Part shown: in pieces, positions 1-64,000 of the stretch | Numbering within the stretch: position 1 is the stretch's first letter | Layout: every line of letters begins with the position of its first letter | Assembly (NCBI GenBank): GCA_026397515.1 | Contig: JAPLUU010000021.1 | Location: 1 to 64,000 of the forward strand | Source of the DNA: a candidate division SR1 bacterium | Lineage (GTDB): Bacteria; Patescibacteriota; Gracilibacteria; Absconditabacterales; Absconditicoccaceae | Direction: 5' to 3' | DNA length: 64,000 bases | Position numbers and translations under genes: made by a program | The notes under the pieces: model-generated | What the model saw: only the letters and a program-made list of their open reading frames with translations | The model's database searches: none | What the model was told of the DNA's origin: nothing

Positions 1-1
1 A

Positions 2-841
2 GAACATGTTCTTCTTGCTAAACAAGTTAACGTTCCTAAAATCGTTGTATTCTTGAATAAATGTGATATGGTTACGGATCCAGATGAACTTGAACTCGTA
101 GAAGAAGAAATTAGAGATGTTTTGAAAAAGAATGGATATGATGAAAATGCTCCTATTATTAGAGGATCAGCTCTCAAAGCTGGTGAAAATCCAACTGATA
201 AAGAAGGTGCTGCTAAATGTATCTGGGATCTTGTTAAAGCATTGGATGAATATATTCCAGTTCCTGTAAGAGACAACGACAAACCTTTCCTTATGCCAGT
301 AGAAGATGTATTCTCTATCAAAGGAAGAGGAACTGTTGCAACAGGAAGAATTGAAAGAGGTGTTCTTAAGATGAATGAAGAATTCGAAATAATTGGACTT
401 GGAATGGAACCAAAGAAGACAGTTGTTACTGGAATTGAAATGTTCCATAAACAATTTGATACTGCTGAAGCTGGTATGAACGTTGGATTGCTTTTGAGAG
501 GTATTGAAAAAGACCAAATCGAAAGAGGACAAGTTCTTTGTAAACCAGGAAGCGTAAAAGCTCATAGTAAATTTGAAGCTGAAGTATATGTATTGAAAAA
601 GGAAGAAGGTGGAAGACATACACCTTTCATGACAGGATATAGACCACAATTCTTTTTAAGAACTACTGATGTAACAGGAACTGCAACTCTTAAATCTGGA
701 GTTGAAATGATTATGCCTGGAGACAATGCTAAGATTGATGTAGAATTGATCTACCCAGTAGCTATGGAAGAAGGATTGAGATTTGCAATCAGAGAAGGAG
801 GAAGAACAGTTGGAGCATGAGTAGTAACTAAAATCTTGTAA
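2..841 (+). CDS. tuf: Elongation factor Tu, 3' part (truncated by window edge)
   Basis: Delivers aminoacyl-tRNA to the ribosome as a GTPase. The open frame enters at base 2 with the NKCD guanine-specificity motif of the G domain (NKCDMV, near base 59) followed by domains II and III ([25 protein letters not shown]). The frame passes TGA at 818-820 and ends at TAA 839-841, giving the C-terminus GGRTVGAGVVTKIL; the glycine encoded by this TGA is invariant in EF-Tu, so this is direct proof of UGA=Gly. The N-terminal P-loop lies outside the window. It sits just upstream of rpsJ, the common tuf-S10 arrangement. Confidence 0.98.
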
Positions 842-860
842 ATATTTTTATAATTTATTG

Positions 861-888
861 CTCCGCCCCGGAGTTTTCCGGGGTGGAG
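861..888 (+). terminator. Strong GC hairpin between tuf and rpsJ
   Basis: A 12-bp stem (861-872 with 877-888, one G-U pair) with a 4-nt loop, unusually GC-rich for this A+T-rich region. It lacks a T-run on either side, so it is not a textbook intrinsic terminator; it may attenuate or process the tuf transcript. The rpsJ start follows 48 nt later. Confidence 0.6.
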
Positions 889-935
889 AGTTAAATTGTA
901 AGAAAAATTGTTTTACTATATATACCCTTATTAGT

Positions 936-1262
936 ATGGCTGACAAAAAACCACAACAAACAAAATTAAGGATTAAACTCAAGAGCTATGATATAAAGAT
1001 GTTAGAATCATCTGTTGGTAAAGTAGTTGGACTTTTGGTTAAGTCTGGCGCAAATATCAAAGGACCTATTCCACTTCCTAAACAAAGGAAAGTGTACACT
1101 GTTTTGAAATCAAACTTCAAATACAAGAACTCTAGAGAACAATTTGAAAGAATTACCTATTCTAGAATGATTGATGTTGTAGAAACAGGATCAAAAACTA
1201 TGGAATATCTCCAAAATCTTGCAATACCTGTAGGAGTTTTGGTTGACGTTAAAGTATTCTAA
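936..1262 (+). CDS. rpsJ: 30S ribosomal protein S10
   Basis: Head protein of the 30S subunit and first gene of the S10 operon; 108 residues. Family features: KLRIKLKSYD near the N-terminus, then GPIPLPKQRKVYTVL and a C-terminal beta strand ending VDVKVF. The open frame extends upstream to 858, but translation there would run through the GC hairpin, so the ATG at 936 (MADKKPQQ) was chosen. No in-frame TGA. No clear Shine-Dalgarno precedes it, as for most genes here. Confidence 0.97.
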   Translation: MADKKPQQTKLRIKLKSYDIKMLESSVGKVVGLLVKSGANIKGPIPLPKQRKVYTVLKSNFKYKNSREQFERITYSRMIDVVETGSKTMEYLQNLAIPVGVLVDVKVF

Positions 1263-1308
1263 ATAATTCATAATTCAAAATATATTTATTAGTTATACTA
1301 TATATATC

Positions 1309-1911
1309 ATGAACAAAGGTTGATTGATCGTAGCAAAACAAGAAATGACCAAAATGTGGATTGGAGATAATTTTGTGCCTGTTACTTTGGTTAAATTGGT
1401 TCCCCAAGAAATTGTTAGATACAAAACCCAAGAAAAGGATGGATATGTATCAGCAGTAGTTGGTGTAGAAAAAAAGGAACTCAAAAAAGATAAGGGTCAG
1501 AAAATTAAGTATAAAAAAGAACAAGAATATAAAGTAGATGATGCTTTTGTTTCTGCTCATCAAGCTGGTTCATTACTTGATCTTGGATTACTCGAAGGAG
1601 TTACTCTAGTCGATGTAACTGGTGAAGCAAAAGGAAAAGGTTTCCAAGGAATGGTTAAAAAGTTTCATATCAAAGGTGGATGAGCCACTCACGGACACAA
1701 GTTTACAAGAACAGGTTGATCAAAAGGAAATAGAAAACCAAGAAGAACGCTCAAAGGACATCCTCATGCTGGACATATGGGTACTCAACGTGTAACACTC
1801 AAAAACATTTCTGTTATTGAAAAAATAGTAAAGGATAACGAAACATTAGTTGTTCTTAGATGATCAATTCCAGGTGCATATAATTCATTATTAACACTTA
1901 CAATAATATAA
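1309..1911 (+). CDS. rplC: 50S ribosomal protein L3
   Basis: 200 residues; early-assembly protein near the peptidyl transferase centre. Starts MNKGGLIVAKQEMTKMW, carries the AKGKGFQGMVKKFHIKGG stretch, the HGHKFTR and GHMGT loop characteristic of L3, and the LLVxGxIPG-like ending (LVVLRGSIPGAYNS). Four in-frame TGA codons, for example at 1321 and 1681, all at glycine positions. Second gene of the operon. Confidence 0.97.
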
Positions 1912-1942
1912 TTCTTTTTATGTTTGTTTACCTCTCTATACG

Positions 1943-2572
1943 ATGGCTTATACTATAGATATATATGACAAAAGCGGTAAAGTTGTTTCTAATTTTGCCC
2001 TTGATGAGACACTTTTTGCTGATTCTTTGGTAAATAAGGATCTTATTCATGAATATTACTTGTTACAGATGAGTAATGCTCGTCATAATATTGCTTGTGT
2101 AAAATGAAGATGAGAAGTTCATGGATCAGGTAGAAAACTCTACAAACAAAAAGGGACAGGTGGAGCAAGACCTGGAGATAAAAATTCTCCTGTAAGAAGA
2201 TGAGGAGGAGTTACTTTTGGTCCTAGAGGTGTAGAAAATTATACTAAATCTATGAATAAAAAAGCAAGAAAAATAGCACTCAATAGTATTATTACATTGA
2301 AAGCAAAGGCGGGTGAACTTATGTGACTTAAAGACATTACTTTAACTGCTCCAAAAACTAAAGAAGCTCAAGAAATTCTTAAAAATATATGAATAGCTAC
2401 CAAAAAAGTTCTTTTTGTTATATCACAGAAAGATGATAGTATACTCAAATCATTTAGAAATCTTCCTAAGGTAAAATACCTTCATGCAGATTATCTTAAT
2501 CCTGCTGATTTGATGTGATATCATACTGTTCTTTTCTTGGAATCAGCATTAGCAACACTTAATATTAAATAA
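1943..2572 (+). CDS. rplD: 50S ribosomal protein L4
   Basis: 209 residues; binds 23S rRNA and lines the exit tunnel with its long loop. The loop motif KQKGTGGARPGDKNSP (with RRGGGVTFGPR) is intact. Six in-frame TGA codons encode glycines, including GRGEVHGSGRK and GGGVTF. In many bacteria L4 also autoregulates the S10 operon; no S10-leader-like fold was identified here. Confidence 0.97.
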
Positions 2573-2589
2573 TTCTTTTTACTACCTTT

Positions 2590-2943
2590 ATGTGTATTCC
2601 TATGACCTTTAAGCAAATACTTCAAGCAAGAGCGAAAAAAAATGTTACTGGAAAAGTAATCAAAAAAGTTTCTCCTTATGGAGTAATTCTTTGTCCTATA
2701 GTAACAGAAAAAACTCACAAACAACAAGAATCAGAAAATAAATATTCGTTCAAAGTTCATAGTGATGCGAACAAAAGTGATGTAAAACAAGCAATTGAAT
2801 TCTTGTACAAAGTACATCCTGAATCTATTAGCATGATTAATGTAGTATACAAATGAAGAAACCAAAGAAAGCTCGTGAGAAAAGCATATAAAAAAGCTAT
2901 TGTCACTCTTGGGAAAAAAGAAAAAATAGAATTAGGGTCTTAA
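2590..2943 (+). CDS. rplW: 50S ribosomal protein L23
   Basis: 117 residues; surrounds the tunnel exit and docks trigger factor and SRP. Core motif CPIVTEKTHKQQESENKYSF (PxxTEK family signature). One TGA (Gly) just after VYK near base 2854 precedes the basic C-terminus ending ELGS; without reading it as Gly the protein would lose its last 29 residues. A second ATG at 2602 is a possible alternative start. Confidence 0.95.
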
Positions 2944-3020
2944 ATCAATTCAAAATTTAGAATTCAGAATTCAGAATAGAATATTCAACACTTAGCATTT
3001 ACCATTTACCATTTAAAATT
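2944..3020. repeat. Intergenic simple-repeat filler, TAGAATTCAGAATTC type
   Basis: Short degenerate tandem blocks (AATTTAGAATTCAGAATTCAG, then ACCATTTACCATTTA) between rplW and rplB. Related blocks occur at 4231-4281, 14,629-14,695, 47,890-47,945 and 48,375-48,400. No coding or hairpin signal seen. Confidence 0.6.
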
Positions 3021-3028
3021 ATATTAAT

Positions 3029-3877
3029 ATGGCACTTAAGAAATACAAACCATATACTCCATCAAGACGTTATATGATCTGATATGACTTTTCTGATTTG
3101 ACTAAAAAGAGACCAGAAAAATCTCTTACTAAATCATTGGGAAGAACAGGAGGAAGAAATAATTCCGGAAAAGCTGTTACAAGATCTCAAGCTTGAGGAG
3201 CGAAAAGACTTTATAGATTGATAGATTTCAAAGGATATGATAAAGCTAATATTCCTGCAAAAGTAGCTAGTGTAGAATATGATCCATACAGAACTTCAAG
3301 AATTGCATTGCTTAACTTTGCTGATGGAGAAAAAAGATATGTGCTTGCATGGAAAACAGTAAAAGTTGGTGATTCCGTACTTTGTGGAGACACTGCTCCT
3401 ATCGCGCATGGAAATAGAAAACAACTTAAGGATATACCAGAATGAGTTAATGTATTTAATCTAGAAGTGACTCCATTGTCTTCAGGAAAACTTATTAAGA
3501 CTGCATGATCATATGCAAGTATAGTTGGTAAAGATAATTTACTTAAAATAGTATTTATCAAACTACCTTCTGGAGAAGTAAGAAAATTCAACGAAAATTG
3601 TTACGCTACTATTGGAGAAATTGGAAATGATCAACATCAACATGTTGTTATCGGAAAAGCTGGAAGACAAAGACGACTTGGTAAAAAACCACACGTTCTT
3701 GGAAAAAATATGAATCCGGTTGACCATCCACATGGATGATGAGAATGACATTCTTCTATCGGTCTCAAAAAATGACAAAAATCATTTGCTGGTAAGAGAG
3801 TTACTCCAGGTATCAAGACAAGAAAAAATAGAAAAACTTCGACAAGATTTATTATTTCAAAGAGAACCAAGAATTAA
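3029..3877 (+). CDS. rplB: 50S ribosomal protein L2
   Basis: 282 residues; essential for subunit joining and the peptidyl transferase centre. Has [19 protein letters not shown], GIGNxx-type core and the universal [12 protein letters not shown] motif. Within that motif the codons are GGA TGA TGA GAA TGA, i.e. three UGA-encoded glycines at invariant positions. Eight in-frame TGA in total. Ends KRTKN at TAA 3875. Confidence 0.98.
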
Positions 3878-3960
3878 ACTAATAACTAATAGTGAACAAC
3901 TAATAACGATTGAAAAATACTTTTACTATTCACTATTCACTATTAACTTTTAATTATTCA
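3878..3960. repeat. Intergenic simple-repeat filler, ACTATTCACTATTAAC type
   Basis: Spacer between rplB and rpsS made of degenerate copies of TAATAGTGAA and TTCACTATT units in both orientations. The same family recurs around 49,832-49,958 and in short form at 8,982-9,005 and 44,595-44,612. Confidence 0.55.
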
Positions 3961-3972
3961 CTGATTTAATTA

Positions 3973-4230
3973 ATGGCAAGATCACTAAAAAAATGATTCT
4001 ATGTGAACGAGAAAATACTTATCAAAGTAAAGAAGATGAACGAAGCTGGAGATAAAAAAGTTATTAAAGTACGAGATAGAGCATGTCACATAGTTCCTGA
4101 TATGATAGGACTTACCTTTGCTGTTCACAATGGAAAACAATTTGTAAGTGTATATGTTACAGAAGATATGATCGGTCATAGATTAGGAGAATTTGTTCCT
4201 ACAAGAACATTTAGAGGACATCCATTCTAA
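3973..4230 (+). CDS. rpsS: 30S ribosomal protein S19
   Basis: 85 residues; 30S head protein contacting S13 and the A-site tRNA. MARSLKKGFYV start (TGA for Gly), [19 protein letters not shown] and the terminal [16 protein letters not shown] are all family hallmarks. Usual place between L2 and L22. Confidence 0.98.
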
Positions 4231-4283
4231 ATCCAGAACTTAGTATTCAGAATAAAATATTTAGCATTTAAAATTTATTTATA

Positions 4284-4646
4284 ATGGTCGTTGCTACAAA
4301 AAAGACAGAAGATACTAATCTGACTGCCACACTGAAATATGCTTTGGTGTCTGATAAAAAGATGGCATTGATAGCTCAGATGGTAAAAGGAAAAAAGGTA
4401 GAAGATGCTTTGACGCTTTTGGATGTTTTGCCAAAAAAGGCAGGAAAATTCTTGTACAAAGTTATCAAATCTGCTTATGCAAATGCTACAACAAATGGTA
4501 GCTATGACGCCAAAAAATTATATGTTCAAAAAATAGAAGTTGGTAGAGGTCCAAAGATTCAAAGAATTAGATTTGTTTCTAGATCTAGAATAAGTCATTT
4601 TGTAAAATATAGAGCGTTTGTAAAAGTTTTTTTACATGTTAAGTAA
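4284..4646 (+). CDS. rplV: 50S ribosomal protein L22
   Basis: 120 residues; its beta-hairpin lines the exit tunnel. Shows DKKMALIAQMVKGKKVEDAL, the KSAYANAT helix and the RGPKIQRIRFVSRSR hairpin, in which the last segment is somewhat divergent. No TGA codon. Only 6 nt separate it from rpsC. Confidence 0.93.
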   Translation: MVVATKKTEDTNLTATLKYALVSDKKMALIAQMVKGKKVEDALTLLDVLPKKAGKFLYKVIKSAYANATTNGSYDAKKLYVQKIEVGRGPKIQRIRFVSRSRISHFVKYRAFVKVFLHVK

Positions 4647-4652
4647 GAAATT

Positions 4653-5318
4653 ATGTGATCAAAAGCCCATCCAATTGGAATGAGAGTATGAATAATGAAA
4701 TCACGACCTGCAGAATGGTTCGCTAAATATAAAAGAACAGGTGCAGATTTTTTCGTTGAAGATATTAAAATGAGAAAATTTGTAGATGATACTTTTGGTA
4801 GAGCAGGTATCTCAAAAGTTGTGATTAGAAAAACAGCTAAAGAATGAGAAATCATTGTTTTTTCTTCGAAAGTAGGAGTATTGATGGGTAAAAATTGAGA
4901 AAAAATAAAAGAATTTGAAGAAAAATTGAAAGCTAAATTTGGTAAAGATATGAAAGTTGTTATCAAAGAAGTTAAAATACCTGAATTGTCTGCAAAAATT
5001 ATGGCTGAATTTATCGCTTCACAACTTGAAGCCAGAATGCCATTTAGAAAAGTAGCAAAAAATGTTTTGCAAAAAGTTATGGAAAAATGAGCTGCTGGTA
5101 TCAAAATTCAAGTTGGTTGAAGACTTGGAGGAACAGATATCGCGAGAACAGAAAAATTTATTGAAGGAAGAGTATCGCTTCAAACATTTAGATCAGATAT
5201 TGATTTTTATTATCTTCAAGCAAGGACAAAATACGGAATGCTCGGAGTAAAGGTTTGGATAGAAAAATGAATTCTTTACAACAAAGTAAAAGAAGCTGCT
5301 AAAAAAATAAGCTTATAA
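4653..5318 (+). CDS. rpsC: 30S ribosomal protein S3
   Basis: 221 residues; mRNA-entry-channel protein with an N-terminal KH domain. Starts [13 protein letters not shown] with TGA as codon 2. KH-type [12 protein letters not shown] and C-terminal [15 protein letters not shown] plus [10 protein letters not shown] are clear. Seven in-frame TGA, all Gly, including the GxxG loop of the KH domain (GKNGEK). Confidence 0.98.
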
Positions 5319-5374
5319 TTGTTATAATACTTATGCTACACTACTAATATTTTATTTGTTTTGATTATCACATC

Positions 5375-5794
5375 ATGTTATTGACGCCAAAAAGATGGAA
5401 ATTCAGAAAACCTATCATAAGACAGCTCAGAGGAAAAAGCTATAGAGGATCTACTGTTGCATTTTGACAATATGGACTTAAAGCTTTGACGAGTTCTTAT
5501 ATTTCTAACAAAGAAATAGAGGCTGCCAGAAAAGTTATTGTAAGAGCCATCAAGAAAACGGGTAAGATGTGGATTAGAATATTCCCTGATACTCCTTTTA
5601 CCAAAAAAGGTCTTGAAATGCCGATGGGTACAGGAAAGGGAGATGTTGATATCTATACTGCACCTGTTAGAAAAGGAAGAGTAATGTTTGAACTTATGGG
5701 AATTCCAAGAGAAGCGGCAAAATTAGCATTGATCAAAGCATCCAAAAAATTATCAGTCAAAGCAAAATTTGTAGAAAGATGAGAAATAAAATAA
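5375..5794 (+). CDS. rplP: 50S ribosomal protein L16
   Basis: 139 residues; organises the A-site of the 50S subunit. MLLTPKRWKFRK start, RGSTVAFGQYGLKAL with TGA at the Gly of FGQ, GKMWIRIFPDTPFTKKGLEMPMGTGKG. Ends VERGEIK after a second TGA. Position S3-L16-L29 is canonical. Confidence 0.98.
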
Positions 5795-5846
5795 CCACAA
5801 TGCTTAATATTGAACATTAAAAATTTATTATTTAAATATATTATCA

Positions 5847-6074
5847 ATGGCAAAAAAGATTAGTTTTATGACAGAATTACAGGACAAGACACCAAAGGAA
5901 CTTGTTCATATGAGAAGAGAAGTCAAACAAGAACTCTATTCATATAAAATGAAAAATGCTATCAAAGGACTCAAAGAAACTCACAAAATAGGTGATGCTA
6001 AAATTAAAATAGCAAGAATAAATACTGTTTTAACTCATAAAATCAAAGAACAAAATGGTCGTAATATGAAATAA
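5847..6074 (+). CDS. rpmC: 50S ribosomal protein L29
   Basis: 75 residues, two-helix protein near the tunnel exit. ELQDKTPKELVHMRREVKQELYSYK fits the L29 helix pattern when compared in pieces, followed by KIARINTVLTHK. No TGA. Its 3' end overlaps the start of rpsQ by 20 nt. Confidence 0.9.
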   Translation: MAKKISFMTELQDKTPKELVHMRREVKQELYSYKMKNAIKGLKETHKIGDAKIKIARINTVLTHKIKEQNGRNMK

Positions 6075-6312
6075 GAGTATCAAAGAACTTCTTTGAGAAG
6101 TTATTGGTGATAAGACAGATAAAACTCGTACTATTTTGGTGAAAACTGTAAAAATGCACCCATTGTACAAAAAGAGATTTATTGTAAGAAAAAAATATTA
6201 TGCTCACGATGAAGATAATACTTCTAAATTATGAGATACGGTAAGAATCAGAGAATGTAGACCCGTAAGTAAACTCAAAAAATGGAAACTTATAGAAGTA
6301 ACAAAGGCATAA
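6055..6312 (+). CDS. rpsQ: 30S ribosomal protein S17
   Basis: 85 residues; OB-fold primary 16S-binding protein. Motifs GDKTDKTRTILVKTVKMHP, KYYAHDEDN, GDTVRIRECRPVSK are diagnostic. The only ATG in frame is at 6055, inside rpmC, so the genes overlap by 20 nt. Three TGA glycines (6067, 6094 and in KLGDTV). Confidence 0.96.
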
Positions 6313-6339
6313 TTTTATTTATATTTAATCTATTCTCTC

Positions 6340-6720
6340 ATGTTAAAAAATGAATCAAATGTGATTATAACAGACAACACTTGAGCAAAAAAGTGACAGA
6401 TATTTAGGATCTTAAAATGATCTAATGCAAAAACTGCAACCGTAGGTGATAGAGTTATGATAGCTATCAAAGAAGCTTTACCTACTAGTGCTATCAAAAA
6501 ATGAACTATTTCTCAAGCATTGATTGTGAGAATCAAAAAAGAAATTCACAGAAAAGATTGAACATATGTAAGATTTGGAGATAACGCTGTTATCCTTATG
6601 AGTAAGGATGCAAAATGAGAAGTAAAACCTCTAGGAAAAAGAATATTTGGTCCTGTAGCAAGAGAACTTAGACAAATGGGACACAAAGCTATTACTAATA
6701 TGGCAGAAGAGGTAGTATAA
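6340..6720 (+). CDS. rplN: 50S ribosomal protein L14
   Basis: 126 residues; inter-subunit bridge protein. MLKNESNVIITDNTGAKKGQ, the RKDGTYVRFGDNAVIL centre and FGPVARELR end match the family. Six TGA glycines, e.g. DNTGAK and KDGTY. Canonical position after S17. Confidence 0.97.
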
Positions 6721-6771
6721 AAAAATTATTAATTACTCATTAAAAAATATTTATTCTTATTCGTTATTATC

Positions 6772-7065
6772 ATGAAAAAATTAAGAAGCTGAGATCCTGT
6801 TATCATGATCGCTGGAAAATATAAAGGAAAAATATCAACCATCCAAAATTTTGTAGATGATAATCTTATTATTGTAAAATGAATTAACGAAGTAAAAAAA
6901 GCGGTAAAAGGAAAAGGATTTATCAAAAAAACACTTCCTGTACACGTATCCAACGTTATGTATTACGTGGAAGATAAAAAAAAGGCTAGTAAAATTAAAA
7001 TCATAACTGACAAAAAATGAAAGAAAACAAGAGAAGCTACTAAACTCAAGCTTACTCTCAAATAA
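6772..7065 (+). CDS. rplX: 50S ribosomal protein L24
   Basis: 97 residues with an N-terminal KOW motif: SGDPVIMIAGKYKGKISTI, followed by LIIVKGINEVKKAVKGKG and HVSNVMYYVEDKKK. Three TGA glycines, one in the SGD turn of KOW. Assembly initiator of the 50S subunit. Confidence 0.96.
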
Positions 7066-7095
7066 TTTAGTTTTATTGTTTTTATCTTTGATTTC

Positions 7096-7635
7096 ATGAA
7101 TACATTAGAAGCATTCAATAAAAATGTCGTTAAGAACCTTCAAAAACAGCTTGCTATCAAAAACGTTAATGCTGTTCCCAAAATTGATAAGGTGATCGTT
7201 GCTATCGGAATCGGTTCTTTGGCTACGAGAAAATCACTTAAAGATTTTGATGAATTTGAAAAGGTTATTCTCAAAATCACTGGACAAAAATCTCGTGTTT
7301 TGAAATCAAAAAAAGCTATCTCAAACTTCAAACTTAGAGAAAATATGCCTGTTATGCTTCAAACTACTTTGAGAAAACAAAAAGCATACGATTTTCTTGA
7401 TAGATTTATGAAGTTGGTAATGCCGAGATTGAGAGATTTCTCTGGATTTACCGACAAAGCTTTTGATGGACAAGGAAACTTCAATATATGACTTCCTAAC
7501 TACAATATCTTTCCTGAACTTTCATTGGATGATATCGTAACAACTATGGGACTTCAAATCACTATCGTTACTACTACCAAAGATAACGCGCATGCAAAAG
7601 TATTACTTCAAGCATTATGATTTATATTTAAATAG
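7096..7635 (+). CDS. rplE: 50S ribosomal protein L5
   Basis: 179 residues; binds 5S rRNA. PKIDKVIVAIGIGSLATRK, the LRENMPVMLQTTLR loop, PRLRDFSGFTDKAFDGQGN and NIGLPNYNIFPEL are characteristic. Two TGA: Gly of NIGLPN and of the terminal GFIFK. Confidence 0.97.
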
Positions 7636-7681
7636 TATCTCTCCATTACCATAACATTTATTTATTCATTATATTAGTTAG

Positions 7682-7897
7682 ATGGCAAGAACTTCATTAA
7701 AAGTAAAACAAATGAAAATGTACGAACTCAGATTTACTCAAGGAAAGGCGCTTAAACAGCCTACTAAATTTTACAATAGATGTAGAATATGCGGTAGATC
7801 AAAATCATATATTAGAGATTTTGGTTGTTGCAGAGTTTGTCTCAGAAAATATGCTAGAGAAGGAAATGTTATGTGACTAAGAAAAGCTAGTTGGTAA
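7682..7897 (+). CDS. rpsZ: 30S ribosomal protein S14, zinc-binding type
   Basis: 71 residues. Zinc ribbon CRIC ... CCRVC (CxxC about 12 residues before CxxC) near residues 37-57 marks the short C+ form. Ends VMGLRKASW with TGA at the conserved glycine of the terminal GxRKASW motif. Confidence 0.97.
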
Positions 7898-7961
7898 TAT
7901 CTCTATACTACTAAATTTATTCACTGATTTACATTCATTTATCATTAAATTATACTCGTAA

Positions 7962-8366
7962 ATGACTTATATTAACGCTCCAATCCATGATTTGCTTATA
8001 AGAATCAAAAATGCATATATGGCGAGAAAAACTTCTGTTGAAGATGTTCCTTTTTCAAATTTCAAAGTTAATGTTTTGGAACTTCTCAAACAATATGGAT
8101 TTGTTCAAAAGTTTGATATTAAAACAGATGGAATCAAAAAACATATCAATGTAACGCTCAAAAGAGTAATTGATCCTGTGAATGATGTCCCAAATATAAA
8201 ATTCTTTTCAAAACCCTCTAGACCATGGTATGTAAGTTATAAAGACATTACCTTAGTAGCTGGAGGAAAAGGAATAGGAATCATCTCTACTAATCAATGA
8301 CTTATGCCTGCACATGTGGCTAAGCAAAAAAAACTTGGAGGAGAACTTATCGCTGAAATATACTAA
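7962..8366 (+). CDS. rpsH: 30S ribosomal protein S8
   Basis: 134 residues; central-domain assembly protein. PIHDLLIRIKNAYMARK start, RPWYVSYKDI and the universally conserved GIGIISTNQGLMPAHVAK end, where TGA encodes the Gly of NQGLM. Located between S14 and L6 as usual. Confidence 0.97.
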
Positions 8367-8436
8367 TTTACTAGTACGTAGTATGATACACGTATCGAGA
8401 TAATTATAAATTATTTATCTGTTCATATATAAAGTT

Positions 8437-8982
8437 ATGTCAAAAATTGGAAAAAAAGTTATAGAAATACCTGCTGGAGTAGAATTGCAAATCAATGGTT
8501 CTACTGTGATTGTAAAGGGTCCTAAAGGACAACTTTCTCATACCTTTGTAAAAGGTGTTAGTATAAAAGTTGAATGAACTCAAGCTATCACTGCAGTAGA
8601 AAACGAAGATCAACGAAATCTTTGGGGGCTTTCTAGAACGTTACTTGCAAATATGATCGAAGGAGTAAATCATGGATATGAAAAAAAACTCTTAGTAATG
8701 TGAGTAGGATACGCTGTTAAAATGGAAGGAAAAAAATTCACATTTTCACTAGGGTTTTCTCACAAAATAAACTTTGATATTCCACAAACTATAGAAGCAA
8801 AAGTAGAACAAGATGTAAAAGGAAATCATGTTATTACTTTGAATGGTATCGATAAACAATATCTTGGTGAATATGCTGCTAAAGTAAAAGCACTTAAGAA
8901 ACCAGAACCATACAAAGGAAAATGAATAAGATATTTTGATGAACAAATCAAACTTAAACCAGGTAAAGCAGCTAAGAAATAG
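8437..8982 (+). CDS. rplF: 50S ribosomal protein L6
   Basis: 181 residues, two repeated L6 folds. MSKIGKKVIEIPAGV, VKGPKGQLSH, WGLSRTLLANMIEGV, GVGYAV and the KKPEPYKGKGIRY signature. Three TGA glycines including the first Gly of MGVGYAV and of GKGIRY. Confidence 0.97.
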
Positions 8983-9043
8983 ACTAATAACTAAGAGTTA
9001 CTATCCAATAATAAAAAATCTTTATTACTTATCATTCAATACA

Positions 9044-9403
9044 ATGTTGAAAATTACTAAACGTATAAAAGATGTAATGAAAAAATTTCTTTGAAGAAAG
9101 AAAAGGATTAATGCTAAGATAAAAGCGAGTTATCCTGCTTTTAGAATTATTGTAGACAAATCAAATAAATATATGAAAGCTCAAGTTATTGATGCTACCG
9201 GTAAGGTTATTTGTCATATTACTGATAAAGGTATCAAAGGGACAACTAAAACTGATACTGCAACAAAAGCTGGAGAAGCTTTGGCTGCGCTTATGAAAAA
9301 GCAAGGTATCGAAAAAGCTGCATTTGATAGAAATGGACAACTCTATCATGGAAGAGTAAAAGCATTGGCTGACTGAATTAGAACATGAGGTATCGCTATA
9401 TAA
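9044..9403 (+). CDS. rplR: 50S ribosomal protein L18
   Basis: 119 residues; 5S rRNA-binding protein. FRIIVDKSNKYMKAQVID core, TKAGEALAALMKKQGIEKA, and the C-terminal FDRNGQLYHGRVKALADG. Three TGA glycines. Canonical slot between L6 and S5. Confidence 0.95.
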
Positions 9404-9427
9404 TTTTATTTATTTATTATTACGTTT

Positions 9428-10087
9428 ATGAGACCTTGAAACAAAGATAAGGTAAAAAAAGAGTTTGACGAAGTTCTTCTTGAAGTAAGAAGAGTAACGA
9501 GAGTAACAACTGGAGGAAGAAAAATGTCTTTCAGAGCTACTATTTTGGTTGGAAATAAAAAAGGAAAGATCTGAATAGGTGTTTCTAAAGGACCAGATGT
9601 TCAAGCTGCAGTGAGCAAAGCTTCTCGTGAAGCATATAAAAATATGTTCATCGTTCCTATTACAGGAAACCAAACTGTTCCTTATCCTACAACAACTAAA
9701 TATAAAGCATGTATGATAAAACTTTTGCCTGCTACAGCTGGTACGGGTTTGAAAGCTGGATCTTCAGTGAGAGCTGTGCTTGAACTTGCAGGATTTGAAA
9801 ATGTATTGTCAAAGATCATGTGATCAAATAATAAATTAAATAATGCTATGGCTACTATCAGAGCATTATCTTCATATAAACATGCTGATCATTTCAATAA
9901 ACGTATTGTAACAAAGGTAAAACATGAAACAAGTGATGAAAAAGCTGAAGTACAACAAGAAGTATCATCAGCTGTTAAAGAAATTCAAGCAAAACAAGCA
10001 GTATGAATTGTACCTGAAGTCGTAATAGAAAAGAAACCTTTACAAGAAAATAAACCAGCTGTTAAAAAAGCACCAGCTAAGAAATAG
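9428..10087 (+). CDS. rpsE: 30S ribosomal protein S5 with basic C-terminal tail
   Basis: 219 residues, longer than the usual 160-170. Core: TGGRKMSFRATILVG, GKIGIGVSKGPDVQAAVSKA, LLPATAGTGLKAGSSVRAVLELAG. The last ~60 residues are a low-complexity tail rich in Lys, Glu and Ala ending PAVKKAPAKK. The next gene, rplO, ends in an almost identical peptide. rpmD (L30), normally between these two genes, is absent. Confidence 0.96.
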
Positions 10088-10145
10088 TACATGGATACAT
10101 AGAATACTTGAATAAAAAATATTTATTATCTTAATATTATTTACG

Positions 10146-10868
10146 ATGCAAATCCATCAATTACAAAAAAGCAAATGACTCAAAGATAAACAAAGAAGAA
10201 GAGGAAGAGGAAACGGTACAGGAACAGGAAACTATTCTGGAAGAGGACTCAAAGGACAAAAATCTAGAAGCTGATTTTCTATGAAGCCATTTTTCGAATG
10301 AGGACAAACATCTATCGTTCAGAGATTGCCTAAAGCAAGAGGTTTCACAAGATATTACAAACTTGTACAAGATGTTGTAATCGTTAACCTTGGCGCACTT
10401 GATGCTGATGTAAGAATTTCTGATACTATGGAAATCAACAAACAAATATTGAAAGACTTAGGATATATAAAAAATATAAAAGTGTTTGTTAAACTTTTGT
10501 GACATGGTGATTATGCTAAACATCTTACATTCAAAGATATTGATGCATACTCTGCTTCTGCAAAAATCAAAATGGATAAACCTGGAACAAAACACTCTGC
10601 TGTAAGTAAAGCGCCTGCAAAAGTAAAAAAAGATCCAAAATCTAAAGTAGGAAAATTGAAAATTAAATCTGCAGCTGAAAAGAAAGTTGCTGTTTCAAAA
10701 AAAATAGTTGAAAAGAAAGTTGTAGCTCCAAAAGTAGAAAAAGTTATTGAAGCAAAAGTAGAAAAAAAAGTTGCTCCTAAGAAAGTAGCTGAAAAAAAAG
10801 AAACTGTTAAAAAATCTGCCACTACTAAACCAGCTGTAAAGAAGGCTCCAGCTAAGAAAACTAAATAA
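10146..10868 (+). CDS. rplO: 50S ribosomal protein L15 with long Lys/Ala-rich tail
   Basis: 240 residues against about 145 in typical L15. Gly-rich N-terminus RRRGRGNGTGTGNYSGRG, GQTSIVQRLPKARGF, then HLTFKDIDAYS. From about residue 150 the protein becomes a histone-H1-like tail of Lys, Ala, Val and Pro ending TTKPAVKKAPAKKTK. Four TGA glycines (e.g. KSRSGFSM, FFEGGQT). Confidence 0.95.
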
Positions 10869-10903
10869 CTTCTCTACCCTTTTAAGTTTCTTATCACTTT
10901 TTG

Positions 10904-12244
10904 ATGGAAAAATTCTTAAAAAAACTTCAAGAAATCCGAGAAAATCCTAGTATAAAAAAGAAGATTATTTTTACGCTTTTGATGCTTGCTTTATATAGAC
11001 TTTTGGTCTTTATCCCTGTGCCATTTGTAGATATTACTGCGCTTATGGCAAAAACTGTTAGTACAAGTAATTCTTGAATATGATATTTTCTTATGCTTTT
11101 GTGAGGATCATTGGATCAATTTGCTTTGATTGCTGTAGGACTTGCTCCTTTCATCAATGCATCTATCATTATGCAACTTCTTGGTTCTGTAGTTCCAGCT
11201 CTTGAAGAACTTACTGAACAAGGTGAGGCCGGACAACAAAAAATTCAACAATATACAAGATATCTTTCTGTACCATTAGCATTTCTTCAATCTATAGGAA
11301 TGGTATTCTTCATCAATTATCTTCTCGGAGGTCATGTGATTAATACTGCACCATTAAGTCTTATTGCTACTGCATTTACTATGACTGTGGGATCAGTATT
11401 GCTTATGTGGATAGGAGAATTGATTACAGAAAAAGGAATTTCAAATGGAACATCAATGTTAATCTTTGCATCTATCGTATCTGGAATCACTCAAAAAATA
11501 TATTCAAGTATGGCAGGTTCAAATAATTTTATAGGAGTTACGTTATTCATGCTTATCATTGTGCTTGGATTAATATTACTTTCTATCTTCATCCTAAAAT
11601 CAATCAAAGAAATACCTGTTATTTATGCAAGAAGAGGAAGAGTTGAAGAATCATCTTCATTACCAATCCCTATGAATCCTGTAGGAATGGTGCCTATTAT
11701 CTTCTCTATCGCGTTTGTATCGTTCCCATATTTGGTATCTAAACTTGTTACTCAATTCCAACCTATGAATACTAGATTAGTCGGTATGGCCAATTGGATA
11801 GAAGCAAATCTTAATATCTATACCCAACAACCAGGAATACCAGCTATCGTACTTTATTTTGCATTGATTATCGTATTTACGTTCTTCTATACATTGATTG
11901 TATTCTCTCCAGAAAGGATTGCTGATAATATTCAAAAAAGAGGAGGATTCGTGCCAGGTATTAGACCAGGTAAAGAAACAGCTAAATATATCAATTGAAT
12001 CTTAATGCATTTATGTCTATGGTGAGGAGCTGGATTGGCCTTTATCGGAATCTATAGTTACTTACTCAATTACATACCATTCATTCAGACGTTAGTACAA
12101 TCTCTTGGATCACTTCCTGTTGTTGTTACGGGATCTGGAGTTATCATCATCGTATGAGTAGTACAAGAAATTATGAGTAAAGTGAAGACAGATATGCTTA
12201 TGCAAAGATATGATAAAATCGATTTAAGTTCTATGAATAAGTAA
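10904..12244 (+). CDS. secY: Protein translocase subunit SecY
   Basis: 446 residues, ten predicted membrane helices; channel of the Sec system that must export the many signal-peptide proteins of this window. Recognisable: IPVPFVD, GLAPFINASIIMQLL (TM2b plug region), GISNGTSMLIFASI, RRGRVEESSSLPIPMNPVGMVPIIF (in pieces), IQKRGGFVPGIRPGKET. Six TGA glycines. Last gene of the operon, followed by a terminator. Confidence 0.98.
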
Positions 12245-12260
12245 TATTTATATACGAAAG

Positions 12261-12284
12261 ACTGGGTGAAAGCTCAGTTTTTTT
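12261..12284 (+). terminator. Intrinsic terminator of the ribosomal operon
   Basis: 6-bp stem (ACTGGG with CTCAGT, one G-U) and a run of seven T just downstream of secY. Confidence 0.8.
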
Positions 12285-12309
12285 ATATATTTATTTTTTC
12301 TTTTCTATC

Positions 12310-12420
12310 GCCTTGCCGGCTGGGCCTTACTTGTCCACGAAGGTGGGCTTTTTTCCTTCCAGGTGCCCTCAGACTTCGCTGAGGATCAAGAAAAAAAGTA
12401 AGCAAAAAACCCCTCGTCGA
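12310..12420. repeat. GC-rich structured non-coding element at island border
   Basis: Fills the gene-free stretch 12,286-12,601. Much richer in G+C than its surroundings. Contains outer inverted repeat CTTACTT (12,326) / AAGTAAG (12,396), and inner hairpins CCAC-GAAG-GTGG (12,335-12,346) and CCTCAG-ACTTCG-CTGAGG (12,367-12,384). It resembles the palindromic intergenic elements I know from Bacteroidota genomes (reading GCCCAGCCGGCAAGG and a paired AAGTAAG); that origin is inference. An open frame across it (12,313-12,501) looks spurious. Confidence 0.55.
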
Positions 12421-12601
12421 TTGCCCCTTCATATTTATTATATATTAATACTCATTGATTTTTTTTTGTTTCATTCAGCGATATTGCAATCGACCTTTTA
12501 AAATAATAACTAAATAACTATATATATTTTGTAAGAATATATAATTTTTTACGTCATAAAAAATCTTCATTATATTCGACCTTTTATTTTATTCCAATTT
12601 T

Positions 12602-12628
12602 AAAAAAAACCCAACGAATACCGCTGGG
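12602..12628 (-). terminator. Terminator of the first non-UGA transcription unit
   Basis: On the minus strand, a 7-bp stem (CCCAGCG / CGTTGGG) with 5-nt loop followed by eight T. Serves the two genes at 12,656-13,065. Confidence 0.85.
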
Positions 12629-12655
12629 ATTAGTTCTTTGCATGATAATATGCTC

Positions 12656-12853
12656 TTAAAATTGTTCAGGAAATTTTTCTTTAACTGCCATCATTTTAGC
12701 ATCAATATCGCCTTCTATGGTAGCTGCAAATGTCCTGATTTCTGCCATTTTACTGGCTATACCTGCAAATAATTCTTCATAGAATTCCATATCTTCATCA
12801 GTCCAACCGATGATATTGCGAATTCTTTTTTCGTTGGTTTCTTGTGTATTCAT
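12656..12853 (-). CDS. Small hypothetical protein, non-UGA gene
   Basis: 65 residues, acidic and helical (TDEDMEFYEELFAG). No family recognised. Stop is TAA, all glycines use GGN codons, unlike native neighbours. It begins 2 nt after the stop of the 69-residue gene upstream, so the two form a dicistronic unit with the promoter box at 13,081-13,108 and the terminator at 12,602. Likely a horizontally acquired gene of unknown role. Confidence 0.75.
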   Translation of the reverse strand: MNTQETNEKRIRNIIGWTDEDMEFYEELFAGIASKMAEIRTFAATIEGDIDAKMMAVKEKFPEQF

Positions 12854-12855
12854 TT

Positions 12856-13065
12856 TTATGGATTTTTTGCTTGTTCGTATTTGTGGATTTCTTTTATTGC
12901 TGTTGGACTGTATTCCAACGTCAACATTGCAACTCCTGGCATATGTTCTCTACGGAGTTTTTCCCTTTGTTTACCAGATAAATCTTTAAACCATTTGTTT
13001 GATTCCTTATAAGGATCTTTACATCCTGAATCATTACATTGTCTATGCTGTCTTGTTTTTGCCAT
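12856..13065 (-). CDS. Small basic hypothetical protein, non-UGA gene
   Basis: 69 residues, basic, with two cysteines near the N-terminus (QCNDSGCKDPYK) and a helical LSGKQREKLRREHMPG stretch. Function unknown. Preceded by an A-rich leader (runs of A with rare T directly before ATG), a start context typical of Bacteroidota. Stop TAA; no in-frame TGA. Confidence 0.75.
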   Translation of the reverse strand: MAKTRQHRQCNDSGCKDPYKESNKWFKDLSGKQREKLRREHMPGVAMLTLEYSPTAIKEIHKYEQAKNP

Positions 13066-13080
13066 TTTTTTTTATTTTTT

Positions 13081-13108
13081 TTTTTATATATTTATTCATA
13101 AAAGTCAA
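13081..13108 (-). promoter_or_regulatory. Cassette promoter box (copy a)
   Basis: Minus strand TTGACT followed by AAATATATAAA. The TATA element is about 2 nt closer than in the other copies (spacer ~14), so this is the weakest member of the shared box family. Confidence 0.6.
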
Positions 13109-13182
13109 CCTTTTGTAATATAATGTAACTATATACTACAAAATCTAAATATAGTGATGAAAAAAATAAAATAAATTGTTAT

Positions 13183-13208
13183 AAAAAAACCCCGGCAGAT
13201 ACGCCAGG
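13183..13208 (-). terminator. Terminator of the 135-residue gene
   Basis: Minus-strand stem CCTGGC / GCCGGG with loop GTATCT, followed by a run of seven T. Confidence 0.85.
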
Positions 13209-13232
13209 ATATTTGATGATTAAAATTCTTTT

Positions 13233-13640
13233 TTAGGGATGTAGTATAATACCCATTTTGCTGTATAATCGTTTCTTGTGATTCCAGTTCCATACAGCAA
13301 CGTTGGCTTCATATTGGTTGTCCGTTTTTTTTGTGTAGGACATTGAAATCTGGTAATTACCTATTTGTTGATTTTTATAGGTGAATTCTTTTTGAGGCAA
13401 AAGCAATGCTCTATTTACACACAGGGATTCTTTATGTCCTATAAAATACGTAGTATATTTAATTTTCTGATTACATAGATTATCAAATATATCGTCCACT
13501 AATTTTATTAATTCTGTTTTTTTATTTTTTTTGATTATATATATCAACAATATAATTATTCCCGTAAAGAATAATATTGTTATATATAATAAGCTAGTAA
13601 ATTGGTCTGTTTGCATGTTTTTTATGTTTTTGTATTTCAT
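13233..13640 (-). CDS. Membrane-anchored hypothetical protein, non-UGA gene
   Basis: 135 residues. One N-terminal membrane helix (about residues 16-37, LLYITILFFTGIIILLIYII), then a charged segment and a beta-rich domain (NYQISMSYTKK, ANVAVWNWNHKKR). No family recognised. Alone on its transcript with its own promoter box (13,643-13,670) and terminator. TAA stop, no TGA codon. Confidence 0.75.
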   Translation of the reverse strand: MKYKNIKNMQTDQFTSLLYITILFFTGIIILLIYIIKKNKKTELIKLVDDIFDNLCNQKIKYTTYFIGHKESLCVNRALLLPQKEFTYKNQQIGNYQISMSYTKKTDNQYEANVAVWNWNHKKRLYSKMGIILHP

Positions 13641-13642
13641 TT

Positions 13643-13670
13643 CTTATATATATTTCCTATTAAATGTCAA
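13643..13670 (-). promoter_or_regulatory. Cassette promoter box (copy b)
   Basis: Minus strand TTGACA, 16-nt spacer ending in AAATATA, then TATAAG. Starts only a few bases before the ATG region, so the leader is very short. Confidence 0.7.
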
Positions 13671-13686
13671 CATTACTTGCTATTAC

Positions 13687-13715
13687 AAAAAAAAGCCCAC
13701 CAAAAACGATGAGCT
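13687..13715 (-). terminator. Terminator of the trypsin-like gene
   Basis: Minus-strand 8-bp stem AGCTCATC / GGTGGGCT with 6-nt loop and eight T. Confidence 0.85.
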
Positions 13716-13735
13716 CTCATTATCTTTACCTAGTA

Positions 13736-14488
13736 TTAACTAGGTTTCTTTTCGTCATATACTATGTCTCCATATAATTCTTCGAAAACTTGTATGGGAA
13801 CAAATTGTGTCTGTTTCCCTTCATTGGTTCCGGTTACTTCTACGCCTAGTATACCATTTCTCCCAAGGATCAATCCACCGGAATCACCTGGTTCACCGAA
13901 CATAGTAAACATTTCCATTTCGTTGTGATTATTCAGTGTCCCAAATTTTCTATGGACGTTTCTGACGTTGAATGGAGTCAGCAAAACAGCAGAATCTCCT
14001 ACTATTATTTCCCTTGCAATTTTTCCTCGTTCACACAATGTAGGTAGTCCTTTGATCTTTTCTACTACTAACACTTCTGCATCGTAGAGAGTTGAGCTCG
14101 TCGAACGTGTCCATGATAATTTCGTTCTTCTGTTTTTGAAGTCGGTAACCCAAAGACCATATGACTTGGTTGAATCATAAGGAAAACAGTGCCTGGGAAG
14201 GATAAGATATGACATATTATCCTTGTTACAATAAAGACAACACTGTCCTGCCCATGCTTCACTCTTTTTTTTATCGGACATAACTACATAGAATTCAAAC
14301 ATTGAAGAATCAATTCCTTTCATGTATGCTTCATCGGGGAATGCTTTTCTTTCCCTGACTTTAACACTATTTTTGACAGCATTGATGTTTGATTTTGCTT
14401 CGTCTATAGTGCCGTTATTAGAATTGTTACAAGAGACCATTACAAGGACTATTGTAACCAAAATACCTATACAATAAATTTTTTTCAT
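13736..14488 (-). CDS. Trypsin-like serine protease lipoprotein, non-UGA gene
   Basis: 250 residues. N-terminal lipoprotein signal with Cys20-type lipobox (VLVMVSC), so exported and lipid-anchored. Chymotrypsin-fold catalytic triad is visible: His100 in LPRHCFPY, Asp136 in LYDAEVL, Ser203 in EPGDSGGLILG. Role probably extracellular proteolysis. Own promoter box and terminator. All glycines GGN, stop TAA, G+C higher than native genes; probable acquisition from a standard-code bacterium. Target unknown. Confidence 0.8.
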   Translation of the reverse strand: MKKIYCIGILVTIVLVMVSCNNSNNGTIDEAKSNINAVKNSVKVRERKAFPDEAYMKGIDSSMFEFYVVMSDKKKSEAWAGQCCLYCNKDNMSYLILPRHCFPYDSTKSYGLWVTDFKNRRTKLSWTRSTSSTLYDAEVLVVEKIKGLPTLCERGKIAREIIVGDSAVLLTPFNVRNVHRKFGTLNNHNEMEMFTMFGEPGDSGGLILGRNGILGVEVTGTNEGKQTQFVPIQVFEELYGDIVYDEKKPS

Positions 14489-14505
14489 GTTTTTTATTTT
14501 TATTT

Positions 14506-14533
14506 TTTATATATATTTACACATAAATGTCAA
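14506..14533 (-). promoter_or_regulatory. Cassette promoter box (copy c)
   Basis: Minus strand TTGACA, 16-nt spacer containing AAATATA, then TATAAA, followed by an A-rich leader up to the ATG at 14,488. Best match to the family consensus. Confidence 0.75.
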
Positions 14534-14728
14534 CTACTTGTTCATCTTTTATATTTTGTCAAATTTTATTAGTGGTTTCGGGTGTGTTTCTTGGTCTTTT
14601 TTCGTATTTTTGAGTATAATTGAATATGAATTTAGTATTTAGAATGTAAAAAAATAAACAACCTGTAGAATTTAGAAAAAAACGTAGAATAGTTTAATCA
14701 GAAAATTTATTTAATAAATATATATTTC

Positions 14729-16225
14729 ATGACCTCATACAAAACAACTAATTCACTGATTATCTGAAGTATGATCCTTTGTTTCTGGCTTGTAATTCTT
14801 TTTTTGGATGGGACATTTTCTTCTCATCATGAAGTTACGCAAGAGGCAATTCTTCCTAACGCTATTTCGTCTTTTCAGGAAACAGCCGATGAGGCGACAC
14901 ATACTGTTGCTCCTCTGAGTACCGTGACTGCTATGGTCTCTGGAGTGCTTCATCAAAATTTATGAAATTCGCAAATATTTCAGGATTTAAATGTGTTGGA
15001 ATATTTGTATACCAAAAATAAAAATCCAGAATTACTTCAGCCTTTGGTAGAAAAATTTCTCCAATATTATCAGTTTGATAAAGCTAATACATACCTTTCA
15101 CTTTTGGTACAAGAGGCAGGTGATTATTTTAAACTAAAGATTGATCCACGTCAGGTAATATACACACGTTTTCATGATTCTACCATCGGTCTCGACTCGT
15201 CTAATTCGTTGGATGAAACCTTTGCTCTTATTTGACAATATAGAGCTCGTAATTTACTTACGGCAGATGATGAAATGTTTTATAAAGGACTAAAATCACT
15301 TTGGGTATATGACTATGCAACCGCTACTGCTGCTTTCTCAAAACTCACTGATCCTCGTTACAAAGATTTTACGTCTTCGTATGAATCAGCATTGGCAAAT
15401 TTCGTAAAAATAAAAAATCCACCAATATATTATAGAGACTGATTGGTTTCACTTACCTTACTCAAAAACTGATATTTTGTATTTGCTAAGAGACTTTCAT
15501 TGCACGCATTAAACCAAAATAAAGACTATATACTTCCTTATCAAGTGCTTGCTTATGCAAATTTTTTGACCCATAATCGAGAATCTGCTAAAGATTATTT
15601 TCTCAAGCTCGCAGACTTCGATACGAGTAATGCATTTCTCTATAAATTTCTTATAGGTATCTCGTATTATCGGTATGGTGACTACGAACAATCTCTTCTC
15701 TATCTTAATCAAGTAAATACTCCTGCATTACAAACGGATGTCTATAGATATATGTTGTTGTCCTATATTCAGACTGAAGATACCAATAGTATGACGCGTA
15801 TGTGGCAAAATCTTCTTGGAGAATCCGATCTTCAAGCATCTGATTTTTCATTATTTTTTGATCAGATGTTTTATATGCCATTTCGTTCATGAACTCCGTT
15901 TACCTTATATTCTGAAAATCCACAATTGGCTGATCTATATTTGGGTAAATGTTCTACACTTTTTAGTGGTAGTCAAGCTGATGTGTGTACCTATGGTGAG
16001 GTCTGATTGCAATTAGCAAAACAAAATTTATCTTGAATAGGACAAAAACTTTTGTCTCTGACAGAAATATATCATCAATCGCATCTCTATCATCTCCTTG
16101 GTGATTACTACGTTTCTCTCAAACAATATCCTGTGGCAAAGGAATATTATGTAAAAGCATTGAGTATCGCTGATACTACTAATGAACAAATAATTATTCA
16201 AAATAAAATTGCTAAACTTAAATAG
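14729..16225 (+). CDS. Membrane-anchored TPR-like repeat protein
   Basis: 498 residues. One N-terminal membrane helix (residues ~13-30, SMILCFWLVILFLDG), then outside the membrane a chain of helical pairs typical of tetratricopeptide repeats (YQFDKANTYLSLLVQEAGDY; YGDYEQSLLYLNQVN; YPVAKEYYVKALSIAD at the end). Several TGA glycines. First gene of a plus-strand set of four exported proteins (14,729-20,996), which suggests a scaffold for assembling them; this role is inference. Confidence 0.8.
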
Positions 16226-16271
16226 CTTAATGCCTGAAATATTATATATCTGATTTTATTCTGTACAATAT

Positions 16272-17687
16272 ATGAAGAAAGTTGCTGCTCTCACTATCAT
16301 ATTAGTATCAGTGATCACGTTTGTGAATAATTTTTCTTTCGCTGCAACTCCTGCACTTACTCCAGACCAACTTGCAGATAGAGAAACTGCATATTGTGCT
16401 CAATCTTCTATCTGTGGAACTGCACCAGAACAATTTACGTTTTTGATGGATTTTGTAAGAGAAATGACAAACGCAATAAAAACTGTCTGACCACAATGAG
16501 AGTATCTCGGTAAATACGTCAATCCTAATCGGTTTAAATGAACTGAATTTTCTGCTCCAAAAAAAACTATCTTAGGGAGATTTGCTAGTAATGTTGCAAA
16601 TAAAGCAAAATTTGCTTTAGCAACCCTTACTATTCTTTCAAATCCTGTAAATTTTGGTGGGCTCAAAGATATGGTATGATGAGTTACTTTGCTTGCCAAA
16701 AACAAAATATTTCTTAGAGATAATAAAATAATAGAAGATACAGAGTCTCTTGTCAATGATAAAAAATATGAGCTTGGACTCTGATGATGATGGTATGCAC
16801 AAATCATTCCTGAAAATCGTGCTATTATGCAAGCAATTATTGATACATACAAAGCTAAATGATTACTGGTTGATTCATCAATAATAAAGGATGGTACAAC
16901 ATACAATAACGTAACGGCCTTACTTACTCAAGCACTTTCTTCTGCAAAAAGTTTTTTGTATTTTGGTACTACTAGCCAGTTTGATGAAATGAGTAGGGGA
17001 TTTTCTGATGGTATATCCATATGATTTGTTCCTACTGCTATGGCGAGCGTAAAGCGTGAGTATGACTGTGCTAGATGACCTAATTATGTCTGTAGTTCTG
17101 AATGAAAAAAGCTCAAAGAATGGCGGAAGAAAATAACACAAATTTCTATTGGATCTAAAGATATTACTAAAGTGTATACTGATGCTGTACATAGACTTTG
17201 ACAACTATTTTCTAAACAACCAGATCAGGCATTTAAAGATAGAGAAGCTGATCTTCTTAACTCTGCTTATGGAGCAAGACCTACGTGATTGTTTGCGGGT
17301 AGTATAAAAAATTCTTTAAAAAAAATTAAAGATCAGGCTGTAGACTTAGCAAATGATGTGAGTACATTTCGAACATTCCCTCCAAATATTAAGGGTGTTA
17401 CGCAAGCTCTTCCTACAGCATTAACAGTCCCGACTCAAGCTACTGATCCTATTGTCACACAAATTGATACCTATGTATATGATGTCTTAAATAATCAACA
17501 AAATGCTATTAATCTTGTGAGTATGTCTGAAGTAAATGGTGTTACGCCTGCTTTTAAAATTCTTTGAAATCAAATTGCAAGTATCAAAAATGATATTCTC
17601 GGTGGTAAGGACAAAAAAAATAGTCTGATTTCTAGCTTATGAGCAGCGTGTGAACTTCAATGTGGAAGGTCTTGATTGTGTCGATAA
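16272..17687 (+). CDS. Secreted protein with paired cysteines
   Basis: 471 residues. Clear signal peptide (MKKVAALTIILVSVITF, cleavage near SFA-ATP). Helical body; cysteines occur in pairs at the start (AYCAQSSICG), the middle (YDCARGPNYVCSS) and the very end (ACELQCGRSGLCR), suggesting disulfides. No family recognised. Many TGA glycines. Its 3' end overlaps the longest reading of the next gene. Confidence 0.75.
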
Positions 17688-17713
17688 TATTTTATTTCGT
17701 TGCGTGTCTCTCT

Positions 17714-18826
17714 ATGATTGGTAAAAGAAAACAATGGATATCTATACTTTTGATGACATGTGTCATTTGTCTATTTTTTTCTTGTACTAAAACATTCGCT
17801 GATTTTCTTGGTGCTAGTAGTTTAAAGTTGTCTACAGATTTACCTGCAGATAATCAAATGAAAAATTTACTAGTAAATTATTGTACGGCTGTTTTAGGTT
17901 CTTCATCATTTATACAAAATAATTTTTTATATGATGCAAAGCAATCGGCTTTTGTTCATCTACTTTGTAGAAATATGAATATGCCTTCTCCATATTTTAA
18001 AGATGATTATTTTAAACGTACATCTTTTGCTGATTTATGATTTACTGATATTACTGTTGATACCATTGATCTTTGTAATCCTAGTTCTTTTGATAATGAT
18101 TGCGATCTCAGCGTAAATATTCCTAACCTTTTCAATAGCATCATGAATGATTACGTAAATATGAAACAACCGAATTTGTATGGAATGATAGCAGAATCTG
18201 ATAAAGATGATGATATGAAAAATCAGATTAATATATTTTCTTCTGGATATTTTGATGGTGTCCAGATTTGTGGAGCCAATGAAACTCGTTATCCTACTAC
18301 CTGTAAAATGATGCAATGATATATCAAAAATGTCCGTAATGTCCTCAGTGATGTAAGTATATTCAGTACTACTGGTGTTTTAGAAATGTCCAAACTTAAA
18401 GCAAAAACTGTTTCTTGTGATTCTATTACAGAAACTACTGATATTTTTTATTGTGGATTATATGGTGAGAAATGAGCTAAACTAACTTCGTTTGTAAATC
18501 TTGCTTATAATGAACTTTTCTACTATCGTTTGTTTATGTGATATTATCTTTCTATGATCCAAACATATCCATCACTTATCACGAATAATACCTATATGAC
18601 TGATTATAATTATATTTTAAAGACTTTTTCTACGCAATATATGTGGTCAAAGGATGCATTGTCTTTGAGTTTGAAAATGATGGCTGGTACGTATATGGCT
18701 TTTCCATTTCATGTAGGATTCTCTATGTATCAGGAAGATTTAGATGGTTTTGGTAAAGCTGTGGCTCGTATAGCACCGCCTATTTATACTTTATATGATA
18801 AGCTGAGAAATGTTCAAAAACCTTAA
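17714..18826 (+). CDS. Secreted hypothetical protein
   Basis: 370 residues from ATG 17,714, which gives a standard signal peptide (MIGKRKQWISILLMTCVICL, then KTFA before mature DFLG). The frame is open from ATG 17,660, overlapping the previous gene by 28 nt and adding a second hydrophobic segment; I prefer 17,714. Mature part is helical with scattered Cys pairs (QICGANETRYPTTC). Its stop overlaps the next gene by 17 nt, implying translational coupling. No homolog recognised. Confidence 0.7.
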
Positions 18827-20996
18827 TAGGACATTCCTAGTATGTATGTTGCTTATCGGAACGTGTTCCTCTGTTTTTGGTATTGATATGTCTCAAGCAT
18901 TTACTCATGCTCAAGAACAATCTGTGGGTATAGATTCTATTTTTAAATGAAAATCTACGGTAAGTAATCTTTTTTCTAAAGCATTGAAACTTGTAAAAGA
19001 TACTGAAGTCACTTCTAGTGTAGCTGCTTTTGATCAACTTAAAGAATACTATAAGCCTTGTACATTGGATACTATTGATTTTATCAATATCCTGTATCGT
19101 TCAAATAGTTCTTTTAGAAATACGTTTCTTTTAATTCTTCCTAAAAGAACCAAAACACCGACTTCTGACAATATCAATAAAAGCTATAAGAAATTTTTTA
19201 TATGTAAAAAAATTACCAATCCTACACCAGCTGATGCAGATGGTATAGATACGGAAATAAATACTAAGTATCTTGAAATATATCCTAATATATACAGCAT
19301 GTCTACTATCAATAAAGATAATTTTGGCTCCGATTTGTTTTGGAATGGAACAAAGGATGATAGTGATTTTGATCTCTTGTATGATATCAATCAGATAGGA
19401 AAAATATTGTTTGAAAATATCCAAGATAGTCCCGAAATTTTGTTTTATAAACTACCAAAATCACCGACAGCTTCAAATGCTTCTTCTTCATCTACTCAAA
19501 GTGCTTATCAGCTTTGAGGTGGCGGATGATCATTTCCTGGTACTATATCATCTAGTACACCACCATCTTCATCTTCATGATGATCTTCTTGATGATGATC
19601 TTTTACACCTACTCCAACTATTGTTTCTTCTCAAACGCAAAATATCTCTATCAATAAAAATATGCCTCAATTGTCCGATGATCAGGAAGTACAAAATTTT
19701 GTTGATAGTACAAAACCTGTAGTCTCTTCTAGTCCTGCTGGTGTCGCTTTGGTGTTTTGAAATCAATGTCTCGTGTCAGAAACGCCGCCTCCTGTTGAAG
19801 AGGTTACTCCACTCATGACTTCAGAAGAATATATTTCTGGTATCAATGCTTTCATAGACAATGCTAGTGTTAATGATGTTATAAATACTCATTTACTTAA
19901 AGTATTCACCAAAAAAACCCCTTTACCATTATGATGAAGTACATCAGATTCATGATATGCGGATACGGTCGCTAATACCTATGCGGAACAAGCATTTGGT
20001 GATGCTGCACCTGGTACGTGTGAATATGCTTGTAATACTTTGCCTCTCGATCAACAAGCTCAATGTCAATTTTCATGTGCTAGTTCTTGTACCAACAAAT
20101 GTAATGATACCCGTAAATCTACTCAATGAGCGTGTGCTACTTCATATACTACTCAAAAGGCTGAATGTGAACAATTATCTTCACTCAAAAAAGCAGCATG
20201 TTTGGTTTCTGCTGTTGCTACTAAAACAAGTTGTATAACTCAAATATCTACTGATGAGGCTCTTTGCCTTTCTGATTGTATGTGTTTTCTCGTCGCTTGA
20301 CCCAATGGTGCATGATGGGAAAAAGTAGAAGATATGTTTAGTATCAAATTTTGTAAGGTTCCTGTCCAGACAAAGACCGTTACTCCATGAAAAAAAGTAT
20401 TTAGTATCCAAGCAATTTTTCAGGAGATATCTGATGTATTAGCGTGACTCAGAGATAGTGGTCAGATGGTGAAATTTGCAAAAACTAAGGAGTTTCTCGA
20501 TGGAAACGTCAAAATAAAATTTGCTGATAATTTCGCTTTTAAATTATTAGTATGATTCAAACCCGTGTTTACTCAAAAAAGTACTACCATAAAAAATCAA
20601 GAACAGACACAGGCAAATGTCGATCTCAATACTGCTATCCTCGATATGAATATTGCTTCACCAGAAGCCGATGATCCTAATAAGTATGTTATTGTCTCTG
20701 ATTATATTACCAATAATGCAAATCTTGAACCTACAACTTCTTTGGAAGATATCAATAAAAATATTCAAAAATTTCAAGCTGCAGCTACTGCTGCAAAAGC
20801 AACAAAACTTTCTAATGATAAAATCAATGCAATTATAGATACTTATGCACAACAAAAAACTCCAACTTTATTTGTTCAAAATATGATTCAGTTTCTTGGA
20901 GATAATCAATTGTTTCTCCAAAACCTCAGTGATGCGTTGTTGGATATGAACAAAATGAGTCTTGAACTCAAGACCAAAATAGAAAGTAGTAAATAA
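18810..20996 (+). CDS. Secreted Cys-rich protein with Ser/Gly linker
   Basis: 728 residues. Signal peptide MFKNLNRTFLVCMLLIGTCS. N-terminal helical domain, then around residues 230-265 a Gly/Ser linker in which most glycines are TGA codons. About residues 403-517 hold a dense cysteine cluster (CEYACNT, CQFSCASSCTNKC, CLSDCMCF), probably disulfide knots. C-terminal ~150 residues are helical. Unknown function; last of the four linked exported proteins, so probably part of one surface assembly. Confidence 0.75.
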
Positions 20997-21059
20997 TATA
21001 TAATAATTACTATGTACTCGGTTAAGCAAAGCTGAAAGTAGCAGTGTACCTTGTTTTTT

Positions 21060-21743
21060 TTATTTTAAGGATTTCATTTCAACCCGTAACATTACTCCAT
21101 TCAATACCTTAGAATCTATAATTTCTAGTCCTCATGCAAAAGCCAATTTTTCCATGTCTTTTAAACTGAATGATTTTGATTTTAGTCCACTTTTAGAATA
21201 GAAAATCTCATTTTTTTCATTTATATTGTCAATTTCAATGCCTATTGTTTTGTACCAATTTTTTCTATTCTCTAATGTACCTTTGATGTAAGTTGTTATA
21301 AATATGCTTTTTTTTGTGATTTCTCATAGATTTTTTAGTATTAGAACTTCATCATCAACATTACCGAGTGTATTCCAGATACAAAGACTAAAATCAAAAT
21401 ATTTTTTAGGGAAAATATTGCTCAATTTTTCAAGATTTCCGTGTATTATTTTTACGTTGGAAAAATCTTTTGCTATCTTTGTAGATTCTTTTACCATGCG
21501 ATTTGCATTGTCTATCCCTATGAATTCTTTGACCAATGGTGCAATTTCTGGTATCAATCTTCCTATGCCAATACCAGCCTCTAATACTTTATCCGATCAG
21601 CCAATCTTTTCCTTCAATAACTTTATTTCTTGATTGATATATTCTTGATATTCGAGAGGATAGTATATGGGCATTAATGCCTTGAATGGTGATCACTTAA
21701 AATCTTTACCCTCAAAGAATTTTTTTTCAGATGGGTTATTCAT
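21060..21743 (-). CDS. SAM-dependent methyltransferase, class I fold
   Basis: 227 residues. Methyltransferase motif I DKVLEAGIGIGRLIPEIA, followed by FIGIDNANRMVKES (acidic residue binding ribose) and KKYFDFSLCIWNTLGNV as post-I/motif IV region. Three or more TGA glycines (KIGGSDK, FAGGLEI). Substrate not predictable. Converges on the plus-strand exported-protein set. Confidence 0.8.
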
Positions 21744-21788
21744 GATTTATTATATCTTATAAAAAACCATATTGACTAAGATTTTCTG

Positions 21789-22121
21789 CTAGTCCGACTT
21801 TGATTTACTCCAAGTTCTTTTTTTATTTACTTCTTCTTTTTTACGAAATGCTTCTTCTAAATTAATATCATAGCTATTAGCAATTGAGCATATGTAAATA
21901 ATAATGTCTGCGAGTTCTTCTTCAATAGTGCCGAATTTTGAATTATGATCAATTGTTATATTTTCCTCTTTGCGTATTGCTTGGAATAATTCACCCATTT
22001 CCTCTCCAAGCATTAAACATTTTTGTAAAATTGTTTTATCTGTAAATCCACGTTCTTCTTCAAGCTCGCGGACATACTTTTGAAAATCACCTAATGTTGG
22101 AGTCTCTTTAAGAAGAAGCAT
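21789..22121 (-). CDS. MazG-like nucleotide pyrophosphohydrolase
   Basis: 110 residues. All-alpha NTP-PPase pattern: CLMLGEEMGELFQAIRK (ExxE metal site) and GTIEEELADIIIYICSIAN (second ExxxD site). Such enzymes hydrolyse non-canonical or excess NTPs. Stop TAG. No TGA codon in it, so its code usage is uninformative. Confidence 0.85.
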   Translation of the reverse strand: MLLLKETPTLGDFQKYVRELEEERGFTDKTILQKCLMLGEEMGELFQAIRKEENITIDHNSKFGTIEEELADIIIYICSIANSYDINLEEAFRKKEEVNKKRTWSKSKSD

Positions 22122-22238
22122 AATTATATGATTAATAAGTAAAGAAAACTTTTATTTCATCTAACTTCTTGCTATCTCACGTAAGAGAAAATTCTGAGGA
22201 TCTCCCCCCATAGGTGAATATAAGGAATATATTTTTTC

Positions 22239-22709
22239 TTATGACAAAAAAGCACTGGTCAATAATTTCATGATTGCGTATGAAAATGATATTATCAAAA
22301 CCCCTATGATGGCATTGGTGATTGCTGCTTTTCCTTTTGACATATTTGATGGACTGAAAATACTACTTGCATACAGATATCCTGCATAGATAATCATCAC
22401 TACTCCTATAAATATTCCTATCTGAGAAAGAAATCTCACAAGATATACGATATAATCCAATAAGGTATCTCGTGTCATAATTCCTGATGCTATCTGATCT
22501 CCTACCTTGTTTTTCATACCAATTGCTTGTGCATTGTAGGCATCTCGTACACCACCTCACGTTTGTCCAACTGCATTTACCGCATTGACTACACCACCTC
22601 CACTGGATGCTTTAGGAATGATTTCAAAATCGGTAGGTGTCTGTGCAAAAGAACTTATCGGTGCGATAAGGAGTCCTAATGTAAAGATAATCAGAAGAAA
22701 TTTTTTCAT
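22239..22709 (-). CDS. VirB2/TrbC-like pilin subunit
   Basis: 156 residues. Signal peptide MKKFLLIIFTLGLLIAPISS with FAQ cleavage, a Gly-rich stretch, then two long hydrophobic helices separated by a short basic loop (SNMSKGKAAITNAIIG), the topology of type IV secretion pilins. Two TGA glycines confirmed (QTGGGV). Transcribed with the secreted protein and the giant gene upstream. A second gene with this architecture is at 49,960-50,490. Confidence 0.75.
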
Positions 22710-22740
22710 TGGTTGAAATGATTAAACAATAAAATTTTTT

Positions 22741-23649
22741 TTATTTACTGCATGTTTTAGAAACTGGGGCTTGTTGGACTATGGTTTGAAAAACATCTTT
22801 CACTTGAGTAATGAGATTCCATAATGCTAGAAGTTTTTCCTCTACAAAATGTTTTTTGGTATAGGCTTTTGTCGCTTCGGTAAATAATTGATTTGATTTT
22901 TCTACCATCAATATTCTGGTATATCCGTTTTCTCTTTTTACTCTGTCTTTGACCAAATTTTTACATCAATTCATATATGCATATCCTATTGTTATTTTAT
23001 TTGTGATGGTACTGTTATCATATATATTCTTCATGAATTCACAGATTTTATTATATTTATCACCCAAAGAAACAACACCTGTTTTGTTATACTGACTCCT
23101 AATATATTCTGTTGTGTATCAGTCGTGTATCGTTCGATATCATGTATATAATGCCTCTATTTCAGCTGCTTGTCTGCCATTGGGACTGTTTGCTATGTCG
23201 GTCATTTTTGTCCTTCGTTCTAGTGCTGTAGAATCTGGGCTGAGATTATATGCGAGTCCAATAATCCCATCAAGTCTTCTCATAGCCACATCTACCAGAT
23301 GATCAAAGAGAAAAGCACTTTCTGGAAATGGTTGTTTTATATTTTGTAGATCACTTGATGTACATGATTGTTTAATTATTTTTTGACAACAATACGATTT
23401 TAGATTTACAAGCGCTTGTTTAAATGCTGCTGTAGGTAAGATTCCTGTGTATATTGCTGTATTTCCATATATATATTCATATGCCTCTACTAATTTAGCA
23501 ATATGTACATCTATTTTTTGTACTGCTTCTCCATTGTCTATTAAAATATTACAATCATTAGCAAAAACCCTACTCATGCCTGCTATACATACCATCATAC
23601 CTATGAGTATACTTTTTTTCATTCCATTGTTTGCATATAAAACATTCAT
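22741..23649 (-). CDS. Secreted Cys-containing hypothetical protein
   Basis: 302 residues from the ATG 2 nt after the giant gene's stop; an inner ATG at 23,622 gives a cleaner signal peptide (MKKSILIGMMVCIAGMSRVFA, in pieces) and a 293-residue protein. Helical; cysteines at NDCNIL, SYCCQK, QSCTSS and the C-terminal KTCSK. Lies between the giant surface protein and the pilin and is presumably part of the same unit. Confidence 0.75.
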
Positions 23650-23651
23650 AT

Positions 23652-26600
23652 TTATTTGTTTGCTTTAATCTGTAACTGTAATGTTGCGATTGGTTTGTTT
23701 GATTGATCTTTTACTACAAAACTTGTATTTTGTCCTGTCGAATCAAACATATATTCTCCCACCAATGAGCTTGCATAAATTCATGGTATATAAATAGCTC
23801 ATACATTATTGGTATACAGAATACAATCATTTTTGCTATTTTTGATACAATATCCATTACTAAAATCACCAAATCCGTCTGAGAGTTGTAGTTGTTCGTA
23901 GTTTGGTTTACCTGCATTCATTTGTATGTTTTTTATAGTTTCTATAGGTAATACTACTTGGAATAAGGTAATGTTTTTGGTTATATCTCTTAACTCAACA
24001 ACTGGGATATGTGTACTGAAATTTACCTGTATCTTTATTTTGTTTTCAAATCATGACTTGATTTTTATTTCGCCTGTTTTGGGATTTATTGTAGCTATTT
24101 CATTTCCTTGGGTATCATATAATCCAATATCATTTCCCATGGTAAATGTTCCTCCGGTAATAATTGTTTGTTTTGGTGAAAGACTAAATCCGCCACCTGT
24201 CATCTGGTTTGTTCCATTAATATTACCTCGTATACCGTTTCTTAGTCTTTGGAAGATAACCGTTCATTCATCGAGATCATTACTAATCTTTGCTACAATA
24301 TCTGCCGTTGTTTCTCCCGTTTTTTTGACATCAACCACTTCGATATCTGGTATGTTTATATTTAGTGTCACGGTTTCTTTGGTAATATTGTTGTTTTGAT
24401 CGATAGCAATAAAATCAAAGCTTTCCTGACTGGCTCAGGTGAAGAATAGTTTAGCTCATGAGAATAATGCTCATCAGATATCTATAGTTCCTGTTGACGA
24501 TTGATTGTTTTTTTCAAGAATAGTTACTCCATCTTTTTGTACAATCATTTTAGCAACAATTACATTGTCCGTCCACGTTGATTTGAGTGTATAGAGGGTA
24601 TTGATATATCATTGGTGTGTTACTCCTGTGCTAATCGCTTCGTTTGTTGTATTTCTCCATAAGACTACATCACCTACAGGGGCAGTCGTATCTCATAGAT
24701 TTTGCATTCCTGCTACGGTTTGATTTGATCGTGGAGATGATTTTTTGTAGAGTTTAAGTGTTTTTTGCTGACTATTACTTAAGTCTCCTTGGGTAATATT
24801 TAATGTTGCAAGATTTGTATATAACCATTTTCTTGGTAAATTTTTAAGTGTCACGGTTATTTTTTCTTGTTCTGGATCATAATATTCTACTGCTAAGATG
24901 TTGTTTTCTAATTGACTTGTGATACGTTTTTTTACAAAATCTTTGTCTATAGTAAGCATGATGCCTGTATACTCTGTATCTTTTGGTAATATTACAATAT
25001 ATTTTGCGCTATTCCCTATTCATAAAATATTTTCAAATCGAGAGTTACTTGGATCATCTTTGTTGTCTATATTATTACTTACTTTCATAATATATCCATC
25101 TATTGGCTCTCCTGCTTTTTGGCTGTTTTTTCGTGATAACTGTAAATTGTCGAATGTCTGTCCTTCTGTTTTGAAATTTTTTGGTTCTTTATTCTTTTCT
25201 ATAACTTTAATCTGAATATCTCCGATGGTCATATATCCATATTCATCCGTATTGTTTCTTACTTGTTCGAGTGATGAAATATATCGACTTGATTGATTAA
25301 ATATATTTCGTGAGTGTTCGTTTGCATAACTATAGAATGTAGTATATTTTTGAGTGATTATATTCTGTCATTTTGAAAGATGGACAGCGTCTTGTTTTGC
25401 ATACTTAATGTAGATAGCATTAGCATCGTACATCATGATATCAGAAAGTTTATCATTGTTGAAATCTGTATCTGTAGTGTATGTTTTTTCTACGTTTTGT
25501 ATTTGTTGGCTTGAAACGACTGTGTTTACCATTGATTTTTCACTGGTGCTTGAATTTTGACTTCCACTGTATGCTTCTACAAATACTCCTTGTACATATG
25601 CTGAAATATCTGTACTATAATTTGATTCTGTTGTACTTGAACAGTTTGTACATGTTCACTGTCCTTGTGCCAATACTGGTGTATCGTTATATGCAAGGAG
25701 GGCAGTGTCTATTTTTGCTTTGGTAGTTTCTAGATATTTCTTTGAATTTTTATATGTAGTAGCAGACATGTTAAGTTTTTCTGGACCATCATTATTGACG
25801 GCATCCAAATATCCGTTTACCATTCTTTGATTGATAGTGAGATATGTTTTTGTCGGATCTTCTTGTGCTTGTAATATATTTTTTGTGGTTCAATCAATGG
25901 TCAATAATTGTGCTTTCAAACTTACTGATGTTGTATCATCATTGACTAATGCTACTTCATTATTTCTTATTTTTTTAATGAAATTATCATAGTTCTGAAT
26001 TTCTTTTTCTAATTTTTTATTCTCTTTTATTTTGTTATTTATAATACCTTTTGCCTCTGCTTCTACTTGATTAATCTGGTTAGTTGCAGGTAAAACGGTA
26101 GATTTGTTTTCTACGGTTGCCAAAATAGTTTTGACTCTATCATTCATTTTTTTATCCGTGGTTGTTTTGTTTTGGAACTGTATGAGTCATTGTTTGAGGT
26201 CCGCATATGCTACTTTGTAATCTATCATTCCTGTCGTTTCTTCTTTTGGTGTACTATAGGCATTCACATTCACATTGATATTGAGATTCTGATCAAAATT
26301 TTGTACTTGATCAAATCCACTGGTTATAGCATTATTATTGAGTGTGTTATTGAGATTATCCATCGCCTTTTGTATTGGAGCTTCTATGGTTTTGGACATA
26401 AAATTATTCGACATCTGAGCAATGCTATTAAATACATCATATACACCATCAAAATTGAATTTGAGTGTGGTATATGCATCGAGTTTATAATCAAATCATT
26501 GTAGTGGAGGGTCTTTAAATTTTGTTGTCAGATCAAAATAATCAAAAATAGGAACGTTCCATGTTCTTTGTGTTAATTGTTCTACTTTCCCTTTGACTCA

Positions 26601-29600
26601 TTTTTCTCCTACAAGACCAATACCTCATTTTACGATACAGAATACTTTTCCTATAAAGTCTGCTACTTTAAGTATTGCACTTATTTCTGGCATTATCTTT
26701 GGAATCTTTGGTGCTGGTGGTAATACCGGAAGATCCATCTTTATACTTGGAATAAACGATGGCGGTTCAGGCAATGTTGGTGGTTCAGGGATGACAGGAA
26801 TTGTTGGTAATACAAAGTCTATGTTTACATTTAAATCAATACCTACATCGATTTCTGGTGGTTCAGGAAGATTTGGTAATTGTGGTAATGGTATCTTGAT
26901 CGGTACAAAATTTATCTTTGGTAATACTATACTCATACCCAAATCCATATGTGAAAGATCCATATATACGCTTGGTATCTTAAATGCTGGAATCGGGAAT
27001 ATCGGTAGTTTAGGACATAGGAATGAAAGACTACATGAAAATGAACCATAGTTATCGTTACTACATTTTGAACATTTTTCTGATCGATTTACTGAGAAAT
27101 CTATAATTGCTTGCCATGTTTTTATTGTTCCTACGAGAAGAATAATCGCATCCACATATTGTGAAAATCTTGTACCATTAACACTTAAGAAATTATTTAT
27201 ACTTCCTACAACATCTGAAATAAGCGCTGAGATCTCGGTTAAATATCTATCTGTAAGGTGTGTTCGTTGATATAATTGTGAAGGGAATTCTTTATACTTT
27301 TGAAGTACTTTGATATTTTGTTTAACTGCTCTTATACTTTCTGCAGTGCTTTCTTGAAATTTTACAAAACCTTGTATTCATCCTACTATATTACTACATT
27401 TTCCTACTCCATCTACTATTGTTGTTATATTGTCTAATTGTGTTTGTTCTTCTGGAGTTCTATTTTTTTCTCTCTTAAGCAACAATATTCATTGTATGCT
27501 TTTCCATTTTGCTAATTTAGCTACTTTTACCAAGGTGTTCTTAAGATTTATTCCCATATTTGCTACGTCACCTCGCATTTTTTCTGCAGTGGTATCTTCT
27601 GGTAGTTTGAGAATTCTATCCATATCGTTTATCTCAGTAGTTATCCGATTTTTTAAACCTTGTGTAGTGGTATCTGTTCATACTAATGTTGCTTGCAATC
27701 CTTCTAATTTAGTCTTCATATCTTGTGCTTGTGTCTTGTCTGTTGTACCACATATTGCTAATGCTTTATTCACTGCACCTTTCCAATCTTCTATTATTTG
27801 TTGTTGTTTCTCCATCCATATCGTCAGATAACTTACATATGCATTAATATCATCACTCGTGAGTGCTGGTACTTTGATATTAAGTTCTTTGGTATCTATA
27901 TTTATGAGTGGTACCTCATTGAACATTTGTTGGATAGCTTCAAATGGATTGCTTCCTACTTTTTGTGAAAGACTATTTAGACTTTGTTTAGAAAGATGTT
28001 TTGTTCGTTCTACTGTCCCTCATGTACTGTTTGGTTTGACATCTATAGCGTTTGCATTGGAGACTCAAATCAACCCTGCGGATTTGTCTGCCGCATTGAT
28101 TGATTTATATGTTTCTGATAGATTTCCTATCTTATCGAATCATTGAAAAACGGTACTCACATCAGGAAGATCAACTTGAATTGTCATCTTGGTCAGATTG
28201 TTTTGAATATATGTTATCTGACTAGTCATCCATTTTTGTACTATACATTTTACTAAACCTTTTGTTTTTGCTCCTACTATTTTGAGCGTGACCTTAGGTC
28301 ATTTTTCAAGAGTATATCCATCATAATCTGTTCATTCTTGTAGTTGTTGTGTTGCGTTACCATAATCTTGATTTGCTGAAACTCTAGTTGGTTCTTGATC
28401 CATAGCAATAAGTCACCATGCATTTCCTTGTGGCATTGCCGGGCTGTAATTCGTCGTACATGATTCGCAGGTATTCTCAAATGAATTTGCAGATGCTATC
28501 TGAAGCGGTGAATTTGCTGTTGTTGCTGTCTGTCCAAAGACTATGGTGTTGGTAACTTTTGGTGGATTGTTACATGTTCATTGTTTAGCTGCATTATTTT
28601 GTGCTGGAGTAACTGCTTCTGTAGGTGCTCATGGATTAGTGTTGGTATTGTTGCATTTTGTCAGTGGTGGTACAGCGAATACTACACAGTTTCCTCCCAA
28701 ATCACTAAATGGTTTTGGTAATACAACGGATGTAGCATAAGGTCCAAAACACATAGCTATTCCTAGTCCGAGTGTAAGGGTCGGTGCAATATATAATCTG
28801 AATTGTGATGAATACATTCCTCATGGTGCTCCAAGAAAAAATCCATCTGTGTCTGTAGGACCTCACTTTTGTGGAAATCCGAAAATTCCAAAAAATGGAG
28901 TTGGTCAAACAGGTGTTTGCAGTGTTGCTGGAATACTTAAGAGTGGCATCCCTTTTCCTAAAGTTTTATTGAGTGTATTAAATATTGGATAGAGTGGACT
29001 TGTTACTTTTGGTACACATCAAAAAACATGATAATCTCATGGAGCTAAGAATGCTTGATTAAATGGTACAGGAACTCACTGACATCATTTTCCTTTTGAT
29101 AAAGAAAATCATTGGCAAAGTCATTCGAGTGCTGCGTCCAATTTTTTGGATACTCCCGCTGTTGCTTGATCAATAAAATTCATACCGACGCTTAGATTTA
29201 CTCATAATCATCCATTGGTAAGCAGAGAACTCAGCAAGTTTTTTGCACTTCGTGCTTCCATATTTTCCATTCCCGGTACCGAAGAAACTGCTTCTAAACT
29301 ATCTACGTTTGCTAACGTATCTATCAAACCACCAATTGCTCCTTGTGTTGTTGCTTTTGCACCACTATTGTATGCATCCATTTCTACCTGGATATCATCA
29401 TATATTTGATCATATTTTCTTTTGTCTGTTGCATTGTTGAAAAATATTCGTCTATTTTTTTGACATGCATCAGCAGGACTTATTGCAATGTCTGGTAATG
29501 TGTCTTTATATTTGCTTTGTGGTAATAAATCTTGATCTTGTACTTCTATGTTTGTGATAGGTTGCCCTTGGTAGTTTACTTTGTATGAAAAACTTAGTTT

Positions 29601-32600
29601 ATCTCAAGAATTGAGTTGGATATTATCCATTACAAATTGATATCATTCTGGCCCATTCCAATTGATAATTATTCATCATGTATTTCCTGACGTAAAAACT
29701 AATGATGGAATTTCTTTGGTATCTGAATCTGCTGGAATATCTCGTGGTCACAATAATTGTTCTATATACGTAAGCTTATTATTATTTTTCTTTGAAACGA
29801 TGGTGGTTTCGATAACTACTTCATCACCTTGTCTCAACACTCATCAATTGATATCTACGTATTTTTTATATACACTGACTATGTCATTATTATTTGTTTC
29901 GCTGATAGGAAGATACGTTATTCCTTCTGGTGGAAGCGTTTCATACACTGGTGATGTAGTAAGTGGATTGTCTATATATGCTAATTGACTAGCTCATGAA
30001 GCAATCAATGTATCGTTGTTTGCGACCATAGTTTTGATGTCATTCATAGTTTGTATTTTGAGTGCTGCTAGGTCTGTTGATGACATATTTTCTGTACCAT
30101 CAGAACCATTACTATTTTTTTCTTCATCGATACCTTCCGTTGGAAATGGTATTCCTTTTCGATGAATAAGACTGCCGTCTTGGGCGTAGAGATTTTCATT
30201 TATCTTGATGCTATAACGTTTGACTGTTTGATAATTATCTTTTTGTCTCGTATACCAATTAGCGTCACAAGCTCCGGTAATAGTGGAGAGATAATTTGCT
30301 CAATTGTTCGTGTTTCCTCCATAGAATATTTTAATATCACCAAAAGAATCATTTGTTACAATGTCTATTTTTCCATCTTTATCCATATCTTCTATAAACA
30401 TCTGTTTGATGCTTGAAAAATCATCAGGAGTCGGATTTTTCTTTCCTGGTTCTGTACTCGTATTAAGACATATATTTTTTCCATCGACGGGAAATATTCA
30501 TTTATTATTCAAATATACTATTCATTTATTATTTGTTGTAAGGATAACAATATCTTCAAATCCATTTCCATCTACATCGCCTACATGTATCTCTTTTATC
30601 GGTTCTGCGATAATCATCAGTTCTTGCATGTTTTTATATGCATCTGTTCCTCCATAATTTTTGACTAATTTCACTACTCAATCTGTATACACTACGAGAA
30701 GATCTTTGAGTCCATCATTGTTGAAATCGATGGGGATCACTTTGAATATTGTCTTGTCTGGATCAGCGTAAATGGTCTGTCCAATTGATGAATCAAAATC
30801 AGTATTAGGTATGTTTGGATTTTTTTCTCTTCTCTCAAGGAGAGGATCTCAGAAATTTATGAGGAATTGTGATCCATATGGTAGTGTAGCTTCTCCGACG
30901 GTTTTCCCATTGGCAAAATTTGCAATATTTTTGAAATTGCTGGTAAATCAGATACCTAATAATGCGTCACTACTATCTTCTATAGAAGCATATCATTGTT
31001 TGGTAAATGCGCTATTGTTTATATAGATTCCTATTCCTTGCGTGTTGGTAGATCATTCGCTGAAGATATTTGTAGTTCCATAGGTGATTGGATCTTGGAT
31101 ATCTATATTTGCTTTGTTTGTTGTAATATTATCATTGCTCCAGATCATACATTTACCTATTGTTTTCCCATTTAGTGTCATGGTATATGTACTCATATCT
31201 CCTAGCATTTCGTTGTCTGCAGTAATTGTTAACGTTTGATCTATCGTCATTCATTTGGTAAGGTCAAGGATATCTTTTCCATTGATAGTTATCTTCTTTT
31301 CTGTTGCTTCATTACCAGTAATGATACTATCTGTCGGTTCTGGTATATAAATGAGTGTATTACTATCTTTTGTAAATTGATTTATTGCTCAACTATCTGC
31401 TAGTGTTTTAATCTTGTAATTATTCGTCAGACCAAGATGTATCTTTGCTATCTCCGGCATAAGCACTACAAATTCTTTATTTTCTATAATCATCGTGGAT
31501 ACTTTGGTGTTGATGCTTTGTATCTGTGCGTTTGGATTTATAATATATTCTATTTGTTTGATTTTACTTGGATCAACTAACTCTGTCGTAGTTGCTAGTA
31601 ATTTCTCTGATTGGTTGGTTATGTTGTTTATTGTTTTATTATTTTCAGAAAAATATCATCGTTGATTTCCTCGATCCGTTCAGAAAAGATTGAGATACAT
31701 AACGTTGAGTCATGTCTTTGGTATAACGCTGTCTTGGATGATAAATCTTTCGTATCCTGCAGTCTGATCAGAAAGTGTTCTATCTTTTATATATGCAAAC
31801 ACATATCATTCACCACCTGCGCCTGTAGCAGTTATGGTATATGTATATTCTTGACCTGTATAATTAAACTCTGTAACATCGCTTGTAGCGGCTCATATAA
31901 CTCATACTTTTATAGTACCTGTTATTACTTTATTGTTTCGGCTATCCACTACATTGATGGTTCCTTTGCTACCTGTTGTACTCGTAAAATCCATTCTGCT
32001 TTTTTCCAGTTTCAGTAGTACGGTTTTTGCTGCTCATGGATTGACCGTTACTGGGATATTGATAGGAGTTACTCATGGAATATTTATCGTAATAATATCT
32101 GTTCATGCTTTGAAACTTGGATATAGGGTAATGGTCTTTTCGCCATTATCACTATCCATAATGACAAAGTCATTAGATTTTATAAAACTGAATTGATTTT
32201 TAGTTATATTATTTTTTACTATAGATTTTACTTTGACCGTTCATGGAATTAATAATCACTGTTTACTTACGATATTTACTACGTTGTTTAATGGCTTGTT
32301 GTCTTTTGTCCTGATTTTTATTACGAGACTTGGAAGTTGATCCGGTCTGATTTGTGGTGTTCCGTCTGTGTCTTGATATTGTATACCGCTTTCATCTCTT
32401 GGTAAAGTAAAGTTTATCTTTGGTTGTAATGTTGGTACATTGTTTGGAAGTATATTTACTATACCTTTGACTACATTGATAACTTTTGTTTTTACTTTAG
32501 GTGTTGTTTTTATATCTACTCATAATCTTGGTGCTAAGTTTGGTGCTATGGTAACTGTGATTGCTTTGGTGTCTGTATTGCTTTTTGTTCCTGTACTTAT

Positions 32601-35600
32601 AATAGGTGCTTGATAGATAAATGACGATGTAGCAAAATTATCAAACTGAATATTTGCGTTTGCGCTGGCACCATCATAAAATTTTCCGTTATCACTACCG
32701 ACACTGATGGTATATGCTTGTATGTTTTGTCCTATACTATTATCATGACTATCTTTAGCGCTTATGAGTAATGGCAGTTCTGCTCACTCCATCACTATAT
32801 CTGGTGATTGGAAGTCTATGACATTAATAGGTCCTGGAAGAATATTGATTACTTCTTGTTTAATGATACAGGTGTTTCCTATTGATGGACACAATTCTAT
32901 CTTCAATGCTGTACTTCCTGCTTTTTTTTGCTCGTTGGGTACGATTTCAAACGTATATTCTTCTGTGTTTGGATTGTAATATTCTTGTGCTTTGGTTGTA
33001 CATATATTACTACTGAGTTGTTGTCCATTTCTTCTTATCCCAAAACAATTGTCTCCTGTTCATGATATTTTTACATTTACCATTCATACATTTTGTGCCA
33101 TGTTTATTTTTATTTGTGCGTTTCCTGTATTATCTACTCCAATATTATCGTCTACGCCAATTATTGTTTTGTCTATATGTATTATAACGTTATTGTTGTA
33201 TCTTTGTAATATTTCTTTTATATTGCTTGGTGCATCATTGATAATCGTTTCATTATTTGGTCATCATCGTTGTGCGCCATATTCTTTTCGTCCGCTACTG
33301 ATTTCACTACCTATGTCTGCTACTTTTTTTATACTTCAAAATACAACTGGTCCAAGTGAATTTTTGAAACTTACTTTGATATCAAATGGTTTCTTGAGAA
33401 TTTTCTTTGCCCAACATTTCATTGCTTTTGCCCATGGTGATGACATTGGACTCAGTATAAAGAGTGGTGATGATCCATTACTATCTACTCATTCACATTC
33501 ATCTACTTCAGCTTGGAGATCTGCAGCACTTGATTCTACGAAGTTATTCGCTGTGGTTTTTGGTTTTTCTTGTGCTGTTTGTATCGATTTGATAAATGCT
33601 GGTGTGTCTTTGGCTGAAATATAATCTTCACCATCAGAATTTATATATGCGACCTCATATCCTGTAGTATTATATGTCGGTGTAATAAATTTACCTTGAT
33701 CGTTTCCTTTGGTAAGATAGGTGTTTGTTACCTGACTAACTTTTCTATTTATATCAAAGCTGGATTTGATCTCAGCCATATCTTCCGCAACGGTGGTTTG
33801 TTGTAATCTTTCCGGTCGTGTACTATTTTGATAATAAAATAATTTTGCTATCATATCCAATTTTTGATCTATTGTTGTTGCCTCTGTATTTTTTCCATAA
33901 ATAGCATTTTTTCCATATTCAGGAGCGTTTTCTAATGTATCTAAAAATCCTATCAGTTGGGTTATAAAATAATCTGTAGGTATAGGATTGAGTCCATAAT
34001 TGTGGATACTTGCTATTGGATTTGCTAATGCATCATATCATCCAAGAAAATTAAATTGGGCAGCTAATGATGTGTGGTATGCTGTCCTATTTTGTCGTTG
34101 TGTGTTTAATATGGTATTATATTCTAATGCTTTACCTCTCAGATACGCTTTGATTGCATCTCTAATCTCTTCTGTTGTTTTTAACACAAGTTTATCTCAA
34201 ACTTTTTTATATACTTCCACATCATAAAGATTTGGATAATTTAATCTTACGTTGTTTCAACCGATACCTTGGAAAGTAATATTTCTGATGCTATCGATCG
34301 GTCTGTCTTGTGTTGTCAGATTCATTCCTTTATTTTTTTCTTTTTTGTTCGTGTCCGTTGAAACCTCAAAGGTATTCATTATTGCTTTGGTTTGTGCGAT
34401 CTCTATGAAAATGTTTGTCGGAGAAAATGATTGATTGATCTCTACAAATGGTTGTACTTGTCAGTTATCACCTGCATAACTATGGATCTTATCTATTTTG
34501 TCATTGATAGTGGTAATAGTAGAGACGGTTACCGTATTTATTATGTTATCCAATACATCACAAATGGTTTTGTAATAACTTATTGTACATCCAGCTCCTG
34601 TCTGTAATACTGCTATAGCATTTCTTTTTGCTATTATCCCTGCTATATAGGCACTATTAACTTGTCCGATTGTACTGTAAATTCATGATGCTATCGTAAA
34701 TGTACCTTTGAGTATATTAATGTTGGTGTTTATGGTGTTGAAATTTTGTGTTATATCTGTTTTCCAGGTATCCAGAATTTCTACATTTTGTTTTTTAAAT
34801 TTTTCTGATTGAATGATATCATTAAAATACTTAACCGTGTTATCTATGCTTAGATCATTTATATAGTTTCATAATCCATCTAATCCTTCATTGATCTTTT
34901 GTATTCTTCCTGTTATTTCTAATATTTTTGCTTGATTTAGATTTTTCCCGCTCCAATCATTTGCTTTGGCTACTACTTGTGCAGGACTCATCGAATTAAG
35001 ACTTCATGCAGCGAACGCTGTTATCTCTCCCATGCCTGCGTTACCCGAATCGACTAATTTTTTTAACTGTGTCAGATTAGAAACAACTCCTGTCATATCT
35101 GTACTAGTAGCACCACTGAATTCTATATTTTTACTCAATATGTCCGTTTGTGTTGATGTAAGATCATTGGTAACATTATTGTAAAATATTTCTAATGGTG
35201 AACTGTCTTTGAATTTATATATGTCTGTATCTGAAATCTGATCTCGTGTTGGTGAAATATTCATGATTCTTGAATCAATTGTCTTGTAGGTATAGGCGTG
35301 TCATTTCATATTACATCATAATATATCTGTAGGATATGATCGATCATACAATACTGCTTTTCCTCCATATATAGTGTGTTTGTTTGCTGCTGCATAGAGT
35401 GGATAGAGTGTGAAAAAATTATTTTGTGCATAGGTTTTAGGTGGGTTATATCCCCGTACAGGCGATTCGAGATTTGTATTGGTTGGTTTCTGGTTGGTAA
35501 ATTTTAAATTGACACCATTTGCATTTGGACTGCTGATATATGAAAAAATATTACCATATTTATTTTCAATTTTTTCTTTTACGGCGAATGTTTCTTGCAT

Positions 35601-37490
35601 GATACTTGCATAATTTTCTGCTCAGATATATGAATATGCACCTGTCTGTGCTGCATCTATTTTTCTAGATCCTGCAATATCATAAATAGGAAATTTTGCA
35701 TCTTTGTAATTGTAATTTGTCAGTTTATATGTCGTGGAATCTATATTTAGAGGTGAGGCTCATCCTCGATTTCTTTGACTAAAGTCTGTCAATGATTCAC
35801 ATCCTCATTGTAATTGTGGATCATTTGTTTTACACTTATCTTGGTCTGCACTGTCCTGAGGTTTTCGTGTTTTTTTCCATCGGATACAATACCCGAAGAG
35901 GTGTAAGTTACAATCCTTGTTCCGAAGATCTTGTTTGTTTATTTTTAATACATTATAGAGTGCTAATTCATCTTTGGTATTGTTGATATTGTATCATCTA
36001 TTTGCTTCTACTTGTGTTGAAAAAATGTTGTATGATCATCCTATAGATTTACCTGTGCTCGTGGTAATTACCTGTCCAGAAATTGAGTTAAGATTTTGGT
36101 ATGTTCATCTATATGCACTGGTATCCTGAGCATTATTGATGAGATTTGCGTTCTCACCAAAATAATAGTTTTGATAATAATTGTATTTTGTTCGGACACA
36201 TTTTGGTGGTGGTAAACCTGTTACTCGAAATGTTGGAGGTATTTTGATATCTCATTCAAGATCCAATTCACTCACGGGAACGGGTATAGTCATATAATAT
36301 TTTTCTGTTTGTATTTTATCATTCAATCCTTTTTCTAAGACATCATTCATTTGGATGAGGAGCGGTTGTACATTATTATCTATATCTCCTAGCAATCGAT
36401 TATCTTTTTGGAGAATTTTGTCGGTGAGTGAACTGTAGTCGGTGAATGTTTGTCATGATGTGCTCTTATATCGTCTTGCAAGTCCAGATACATTATTTTT
36501 TATGGTTGAAAGAAATTGTGTACTCATAAGTCCATCATATCCTTTGAGCATTTCTTGTGTAGCTTTTTTGAGTGTGAGCGTCGGCATTTCCGATGTCGTG
36601 TTTTGTGATAATCCTGCGGCGACACTATTCCTATCTCCTATATCATTGGCATATGCTAATAAATCTGGGTCTGTCGTACTCTGGAGATCGGTTTTTAAAT
36701 TACTTCCTAAGGCAAGTGTACTCTCATTGTGTTCATCTTTGAGAATATTGAGTAAGAGATTGTTGAATCTATGATATCCTATGTCTTGTGCAAAAATCAT
36801 ACTATTGGTATAATATTTTGTGTTTTCTGGAATGAAATATTTTTTGAGTCCGATAAAGTCTTCATACCGAATCGCTTTGTCTACGAATGTTGTCGGATGT
36901 TCATAATATGATTTTACTTTGGTGAAAAAATCGTTGTATTGTGATGTAGCATCAAATTTTATAATTCCATGCCAAAGTTCTGCTTGTCCATTGGGATTAT
37001 TGTTATACACGAAAAACTTTTTATTTGTATCATAGACAAATTCTTGATTTTCGAAGTCTACGTATGGATAAATACTTGGATAGATAAATCCGTTATTTTG
37101 TACTACAGGTAATGGAATATCTCCTATCAAAATAAGTCCTACTAATTTAGAGCTTGCATCTTTGAGTCATTCAAAATACATATTTTCAAGCATCTGTGAG
37201 ATCTCATGTGCTTTGAGTGTTTTCGTATCTATTGGTAAAACCACTGCTTTGCTATTACCTATTTTACCTTGGATATATTTAGTCGTATATCGGATTAATC
37301 CATTATTACCATCACCTTTGATGGTATCATAAATATTTTTGTCTACAAAAACCGCTACAATGTTGGTGGTGTCACCTGTTGTAGCTGCATAAACTTTTTT
37401 TCGGTCAACAAAAATTGTGTTTTGTAAAAAGTATGATAATCCATAGAGGATAATAAATATTCGTACAAGAAGTTTCTTTGATCAATTCAT
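23652..37490 (-). CDS. Giant secreted surface protein, 4,612 residues
   Basis: One continuous frame of 13.8 kb; I read every codon from 37,490 to 23,652 and met no TAA or TAG, with about 95 in-frame TGA. N-terminal signal anchor (KKLLVRIFIILYGLSYFL). Residues ~35-150 form an alpha/beta module (VAVFVDKNIYD, GLILIGDIPLPVVQNN) resembling the gingipain-like C25 peptidase N-part, low certainty. ~740-1,300 helical; ~1,330-2,130 repeated beta-sandwich, Ig-like; ~2,250-2,370 FG-GAP/VCBS calcium repeats (DFNNDGLKDLL, DVDGNGFEDIV, DMDKDGKIDIV), another near 4,005; ~3,500-3,600 Pro-rich (PEPPTLPEPP). Probably adhesin-like; precedes pilin genes. Confidence 0.85.
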
Positions 37491-37652
37491 GAGTTCAGAA
37501 GCCGAATATTAAATACTTTCATATATACAAAAAATCTAGACGCATGAGTATATTTAAATACTGGTAAAAATAAACAAAAATAGGTGTTTTTTCTGTTTCC
37601 AAATTGGGTTTTTGTGATACAATACTGCTCGTGATTTTATTTTAAAAAAAAT

Positions 37653-37683
37653 AAAAAAACCTCAGGATGAAAACATCCCGAGG
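37653..37683 (-). terminator. Terminator of the GH16 cassette
   Basis: Minus-strand 10-bp stem CCTCGGGATG / CATCCTGAGG with TTTT loop and seven T. Confidence 0.9.
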
Positions 37684-37690
37684 GTGAGTT

Positions 37691-38731
37691 TTATTGAATT
37701 ACTAATTTCTTTGTTGTTTGTTTGTTATTATATGTATATTTGATTACGTAAATACCAGGCAGTAAGCCAATAACTGATATATTTCCATTATTTATAGCTG
37801 TTTCTTTTACTAAGCTACCATTCATGCTATATATACTCACTATAATATTTTCCGATGTGTTGAAATGAATTACATCGTGAACAGGGTTTGGCCAAAAATT
37901 CACTTCTGCAACCATTGGTTTTATTGATACAATTGTTGTCATATTAATTATTGAATCAATACGTATGGAGTCAATCAATAATGAATATATTTGATTATCT
38001 GCTTGCACGTTGGTGGGTTGAAGGGCCACGTTATATGCAGAACTCCATTCTTGTGCTGGTGCCCACATGTTCAAATGAAAATGTGTCGGTGCAGTGGGAA
38101 CATTTGTAGATGTTCTTACCAATATTCCATCAATATACCAGGTTACTTCGTTTGGTAACCATCTTATCATAAATACGTGATAATCAGTAATTTGGTTAAC
38201 AATTTGTGAAGAGTCAGGATGACCTACACCGAGAGGTTCATTATTGTAAATATTTGTATGCACATAATTTGATTGGTTGGTTAATAATTCCCAATCAATC
38301 TCATTATGAATAGTGTTGCTTGGTGGAATTAAGTCGAATGAAAATAGTCCTGCCACTATTCCGCCAATCATTGGATTGTTGATTTTGGCTCTGATACTGA
38401 TAATTAAACCATTACCGGGTGCAAATGTTTTTTGGGTAATTAGATCAGTTCCATACATTGAAAATCCTGTCGGATTATACGTTTCTAAATTAACATACAC
38501 ATTGTCGTTGATGATACTTGGTAATGCAGCTGGAATACATCTAAATTGTGTTCTTCCGACGTATGTGCCGTCAGAGGGGCCAGTCCACGTAGGAATGTAC
38601 CACCAAGCGCTGTTTATTGATGTTCCATTAAATAGATCTCTAAAAATGTTAACGGTTGTTTGACCTTTTACTGTTACGGTTGCTATACTGAAGATAGCCA
38701 AAACGATTACTAATTCTTTAATTTTTTTCAT
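37691..38731 (-). CDS. GH16-like glycoside hydrolase with T9SS-type C-terminal tail, non-UGA gene
   Basis: 346 residues. Signal peptide MKKIKELVIVLAIFSIA. Beta-jelly-roll domain with the GH16 catalytic motif NEIDWELL (Glu144, Asp146, Glu148), so probably cleaves beta-glucans or galactans. C-terminal ~75 residues match type IX secretion sorting domains: NFWPNPVHDVIHF, IYSMNGSLV, GLLPGIYVIKY, KKLVIQ. That tail is a Bacteroidota trait and would be useless without a T9SS. Stop TAA, no TGA codon. Its promoter box begins 12 nt beyond the stop of the HD gene. Confidence 0.85.
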   Translation of the reverse strand: MKKIKELVIVLAIFSIATVTVKGQTTVNIFRDLFNGTSINSAWWYIPTWTGPSDGTYVGRTQFRCIPAALPSIINDNVYVNLETYNPTGFSMYGTDLITQKTFAPGNGLIISIRAKINNPMIGGIVAGLFSFDLIPPSNTIHNEIDWELLTNQSNYVHTNIYNNEPLGVGHPDSSQIVNQITDYHVFMIRWLPNEVTWYIDGILVRTSTNVPTAPTHFHLNMWAPAQEWSSAYNVALQPTNVQADNQIYSLLIDSIRIDSIINMTTIVSIKPMVAEVNFWPNPVHDVIHFNTSENIIVSIYSMNGSLVKETAINNGNISVIGLLPGIYVIKYTYNNKQTTKKLVIQ

Positions 38732-38767
38732 TTTTTTATATTTTTACGTTTTTTATTTTTTTTTAAT

Positions 38768-38795
38768 ATTATAATTATTTACTATTAAGTGTCAA
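38768..38795 (-). promoter_or_regulatory. Cassette promoter box (copy d)
   Basis: Minus strand TTGACA, 16-nt spacer with AAATAA, perfect TATAAT, then an A-rich leader to the GH16 ATG. Confidence 0.75.
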
Positions 38796-38806
38796 ATATA
38801 TAATTT

Positions 38807-39460
38807 TTATACTTCTCCTTCTCGTTCTTTATAAAATTCTTCTAGATAGTGTTCCATATAGATATGTCTGTGTTGAGCCATTTCTTTTCCTGTCTTGGTA
38901 TTCATAATATCTTTGAGTAATAAGAGTTTTTCATAGAAATGATTTATCGTTGTTCATTTCTCTTTGATAAATTCCTCTTTGGTCATATGTATGTTTGGTT
39001 TAATTTCTGGATTATACATTTGTATATTTTTATGTCAGCCATAATTGAACGTTCTTCCGATTCCAATAGCTCCCATAGCATCCAATCTATCAGCATCTTG
39101 AACAACATCAAGTTCTGGAGATTTAAATTTTTGTTCATTTAGTATTCCTTTGAAAGAAATATGTCTGATAATATTTTCTACATGAACAATAACATTTTCT
39201 TCTATCTGAATGGATTCCAAAAATGCTCTCGCTTTCTGTGGGCCTATTTCTTCATTTCCATCATAAAATTTACTATCAGCTATATCATGGAGTAGTGCTC
39301 ATAACTCTACTATCAACATATCTACGTGTTCTATTTGCGCTATATTTTTGGCTGTTTTCCGTACTCTGTAAATATGCCATCGATCATGACCACCTTCGGC
39401 ATCAGCCAAAGTTTTTTTTACAAATTCTACTGTTTTGTTGATAATTTCTTGATTTTCCAT
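38807..39460 (-). CDS. HD-domain phosphohydrolase
   Basis: 217 residues. HD superfamily metal residues: [11 protein letters not shown] (H), [13 protein letters not shown] (HD), RHISFKG (H), [22 protein letters not shown] (D; in pieces). Resembles the YpgQ/YedJ group of small HD hydrolases acting on nucleotides. Several TGA glycines (ELGALL, NYGGHKN), so native. Confidence 0.85.
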
Positions 39461-39498
39461 GATTGAAATGATAAAAAGTAAAATCGTATATTTCTGGC

Positions 39499-40041
39499 TT
39501 AATGTCCTATAATCATGATCCCGTCATCCGGTTCCAGTTGTAATACTTTATGTTTGATTTGCTTTTTTTCAAGATATCAGTATAATCATATCAACTTGTT
39601 ATGATATTTGATTACATCATCTATGACAATAACCGTGTGTGGTGAAGTTATTTTCTCGATAATTTCCATATATTCACCATATTGGCTTTTCTGTCCATCG
39701 ATAAATATAAATTCTACTGGCGCCTGCACCAATTTTTTGATAGGAGCTTGGCGAACATCATACGGATAGCTGATGATATTATAACAATGACTTTCTTTGA
39801 TATTTTGTAGACTTTCTTGGTATGCAGGATACGAAACCTCAAATGAAGTAATCTTTCCTCCTCGTGTATCTATTAATTCTCCCATATATATACTACTATA
39901 TCCCACAGCACCTCAAATTTCCAAACATATTTTTGGTTTATGCTTTCTTAACAACTTTCACAAAAAGTTTTCTGTAGCCAAACTTATAATAGGAATTTTC
40001 CTTTCTTTGCACGTCTTTCTCAATGTCTTCAATATTTCCAT
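39499..40041 (-). CDS. O-methyltransferase-like SAM enzyme
   Basis: 180 residues. KICLEIGGAVGYSSIYMGEL is motif I of class I O-methyltransferases (COG4122-like), followed by KITSFEVSYPAY (acidic ribose ligand), VEFIFIDGQKSQYGEY and VIVIDDVIKY, ending EPDDGIMIIGH. Three TGA glycines. Substrate unknown. Confidence 0.85.
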
Positions 40042-40102
40042 ACCATATATTTATTATTAAAACTTATTAAACAATTTTATTATTTTATACTTATACATTA
40101 TT

Positions 40103-42280
40103 ATGAACGAAACACAAACACCAAAAACACCAATTAATTCAACACCTATTACGCCAAAACAACCTTTACCACAGCCACCAAGACCAATACAACCAGCAAG
40201 ACCAGTGACACCCGTACAACCAAGACCTGTATCGTCTGTTGCTCATCCACTACCATCAAGACCGACAACGCCTATTGTTCATACATCAGCTCCAAGACCT
40301 ATACCATCACAACCCGTTAAGGCGCCTGTATCGGCTTCATCACTTGCACCAATGCAATGAAATCTCTCTATAGATTTCACCAAAAGAAACAACGTAAAAT
40401 CTACATATAAAGGTAAAAGACCACTTCATTCACAGGCACCAAAAATGGATTCAGAAGCATTTATTCGTCAAAATAAAATTTCGACACTTGCTGGAGTTAA
40501 AGATCTCAAAAAACTTATCAAAAAAGATGAGATTCCTGTAAAAGTAGGTAACCTTATAGGTTTAGAACAAGTAGGTCAATGTATGTTCATCGAATATAAA
40601 AATGATATTGTCATCGTCGATGCAGGAATGGAATTTGCCGCTAATGAAGAATTAGGAGCAGATTATATTATTCCTGATATAGCCTATTTGAAAAAAAATA
40701 AAAGTAAAATCAGAGGTATCCTTATTACTCATGGTCACTTGGATCACGTATGAGCCATCAAAAATATCATAGAGGAATTATGATATCCTATTATTTATAC
40801 TACACCCTTGGCTTTGGGAATCATTAAAAAAACATTTGATGATATCAAAAAAGCAAATTTGATAAAATATAAAATCATCAATCCTGATCAAGATTTGATA
40901 AAATTATGATGTTTTACTGTCGAATTTATCAGAGTAAATCATAATATTCCTGAAAGTATGGCTTTGGCTATTTATACTCCAAAAGGAATAATTTTTGATT
41001 CTGGTGATTTCAAGATCGATCATACACCATCAATTGATAGACCTACAGATTTGGCAAAGATTGCAAGAATCGGAACTGAAGGAGTAAGGCTTTATACATG
41101 AGATAGTCTTGGAGCACAAACGCCTGGACGAGCAAAATCTGAAAAAATCATATGAGAAACCGTTGATTCTGAAATCAAAAATACCTCTTGAAGAATGATT
41201 ATCGCTACGTTTGCTACCAATATCGGTAGAGTTATTCAAATCATCAATAGTGCTATTAGATACAATAGAGTAGTCTTCCTTTCTGGAAGATCTATGATCA
41301 ATAACGTTGATATCTGTCAACAACTTGGCTACATCACTGCCCCTAAAGGTATGATCCGTAAACTTGATAATGAAGTAAATAATATGCCTGATGAAAGAGT
41401 TCTTATCCTCTGAACATGAGCACAATGAGAAGAATTTGCTGCGCTTACTAGAATGTCTAGAGGTGAACATGCACAAGTAACACTCAAAAAATGAGATACT
41501 ATCCTTTTGTCTTCATCTACAATCCCTGGAAATGAACTTGCTATCGATAAAATGCTCAATAGCTTGCTTTCTAAATGAGTAGATTTGATTACCAACAATG
41601 AAATGGATGTCCACACAAGTTGACATGGATACGCTGAAGATCATAAATTATTCCTCAGTCTCATCAAACCTGAATACTTCTTGCCAGCATTTGATTCTAT
41701 GAAACATAGATATGCACATAAAAAACTTGCTTTGGATCTTGGTATTCCAGAAGAGAATATCATTATGCCTGTAGAAAATGGTTCTATCATCGAAATGTAT
41801 GATGATGTCGTTTTGATCTGAGATCAAAAATTGAAATTGGATACTATCATGATTGATGGTAAATGACAATGACATATGTCTGGTGAATACGTTATCAAAG
41901 CTCGTCATATTATGGCGCAAAATGGAGTTGTTTCATTGATTTTCAAGATTGATACCAAGAGCAATGAACTCGTTGGAAATATCCAGATTGAATCTAGAGG
42001 TTTTGTTTATTCTAGTGAAGTAAAAACTATCCATACTCAAATTGTGGAATTTGCTAGAGCAAAATATAATGAAAATCAAAAAAAACGTATGGATATCAGA
42101 GATAATCTTAAAAAAATGAAAGAAGATCTTGGTGATTTCATCGAAAAAATTATTTGAAGAATTCCTATGCTTATGCCAATGTATGTCTATATTAATAGAG
42201 AAGCTCAAAATGGTGGTGATGTCACTCCAGATGAAGCTGTTGTAGGTATGACTTTGGAAGAACAAGGATATGATGACTAA
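40103..42280 (+). CDS. rnj: Ribonuclease J with proline-rich N-terminal extension
   Basis: 725 residues. Metallo-beta-lactamase/beta-CASP RNase: ITHGHLDHVGA (His210-x-His212-x-Asp214-His215), IIFDSGDFKIDHTP, TNIGRV, SSSTIPGNE, VHTSGHGYAEDHK, then a C-terminal beta domain. It processes and degrades RNA from the 5' end. Residues 1-~110 are a disordered extension dominated by Pro, Thr and Ser (QPPRPIQPARPVTP) absent from ordinary RNase J, possibly a docking tail. Many TGA glycines. Followed by a terminator. Confidence 0.93.
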
Positions 42281-42306
42281 TAATATTCCAGAAATATAAT
42301 AAAAAC

Positions 42307-42331
42307 GCTCCGACATTGTTCGGGGCTTTTT
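42307..42331 (+). terminator. RNase J terminator
   Basis: 7-bp stem GCTCCGA / TCGGGGC, 6-nt loop and a T-run. The next cassette's promoter box begins 2 nt later. Confidence 0.85.
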
Positions 42332-42332
42332 A

Positions 42333-42360
42333 TTGAAACGAGAAAACTTTTTGATATATA
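42333..42360 (+). promoter_or_regulatory. Cassette promoter box (copy i)
   Basis: TTGAAA, 16-nt spacer, TATATA, then A-rich leader to ATG 42,391. Same geometry as the other boxes, one mismatch in the -35. Confidence 0.6.
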
Positions 42361-42390
42361 GAGTAAAATAAAAAATTAAAATATACATAT

Positions 42391-42768
42391 ATGGAAAATA
42401 AAATTTCCCATCTTCCTGTTTTAAAAATTAAAACTGGAAACTATTTCCCAGAAATTTCTAGATGGATGCTTGTATTCTGTCTGATAGGATTAATTCTTCA
42501 TTTACTGGTCAATTCAATATTGTTTTTTGGGTATATATTTGTTTTAACCGGTATATTTGATCCTACTGTCGGTGTGTATTTGAATAAAATACCATTTAAT
42601 CAAATTAGTGCCTGTATATCGCTAATCTTCTTTGTATTTCCGCTTATAGTATGTTGTATAAAGTCATTTAACCGTTTATGAAATGGGTACTCTATATTCT
42701 TACATCAGCCGTGTGTGTTTTCCACCGGCTTTTTTTATTTCAGAATCCCGATAAAAATTATCGAATAA
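42391..42768 (+). CDS. Small membrane protein whose original stop is TGA
   Basis: In the standard code this is a 96-residue protein with two or three membrane helices (WMLVFCLIGLILHLLVNSIL, FFGYIFVLTGIF, ACISLIFFVFPLIVCCI) ending FNRL at TGA 42,679-42,681, with a terminator 26 nt later. In this host's code the TGA is Gly and translation continues 29 codons through the hairpin to TAA 42,766. All five or so ordinary glycines are GGN. Together with the promoter box this marks an acquired gene carrying a recoding scar. Function unknown. Confidence 0.65.
42707..42737 (+). terminator. Terminator lying inside the read-through frame
   Basis: Stem AGCCG-TG / CA-C-CGGCT with one bulged C, followed by seven T. 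It is placed correctly for a gene ending at TGA 42,681. Confidence 0.75.
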
Positions 42769-42812
42769 TTTCAATATCATAAAAATTTTCTATGGTTCAA
42801 ACTTTTATTGTG

Positions 42813-42830
42813 TTTCAATTAAAATTGAAA
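42813..42830. repeat. Perfect 8-bp inverted repeat upstream of nuclease gene
   Basis: TTTCAATT-AA-AATTGAAA, 63 nt before the ATG at 42,894. Could be an operator; no matching regulator seen. Confidence 0.4.
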
Positions 42831-42893
42831 TAGCTTCGGGTATTCGTATAAGCTACATACTCTATCGCTTTTTTTAGTTTCTTATCATATTCA

Positions 42894-43883
42894 ATGGCAA
42901 ACAATTACAATCACACGCTGACATGGTCGACGACCAGAATTACTGTTTTAGAGTATTGTAATAAAAAATACTATTTCAATTATTATCCTCATTCTTTGAG
43001 AAGTCTTAATGAAGAAGTTTGGCTTACTGCGCTTTTGCTCAAAAATCTTAAGAGTACAGATATGCGAGTGGGTGAAAAGACTCATCATTTGTTGTCTGAT
43101 TACTTAAGAGCGTTGAAAAAATGACCACAGGATGCAGAAGCTATCCAAGCACATAAAGACCGCGTTATTAACGAAATGAGAACAGAATTTGAAATCTCTA
43201 AAACAAGAGATTATACAGCCTATGATAGAGATCGTAAATTCTGACTTTCAGAACATTATTACGGAGAAAATATAGATGATAAACTCGAAGAAGCTATTCA
43301 AAAAGTTGTTCATAACCTTGATGTTTTCTTGGAAAGTGATCGAAATCAAAAAGTACAACATTATTTCACTACCGCAAAAACGGTCTATGTAGAAAATCCT
43401 AGAGAAAAGGATTTTGAGGGAATGAAATTGAATTTGTACACTATCCCAGAATTGAGAGCAGTGAATGTAATGGCAGCTCCCGACTTCGGTGTCGTTATCT
43501 CTGACAATAAATATCTCATTATTGATCGAAAGACAGGACAAGAAAAAATGGATTCTGATTGAGTTTCCGAACAGCTCAAGATCTATGCATTGAAAATGCT
43601 TTTGAAATCCAATATCAAGATCGAGAATGTCGAAATAGAGGCGTATGAAGTCTACCTTCCAAGTCTTCATCAAATTGGTGGTAAAATAGAAAAAGCTGAT
43701 ATTGATCATATTGTTGAAAAATTGAAAGAGGATGTGGAATATCAAAAACAATTTCTTGAAGATGGTGATATTATCAAAAATCAACCATTAGCTCCTAGTC
43801 ATTTTGCGAGAACTAATAGCGCCAAAAAATGTGCAAGCTGTACATTTAGAAAAGTCTGTGAAGATTTGAAAGCATTTGAATAA
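42894..43883 (+). CDS. PD-(D/E)XK nuclease of the RecB/Cas4 type with Fe-S cysteines
   Basis: 329 residues. Nuclease core PDFGVVISDNKYLIIDRKTG holds the D...(D)xK catalytic pattern. Four cysteines in the Cas4/AddB iron-sulfur arrangement: Cys22 (LEYCNKKYYF) and C313-x2-C316-x5-C322 (KCASCTFRKVC). Likely single-strand DNA exonuclease in repair. No cas genes or CRISPR repeats are nearby, so a Cas4 role in adaptation is not supported. TGA glycines present (KKGPQD, KFGLSE, SDGVSE). Confidence 0.88.
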
Positions 43884-43905
43884 AAATTACTGTATTTCAT
43901 GAAAG

Positions 43906-43928
43906 GGCGGTTTTACACCGTCTTTTTT
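43906..43928 (+). terminator. Terminator of the nuclease gene
   Basis: 6-bp stem GGCGGT / ACCGTC, 5-nt loop, six T. Confidence 0.8.
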
Positions 43929-43933
43929 GTTAT

Positions 43934-43963
43934 AAAAAAAGTCCATTTCAAAACGAAATGGAC
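43934..43963 (-). terminator. Terminator of the lipoprotein cassette
   Basis: Minus-strand perfect 9-bp stem GTCCATTTC / GAAATGGAC with seven T; lies back to back with the nuclease terminator. Confidence 0.9.
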
Positions 43964-43993
43964 ACATATGTTTATTTTATTATGTTCTCTTAT

Positions 43994-44404
43994 TTATTTT
44001 TTAGTATCAGCGTGTATAGTATCTTCATGTATGCTGGTAATAATACCTCTCATTTCTTCTACCTGGGTTTCTCCATCACCATGAACTCTTTCGATGTATG
44101 GTCCCTTGATGGAAACAACTTCCCAAGATATCATCTCACCATAATTATGCATGACACATTTCAACTGAACAGTATCGTTCACTTTCGCCTTATCTTTATA
44201 AGGGAAGTCAATTGATTCAGCCTCTGTGTATCGTAACCAGTATTCTCCTCCTGGTGAATTAGCACCACCGTCACCCAAGTTATTCAATGCAAATTTTGGC
44301 CAGACGACTGTGATGTTCATCATCTTTTTTAGTTGTGGTTGTTGTACGTTGTTACAACCAGCAATAATGATTATAATCATTATTATAAAAATTTTATTTT
44401 TCAT
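43994..44404 (-). CDS. Small lipoprotein, non-UGA gene
   Basis: 136 residues. Lipoprotein signal peptide MKNKIFIIMIIIIIAGC with lipobox IAGC. Mature part is beta-rich (VNDTVQLKCVMHNYGEM, GEYWLRYTE). Function unknown. TAA stop, no TGA codon, own box (44,422-44,449) and terminator. Divergent from the MutS-like gene. Confidence 0.8.
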   Translation of the reverse strand: MKNKIFIIMIIIIIAGCNNVQQPQLKKMMNITVVWPKFALNNLGDGGANSPGGEYWLRYTEAESIDFPYKDKAKVNDTVQLKCVMHNYGEMISWEVVSIKGPYIERVHGDGETQVEEMRGIITSIHEDTIHADTKK

Positions 44405-44421
44405 GTGTTTTATTTTTTCTT

Positions 44422-44449
44422 TTTATATTATTTTTTTATCAAAAGTCAA
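44422..44449 (-). promoter_or_regulatory. Cassette promoter box (copy e)
   Basis: Minus strand TTGACT, 16-nt spacer, TATAAA, then A-rich leader to the lipoprotein ATG. Confidence 0.7.
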
Positions 44450-44514
44450 TCTTTTGTTTTAAAATTATAATCCGAAAATCACAATTGACTATATCAACAT
44501 AATAGTAATTTTAC

Positions 44515-44542
44515 TTGACATTATATTCTAAATATTTATATA
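44515..44542 (+). promoter_or_regulatory. Cassette promoter box (copy h)
   Basis: TTGACA, 16-nt spacer with AAATAT, TATATA; drives the MutS-like gene 84 nt downstream. Confidence 0.7.
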
Positions 44543-44625
44543 CTTTCTCAGTGAAAGAATCCCCTCTTTCTGATTATGATCATTAAAAAATATGTACTAA
44601 TAACTAATAATTAAATAAAATTTTT

Positions 44626-46374
44626 ATGAGAGAATTTAAACTTTTTCCCGATCTTAAAAAGTATTCCTATGTATCCAGTACCCAACATATTGGATTGGAT
44701 AACTTCTGCAAAATGATAGTGCAAGATTATTATCAACAAAAACGCTTTCCCGGCCAGGATAACATGATTGGTGAGATTATTTCATCTGGAGTCAATTTGT
44801 TATCAAGAATCTCTACTGACCCCAAGGAAATTATTGCCTTGCAGGATGCTGCCAAATTATTGATGCGCAACATCACCAAAAGCAAACGAACAAAACTTCC
44901 TCAAATGAATGATGCCACGTTTTATGGCGTAAGAAATAATCGTGACGGTATTGATACGGAAACACATAGGAATGCCTTGTTTACTTTCACAGACTTAAAA
45001 CAAGTTGTCCCTGTCCTGCGACCGGCCACTAAAAAGTCTTTTGAAGAAGATAGCCTATCGATTATTGATGATCTCTATGAAATGGTCAAAAGACCGGTTG
45101 AAGTACATTATTCCTTTGATATCAAAATCAAACGGGAAGAAAAACAGACGTATTCTGTTGTTGTTGTAACCGACTTATCTCCCAACAAGGAAAATTCCAT
45201 CTTCAAACCGTACAAAGGATACTCTAAATCCCATTTTTATACCAATAGATATCAACAAATAGAGTCTTTTTACGGCGATGAAGATACTCTTAATTTTCGT
45301 GATAGTTTCTGGGAAATGATAATTGGTAAATTCAACTTCAAGGATTTAGCAGTCGGTAGCAGTAAGAAATATACCATGACTGCTAAACTCTATTCTCATC
45401 GTGGAACATCGACGCTTAAGCTTGCCTATGCAAAAAATGATGTATATGTCGGACATTATCTAGATAAACATAAGAGAGGTAACTATAGCTTTACCAAGAA
45501 AAGAAAGACTCTAACCGATTCTCAGATATACAGTCTGATGAAGATATATCCTTCCGTATACTATAATCCGATCATCTTTCAAAGTCACGAGGTGACGGAA
45601 AGTGTTATCGAATTTGTTAGGCGCTTTTGTAGCAATCACACCCAGGAATTGTTTCAAATCGCATTGGCCGATTGGTTTACTAAAAGAACATATGTTTTCC
45701 CAGAGATACTTATGGAACCAAATGGCACATCTACACAATTTGTGGCTAGTGGCTTATTAAGTCCTACCCTGGTTGCTCAGAAGATTGCCGTGACACCAAA
45801 TGATGTCAGGATAGATGCATATCATCTTGGGAGTATTATTACTGGAAGAAATGCTGGCGGTAAAACATCATTCATCGATATGATTGGTATCACCTTGCTG
45901 TTGGTGCAAAATGGTTGGCCGACATTATCAGAAAAGCCTGCCGTACTTAAGCCATTTCAGAAAATTCACCTCCATTATATCGAACCCAATGTTATATCCA
46001 TTGGTAAAAGCCGATATTTGGATGAGCTTATACGCATCAAAGAATTACTTCCAAGACTCGTCATCGGTGATCTTATTTTATTTGATGAACCATTTACCGG
46101 TACGTCATACAAAGATGGAAAACGGCAACTCAAAAACATTCTCACAATCCTTGCAAAAACAGATTGTAAAGTACTGTGTACTACACATCTTTCTGCAATC
46201 ATTCCTAATGTGAAAACTTTGCCTGGATACCATAACTTACATGTTGGACCCGATTATACCGTACAAGCAGGCGGGGATGCCTCTTCTCACGGTACTGAAA
46301 TTGCCAATGCCCAAGGGTTATCCTTTGGTGGCATGAAGCAATTGGTAAAACATTTGTATAAGAAAAATGAGTAA
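44626..46374 (+). CDS. MutS-family ATPase without mismatch-binding domain, non-UGA gene
   Basis: 582 residues. The C-terminal ~200 residues are a MutS-type ABC ATPase: Walker A TGRNAGGKTSF (around residues 406-416), Walker B LILFDEPFTGT (Asp487-Glu488), H-loop CTTHLSAIIP. The N-terminal ~380 residues do not show MutS domains I-III (no Phe-x-Glu mismatch motif), so it belongs with MutS-related proteins of unclear role rather than MutS itself. Codon usage unlike native genes, no TGA codon, TAA stop, own promoter box and terminator. Probably acquired. Confidence 0.85.
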   Translation: MREFKLFPDLKKYSYVSSTQHIGLDNFCKMIVQDYYQQKRFPGQDNMIGEIISSGVNLLSRISTDPKEIIALQDAAKLLMRNITKSKRTKLPQMNDATFYGVRNNRDGIDTETHRNALFTFTDLKQVVPVLRPATKKSFEEDSLSIIDDLYEMVKRPVEVHYSFDIKIKREEKQTYSVVVVTDLSPNKENSIFKPYKGYSKSHFYTNRYQQIESFYGDEDTLNFRDSFWEMIIGKFNFKDLAVGSSKKYTMTAKLYSHRGTSTLKLAYAKNDVYVGHYLDKHKRGNYSFTKKRKTLTDSQIYSLMKIYPSVYYNPIIFQSHEVTESVIEFVRRFCSNHTQELFQIALADWFTKRTYVFPEILMEPNGTSTQFVASGLLSPTLVAQKIAVTPNDVRIDAYHLGSIITGRNAGGKTSFIDMIGITLLLVQNGWPTLSEKPAVLKPFQKIHLHYIEPNVISIGKSRYLDELIRIKELLPRLVIGDLILFDEPFTGTSYKDGKRQLKNILTILAKTDCKVLCTTHLSAIIPNVKTLPGYHNLHVGPDYTVQAGGDASSHGTEIANAQGLSFGGMKQLVKHLYKKNE

Positions 46375-46418
46375 TTACCCTTCTCCAGTCCGCATATATC
46401 AGGACTGAGTATATAAGC

Positions 46419-46449
46419 TTGCTCCCTATATTTAGGGGGCAATTTTTTT
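46419..46449 (+). terminator. Terminator of the MutS-like gene
   Basis: 9-bp stem TTGCTCCCT / AGGGGGCAA with ATATTT loop and seven T. A weaker hairpin (CAGTCC / GGACTG) precedes it at 46,386-46,407. Confidence 0.9.
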
Positions 46450-46493
46450 GTTACAAAAAAAACTATGCGCAATTATAGTAACATGATAACATA

Positions 46494-46700
46494 CTATTCT
46501 TTATTTTTATCTGGAGTGCCGAATGCATCTTCTTTAGTTTGGATACTCGTACCATAGCCATTTTCGAAAATAAGTAGATCTTCGGTAAATGTTATTGTTG
46601 TAAATTCTTTTCGAACTTTTTCATAACAAAGATTTGGCTTACTTTATAGCCATTTGTGCATTTCGAAGTAAAATTCAGCATTATTTAATGAAATGGGAAA
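46494..46700 (-). pseudogene. Decayed gene remnant with internal TAA
   Basis: Minus-strand frame reading SLNNAEFYFEMHKWL, TAA at 46,644-46,646, then SKPNLCYEKVRKEF, FTEDLLIFENGYGTSIQTK, ending DKNKE at TAG 46,494. TAA is a stop in code 25 too, and no start codon or promoter box is present, so this looks like the broken 3' part of a lost cassette gene. With the hairpins beside it, this accounts for most of the gap 46,450-46,825. Confidence 0.55.
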
Positions 46701-46702
46701 AT

Positions 46703-46725
46703 AAAAAAAACCAGAGTTTTTCTGG
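46703..46725 (-). terminator. Orphan terminator
   Basis: Minus-strand stem CCAGA / TCTGG with AAAAC loop and eight T. No gene lies directly upstream of it; it may survive from a deleted cassette or act as a second stop for the gene at 46,826. Confidence 0.65.
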
Positions 46726-46751
46726 GTATATTTTAATAAATAATTACATTT

Positions 46752-46782
46752 AAAAAAAACTACATCGGAAACCCAATGTAGT
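46752..46782 (-). terminator. Terminator of the 102-residue membrane protein
   Basis: Minus-strand 10-bp stem (ACTACATTGG / CCGATGTAGT, one G-U), 4-nt loop, eight T. Confidence 0.88.
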
Positions 46783-46825
46783 ATTACAATATTTTGTGTA
46801 TTTTTTAGCTTTTGATGGGTTATTC

Positions 46826-47134
46826 TTATTTGGCAGGTTTAGGATCTGGATTCTTTATAAATGCTTTAGCGATCCCCAGAGGAATAAAATAACACATCAA
46901 CAAACCTAATAAACTTACTGTCCATTTGACCATTTCTGGTTCATTCATGTCTATATTTTCCTTTGATAATTCGTTCAATTCTCCGATAATCCATACAATT
47001 GTGGTAACAACCATAACGGATTCCCAGGATAAATTCCAGGAATTTCTCAAGAAAAATGCAACGATACTTAGAACACAAGCGATCATAAATAATGGGCTTT
47101 GTAACGCTTCGATTGATAAATTTATAATATCCAT
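46826..47134 (-). CDS. Small integral membrane protein, non-UGA gene
   Basis: 102 residues with three probable helices (PLFMIACVLSIVAFFL, VMVVTTIVWIIGEL, WTVSLLGLLMCYFIPLG). Stop TAA, no TGA codon. The length and topology are loosely phage-holin-like but I cannot support that. Own box at 47,179-47,206 and terminator. Confidence 0.75.
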   Translation of the reverse strand: MDIINLSIEALQSPLFMIACVLSIVAFFLRNSWNLSWESVMVVTTIVWIIGELNELSKENIDMNEPEMVKWTVSLLGLLMCYFIPLGIAKAFIKNPDPKPAK

Positions 47135-47178
47135 ACTATTATGTTTTATTTTTTTTTATTTTTTTTATTTATGATAAT

Positions 47179-47206
47179 ATCATATATATTTTATATAAAA
47201 TGTCAA
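47179..47206 (-). promoter_or_regulatory. Cassette promoter box (copy f)
   Basis: Minus strand TTGACA, 16-nt spacer with AAATATA, TATGAT. Begins 20 nt beyond the stop of the glycosyltransferase gene. Confidence 0.65.
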
Positions 47207-47225
47207 TAGTATGTTTTTTTCTTAT

Positions 47226-48374
47226 TTATTCCTGTATAAAATGAGGGAAAACTTTTATTTTTTCATTGTCTATGTTGTAGGATTTATGGACAATATCTTT
47301 CATGAAATTTGATGGTACTAGAAATGTGTCCATCCTTTTTTCTAACTGTTTTTTTATCAGTCGTAAAGAAAAATATTTTCCGATGATAGCTAATTTTTTC
47401 AATGGATTCTTAGTTGTATATGAACTGAGAAAATGCTTCAAAGTGAATGGTGTTTTTACTTGGTGTTCACTCGTTAACTGGCTTGGAAACGGATAAAAAT
47501 ATCCTAAATCATGGAACATCATCCATTTTTTTGCTGTACTATTTTTACTTGCTCGCATTGGTGCTCGCCCAAGATATCTCATGACACTGTTGTATCGGAT
47601 GAGATCTGGTTGTATTTTTTTTATTTTTCTTTGTAATTTTATCGCTTCGTAAAAATTCCCCAATCCGGTAATAATTCCTAGATATTTTATACATTTACCC
47701 AATGTTCATGATGGTACTTTTCAACCACATAATTCTACTTCATACCCGTGTTGTTCTAGTAATTCTTTCACATCATTGATATACGTCTCTATCCCTCAAA
47801 TTCTATTGATAAAATCTGATACTATGATTATTTTTTTGACTTCTTTCCCTGCGAGCGCGTGGAAACGAATGACTCGACTATCTTTGGTATAATTTTGAAT
47901 TCAGAATTTAGAATCAGAAAGTTTAGAATCTAACATTACAGAATCTTTCTTTTCTACTAAGAATTTAATTAGATGGTGGAGCTTTTGACCCGTGGTGGTT
48001 CATTGTTGGTGGGTGAGATCTAGTTCGTTACTTATGAAATCCTTGAGTCCTCATTTGGCGTAGCCGATAGGTGGTAATCATAACTTTATTGCTGTCAATG
48101 CAGAAAGTCCAAATGTTTCCAGGCATTCTGATGGTATGAGACAATAATCGCAATTTTCTATATATCTTTTGATTGTTTCTAAGCTTTGTCGTCCGAAAAA
48201 ATGAATATTTGTATTTTTGCTCGCTAATTCTTGTATCTTAGATTCTCTACTTCCTGAGCCAAATATAAATAGTTCAAATGGTAACTCTTTTCATTTGTAC
48301 ATCTCAATCATATCGATGATACCATCGATTCATTTTTCTTTTTCAAGTCTTCCAAAGTAGAGGAGTCATACCAT
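47226..48374 (-). CDS. GT4-type glycosyltransferase with swapped domain order
   Basis: 382 residues in one code-25 frame. Residues 1-~165 are the C-terminal, nucleotide-sugar-binding half of a GT-B enzyme (LLYFGRLEKEKGIDGIIDMI; PSECLETFGLSAL; PIGYAKGGLKDF). After a linker (~165-205) comes the N-terminal, acceptor half (KKIIIVSDFINRIGGIETYI; LVPSNFMKDIV; KVFPHFIQE stop). The normal order is the reverse. The linker is encoded by simple-repeat filler (47,890-47,945). Could be a real circular permutation, or the leftover halves of two tandem genes. Second Glu of the EX7E motif is Thr. Several TGA glycines. Confidence 0.75.
47890..47945. repeat. TAGAATTCAGAATT-type filler inside the glycosyltransferase frame
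   Basis: Degenerate units (GAATTCAGAATTTAGAATC) identical in kind to the intergenic blocks at 2,944 and 4,231, here translated as the inter-domain linker SDSKLSDSKFGIQNY because TGA is read through. Confidence 0.6.
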
Positions 48375-48398
48375 CAATTACAAATTATGAATTAAGAA

Positions 48399-48911
48399 TT
48401 ATTTTATTGATATCCGATATCTTTCTTTTATTATTCATTTATTTTCATATTCGGAATCCCATACTCATCAATTTTTTATCATCGCTTTGGATGATCATAT
48501 ATTGTTTTTATCACAAGTAAGTAATACCTTTTCTAGTCATAATTGTTTACATTTTTCTAGTGCTAGTTTGAGTCATATAGTAGCATATCATTTTTTTCTT
48601 TCGCTTGGTGTTATTCCATATCCGATATTACCCCCATCAAATCTTAATTCTTCATTGAGTTCGTGGCGTATATGTACAGCTCATACTATTTTTTCTTCAT
48701 CGTCGATAATAAAATATAATGTTGAATGTCCTGTGTGTTTCGGATTTTTTCCTTCTACATTGTTTTGTGTTCTTATGAGAAAATCTTCATAATTTTCTCA
48801 TTCTTTGAGTCCTGCTGCTCCAGGGATAATTTTTTCTTCTTTATCAGTAAACTCTTGTATCATTTCGAGATAGCTTTTTTCATGTTTTTTTTCTGGAAAT
48901 TCTAGTTTCAT
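48399..48911 (-). CDS. GNAT-family N-acetyltransferase
   Basis: 170 residues. STLYFIIDDEEKIVGAVHIR (beta4 region) and GYGITPSERKKGYAT (motif A, acetyl-CoA pyrophosphate loop, normally Q/RxxGxG/A), then LALEKCKQLGLEKVLLTCDK and NIGSSKAMIKNGG. Seven or so TGA glycines, several in motif A. Substrate unknown. Confidence 0.85.
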
Positions 48912-48927
48912 ACGATAACGATACAAA

Positions 48928-49125
48928 TTAAATATTTTTTATCTTTTGCTTCCATTCTTCTAAACTTAATTTCTGTCCGTCCAATACTTCTCAGCTATAA
49001 AGTTTTCGTAGTACGGAAAGTGCTGCACATTGCTCACATCTTGTTGATTTTCCAAACGTACATCCACCTTCTTCTTCTCGAAGTTTTATACAAAAATCTA
49101 TTTCTTTTTTGACATCTTCTTTCAT
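48928..49125 (-). CDS. Small Cys-containing hypothetical protein
   Basis: 65 residues with four cysteines (DFCIKL, GGCTFGKSTRCEQCAAL), possibly metal-binding. Its 5' end overlaps the 3' end of trmD by 28 nt, so the two are translationally coupled. One TGA glycine (YSGEVL). No family recognised. Confidence 0.65.
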
Positions 49126-49823
49126 GGTATTGGTTTTTTATTAGATAAAATCTTTGTCTTTTCTGTTCTTCGTGCTTTGATATTTGCGTGATGTCCACTA
49201 ATGAGAATTTTCGGAATTTTCATTCATAGAACTTCATCTGGTTTGGTATATTGTGGATATTCTAAATTGTTCATGTTTTGTTCGATATTATAACTTTCAT
49301 CTTGTCGACTAGCTTCCTCTTTGATAACTCACGGGATGAGTCTGGTTATCGCTTCGATCATCACCATTGCTGGGATTTCACCGCCGAGCGTGATATAGTG
49401 TCAGAGAGAAATTTTTTGAAATTGTTTAGGATATTTTTTCTTCATATATTGTTCGAAACGATAGTCGATACCTTCGTATCTAGTGCATACGAAAATGATA
49501 TGTTTTGCTGTACTTAGTGTGTGTGCATTCTTCTGTGTAAATACTTCTTTGCTTGGTGATGGTAATATAACTTTAAAACTTTTACTTTTTAACTTTTTTA
49601 TAATTGATTCCACTGCATCAATCGCTGGTTTAGCTTTCATAAGTAATCCAGCTCCTCATCAGTAAATTGTGTCGTCTACTTGTTGATGTTTACCAGGACA
49701 AAATATTCTTGGATTGGTAAAAGTAAACGTAAGAATTTTTTTTTCTTGAGCTTTTTTGATGAGCGAAGTTTCGATGAAACTTTTGAATATGTCTGGGAAA
49801 ATGCTGACTATATGAATATGCAT
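49098..49823 (-). CDS. trmD: tRNA (guanine-N1)-methyltransferase TrmD
   Basis: 241 residues; methylates G37 of tRNAs to prevent frameshifting. Trefoil-knot signatures: MHIHIVSIFPDIF, TIYGGGAGLLMK, CTRYEGIDYRFE, SLGHYITLGGEIPAMV, EAITRLIPGV with the catalytic Arg, and EEASRQDES carrying the catalytic Asp. The usual Asp of SIGDY is His. TGA glycines in YGGGAG and LGHY. Ends GKKMSKKK after a TGA, overlapping the next gene. Confidence 0.93.
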
Positions 49824-49831
49824 AATATTTA

Positions 49832-49958
49832 GTGAAAAGTTAAGAGTGAAAAGTGAATAGTGTAGGTATTTGTTGTAATATGAACTATTGTAATTTACGA
49901 TAGTTTGTAAGTATACAAATCATTCGTTATTAGTTTTTCGTTTTTCACTATTAGTTAA
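49832..49958. repeat. GTGAATAGTG / CACTATTAGTTAA-type filler
   Basis: Degenerate units in both orientations at the two ends (AGTTAAGAGTGAAAAGTG; TTTTTCACTATTAGTTAAT), capable of long-range pairing; same family as 3,878-3,960. Confidence 0.5.
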
Positions 49959-49959
49959 T

Positions 49960-50490
49960 TTAGAATCATTTAGCAATATATTGTACCAATCTAATAATGA
50001 CGTATGAGGATACTACGATGAGTAATCCTACTAGAGAACCAATTATTCCTTTTTTTGCATTTGCTGGATCTTTTCCTGAACTTGCTGCAAAGATAAACAT
50101 AAGTCCAGAAACTATAAGTGCTATAGTTACCAATGTTCCAATGAAAAATGTGGCAGAAAGTACTATATCTTGAACGAAAAGACCTACGGATGTAGGATCG
50201 TCCGTATTTCTTACGCTTTTCCTGATTCCAAGCGTATCGTAGATATTGAGTTTACATTGTCCGTTGACGAGTGATTTTTCGTCACAGGTGATTCACATGA
50301 CTGATTTATTTGATGTGGGTGTATTTGTTGTCGGATTGGGATTTGAACATGTTCATCCGCTTGCTGAATTATAAATTGTCCCTGTGTCTCAACAATTATC
50401 AAGATTTAATTGTTCTTGTGTTGTTAAAGCAAAAGAGAAACTGCTTCCTAAAAAAATCACAATCAAAAACGTACTAACTATTTTTTTCAT
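49960..50490 (-). CDS. Second VirB2/TrbC-like pilin
   Basis: 176 residues. Signal peptide MKKIVSTFLIVIFLGSSFSFA, an intermediate domain with three to four cysteines (NCGDTGTIYN, GGTCSNP, ITCDEK, GQCKLN), then two hydrophobic helices (DIVLSATFFIGTLVTIALIV; IIGSLVGLLIVVSSYVIIRL) split by basic GKDPANAKKG. The loop matches the KGK/AKK loop of the pilin at 22,239. Four or more TGA glycines. Stands alone upstream of trmD on the same strand. Confidence 0.75.
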
Positions 50491-50513
50491 TTTTTTGTAT
50501 ATGAAATAAATCA

Positions 50514-50566
50514 AAACCCCTCCATCCGCTTAGGCGGACACCTCCCCTTACCAAGGGAGACTATAT
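50514..50566. repeat. Palindromic intergenic element
   Basis: CCCCTCCATCCGCTTAGGCGG with hairpin TCCGC-TTAG-GCGGA and a following CCCCTTACCAAGGGAG hairpin. Elements of this wording are common between genes in Candidate Phyla Radiation genomes; not coding. Confidence 0.5.
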
Positions 50567-50633
50567 GGAAGATATTTTCTTATCTATATATTTTCTCCTT
50601 GATTTTGCAAACTAAGATATTAACCTAAGTAGT

Positions 50634-50912
50634 ATGAAATTACTCAAAGAATATATAAGAAAAACGCTTGCTCATAAGCATCTTGGCAGAGCGATGGTGG
50701 GTGCAGTAGCATTGAATACCGTAAGGACTATCTTGGAGATTCCAACGCTCGAATGATATGTCAGCTTCAATGTATTTTTTCTCAAAACAAACGATCAGGC
50801 TCTCAAGATAAAAATTTTTAAAGAAAAAAACCAAATATTACATGATGTAAATCTGGCTTTGGAGAAAATATGATATGCGACTAAAGTGCTTGAAATACGT
50901 ATTAAGAACTAA
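50634..50912 (+). CDS. Small DUF721/DciA-like protein
   Basis: 92 residues. Pattern HLGRAMVGAVALNTVRTIL followed by beta strands VSFNVFFLKTNDQALKIKIF and helix QILHDVNLALEKIGYATKV resembles DUF721 proteins (DciA, helicase-loading in other bacteria). The match is by pattern only. Two TGA glycines. Confidence 0.55.
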
Positions 50913-50998
50913 ATTTCTAATGTCATCTTGAATGTAATGAAAGATCTAGGTAAATACTATATTCTTCGATTTTGCTCAGAATGACAGTGGTTTAATTA

Positions 50999-51352
50999 TT
51001 ATTTTTTTTCATCTTCATCGTAGAATTTTTCATCCTTGAATTCTTTTTCAAAACTTTTGAATTCTTTGAGGTACATGGTTTCGAAGTCATCATATACTTT
51101 TTCCAAAAATTCAGGGAAGTTTTCTATTTTGGATTTAAGATAATCAGCTACTTCTGGAGTAACTCCTTCTTTTTCAAGAATATCCAAAAATCATTGTCCA
51201 TCTTTTTCGTCAATTTTCCCTACGATATGTGTCATCACTCGATCATAGAGTACTGGTTTAGTTTCCTCTATCATCATCTCGAGTCCTTCGTCATCGATTT
51301 CAGGAACAACTTTGATAATCATCTGTTCGATGAATATGTCCGTATCAATCAT
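50999..51352 (-). CDS. Acidic helical protein, DUF5663-like
   Basis: 117 residues, strongly acidic with EIDDEGLEMMIEE and a C-terminal run of Lys/Glu (FKSFEKEFKDEKF). One TGA glycine (GQGFLD). Similar in composition and plan to the 95-residue protein at 62,483. Function unknown. Confidence 0.65.
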
Positions 51353-51438
51353 GTTGTCTGTTTATTAATAAAATATTTATTGTCTAATACGTATGTATTT
51401 GTGGAAAAAAAACAAGATAAATTTTCTTTTATTTTTAC

Positions 51439-51466
51439 TTGACATTTCTATACTAATATATATAAC
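51439..51466 (+). promoter_or_regulatory. Cassette promoter box (copy g)
   Basis: TTGACA, 16-nt spacer with TAATATA, TATAAC. Confidence 0.7.
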
Positions 51467-51491
51467 AATATCGTCATTAAGAAATCGCCTT

Positions 51492-51518
51492 CCTAATGAT
51501 TAGGCAGAAACCGCCTAA
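51492..51518 (+). promoter_or_regulatory. Two mutually exclusive leader hairpins
   Basis: CCTAA-TGA-TTAGG (51,492-51,504) and TTAGGC-AGAAACC-GCCTAA (51,500-51,518) share TTAGG, so only one can form at a time. Placed between the promoter box and the start of the PKD protein gene; possible switch or simply stable leader structure. Confidence 0.45.
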
Positions 51519-51572
51519 ACACCAATGGCTCATAATCGTAGAAAACAAAACAAAAAATTTAATATTTACAAG

Positions 51573-52637
51573 ATGAAGACAAACAATTTAGTTAATGCTG
51601 AAAATTCAGCAGCAGATCTCAATCAGAAGAATTACACTCCTGAAAGCTGGGCCGCTTTACAAGCAGCTCTGAACTTACCGGAAACAAGTGAAGCAGAAGC
51701 TGATGAAAAGGCTGACACAATTCAATCCGCCATTAGCGAACTTGAACTTGTTGACGCTAAGGATCAGCCCAAGAAGAAAAAAGGATTCAATAAAAGCTGG
51801 CTTTTGCTGCTTGTGTTGTTACCTCTGGGCTACTGGTACTTCTTTACCGGTGGTACTTCCAAGGTTCTTGACCTGACTGTTGCTCCTATTACTGGTGAAC
51901 CTGGATTGGTTACAAAAATTACTGTCAAAGCCAATTTCGAGAAAGGAATATTGGATTATGGTGATGGTACCGATTCACAAATGACCGGTAATGGTAATAA
52001 AACTATAAGCTATGGTCCCGTTGACCACGTCTATAGTGACACAGGAGTCTTTGTAATCACTGTTAAAGGTATTTGGGGCAAGGATTCAACTGTTAAGACC
52101 GTTGAAATCCATGTTACAACACCGACACCAGCAGATACAACTAAACCTGGAACAACACCTGGTACAACCCCTGGTACAACCCCTGGAACAACACCTGGTA
52201 CAACCCCTGGTACAACACCCGGAACAACCCCTGGTACAACACCTGGAACAACACCTGGAACAACCCCTGGTACAACACCCGGAACAACCCCTGGTACAAC
52301 ACCTGGCACTATTACTCCTGGTACAACACCCGGCACTATTACTCCTGCCAAACCAAAACAGAAATTACCATTCCATTATTCGGTGATTATTGGTTCGGAC
52401 ACTACCCGGTTTCAAACCGGCGATACTACCACTATGGTATTTGATCAAAAGCCTACATTGATTACTGATTTTACCGGACAAACTGGTCCTCAGACCAAGT
52501 TCCAATCGGGAAATTCTAAATTCGATGTGAAAAAAGGTTATACTCTGATTCAGCGCCCTGATGGGAAATGGGTTATGAAGGGTGTCGGTGGCGATGAGCC
52601 GGCCGTTAAAGTTGGTAGGTACAAAGTTAAGTACTAA
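51573..52637 (+). CDS. Membrane-anchored PKD-domain protein with TTPG repeats, non-UGA gene
   Basis: 354 residues from ATG 51,573, chosen because an A-rich leader precedes it; ATG 51,525 is also open and adds 16 basic residues. FIVAR-like helical module (NYTPESWAALQAALNL), one membrane helix (SWLLLLVLLPLGYWYFF), a PKD-like domain (LDYGDGTDSQ, DHVYSDTGVFVITVKG), then about 17 tandem Thr-Thr-Pro-Gly units (52,140-52,345) and a C-terminal beta domain. TAA stop, no TGA codon among many glycines. Probably a cell-surface spacer protein of foreign origin. Confidence 0.8.
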   Translation: MKTNNLVNAENSAADLNQKNYTPESWAALQAALNLPETSEAEADEKADTIQSAISELELVDAKDQPKKKKGFNKSWLLLLVLLPLGYWYFFTGGTSKVLDLTVAPITGEPGLVTKITVKANFEKGILDYGDGTDSQMTGNGNKTISYGPVDHVYSDTGVFVITVKGIWGKDSTVKTVEIHVTTPTPADTTKPGTTPGTTPGTTPGTTPGTTPGTTPGTTPGTTPGTTPGTTPGTTPGTTPGTTPGTITPGTTPGTITPAKPKQKLPFHYSVIIGSDTTRFQTGDTTTMVFDQKPTLITDFTGQTGPQTKFQSGNSKFDVKKGYTLIQRPDGKWVMKGVGGDEPAVKVGRYKVKY

Positions 52638-52662
52638 CCAATTCAATCCATTATATTTACCG

Positions 52663-52695
52663 CCGTGAGAAGTTTTCTTTCTCACGGTTTTTTTT
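52663..52695 (+). terminator. Terminator of the PKD cassette
   Basis: Stem CCGTGAGA / TCTCACGG with a 9-nt loop and eight T. Confidence 0.88.
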
Positions 52696-52747
52696 ATTAA
52701 AAAAAATTATATACTCTAGCAGTATCTCATACATATATCTCTATTTT

Positions 52748-53965
52748 TTACTCTGTGATACAGACAAAAGATCATAAATCACCTACAGCGATATTGTCGT
52801 TGAAGGTTCAACAGTCCACATCTCCCATCATGATACATCCATGTGTCTGTAATCTGTCATTTATGTTTTGTGATTGTAATGCATTTGTCCTTGTTACTTG
52901 TGTTACTTCATCATATCCTTTGGGATATTGGCTGCCCGTAGGGTAGTATAATCGATGTATACCCATAGCATATTTATTGATATCATATGCATCATTGAAA
53001 TTTGACTTTGTATCTACAGGAAGTAAGGTAAAAAAACGGCCTGGTCCATCAACCGCATGATAGTTTTTATCATCGTCTCTGATATCGTTGAGTCTGTATA
53101 ATCATATCGGAGTTGTAGGATTTTTTGATCCTTCATATTTGGTATCTCCTTGTTGTGTCCCTGTGAGAATAGGGTATCTTTTTAATAAATGATGATCTGC
53201 TGTGAAAAGATATTGGTTCATATCTTTTTTGCTGACTATTACATATCCTACTGCATTGGTTGGATATTGTCCATTAAAAAATTTGTTGTGTGCGTCTTTA
53301 ACGTCCTGTGGGATATCTGCATTATTCAAAATTTCATTATGATCAAGCATAAGAAATGGATCGGATAACTTATCCAATGTTGCTTTATTCATTTTACCTG
53401 TAGCACGATTGTTGGTAAATTCAGAATTTTCTTTCATACCAACATATTTTTGTATACCTAGAATATTTCATTGTATGATCATTTCCATGATAGTATTTTG
53501 TAGTGTTGCTGATTCTCTCATGTTTCATAAGGCCTCGGCAATGTCTTTATAACTTACTCCGTCTAATTTATCTTGAGGTATACAGTCGGGTAGAGATACA
53601 TTTTTTTCTTCTCATTCAGATGGTTGTTTTACTTTTCCATTGTCTTTTCACTTATCTATTTGCCCTTGTGGTGGTATTTGTTTGTCATTTTTTTTTGTTA
53701 CTTTCAAAATACCTCGTGTTCCTCCTGCGAGCATTATTGGAATCAATGCAATCGATAATCACTTTTTTATTTTATATAGTTTTTCTCATTTTTTTATCGT
53801 ATGTATCTCGTCATTCAACCTTTTTGATTCTGTAATCAACTTATTTAATGTTACTACCATTTCACCTCTTGTATCTTCAAGAGTTTTGTTTTCTTTGGTA
53901 ATCTTTTCTAGAGCATCTTTTTTCTCTAGGATTAATGCTTGTATTTCTTCATGAGAAGGTGTCAT
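52748..53965 (-). CDS. L,D-transpeptidase-like (YkuD) envelope protein
   Basis: 405 residues. N-terminal coiled coil (~1-55), one membrane helix (SIALIPIMLAGG), a linker, then a YkuD-type domain: YVIVSKKDMNQYLF, YPILTG, TPTTPIGLYRL (TPxG signature; partly seen), GIHRLY and the catalytic THGCIMM with His375 and Cys377. Predicted to cross-link or modify peptidoglycan outside the membrane. The usual Arg of HGCIRM is Met. Many TGA glycines. First of the envelope block that continues to 64,000. Confidence 0.75.
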
Positions 53966-53991
53966 TTTCTTATACAGATATATAAAATATA

Positions 53992-55275
53992 TTATTTATT
54001 TTCCTTATTGTTTTCGTCAGTATCTGTTTTTGATTTTTCGAGTTTTTCAATCTCTGCGATGAGATCATCTGCAGCTTGTTTTTTCCTTGTTATTTCTTCA
54101 TCTGTTTCTGTTATTTTTGTATTTAATTTTTGTATTTCTTCTGTTAACGCTGCTTGTCTTTCTTCTATTTTCTGTATTGCTAATTTGTCTTTTTGGGGTT
54201 TGCTCTTTATCTTTTCTTTAAAGTCTGCTCGTTTTTGTTTTAAATTTGTTCGTTTTGAAGATTTTTTTCGTTTTTCTTCTGTTTCCTGTTCTTTATTTTT
54301 TTCTTTACTACCAAAAATATTTCTTAATATTTTTTCATGAAACTTTTCTGTTTTTCTTCTAACGGCAAAATTCTTTTTGTCTTTTTTATCATACCAAACA
54401 TATCATTCTTTAAGACTGATTAAATTTTTAGTGTCCTTAGTTATTTTATTTTCCTCTATGTTTTCATATATTTCATCATACAAATCTGATCTTATTACAA
54501 AAACAAGTTGTTCTAAACTAATATATGGTACTTTCAGAAATTGTTCGAGAGAAATATTTTCTAATGTTATTGGTTCAGGTTGTTGTTCATTATTTTCTTT
54601 CTTTTCTTTTTCTGGTATGTTTTCTGTTTTTACTTCTGGTTCTTCTGGTTGTACTTCTGGTTTATTTACTTTTGGTTCTTCTGGTTTTTTTGTGTTCTTT
54701 TTTTGTTCTGTTTCTTCTAATTGTCTTTTAATTTTTGCTTTTTCTTCTTGTATTTTTTTTATTTTATTTTTTTGTGCTTGTATTTTTTCTTCTGTTGTCT
54801 TTATTCTTATTTTTTGTCGTATTTTTTTAAATAATGATGTTTTTTCTTCCTCTGTTTTAGGTTTTTCTATAACTACTGGTTTAACTACTGGTTCAACTAC
54901 TGGTTCAACCACTGGTTTAACTACTGGTTCAACTACTGGTTCAACCACTGGTTCAACCACTGGTTCAGCTATTGGTTCTACCACTGGTTCGACTACTGGT
55001 TCTACCACTTGTTCTTTTTTTGGTATTACAAATTCACCTTTTGGTCCATTATGATCGTAGAGTTCTTTGATGAGATGGGGTACGATAAATTGCAGATTTC
55101 TTGCATGATCCATACTTTCATATTTCATAGTACTCATTTTTTCTGCTATTTGTTTTTTTTGGTTCATATCAGCATTTCCCAAAATATCAGCAATATCTTG
55201 CTTAAATTCATTAAGCTTTTTTTGCTTTCTTGAGAGCTCTTGGAGCTGTTGGACCTTACTTTCTATTGTATCCAT
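53992..55275 (-). CDS. Coiled-coil protein with PVVE repeats
   Basis: 427 residues. Residues ~1-75 helical; ~85-130 about a dozen tandem Pro-Val-Val-Glu/Lys units (54,885-55,015); then a long highly charged coiled coil (KIQAQKNKIKKIQEEKAKIK) to the C-terminus. One TGA near base 54,401. No enzymatic motif; probably an extended structural or linker protein. Starts 24 nt before the next gene ends, same strand. Confidence 0.75.
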
Positions 55276-55299
55276 GATAGTAGTTTATACCAATAAAAA

Positions 55300-58200
55300 T
55301 TAATTATTACTGTTGGTAAATTGTGTGTCTTCTATACTTTCTCCTGATCTTCTTCTCGCTGGTCTACTTTCAGTTTGTGGTTTTACTTTGGGAGCTGGTG
55401 ATCTTGTTTTTCTTTCTTGTTCACCTTTTCTTGGTTTTCATTCTTCGTCATATCTATCTGGTTCTTTGAATGTGTTCATATATCCAGGAATAGGTATCGG
55501 TATAGTATGTGCTGCTGTTGTTATTTCTTGTGAATATCACAAAGCTCATTGTGCCACTCTCTCTGCTGCATTATTATATGTTGCTGCAGTTATATCAAAT
55601 ACGCTTGGTGCATAGTGTGGTGTGATGATTATACTTGCTGCATTAGTACTATCGTTCAATGCTTTTGCTCATTGCTCTATTAATTCTACACATCTCATAT
55701 TATGGAGTGCTGCATTGGCCTGTCCGGTAACACCTAACCATGGTTGTTTAGTTAATTCGCTCAATAAATTTGCTTTGGTTGTCGGGTTTATTCCCATTGC
55801 AGAAATCTCTTTGCTTACTTCAGCTACTTTAGTTGCATATTCTGCCGGAGTTAAATGTCCAGCTACTACATGTGTTATATCAGTACCTCATCCATACGGG
55901 AATGCAACGTTTTTGCCTGCTGTATCTCATGCATCAAAAAACGTTTTTGCAGGGTCATATATTCCATTTGATGTGCTGGATTCATGTCCACCAAGAACGA
56001 AGTTTTCTTTCACTGATGTTTTGTCTGATAGTGTTGTTGTGGATTCTTTTGTACTTGCTAAACTTGTAGCTAAATATGATAATCCAAATGCTACTCCTCA
56101 TGCTTTGACTGCACCGAGTAATGCTTTTTCTGTCTGACGATGTTTAAATCTCTTTCGTGATTTTTGGTATCCGATTTGGTCTACCTCATCACCTGTTCCA
56201 TTATTTATAAGATCCATTTCATTGTCATAATAGTTGTTTTGTCTGAGTATATCCAAATCTTGATTGAGTCTTATAGATCATGTAAGTACCAATCTGTAAA
56301 TATTTTGATATTCTTTTTCTGCGACGTCTTTGTCTTTTGATCCCAAGAAATTTTGTCCAGTCTTTTTATGGAAGTCTAAACGTGCAAGTCATTCAGATAT
56401 ATATTTTTCTAATTCTTGTTGTTCTGCAGGAGTAAGTTGTGGTTTATTTAATAATCATTCCATTTTGGTTCCTAGAGTGTCTGAATTTTCTAATTGATCA
56501 TGGGTTGTCATTACATAATCTCTAAATTGTCTTACATCTCTTGCTTTTTTACCAAGTCCGAAATAGTAGAGCATAAACCTACTTGCTGGATTCATCTGAC
56601 TCATTTCGTTCATTAATCTATCGCGTTCTGCTGTGTTGTTCAAAAGATTTGTTGCTTGATTTCTCTGGTATCCTATATGTTCTTTGTTGTAATGTGCATA
56701 TTTTTTGAACAATGTTTTGGCAAATGCCATTCCGCCTGCTCATCATGCAACTGCGAGCGGTCCTAGAGGAGCGAGGAGTATCGCTGGAGTGATCATTGCT
56801 CCAAGTTTTGTAATTCATCGAAGTGTTCAAAATGCATTTTTTACAAATGGATGTTTTTCCATCCACTTACCAAATCTACTCTTGTCTGATATTGGTTTAT
56901 CTAACCGATTACCGATTTTGGTCATTATTCATCTTTCTTGTTTTACGTTATATGCTTCTTCACCTTTGACAAGAATTTGTACTTTGAGTTTCATTGTCTG
57001 TGCTGCTATCTGTGTCAAAGCTCAGTTATGTGCTTGGAGTCTTCTCAATTCTTGCATAGCAGTCGGATCATCAAGTCTGATCTTCATGGTTTTCAAAAAT
57101 TCTGGATTTTTTTTGTAGGTATTGAAATATTTTATTATTCTCGCTCTTGAAAATGCATTAAATGTTGTATCTGCTTCTGTAGGATTTCTTGTTATGTGGT
57201 CTGCAATATCCCATGACATTTCTTGATGATCTCTAAATCCATTTAATTTTAATGTGATGTTAGAAGACATTTGTTGAATGTCATTACTTTTGATAATCTG
57301 TGCAAGTGGTTTTCGATTTGCATCTGTTGCTGTTGCTGGTCTTGTAGTATCAAGATTTCTTCTGATAATAGCGGTAAATTGTTGTTGGAAAAGTGTATCA
57401 TTTATTCCTCTTTGTCGTGGTGGTAGTGTATTTCCATCACCGGTCATTTGTTTTGCTAGTACATCCAATGCTGCATATGTTCTTGGATAATTATTTTCAT
57501 CTATGTTACCTACGTTTTTTATGGCTTCATTAAATTTATTTTCTTCTTCCATTTCGTGTCTATCTGCTCATTTTACAAGATTTTCATCTCGTTGCATACC
57601 CTTTTTCATATTCATATATTTGCGGGTATAATGATCTTTCATATATCATCTTCCCAAAAATAATACTGCTTTTGTTGGTCGTGATCGTGGTTTATATCGT
57701 GCAGTATTTTTATAAATTTTTCTCAATTTTTCTCCTGCTTGGCGTTCAGCGATAGCACGAGTAATTTGTGTTGTATCAGAAATAGTTGCCGTAAGTTCTA
57801 CTGGACCCAGTTCTCCCTCTTCTTCTTCAATTGGTTCAGGAATAGGTGTAGGTATAATGATATCGTCATCTGGTATGTTTAAAAACTTCCAGAGTGATTC
57901 GTTGCTTACATAACTGATATAACTCTTGTTTCCATTTTCTACTACAAAATGATCTTTGTCGATATACTGATTAAATTCAGGTACTTGATTGGTTAGACAT
58001 ACCCATCCTTTTTCGTCTTTTTTTTGAAGTCTAATAATTTTACCATCAGGCATCGTAAGGTCTGTAGTTTCTCCTATCTTCATAGCTTCTAATTCTTTTT
58101 TCATTTTTCTCAATGCTTCTTTGGTTGCATCATCCAGTGTATTTACGGTCTGTTGTTGAGTATTTTCCAATGTTGGTACTCACGGTTGTGGTCATTCAGT

Positions 58201-58836
58201 AATTACTGGTTCATCTGCTTTGACTACGGGTTGTTGTATTTCATTATCATTAAGTGTTTCATATGCTCTTTCTGCTCTTTCTAATTCTTCGAGTTGTTTT
58301 TTTGTTCGTTTGATGATAAAATGTGATTCTTGTCCGTTGATCTTTTTTATGAGCTCTATTTTTTTATTATATTTGTCATTTTTATCTAATCTTTCAAATG
58401 ACGCTTTTGCCTCTTCTTCAGCTGTTTTTCCATCAAACTGTTCTGTAGATGAAAACTCTATCATCTTGTTCTGATCCAAAATGATTTGTTCAGCAAGATC
58501 TCTGCACCATTCTATTTTTTTCTTTTTATAATCTGGATTAAGTACACCGAGTTTAATAATTTCTTTATATCTTTCTGTCATGTTTCTATATTTTTTTTCG
58601 TCTATCTTTATGTCTTTTTTTCAGAAAGATTCCGTCCAATCAATATCTCCGATTTTAAAATCTACGAAGCTATCAGTAAGCTTTTTTGTAACGGTATTTC
58701 TTTCTATGAGTTTTTGATCAAGTTTTAATCCCTTGATCATCTCTAATTTGAGATTTTCAAGCATCTGGTCTTTTTTGCTTTTGACCTGCTCTTGACCTGA
58801 TATTAGTTCTAGATTTTTGTTGAGTGTAGTAGCCAT
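55300..58836 (-). CDS. Long coiled-coil/membrane protein, 1,178 residues
   Basis: One frame with no TAA/TAG from 58,836 to 55,300 (checked) and over 20 TGA glycines. N-terminal ~250 residues helical and charged; ~330-350 acidic Pro linker (PTPIPEPIEEEEGE); ~680-705 hydrophobic Gly/Ala hairpin (ILLAPLGPLAVAGGAGG) and ~902-925 second hydrophobic segment (LLGAVKAGGVAFGLSYLA). Basic, disordered C-terminus (RSPAPKVKPQTE). No family recognised. Own sigma70-type promoter. Confidence 0.8.
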
Positions 58837-58875
58837 TTTTTCGTAGGAATATATAAAGTATTATTTGAATACTTA

Positions 58876-58904
58876 ATTATACTCCCGAGTACCTTTTTTG
58901 TCAA
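58876..58904 (-). promoter_or_regulatory. Consensus sigma70 promoter
   Basis: Minus strand TTGACA, 17-nt spacer, TATAAT, about 40 nt before the ATG at 58,836. Shows that native RNA polymerase here uses ordinary -35/-10 signals. Confidence 0.85.
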
Positions 58905-58927
58905 ATTTTAGAGGACTTTTTTACTAC

Positions 58928-58952
58928 AAAAAAACTGGCCCATTTAGCCAGT
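58928..58952 (-). terminator. Terminator of the 1,158-residue gene
   Basis: Minus-strand stem ACTGGC / GCCAGT, 7-nt loop, seven T. Confidence 0.85.
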
Positions 58953-58982
58953 TTCTTTTCTACTTTCTATTATAGAATACTA

Positions 58983-61900
58983 TTAATTTAGTAATGCTCT
59001 GGTAGATGAAATAATTCCCATCCTATTGTTCATTGTTTTAATCAATCTTCCCATGAGAAAAGGATTTTTAAATACTTCTCTTGTTTCGCTTTCATCACAC
59101 ATTCTTCTTGCTTCGGGAGGATTATTTACTACTCCATAATCTCTATGACTTAGTAGTCCTCGACGGATCATATTTGGATTAGCTTCTGCTTGTTCCGCAT
59201 TTATATATCCAAGTTGACCATCAGAATCTAGAATATATGTTCTTCCCGTAATAGCATCTTTTACTCCGAAGTTTGTCCTTGCAATCTTACTATTTTCTCT
59301 CATTTTTTTGATCATTTCTTCATATATTTTTCCACAAATATCTCTTTCCATACCATCAAAACTACGGATTCCTCATTCTCTATGTCTGAGAAGTTTTCCT
59401 AGTGTCCTTGATGAAATTGGTTTTTTAAGACCAGCCATATTTAATGTAAATTTATTTTTTTTGAATTCAATACTAACGCTTTTCCCATTGGCTTGGGCTG
59501 TTGTAGAAAAATCAAACTTAGTTGTCGTACCCAGATTAATTAATTTCTTTATTGGACTGAGCCAAAATGATGTAGGAAGTGTCATTCTTGTTTCTCATCT
59601 TCTGAGTCCCATCCATCTTCTTTCGCTTGCTTGTCTATATTGGTAATGAAGTTCGTTCATAGCAAAATTGAAATGTCACATCATCCTATCTATACCCACC
59701 CTTAATCTTCTATTTTCGTTTCCTCTTGTAGAGTCGAAGGTATTGGTATTTTCAAAATATTGATGATCGAAAAGTACCGTAGTATTTCTCCTGTGTGTTC
59801 CTCATGCATTTGTGTGATCATCTTGTTGTTCCAATACAATGTTTTTACCATCCATCTTGATGACCATCATGTCGCCAGTTCCTGGATCGCGGTAGGTGAG
59901 ACTGATGTCTTTTTTCTTGGCTACATCGATGAATCCTTTGATGAGATTATATACCACATGTGCTCTTACTTTACCATGTTGGATATCTTCACATTGGAGA
60001 ATTTTTCTTACCATAGCCGCTGGATCTCCAGCCTTGAGTTTAATTTCTTTGTTTTTTTCTATTTTTATATTCACTAATATCTGTTGTTTTCCAGATACCT
60101 CCATATTCATATCATATTTCACTGGTTCTGGATTATTTAAGTCTTCTGGTCTATTATTAGTAGTAATATTTACCGTCTGATCTTTGATATCTAATTTAGA
60201 ATCTTGTCCTGCGAAAAATCTCAAATAGTTTACATCGTTACGTCCTATTATTCCAAATCTTCTTCTATTTTCCATTTCATCTACTGCATCTATATCTCAG
60301 AGAATGTCTTGATGAACGTTAGTATCAACCTTTTGATGTTCTATATCTGTGAGAAAATCTGTTAACTGTTTTTTGAGATATGTGTTTCCTTCTAGATTTT
60401 CTGAAAATACTTCGTCAAATCTTCGTTCAAAATATTTTTTGATTTGATCTTCCAAATTATTGTGAATATATGCTCTATATGCTTCTGGATTTATGGTAAA
60501 TTCTGGTTTATTTGATTCGTGATTATCTCATGTTATCCATTCCAAAAATGATAATGTTCCTGTATTAAAATTATTCATTCTTCTTAAATTTGCTGCTCGT
60601 CAGAACTGCGCTCCTGTCCTAGGATTACCAGCTGGTGTTCTATATGTATTACGAACATCTTGATAGAGCGTCTCTTTTTGTTCTGGAGTAAGTTTATTAA
60701 ATTTTGGTCCATCAGCTTTTTCTAATCATCTATAGAATGCTTCTCTTTCAAGTCTTGCTATCAAGGTTGCATAGTTTGCATTCATGGAATTTACTATAGT
60801 ATTTCCTCTTGTATTAATTGCATTTACTTCTGCTTGACGTGCTTGTTGATTGAAGATTGGTCTATTTATTGTTATGTTCAGTGTTTTGAAATGATCTAAA
60901 TTTATCCCTGTCACAGGATCTTGTATTCTTATTCTTACATTTAATGCTAAATGTGCAGGAAATGTTACTCCTTCTAAAGGACTAATTTGTAAGTTATTTA
61001 TGTGTAATTCGTTGATATTGTTTACATTTTGTATGTTTATTCCTTTTATTTTTACCGCTTTCCCTCCTACTATTTGTCCGTCTAATTCTTGACCGTTTCT
61101 TTGTAATTCTTCTCCTGCAGTGTTACAAATTGCATATTCTGAGCGATAGTTTGCTGGTAGATTATTATTGGGAATAAATATATTATTGAGATTAATTGCA
61201 GGAGTATTTCCTCCAAAATCAATATTGAATTGTCCTACTTCGCGTATAAACCCTTGTTGTCTTATAAGAAGCATTTGTTGTCCTATATCTATGAATTGTT
61301 TTATTTCGTCTGCTCTTGCATCAATAGTTCATGGTGTAAATCATAATTTTTCAAGACTTTCTTGTAATTTTTGGAGAGGAAGTAATTCATTTAGTGTGTC
61401 GATATTTTTTTGATATCTTTCACGGAGTTGTTGTATGGTATTTTCTAAATTATCAATTTCTTGTAATTCTTTGTCGACACCCTGCATATTTGTATTTATA
61501 TTTGCAATTGTAGTGATATTAGCTGGGTTAATTACTGTATGTGTGATATTTAATCATATATTTTGCGGAATAGGTACTTGTTGTTGATTGAGTTTTCCTA
61601 TTGCTGTTTGTAAGTTTACTGTTTCTGTTTGTAAATTTGTAGCAAAACCACTTTGATCTTGTAATTGAACTAAATCATTTGCTAATTTTTGTTCTGCGGC
61701 CATTAATTCATTTGAACATGTTGATATATTATTAGAATTTTGTGTGATTGTTTGATAAAGTGTTCCTGGGAGATTTGCTCCTTGATTTGTTAACATGGTT
61801 GCCAGGCTATTTCTTAATTTAAGAATTTTACCTTCAATATTTCCCTTTTGTTTATCTGATGCTGTTATAAGATTAGCTTCTTCTTGAGTTATACTTTCAA

Positions 61901-62459
61901 AAATAGAGCGCACACTTTTACATGCGGTTATTTGGGTGTTTGTTGTTCTCATCTGTGCATTGATTTGTGCTACTGTTTGTGTGTTATTTCCTCTATTTGT
62001 ATTTATATCGTCGATTTTTTGTTGAATATTTCTTATATCTATCAAATTTTCGCGATTTTTGTTTAATTTTTCTCTTACTCTTGTTATTTGATTTGGTAAG
62101 GCATCTAGGTTTTTAATATTGGTATTTGTTATGGCATTTATTTCATCTTGAATGCTTTTCGCTGTATTTGTATTTGCTAGATTCACTACGGTGTTTGTAA
62201 TATTAATTGTGTTTACTGGTATTGCTGTTTGATTGAGTTTATTTTTTATTGCAGGAATACGAATTGCAAAACTTGCAAGATTTCCTGTTTTTTCTAGCTC
62301 TACAAGAAATTCTTCATTCAAGACAATATTCGGTCTATTTTCAAATAATCCAAAAAGACGATCAGAAACCTTGTTTTGAATCTCTTGGGTATTTGATGTA
62401 TTCAATGCCTCATTGAATCTCTGTACTTCCTGTAATAGGCTAGGATTGGTGACTGCCAT
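58983..62459 (-). CDS. Long Asn/Thr-rich helical protein, 1,158 residues
   Basis: One frame without TAA/TAG (checked) and more than a dozen TGA glycines. N-terminal half is coiled coil with many Asn, Gln and Thr (NTNIKNLDALPNQITRV); central part includes NLQISPLEGVTFPAHLALNV beta region; C-terminal third is basic and mixed (RRMNNFNTGTLSFLEWITG, TRMTLPTSFWL). No signal peptide or membrane helix evident. Unknown function; second long protein of the block. Confidence 0.78.
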
Positions 62460-62482
62460 TATTTTCTATAAAGAATAAATTT

Positions 62483-62770
62483 TTATTCTATGTCCATTAT
62501 TTCATCACTCACCATATCTACTACGATATCAGAGAGCAGATCTTTGTACTCAGGAATTTTTGACTGCAAATATTCGTCGATAGCTGTCATATCTTTTTCG
62601 TTATCTTCCAAAAATTTAACATCTTCATCAGTCAATGTATATTCTACGGATTCTAAAATTTCGTCCATGATGGTGTCATATACGTCATCCTTTTCTATGT
62701 CAGGATTCAATTCTTTGAGTTGTTTGTATACATACTCAGTTGCTTGTTGAATGTTTTTAATGTTGTCCAT
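62483..62770 (-). CDS. Acidic small protein, DUF5663-like
   Basis: 95 residues, very acidic (ESVEYTLTDEDVKFLEDNEK). Helical. Placed 24 nt upstream of the 1,158-residue gene on the same strand. Comparable to the protein at 50,999; family call is by pattern only. Confidence 0.65.
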   Translation of the reverse strand: MDNIKNIQQATEYVYKQLKELNPDIEKDDVYDTIMDEILESVEYTLTDEDVKFLEDNEKDMTAIDEYLQSKIPEYKDLLSDIVVDMVSDEIMDIE

Positions 62771-62810
62771 GGAAATAAGAGTAAAAGATTAAAAGATTGT
62801 CCATTGTTTT

Positions 62811-64000
62811 TTATGCTGAAATAGCTGCGTTGCTTGGTGGAGTCATCTCGATTGTCTTGCCTTTAGCTGCGTTGCTTGGTGGGGTCATTTGGATTATTTT
62901 TCATTTTTCTGTTGCATTTTTTTCTGCATCGATAAATGGTCCTACTCGAACATTAGCTCTTTCTTTTGCATAGGTAGCTCCGTAGTAATTTATTCTATTT
63001 TTTATTGCATCAACTTTTGTTTTTTCGTCTGGACTAAGTTCACCAGCGTTTGGATTATCTAGTACTGCTGTTATTTCATTTCTACCTCTATTGAATCGTT
63101 CATGAAATTGTTGTGGATTCATTTGTAATCATATGTTTGATCATATTTTATGTAGCATTGTGCTTATGTTAATATCTGTATAACGTCAAAGTCTGTCTTT
63201 GTGAAATCCCATAACGAAATTTATTCCTTTTGTATGATCTTTTCAAATCTCATTCATTTTTTTGCCTAATGTATTAATTGTTTTTCTTCTTCTTATCGAA
63301 CTTATTGAATTAAATCATACTGGTTTGTTGAATAATCCTTCTCTTTGTTTGTATCTTAAGAGTCTTACGGGTAATTTTTTGAGTTCCTCTTTTGAAAAAT
63401 CTTTAAAATTATTTCCCACCTCACTAAAAAAATCTTTTTTAGCTTTTTCATATGCTTCCTTTTCTTTTTTGATTTCTTCTTTTACGTCTGCTATTTCTTT
63501 TTTTAGTTGTTCTTTTTCTGTTTCGTTGGCTTTTCCTAGGTCTTTTATTTTGTTGGTGTATCTATCGATAGTTTGCATTACTCTTGTTTTGGCTTTTTCT
63601 ATTATAATTTCAGTATTTTCTTTTGCATTTTCTGGTTTGTCTTGTAATAAGTCTTTGAGATCACTCATCTTCATGGTTTGTCCTTGTTGTATTTCATTTC
63701 TTCTTTTTTCCATATCTTGTGTGTGTTGTGTAAGTTTTATTTGATCTTGAGTTGCTTGATCATTAATAATAAAGTTTGCAAAACTATTTGCTTTTTTGAT
63801 TTGTTCTGGATCAGAAAAATAATCTTTCCCATCGTTGATATTCCATTGATCAATGATTTTACGAGCCAACTCTTCTCTGGAAGTTCCATTTTCGTATAAT
63901 CCTGTGTATATCTGTGTGTTTTCTGGTAAGTTTAGTTCTTGCTCATTGCTTCGTAGTCCTTCTTTTTGAATAGTATCCAGTTGTCATTGGATAATTGGGT
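62811..64000 (-). CDS. Long coiled-coil protein, 5' end outside window
   Basis: Open from the window edge to TAA 62,811 (396 codons visible). Helical and highly charged (ETEKEQLKKEIADVKEEIKK), with TGA glycines. C-terminus carries a direct repeat IIQMTPPSNAA / TIEMTPPSNAA ending ISA. Same style as the other long proteins of the block. Confidence 0.75.

Follow-up and report, generated by a model that had tools for sequence, protein, structure and literature searches.

TGA-free gene units with a shared promoter box at re-used sites in the genome of a code-25 bacterium

Gene units of the window

The window (the whole 64,000-nucleotide stretch of contig JAPLUU010000021.1 that was analysed) had been described in an initial annotation as holding ten intact genes without in-frame TGA, nearly all of them preceded by a shared promoter box and followed by a strong terminator, at five separate places in a code-25 genome. 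The five places are present as described, and the terminators were borne out by eye. Nine of the ten genes do lack TGA; the tenth, 42391, carries one at codon 97 of 126, possibly the donor's former stop that is now read through, and is a weak member of the set because of this TGA and the lack of a good box. A box with at most two mismatches lies upstream of 12856, 13233, 13736, 37691, 44626, 46826, and 51525; 43994 is preceded by a weaker one, and 12656 comes second in the unit that 12856 opens.

12602..12628, minus strand: terminator hairpin after 12656 (by eye)
12656..12853, minus strand: 12656 gene, TGA-free, 65 aa, second in the 12856-12656 unit
12856..13065, minus strand: 12856 gene, TGA-free, 69 aa
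13083..13108, minus strand: box promoter of the 12856-12656 unit (box match)
13183..13208, minus strand: terminator hairpin after 13233 (by eye)
13233..13640, minus strand: 13233 gene, TGA-free, membrane protein, 135 aa
13645..13670, minus strand: box promoter of 13233 (box match)
13687..13716, minus strand: terminator hairpin after 13736 (by eye)
13736..14488, minus strand: 13736 gene, TGA-free, 250 aa, lipoprotein-like signal
14508..14533, minus strand: box promoter of 13736, TTGACATTTATGTGTAAATATATATA; aligned with TTGAC..ATA boxes, same place in G002, G004, and G006
37653..37683, minus strand: terminator hairpin after 37691 (by eye)
37691..38731, minus strand: 37691 gene, TGA-free, 346 aa, GH16 glycoside hydrolase with T9SS type A sorting domain
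38770..38795, minus strand: box promoter of 37691 (box match)
42391..42768, plus strand: 42391 gene, possibly foreign; A-rich leader, no consensus box
43934..43963, minus strand: terminator hairpin after 43994 (by eye)
43994..44404, minus strand: 43994 gene, TGA-free, lipoprotein-like, 136 aa
44424..44449, minus strand: weaker box of 43994 (by eye; at most three mismatches)
44515..44540, plus strand: box promoter of 44626 (box match)
44626..46374, plus strand: 44626 gene, TGA-free, 582 aa, MutS domain V ATPase
46419..46449, plus strand: terminator hairpin after 44626 (by eye)
46826..47134, minus strand: 46826 gene, TGA-free, membrane protein, 102 aa
47181..47206, minus strand: box promoter of 46826 (box match)
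51439..51464, plus strand: box promoter of the 51573 gene (box match)
51573..52637, plus strand: 51573 gene, TGA-free, TPGT repeats; reading frame open from 51525
52661..52695, plus strand: terminator hairpin after 51573 (by eye)

The frame open from 51525 more likely starts at 51573, as had been proposed, since in an alignment with a congener 51465-51572 falls in the leader. The product of 13736 has a GDSGG motif close to its C-terminus (by eye), which may point to a protease-like protein; a search of 47 related genomes at E 0.001 gave no match to it. No RNA element of the window reached the gathering threshold.

Closest relatives with TGA glycines in other code-25 genomes had been named as grounds for abandoning a foreign origin. 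In congeners, a clear or moderate relative was found for three of nine window units, and all of these relatives are TGA-free. A relative of 13233 lies at the same site in G004 (33-37%), 12656 has a match in G005 (44%), and the G005 relative of 37691 (52-54%), at another location, is TGA-free. The matches of 44626 are remote members of the MutS family (22-30%), and several of them contain TGA; for this gene the objection from code-25 relatives keeps some probability.

Genetic code, promoter, and leader of the units

The assignment to code 25 is right: TGA accounts for 33% of native glycine codons (1802 of 5393, in 242 genes picked for at least two TGA). The association of TGA-free genes with the box was confirmed and extends over the whole genome, a scan of which returned 75 matches to TTGACW-TTT-N6-AAATATATATA in 1.21 Mb, versus 2 for the reversed control. 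Compared per gene class, box genes with an A-rich leader are low in TGA (57 of 76 TGA-free; 85 TGA in 1122 glycine codons) and box genes with an A-poor leader are high (1 of 32; 277 in 757). Among genes with at least five glycine codons, TGA-free genes were associated with the box (65/55 versus 107/776; odds ratio 8.6, p 9e-24) and with the A-rich leader (107/48 versus 64/783; odds ratio 27, p 2e-60); as stretches were taken mainly around boxes, these ratios express association, not genome-wide frequencies.

The units bear a foreign signature in other respects as well. Tryptophan makes up 1.5-1.6% of residues in TGA-free units versus 0.5% in native genes, and codon usage is shifted relative to the latter. 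A Pfam match was found in at most 32 of 127 TGA-free units, and the recognizable families (NDK, SAICAR synthetase, AIR carboxylase, signal peptidase II, and deoxyhypusine synthase among them) form a random-looking set. Strict TGA avoidance was downgraded, since A-leader units with one or two TGA also occur and give a graded series. Alternatively, the TGA-free genes could be native ones that shun a slow codon on account of high expression, which would fit their strong-looking promoters, as well as an EF-Tu-like partial gene at the window edge (by eye; 1 TGA versus 26 GGN); this reading is nevertheless very improbable, because ribosomal protein genes of the window (named by eye) use TGA without restraint (for example, 8 TGA and 23 GGN in 3029-3877), because box genes with A-poor leaders are TGA-rich, and because it accounts neither for the T9SS domains nor for the content of tryptophan or the type of leader.

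The shared box is no foreign signature by itself. As a cassette-specific element it was ruled out, the same architecture being present before some conserved native genes; what goes with the foreign reading frame is the A-rich leader. The 16-nt spacer with AAATA lies upstream of 13 of 285 conserved native genes (eight distinct genes, by eye), where 0.7 is expected by shuffle, and upstream of 89 of 163 TGA-free A-leader genes, where 1.0 is expected. TGA-rich genes with A-poor leaders also carry the box, the spacer is again 16 nt in G028, and in G013 and G017 together seven of eight box matches with a reading frame drive TGA-containing genes. By this distribution, the box promoter belongs to the recipient's own, sigma-70-like type.

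In the leaders of 82 units, adenine reaches a frequency of.78 at -6 and.79-.90 at -10 to -13. Native leaders (583 genes) have no adenine peaks and are T-rich at -15 to -22, and 34 TGA-rich box-bearing genes are native-like in this T-rich stretch. A Shine-Dalgarno-like motif precedes only 2 of 242 native genes, and TAnnTTTG occurs near 2 of 82 units versus 40 of 583 native genes. According to excerpts of a study of Bacteroidota (PMC6847099), promoters in that phylum are of the TTTG/TAnnTTTG type and initiation regions lack Shine-Dalgarno motifs and have adenines at -6 and -11 to -14, the region of Flavobacterium johnsoniae resembling the pattern of our units. The likeness lies in the missing Shine-Dalgarno motif and the adenine peaks; the difference is that here the A-rich leader sits in a code-25 bacterium whose native leaders are T-rich. 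Adenines at -3 and -6 also aid initiation in E. coli (PMC6847099, same excerpts), so the A-rich leader is not an absolute Bacteroidota mark. By these motifs, promoter and leader of the units differ in affinity, the one appearing to be of recipient type and the other of donor type.

Re-use of the same sites by unrelated genes

In nine genomes of the genus, wherever flanks were found, the unit content of sites A, B, D, and E varies between conserved native neighbors, and the slots in congeners are empty or filled by unrelated TGA-free genes. Site D measures 123-139 nt in G001, G003, and G007 and 3.3 kb in the window, an insertion relative to the empty sites. The genome is a 23-contig assembly, and assembly joins had been raised as a way in which the islands could be spurious; these, like contamination, are scarcely credible, as the flanks are conserved in independent assemblies of congeners and TGA-free box genes also occur in a single-contig genome of another genus.

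Slots are re-used by unrelated genes in different species. Orthologous upstream DNA extends to the box position in 14 pairs; in ten of these the downstream genes are non-homologous, in one they are weakly similar, and in three, which lack a good box, they are homologous. At the 51573 box, 442 nt upstream through the box are 79% identical in G002, where the protein driven by the counterpart shows no detectable similarity. Rapid evolution of a single gene at each slot was rejected for nine pairs, because upstream DNA in pairs of this kind is 67-82% identical while the DNA similarity of the reading frames lies within the range of codon shuffles in 9/9 orthologous-slot pairs.

Where both members carry a box, 2 of 10 pairs have boxes closer to each other than random boxes are (nominal p<0.05), and for the leader this holds in 0 of 10; the idea of leader orthology reaching as far as the start codon was dropped, leader similarity not exceeding that of random units. 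Since box and leader are mostly alike at random level, whole units including the promoter could have come from a box-bearing donor and been inserted repeatedly at the same points, which the coupling of box and A-rich leader in most units would also favor. We consider such whole-unit transfer unlikely, given that this architecture is also found before some conserved native genes and before A-poor-leader genes rich in TGA, that G013 and G017 boxes mostly drive TGA-containing genes, and that published Bacteroidota promoters, in the excerpts cited above (PMC6847099), are of another type.

Twelve syntenic homologous pairs (21 genes), with one member per pair picked for at most one TGA, hold 6 TGA in 179 glycine codons, and their freely found partners 3 in 94, although the proteins are only 27-57% identical; in four species, a family at site E has no TGA at all (42 glycine codons). 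At conserved positions, native glycine codons differ between these species in 13-36% of cases, versus 34-46% if randomized, so that simple ageing predicts more TGA in units than is seen. These counts speak for units of long residence in which selection keeps TGA out, for instance so that they can be read in, or move through, a standard-code host. Such selection is improbable in view of (i) the graded series of A-leader units with one or two TGA, (ii) the nine pairs in which reading frames at orthologous slots are unrelated, not merely diverged, and (iii) the random look of the known unit families.

Probable import of genes and possible routes

The modular gene acquisition by a recoded, probably host-dependent bacterium that had been proposed is supported, with refinements concerning the promoter and the re-use of slots. 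We favor, with a probability of about 0.65, a scheme in which genes of hosts or prey are imported time and again, along with leader and terminator, into promoter slots, most being replaced before TGA accumulates. Some tens of genes would have been imported from standard-code bacteria, probably hosts or prey, with DNA uptake perhaps by a competence route; ComEC was found in six of the nine genomes. Each unit would mostly comprise one reading frame, its A-rich leader of donor type, and a terminator; the promoter would be resident in a slot flanked by conserved native transcription units. Donor TAnnTTTG promoters should fail in the recipient cell, so that mainly reading frames landing behind a recipient-type promoter would be expressed and, under selection for expression, kept. 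Units in slots would then be gained, lost, and swapped between species, and those that remain would start to gain TGA glycine codons. Against this scheme, a near-consensus promoter on a young gene would be odd if promoters arose by mutation.

A more elaborate version, which we put forward tentatively, is a dedicated slot system, in which resident promoters would be landing pads for transcript-like pieces of prey genes, exchanged in integron-like fashion without integrase, and the onset of TGA would date arrival. Mobile integron cassettes are single-gene units in short arrays, with a promoter at the slot and interchangeable unrelated genes. Our units are likewise mostly single-gene, occur in short arrays, and are interchangeable without being related, and a promoter resident at the slot may be a further likeness; they lack an integrase over the cut-off and a detected conserved recombination site, and each has a promoter and a terminator. 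Slots made by integron-like or other site-specific recombination are suggested by runs of up to six adjacent units, by co-directional neighbors (35 of 48 pairs), and by strong direct repeats around 8 of 115 units (0.09 expected), which mostly contain the terminator. Native pairs, however, are co-directional too (187 of 285), no conserved sequence was found 5' of the boxes, and the integron integrase (TIGR02249) exceeded the cut-off in 0/9 genomes; sub-threshold tyrosine-recombinase matches, with model positions 181-234 unmatched, occur in 7/9 genomes and likewise in 14/14 control genomes. We regard this origin as distinctly improbable.

Phage origin or cargo was rejected, PHROG matches being sparse (12 families, each in one or two of 127 units) and the exact box occurring in five contigs of a viral collection. 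A defense function was likewise discarded (three PADLOC models, each in 1 of 127 units). Retro-capture of transcripts is unsupported: reverse transcriptase PF00078 occurs in three of nine genomes of the genus and was not found in the bacterium's own genome, which is 95% complete. Like the hot spots of horizontal transfer between conserved core genes outlined in the opening parts of PMC5635113, the slots hold foreign genes at fixed places with quick turnover; they differ in having mostly one reading frame, a recipient-type promoter, a donor-type leader, and code use that serves as an internal clock.

We found no description of promoter-slot import in code-25 bacteria in titles and abstract beginnings of the open-licence literature, preprints aside. 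Although codon reassignment is often expected to keep foreign genes out, in this genome it flags them and provides a rough clock, so that the rate and fate of host-to-symbiont transfer in Patescibacteria, and its source, can be measured from sequence. The contrast between a promoter of recipient type and a leader of donor type indicates roughly where foreign genes join host expression signals, and slot content may point to the host of the bacterium.

The donors would have been standard-code bacteria, probably at least partly Bacteroidota-like, an assignment that rests on markers. T9SS sorting domains occur in a minority of TGA-free units (5 of 127), with four matches in the bacterium's own genome, and in 29 of 48 genomes of its family versus 3 of 31 of other families. 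Excerpts of published work report single gene transfers from Bacteroidota to Patescibacteria (PMC12455944) and abundance correlations between Absconditabacteria and Bacteroidetes (PMC8406219); donor phylum and ecological setting are common to those cases and ours, which differs in that a recoded genome carries a whole set of promoter-slot units. Two genome scans with single proteins returned no relative, and say little because the peptide patterns searched were rare ones. Plasmid searches gave one clear Bacteroidota link among otherwise uninformative matches: among those listed, the nearest match of an agmatinase-family unit is from Persicobacter (44%, E 2e-89), the other listed plasmid matches being at most 30% identical.

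Promoter boxes and TGA-free units in a recoded genome

The source genome (1.21 Mb in 23 contigs, 95% complete; the window is C21:1-64000) uses code 25, and translating the window accordingly produces a densely packed gene map. About one-third of native glycine codons are TGA (1802 of 5393 codons in 242 genes, which were chosen for at least two TGA). The native gene at 23652-37490 encodes a product of 4612 residues with 96 TGA glycine codons. The initial annotation named ten window genes as free of in-frame TGA, which held for nine; the exception, gene 42391, carries a single TGA (codon 97 of its 126) and is possibly of foreign origin, with a former TGA stop that has come to encode glycine. Its leader is A-rich and no good box precedes it, and its membership in the set of foreign units is doubtful. 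Between two units, the stretch 46450-46825 has by eye the look of degraded coding sequence and may be a dead unit. The stretch from the SecY terminator to the first unit (12245-12600) is relatively GC-rich; Rfam gave zero matches there or anywhere else in the window.

The shared promoter box first noted in the window proved to be genome-wide: the box TTGACWNTTNNNNNNWAATATATATA, allowing two mismatches, occurs at 75 sites in this genome, versus two for the reversed pattern. Automated assignment paired 72 of the 75 sites with an ORF of 45 codons or more lying no further than roughly 330 nt away, some pairings being doubtful; 46 of these 72 ORFs are TGA-free. In the analyzed stretches of this genome, 40 box genes have an A-rich leader and no more than two TGA. 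With one mismatch allowed, the box is present throughout the genus (nine genomes, 6-35 sites per genome), at 0-16 sites in each of 39 genomes from the family's other genera, and in three of 31 genomes from the class's other families (one site each); the reversed box had zero sites in this same set. Only the A-rich leader downstream is conserved around the box, and no conserved sequence was found upstream of it. On contigs C2, C8, C12, and C18, boxes lie no more than a few hundred bases from some contig ends, perhaps because units vary within the population. An exact box also precedes an ORF, tyrosine recombinase-like by eye, on a contig from a viral collection (L134:14177-14202) that is open in code 25 (15163 vs. 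328 residues in long ORFs).

Among 1265 genes called on analyzed stretches of the nine genus genomes, leaders were classed, without any TGA criterion, as A-rich (14 or more A among the final 25 bases) or A-poor (at most 11 A), and only genes with at least five glycine codons were counted. Where a box was combined with an A-rich leader, 57 of 76 genes were TGA-free (TGA in 85 of 1122 glycine codons), as against one of 32 where it was combined with an A-poor leader (277 of 757 codons). The leader alone separated the classes with an odds ratio of 27 (107 TGA-free and 48 not, against 64 and 783). All these figures represent an association and not genome-wide proportions, since the stretches were fetched mainly around boxes. 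Units with one or two TGA are present, and look like older members. TGA-free box units deviate from native codon use, and their tryptophan content is 1.5-1.6% versus about 0.5% in native genes of the genus, or one-third of the foreign-unit level. Of five T9SS-domain matches in G042, two are open and three contain two or three interrupting TGA; the interrupted genes are candidates for older imports adapted to the new code.

Promoter and leader affinities

The leaders of 82 units have A at -6 in 78% and at -10 to -13 in 79-90%. By comparison, A makes up 24-40% of the final 25 bases in 583 native leaders, which carry a T-rich tract from -15 to -22, and 34 TGA-rich box genes share this native T-rich kind. 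For Flavobacterium johnsoniae, excerpts of PMC6847099 describe leaders averaging 33 nt and devoid of a Shine-Dalgarno sequence, with A over-represented at -14 to -11 and A effects at -3, -6, -12, and -13, those at -3 and -6 being common to E. coli too. In the units, the median box-to-start distance is 32. The unit promoter is unlike the Bacteroidota type, TTTG/TAnnTTTG (PMC6847099, in part): TAnnTTTG lies near two of the 82 units, compared with 40 of the 583 native genes. The 16-nt spacer with AAATA precedes 13 of 285 conserved native genes (shuffle expectation 0.7; eight are distinct by eye, orthologs recurring), 46 of 487 other TGA-rich genes (1.0 expected), and 89 of 163 TGA-free A-leader genes selected without the box (1.0 expected). 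The unit promoter therefore looks recipient-like, and the leader and ORF donor-like.

In G033, a single-contig genome of another genus, 44 boxes (control, one) were found, and a TGA-free ORF follows four of the six boxes read; the corresponding figure for G022 is three of five usable boxes. Boxes of the same kind also precede TGA-rich genes whose leaders are A-poor. In G013 and G017, seven of eight ORF-bearing boxes precede TGA-containing genes, as would be predicted for a native box to which the units are additional. Since the single-contig genome has TGA-free box genes too, the units are probably not assembly joins.

Gene replacement at orthologous slots

The native neighbors of the window units were found in all eight congeners, with the arrangement kept where contigs permit. 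In the interval from SecY to the 14729 gene, four foreign genes are present in the window, three in G002, two in G003, and one apiece in G004, G007, and G008; G006 has one TGA-free gene alongside TGA-rich ones, G005 a TGA-rich gene only, and this interval was not observed in G001. A convergent site at 43884-47225 spans 3.3 kb with three units in the window; its length is 123 to 139 nt in G001, G003, and G007. When nine window units were searched against 47 relatives, one clear ortholog emerged (the GH16-T9SS gene, 52%, at a different site in G005). Of two weaker matches, one (37%) lies in G004 at the corresponding site and the other (44% across 59 residues) in G005; further ones were 29% to the T9SS tail and 32% to part of GH16 in another family. 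Gene 44626 matches MutS-family proteins at 22-30% in many genomes, and several of these proteins have TGA in their genes. At a further slot, small secreted proteins of four congeners (L170:222-692, L175:14460-14909, L183:2166-2612, and L186:2103-2582) share a C-terminal pattern (DP, aromatic, membrane segment, basic end) that by eye looks like a sorting tag.

We compared between species the 600 nt upstream of TGA-poor genes with an A-leader or box. Alignments of at least 110 nt were obtained for 53 pairs, 14 of which extend to the box position; the proteins of these 14 are non-homologous in ten, weakly similar in one, and homologous in three, the last three being without a good box. Both sides carry a box (up to three mismatches) in ten pairs (nine non-homologous, one weakly similar), representing only seven sites. 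ORF-to-ORF DNA similarity in nine pairs falls inside the codon-shuffled range, and in six of those nine, mapping over several kb revealed alignable DNA on either side of the differing ORFs. In these nine pairs, the slot genes would accordingly have been replaced and not just have diverged. Likeness above random unit pairs was seen in nine of ten box pairs for the 60 nt upstream of the box, in two for the box itself (nominal p 0.005 and 0.025), and in none for either the leader or the first 60 coding bases. The slot is therefore orthologous between species, and these results suggest that the promoter itself may be resident there.

Some results run against this reading. In twelve syntenic homologous pairs comprising 21 genes, TGA accounts for six of 179 glycine codons; one member of each pair was picked for at most one TGA, and the partners, found unfiltered, have TGA in three of 94. 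The TGA/GGN state of native glycine codons differs between species at 13-36% of conserved sites (full randomization, 34-46%), and units retained since the species split should therefore hold more TGA. Either recent replacement by relatives or partial TGA avoidance may account for these pairs.

Unit contents and proposed route of acquisition

Pfam (E 1e-5) matched at most 32 of 127 TGA-free genus units, to 25 families with one to five units each. Among them are the T9SS sorting domain (five) and GH16 (two); single cases include NDK, SAICAR synthetase, AIR carboxylase, the arginase family, deoxyhypusine synthase, signal peptidase II, flotillin, MutS domain V, and others. These contents look like a random draw from another genome, not a functional set. 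In the window, gene 37691 encodes GH16 with a T9SS domain, and 44626 has MutS domain V. The T9SS sorting domain is a Bacteroidota export tag; this family has genes with it in 29 of 48 genomes, and other families in three of 31. Among the plasmid matches listed, an agmatinase-family unit is closest to Persicobacter (44%; the rest at most 30%). Two genome scans for donors, run with single proteins, gave no relative. Bacteroidota are reported as gene donors to Patescibacteria (PMC12455944, excerpted), and Absconditabacteria correlate with Bacteroidota (PMC8406219, likewise). Portions of reports on a gracilibacterial genome with a hypervariable gene (PMC6851277) and on Gracilibacteria proteogenomics (PMC11452946) describe nothing resembling the units, and no report on such units was found among titles and abstract openings.

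ComEC, the DNA-uptake channel, is encoded in six of the nine genus genomes, this one included. No integron integrase scored above the cut-off in the nine, and reverse transcriptase, found in three of them, was not found in this genome. Given these results, we prefer a route in which host or prey DNA would be taken up by the cell and joined illegitimately behind recipient-type promoters, with selection for expression retaining the joined genes; a more dedicated exchange system is possible. Strong direct repeats, mostly including the terminator, flank eight of 115 units (0.09 expected), which hints at tandem duplication or recombination. On five stretches (L217, L051, L237, L244, and L247), near-identical terminator hairpins form direct repeats that bracket single units, with one copy a short way upstream of the box and the other downstream of the gene. 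At L059:3052-4515, two related units, 56% identical, stand in tandem with almost identical downstream sequence.

Follow-up and report, generated by a model that had tools for sequence, protein, structure and literature searches.

Within the 64,000-nucleotide stretch of DNA analysed here (hereafter the window; positions 1 to 64,000 of contig JAPLUU010000021.1, assembly GCA_026397515.1, from a candidate division SR1 bacterium) we find one very long reading frame on the minus strand, encoding a protein we refer to as the giant, followed on the same strand by the genes for a small secreted protein, p302, and for a VirB2-like pilin of the T4SS_pilin family (Table 1). Three genes encoding proteins that we name X, B and C face this cluster from the opposite strand, with a methyltransferase gene and a MazG-like gene in between.

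Table 1. Positions in the window of the giant gene, its recognised or predicted parts and other features
Positions	Strand	Feature	Support
16209..17687	+	X, secreted protein encoded before B and C; an internal ATG at residue 22 is the likelier start	Order X-B-C conserved in relatives
17639..18826	+	B-type accessory protein	hhalign of the family to standard-code B, prob 93.5 over 79 columns
18795..20996	+	C-type accessory protein, 733 aa	Profile of C hits 19218-19466, E 3.3e-8; family-to-family hhalign prob 98.1, 1e-13
22239..22709	-	T4SS_pilin (VirB2-like), third gene of the same-strand cluster	PF18895, 27.9 bits against a cut-off of 26.6; same position in 8 other genomes
22741..23649	-	p302, secreted Cys-containing protein, 2 bases after the giant	BLAST: directly downstream in 11 other genomes of the family
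23652..37490	-	Giant protein, 4,612 aa under code 25, ATG start, 96 TGA (Gly)	No internal TAA or TAG; orthologs
25440..25466	-	Fourth calcium-loop-like motif, DFNNDKLSD (residues 4009-4017), distant from the other three	Motif scan; column conserved
26511..27338	-	Module M3 (residues 3385-3660): helices, CxxC, then conserved LPxLPxxP / LPPPPKxP stretch	Conserved block; structure of low confidence
27072..27869	-	Predicted long antiparallel helices (residues about 3208-3473)	AF2 block pLDDT mostly 70-87
28641..29138	-	Module M2 (residues 2785-2950), Cys-rich, FRLYxxPTLTxxxGxAxCxGP	Conserved block; no Pfam match; found only in this giant
29391..29858	-	Predicted beta-sandwich domain (residues 2545-2700), resembling pilus/MSCRAMM adhesin domains	AF2 block pLDDT about 70-85; Foldseek to RrgA Jo.In prob 0.97, E 0.03; VIA-align Z 6.0; suggestive only
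30291..30773	-	Three FG-GAP / DxNxDGxxD calcium-loop repeats (residues 2240-2400)	PF13517, 2.9e-6, 28.2 bits against a cut-off of 26.9; motif scan
36882..37367	-	Predicted gingipain A-subdomain-like alpha/beta module, the N-module (residues 42-203), without the catalytic subdomain	AF2 pLDDT 78; VIA-align to RgpB Z 10.5, rmsd 2.6 A over 126 residues; Foldseek probability 0.98, E 0.09
37386..37490	-	N-terminal signal sequence (residues about 1-35, ...KKVYA|A)	Inspection of the sequence; same hydrophobic N-terminus in the orthologs
37691-38731	-	GH16 enzyme with a Por secretion tail (Bacteroidota type IX sorting signal)	
47226-48377	-	Glycosyltransferase with domain matches in inverted order	
49960-50514	-	Weak TrbC/VirB2-like protein beside tRNA m1G methyltransferase	
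55300-58836	-	Code-25 frame, 1,178 aa	No Pfam match
58983-62459	-	Code-25 frame, 1,158 aa	No Pfam match

The original prediction of an uninterrupted 4,612-residue surface protein with about 95 UGA glycines, given without a strand, held up as an observation. If the standard code is applied, the longest open run in this frame is 303 codons, and the next longest run free of TAA and TAG in any frame of the window is 1,186 codons. The protein aligns end to end with three orthologs of the same genus (64-67% identity, 4,553-4,617 aa), and identity by codon position is 0.76/0.84/0.55 and even along all 13.8 kb, indicating that the whole length is under coding constraint in one frame. Thus, a chance frame is ruled out and a hidden frameshift, which together with internal stops had been named beforehand as a reason to reject the observation, is unlikely. 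The glycine codons of the frame are GGA 139, TGA 96, GGT 66, GGG 13 and GGC 10. In aligned orthologs that use the standard code, Gly is found at 32% of TGA sites, 29% of GGN sites and 4.9% of other sites, and all 14 conserved TGA columns are Gly. The genome also contains a tRNA with anticodon UCA, which ARAGORN names SeC from the anticodon, but whose sequence is closest to tRNA-Gly(UCC) (52 of 74, score 21 against 9 or less for eleven other tRNAs). The reading of UGA as glycine (NCBI genetic code 25) therefore rests on evidence independent of the open frame.

To assess the distribution of the giant we used a profile of the N-module built from 28 sequences. It matched 241 of 353 genomes of the class, nearly always once per genome, and in a draw of 380 genomes across the phylum it matched only genomes of this class, with no match in about 343 sampled genomes of other classes. 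The unrelated module M2 hit the same 20 genomes plus one more of the class. The orthologs are colinear, range from 3,300 to 7,900 aa, and occur in SR1/Absconditabacteria and Gracilibacteria, as had been predicted, but also in Peregrinibacteria. Families of the class that use the standard code carry the giant as one unbroken frame of about 3,300 to 7,861 aa, showing that it is neither an oddity of this genome nor dependent on the recoding; the longest lies beside groES/groEL-like genes. Two families (f5 and f8 in our numbering of families) gave no match in any listed genome, and in the one genome examined from each (G051 and G054) we also found no C or B protein, although T2SSF (PilC) genes are present, suggesting an apparent joint loss or absence. 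No viral contig encodes the N-module by the patterns used. A class-wide alignment was too diverse for a pattern scan, whereas a family-level one worked.

Four blocks are conserved over the class: the N-module, the FG-GAP block, M2 and M3. An AF2 model of residues 36-640 matches gingipain RgpB over the A-subdomain only, the structural match ending at model residue 168. Three of the 28 members give weak Peptidase_C25 hits (best 0.005), but there is no cysteine in residues 1-430, the catalytic B-subdomain with its Cys-His dyad is missing and no catalytic-domain family was found, so that the module cannot be a normal C25 protease. A second model, covering residues 2545-3735, had a mean pLDDT of only 59.6; within it the beta-sandwich, whose best matches are pilus adhesin domains, and the long helices are better predicted, whereas the Pro-rich part is not reliable, and the weaker matches of this model (Cas12a, ABC exporters, helical bundles) were discarded. 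Sequence searches of the PDB with the whole protein, the N-module and M2 gave nothing useful, and NCBIfam gave no hits for the giant or p302. Only the FG-GAP repeats match Pfam above cut-off. Outside the hydrophobic N-terminus, with its likely cleavage site, we found no convincing transmembrane segment, in line with a soluble, non-pilin protein carrying a Sec-type signal peptide, as judged by inspection.

The interpretation that accompanied the original prediction, an extracellular machine with a signal anchor, a possible protease-like N-module, a long helical part, Ig-like and FG-GAP calcium repeats and a Pro-rich stalk, next to a VirB2-like pilin, is partly supported. By sequence this is a secreted or surface giant with a signal peptide, FG-GAP repeats, a long helical part, beta-sandwich domains and a Pro-rich stretch, and the neighbour is a T4SS-pilin family protein. 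However, the N-module has only the predicted A-subdomain fold, UGA-Gly is not essential to the giant, and the VirB2-like pilin is not the partner shared across the class, where the recurring neighbours are type IV pilus genes and secreted proteins A, B, C and D. The presence of B- and C-type homologs in the same window had been missed.

In standard-code relatives the giant lies in a broader cluster: two membrane proteins (the second with a weak, below-cut-off match to a PilO-like family), PilB, PilC, pilin, the giant, then A, B, C and D. PilB and/or PilC, and usually a pilin, lie upstream on the same strand in 17 of 18 genomes with enough flank (in genome G057 PilC only, with three genes between), plus two earlier cases, and A, B and C follow in the same order in 18 of 18. 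These 19 genomes fall in eight families (f11, f16, f18, f20, f21, f169, f173 and f174), and the identity of PilB, PilC and pilin is firm (T2SSE 1e-126, T2SSF 1e-57, N_methyl). The genomes were not a random draw, as most came from the phylum search, and families f1, f2, f3, f6, f7, f10, f14, f15 and f17 showed no pilus linkage in the genomes looked at; in the window genome and in the other code-25 genomes examined the giant is not next to pilB/pilC. The linkage may reflect one ancestral event kept since, but its retention over such diverged proteins still argues for a functional tie. In one code-25 genome (G013) the order giant-p302-X-B-C runs on one strand without interruption. A genome-wide profile did not find B in the code-25 genomes, and the assignment of B in the window rests on the family-to-family comparison. 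We do not claim homology of p302 to A (hhalign prob 27 only), and comparison of X with A-D did not establish a relationship.

Taken together, we favour the view, with a probability of roughly 0.55, that the giant is the core extracellular subunit of a type IV pilus-associated attachment apparatus, kept nearly always as a single-copy gene in most of this class of episymbiotic or predatory bacteria. In this view it would be exported by Sec with a cleaved signal peptide, fold outside the cell with calcium, and work with small secreted partners (A/p302, B, C, D) and a type IV pilus that pushes it out or anchors it, much as PilY1 sits at the tip of type IVa pili. The beta-propeller-type repeats, the beta-sandwich and the inactive gingipain-like N-module would contact the host or prey surface, and the helical and Pro-rich modules would be stalk or docking parts. 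The frame, the code, the orthology, the operon linkage in relatives and the domain matches are demonstrated by our analysis, whereas export, association with pili, adhesion, and an unchanged role in this genome, where the gene is no longer next to pilus genes, are inferred. Colinearity and near-constant copy number point to a core component rather than a variable adhesin, and there are precedents: PilY1 with minor pilins primes and tips T4aP (PMC7541494), and a Saccharibacteria T4P-2 subunit with a beta-propeller, PilX2, is needed for normal host binding, which is lowered upon its deletion (PMC12206443). On the other hand, only three adjacent FG-GAP repeats plus one distant loop are recognised, fewer than the seven blades of a classical propeller, no structure covers the propeller or C-terminal parts, and M2 and M3 have no known relatives.

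An unlikely but not negligible alternative is that the giant is a general surface fibre or S-layer-like adhesin, which coats the cell and binds hosts without a mechanical link to pili, the pilus neighbours reflecting shared regulation or a shared lifestyle locus. Giant surface proteins are described as common in Absconditabacteria and are proposed to give the fibrous coat of Vampirococcus (PMC8080830, PMC13059738), the code-25 family has lost the pilus linkage, and FG-GAP and beta-sandwich domains are generic adhesin parts. Retention of a colinear, nearly always single-copy gene across deep branches is, however, unlike fast-changing adhesins, and the linkage to PilB-PilC-pilin and to four specific secreted partners recurs in eight families. 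Less likely still is a type II-secretion-like system in which PilB, PilC and pilin form a pseudopilus that exports or moves the giant and its partners, with the giant as a cargo or scaffold rather than a pilus tip. The ATPase scores GspE and PilB almost equally and the pilin scores best to GspG; moreover, T2SS pseudopili interact with substrates, and PilY1 was proposed to be an analogue of T2SS substrates (PMC7541494). Yet these bacteria are thought to lack an outer membrane and secretin, so a classical T2SS would have no outer-membrane step.

A T4SS-linked conjugation or secretion adhesin, suggested by the VirB2-like pilin gene that is third in the cluster in nine genomes of this family, is very unlikely, since the PF18895 family has many copies in nearly every genome of the set and is absent from this position in the standard-code operons. 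In all 79 genomes searched it has 1 to 21 matches per genome, in some of them inside open frames of 1,300 to 3,635 aa, so that it looks like a reusable membrane module rather than only a pilin. Least likely is a toxin- or protease-type effector attacking host cells, for which the gingipain fold match speaks and which is weakened by the missing catalytic half. A more speculative and doubtful possibility, which our data do not exclude, is a separate kind of type IV filament machine special to this class, whose business end is a multi-subunit secreted complex built on one protein of 4-8 thousand residues with folds not seen elsewhere (M2, M3), used to seize and possibly feed on host cells.

Among known systems, the PilY1/PilC tip adhesin of type IVa pili (PMC7541494, PMC13190605) shares with the giant a signal peptide, an N-terminal alpha/beta domain, calcium-loop beta repeats and, in relatives but not at the window's own locus, a gene location with pilins and pilus assembly genes. 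The giant differs in being several times larger, in having four secreted helper proteins instead of a pilV-pilW-pilX set, in modules M2 and M3, and in an N-domain that resembles the gingipain A-subdomain rather than vWFA. The PilY1 propeller family PF05567 is not among the Pfam matches of the whole protein at E up to 1, and we therefore regard the giant as probably working like PilY1 but by sequence not as a member; a class-wide search for PF05567 gave no match even in controls, leaving its absence from the class unproven. PilX2 of Nanosynbacter lyticus (PMC12206443) is likewise a patescibacterial, pilus-linked beta-propeller protein that contributes to host binding, but it is a pilin with a propeller, whereas the giant is Sec-type, non-pilin and much larger, with an N-module not found outside the class.

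Giant surface proteins of this lineage are known in general: those of Vampirococcus lugosii and Strigamonas, very large predicted surface proteins with adhesion domains that are proposed to serve in host attachment, are listed by size and domains (PMC8080830, PMC13059738), and one of the listed giants may be the ortholog. Large extracellular proteins are reported in Peribacteria (PMC4736985), VCBS-type proteins in Gracilibacteria proteomes (PMC11452946) and FhaB-type giants without full-length homologs in other Patescibacteria (PMC11809585). In the open-licence PMC papers searched we found no description of one conserved, single-copy, pilus-linked giant family. How Absconditabacteria, Gracilibacteria and Peregrinibacteria seize their hosts is not understood, and a nearly always single-copy giant shared by most of the class and linked to pilus genes in many relatives provides one concrete candidate, with its partner genes, instead of a list of large proteins. 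Since it is broken into pieces under the standard code in code-25 genomes, and has so few Pfam matches, annotation pipelines can easily miss it.

The GH16 gene directly upstream of the giant has no TGA codon and no homolog next to the giant in the relatives examined, and is probably a recent horizontal acquisition. In G013 the giant-p302-X-B-C run is followed by one further same-strand frame of 419 aa and then (within positions 1-6264 of the stretch examined, L150) by three secreted or membrane proteins of 619-791 aa with similar N-termini, which by eye look like T4SS pilin/VirB6-like proteins. Elsewhere in the window there is a second weak TrbC/VirB2-like protein and two adjacent code-25 frames without Pfam matches (Table 1), while the glycosyltransferase has its C-terminal-type domain match (residues 5-119) before its N-terminal-type domain (193-381), which might reflect a permuted gene, two fused genes or an assembly fault.

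Follow-up and report, generated by a model that had tools for sequence, protein, structure and literature searches.

A small membrane-protein gene with TGA at its stop position in a bacterium in which UGA should encode glycine

We found that a small gene in the window (the whole 64,000-nt stretch of DNA that was analysed, from a genome that we call G000) carries a TGA that stands, on well-supported sequence comparisons, where the stop of the gene belongs, in a cell in which UGA should be read as glycine. We give a probability of roughly 0.6 to the reading that this is an accessory gene for a predicted two-helix membrane protein, that it belongs to a dispersed class of TGA-free genes, and that at its terminal TGA the ribosome would insert glycine and run on along a non-stop mRNA, so that tmRNA would tag the product. 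The gene and its surroundings in the window are laid out as follows:

40103..42280, plus strand: native left flank, ribonuclease J, with 17 TGA codons and its own terminator at 42307-42326
42333..42360, plus strand: promoter-like element, TTGAAA (42333-42338), 16-nt spacer and TATATA (42355-42360), by consensus match only
42361..42390, plus strand: A-rich leader, A at 19/30 positions (A fraction 0.63)
42391..42678, plus strand: TGA-free frame of 96 codons, a membrane helical hairpin as predicted by AlphaFold2
42679..42681, plus strand: TGA in the stop position of the gene, read as Gly in code 25
42679..42768, plus strand: code-25 continuation of 29 residues, which crosses the terminator and ends in TAA (42766-42768)
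42707..42736, plus strand: intrinsic terminator, bulged hairpin and T-run, by fold energy and bulge-tolerant scan
42894..43883, plus strand: native right flank, PD-(D/E)XK nuclease-family gene, with 3 TGA codons

There is no in-frame TGA in the window gene before position 42679. When the gene is read with code 25, the frame continues to the TAA at 42766-42768 and gives 125 aa (96, a Gly and 28 more); the 96-residue form ends in ...FNRL and the code-25 form runs ...FNRL-G-NGYSIFLHQ.... No in-frame TAA or TAG occurs between the TGA and the T-run. The terminator consists of a hairpin at 42707-42730, whose stem has a bulged T, followed by a T-run; the stretch folds with –10.6 kcal/mol, a value equalled in 0/200 shuffles. 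A strict scan overlooked this terminator because of the one-base bulge in the stem, and a bulge-tolerant scan detects it. Frame and fold analysis thus bear out the preliminary description of a small membrane-protein frame that ends at TGA 42679-42681 with a terminator after it, although the distance is 25 nt and not the 26 nt given there. The addition of 29 residues that it proposed stands as an open frame to TAA 42766 but not as the main product, which would need transcription through the terminator. The absence of TGA before codon 97 is no evidence by itself, because 5 Gly codons at ~25% TGA give 0.75^5 = 0.24. The product is predicted to be a two-helix membrane hairpin (AlphaFold2 helices at residues 20-53, 58-66 and 69-95), a model of low confidence because the mean pLDDT is 68. 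In a Pfam search, only SUR7/PalI (PF06687) matched the protein, at 17 bits and below the cut-off of 29.6, and an NCBIfam search gave no match.

Across the 51 ORFs in the window that reach 90 aa, TGA makes up 325/1298 Gly-type codons, and these ORFs stop at TAA (45) or TAG (6). The only gene of RF1/RF2 type in the genome is prfA-like (TIGR00019, 442 bits with a cut-off of 423; TIGR00020, 253 bits with a cut-off of 370). We did not find RF2 in the genome, an absence that is not absolute because the genome is 95% complete. A tRNA with a UCA anticodon, named SeC by ARAGORN, is located on contig 5, and the genome has a tmRNA gene whose tag ARAGORN gives as AKTLNRAFALVPSYSLAA. Because native ORFs contain in-frame TGA, the release factor gene is of RF1 type only and a UCA-anticodon tRNA is present, UGA should be glycine in the host, as had been proposed, and the UCA tRNA would be charged with glycine. 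A reassignment of UGA to glycine (code 25) is described for Absconditabacteria and Gracilibacteria (PMC4032931).

We scanned the window and 20 further stretches of the same genome (460,900 of 1,209,926 nt, 38%) and found 155 hairpin terminators, 99 of which lie –6 to 60 nt past a code-25 stop, mostly at 15-35 nt. Another 28 fall within an ORF, and in three of these cases a TGA-free frame of 90 codons or more runs up to a TGA located 18-25 nt before the hairpin (with a per-site null of 477/130,173, P = 1.5e-4 for at least three). One is the window gene. The second, ORF-B (L114:3743-4537, minus strand), has 200 aa to its TGA and a terminator at 18 nt (–13.2 kcal/mol); the third, ORF-C (L129:17925-18521, minus strand), has 135 aa to its TGA and a terminator at 21 nt (–14.2 kcal/mol). 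The A fraction of the leader is 0.63 in ORF-B, as in the window gene, and 0.67 in ORF-C, and none of the three has a backup stop before the terminator. A further gene, ORF-D (L128:11959-12651), ends in TGA-TAA. The window gene, which had been called the exception, is therefore one of a small set. No ordinary native gene of this TGA-plus-terminator build was found in the 460,900 nt. In G008 (388,746 nt), 0/21 terminators lie inside ORFs and there is no such gene, though the promoter and leader class described below is present; in the G004 and G002 samples, TGA-ended genes come from the promoter and leader scan, not from a terminator scan of the whole sample.

The parallel genes have relatives that show what stands at their ends. 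The G004 and G006 homologs of ORF-C occupy the corresponding locus and have TAA at the very position of the TGA in G000; TAG is the stop both of a tandem copy in G006 and of the copy in G061 (L156), which belongs to another genus. The members in G006, which form a tandem pair (L155, L157), and the one in the second genus are all TGA-free. The ORF-B ortholog in G004, which adjoins SSB there, has 56% identity (SSB has 96%) and likewise a terminal TGA; by eye, a hairpin-like stretch and a T-run can be made out ~20 nt past the TGA. Neither ORF-B nor ORF-C has a match in plasmids, phages or viral contigs, and ORF-D has none in phages.

To characterize the class, we compared leaders in the 460,900 nt. 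The mean leader A fraction is 0.34 in 356 TGA-bearing genes (0.55 or higher in 11/356) and 0.61 in the 20 TGA-free genes that have 8 or more GGN codons (0.55 or higher in 12/20; Mann-Whitney p = 7e-11). In four genomes, TTGAC is present at most 130 nt upstream of 49/81 TGA-free genes with A-rich leaders as compared to 88/815 TGA-bearing genes, and TATAA typically begins 22 nt after the first T of TTGAC. The Bacteroidota-type element TAnnTTTG shows no enrichment (6/101 class genes and 74/815), and by these elements the class promoter belongs to the sigma-70 type and not to that of Bacteroidota. Adenine 5' of the start codon is a feature of Bacteroidetes translation (PMC6847099). Trp content is 1.4% for the class, equally 1.4% for the four TGA-ended genes, and 0.5% for native genes; by promoter, leader and Trp content, the class looks non-native. 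The window gene has all of the features of the class (a TTG...TATA promoter, an A-rich leader, a TGA-free frame and its own terminator), and the offset from TTG to TATA is identical to that of the class promoter, although its –35 element is TTGAAA, not TTGAC. It was also found by a scan for promoter and leader, which required only a standard-code frame of at least 60 codons. That scan yielded 59 genes, whose frames end in TAA (47), TAG (5) or TGA (7); three of these seven, the window gene among them, have a terminator, and the four without one (in G002, G004 and G008) are probably native genes.

Four class members and a further TGA-free gene, all ending in TAA, are located elsewhere in the window:

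13736..14488, minus strand: class member, 250-aa lipoprotein-like protein, TGA-free
37691..38731, minus strand: class member, GH16 protein with T9SS sorting tail, TGA-free, A-rich leader
43994..44404, minus strand: class member, 136-aa lipoprotein-like protein, TGA-free
44626..46374, plus strand: MutS-domain-V protein, TGA-free
46826..47134, minus strand: class member, 102-aa membrane protein, TGA-free, class promoter

The genes at 43994-44404, 44626-46374 and 46826-47134 have no homolog between the PD-(D/E)XK and GT genes in 8/8 relatives. That all other cassettes end in TAA, as had been stated, holds for the TGA-free genes with A-rich leaders within the window and fails genome-wide. TGA-free proteins with a type A T9SS sorting tail occur in three genomes of this genus, in which UGA should be Gly (window 37691-38731, L188:16872-18956 and L169:44-1141). 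Two of them (G002 and G004) share one locus, beside genes that we take, from reading their sequences, to be uS12/uS7-like. SprA, part of the T9SS machinery, was matched in 0/9 genomes, where a control query was equally silent.

TGA is absent from ribosomal protein genes as well, which makes TGA-freedom weak evidence on its own and strong translational selection an alternative to foreignness; the TGA-free ribosomal protein genes are without the class leader and composition. We rejected high expression as the cause of TGA-freedom in the class, from which ribosomal protein genes differ in leader, Arg codons and Trp. Codon usage was likewise set aside as decisive proof of foreignness: the score of the window gene is modest, and the 26 scored codons of its tail are at least as foreign-like. 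Elsewhere in the window, a 370-aa gene at 51525-52637 has strongly non-native usage (42 GGN, 0 TGA, G+C 43%) and a leader that is not A-rich, and a predicted protein of 4612 aa with 96 TGA codons (23652-37490) takes up more than one fifth of the window.

Ribonuclease J and the PD-(D/E)XK gene are neighbors in 9/9 genomes of the genus, and the slot between them differs among the eight relatives of G000. It is empty in G001, G002, G003, G005 and G006. In G004 and G007 (L049, L052) it holds a different small frame of ~67 aa with a common NPQI(C/S)NELAHIL stretch. In G008 we found an 85-aa two-helix protein whose gene has a leader A fraction of 0.60 and a TAG stop 21 nt before its own terminator, which has a like stem with a single bulged T. 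When the G000 and G008 inserts were aligned as DNA, the score was 42.5 as compared to 20.8 ± 3.6 for shuffles, and was reached by 0/200 shuffles and 0/390 window segments; the G008 homolog reached 45, as compared to 40 for the highest-scoring of 90 hydrophobic null segments. Because protein identity is only 22-26%, homology of the two genes is probable, not certain; their C-termini do not align cleanly. A profile of the two proteins found only those two in 353 genomes of the taxonomic class, and matches of the window protein to relatives at E 0.003-0.05 were judged to be chance between hydrophobic helices. G000 and G008 are not sisters in a tree of RNase J and the nuclease, which is valid within the genus only (the outgroup G011 is misplaced), and the family would either have been present for long and been lost repeatedly or have entered repeatedly. 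It is the orthologs of the parallel genes and, more weakly, the G008 homolog that support the TGA of the window gene as standing at the stop position, together with the hairpin at 25 nt, which is within the 15-35 nt typical of the 99 genes with a code-25 stop.

We identified six families in which a second species has a homolog of a TGA-free gene at the corresponding locus: the window gene/G008, ORF-B/G004, ORF-C/G004 and G006, L112:14662/G002, L118:19015/G004 and L188:16872/G004. Protein identity in these families is 22-56%, while that of the native flanks is mostly 60-96% (the exceptions, one flank in each of two pairs, have 52% and 58%). In the partner genes, TGA accounts for 0/75 Gly codons (5 + 7 + 5 + 7 + 14 + 5 + 32). 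In seven native G000-G004 pairs, 17/106 conserved Gly positions with a GGN codon in G000 have TGA in G004, and at 16% the chance of 0/75 is ~2e-6 (hand arithmetic, with codons taken as independent). A dissenting pair exists: G000 L128:17416-18186, the partner of a TGA-free G002 gene with the same neighbor, has TGA at 3/20 Gly codons, all at codons 14-16, and with this pair included the count is 3/95. The 75 codons leave out the TGA-free pair L127/L168 (partner 0/17), whose loci differ, and the 76-aa pair L161/L150 (0/5), whose flanks were not checked. TGA-free G002 genes that we take, by reading their sequences, to be guaB- and purA-like match TGA-rich G000 genes (20/46 and 35/54 TGA). These G002 genes form a tandem (L195:7688-10557; 0/47 and 0/44 Gly codons) distant from the G000 counterparts, and would be either an import or part of a mis-binned contig.

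The reading that we prefer for the window gene runs as follows. The gene would be transcribed alone, from its own promoter to its own terminator; the slot that it occupies, between ribonuclease J and the nuclease gene, is variable. At UGA 42679 the ribosome would insert Gly and continue, since RF1 does not read UGA and the UCA-anticodon tRNA does. Transcription would normally stop at the hairpin, which would leave an mRNA with no in-frame UAA or UAG; since intrinsic termination would make the T-run the 3' end of most transcripts, a ribosome is expected to stall there, and tmRNA would tag its product. The 125-aa form would arise from read-through transcripts only, and we infer that the TGA descends from a standard-code stop.

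The preferred reading does not fix when the TGA arose, and two other explanations differ on this point. A resident gene may have lost its stop here, from TAA or TAG to TGA, or the assembly, which is of metagenome type, may contain a single-base error; we regard this as possible but rather unlikely. A single transition turns TAA into TGA; the stop is TAG in the G008 homolog and TAA or TAG in homologs of ORF-C. However, such events should strike ordinary native genes too, and the scan found none of this build there; 38% of the genome contains two further cases, with class-type leaders throughout, and the TGA of ORF-B is common to two species with separate assemblies. The preliminary description favored a recoding scar, a recent cassette from a standard-code donor with the donor's TGA stop unrepaired. 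This is only partly supported: the TGA at the stop position and the non-native-looking class hold, whereas the recent arrival lacks support, and we regard recent import as unlikely. Class composition and leader unlike those of native genes, the Bacteroidota T9SS tails of some class genes and the three neighboring TGA-free genes that are without homologs between the flanking native genes of the 8 relatives would suit import. Against it, the diverged homolog in the same slot of G008 ends in TAG, the class promoter is not of Bacteroidota type, and ORF-B keeps its TGA in two species while ORF-C stands at one locus in three, so at least these two are not new. We found no donor homolog of the window protein, and thus none that ends at the same residue in a standard-code donor, in genome contigs, viral contigs, plasmids or phages; the protein scans of genome and viral contigs pick up close relatives only. 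One phage match with E = 5 was judged to be chance. A repeat search for integron-type cassettes gave only short or AT-rich repeat families.

Two readings concern the product instead, and we consider both very improbable. If the hairpin were not a working terminator, the 125-residue protein would be the real product; UGA should be sense in this cell and the frame is open to TAA 42766, but the hairpin is terminator-like in strength and position, and the G008 homolog stops ahead of its like terminator. The even less probable of the two is a deliberate non-stop gene with its output under tmRNA control, for which arfA and brfA are a precedent (PMC8012679). The layout is the same, tmRNA is present and the terminal TGA is conserved in ORF-B; however, homologs of ORF-C, like the G008 homolog, end in proper stops, neither Pfam nor NCBIfam links the protein to a rescue factor, and the product is a predicted membrane hairpin.

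A bolder idea, which we hold to be improbable, is that the class is a second dialect: genes kept readable in the standard code by selection, whose products would be made, at some stage at least, by standard-code ribosomes, for example those of a host cell after delivery of DNA or mRNA. If true, this would explain why partner genes have 0/75 TGA despite 22-56% identity next to flanks at 60-96%, why the terminal TGA of ORF-B survives in two species, and why Bacteroidota T9SS-tail proteins lie beside the same ribosomal protein genes in two species. The sigma-70 type of the promoter argues against it, and the shared loci may instead reflect repeated import into the same slots.

Taken together, these data provide natural genes in a recoded bacterium in which the old stop would still be visible, and a promoter and leader signature that finds more of the class. 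A code change as a barrier to gene import has so far been argued mostly in general terms or from engineered E. coli; with visible old stops and a class signature, the barrier becomes directly testable. They also sharpen a puzzle, namely that class genes are TGA-free at fixed loci across species while their neighbors gain and lose TGA freely.

The host, with RF1 only, a UCA tRNA and in-frame TGA throughout its native genes, should use the reassignment described for Absconditabacteria and Gracilibacteria (PMC4032931); the present case concerns genes that have TGA at the end but not within the frame. The literature already contains the suggestion that foreign genes are garbled where UGA is reassigned: for Vampirococcus, UGA read-through was put forward as a shield against foreign DNA (PMC8080830), which likewise predicts aberrant read-through of UGA-ended foreign genes. 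In the relevant part of that paper the suggestion comes without gene examples, whereas here specific genes can be named, in which a terminator precedes the next stop. Among open-licence papers, we did not find chromosomal genes of this TGA-ended kind described. Phages of code-25 hosts that are compatible with code 11 carry backup stops (PMC10746230); their TGA-free genes are readable in both codes, and TGA with a second stop is the arrangement of ORF-D. Unlike the phages of that report, we describe single chromosomal genes, and no backup stop precedes the terminator in the window gene, ORF-B or ORF-C. The non-stop genes arfA and brfA have a terminator before a usable stop (PMC8012679), a layout that the window gene shares as judged from its sequence; unlike them as described there, it has no rescue-factor homology and would be non-stop through a code mismatch, not through a buried terminator alone. 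In recoded E. coli, UAG-ended genes are rescued by tmRNA (PMC6207430). There, as proposed here, a gene's former stop has lost that function and its product is tagged by tmRNA; in that engineered strain UAG is unassigned, whereas in this natural one UGA should encode glycine.
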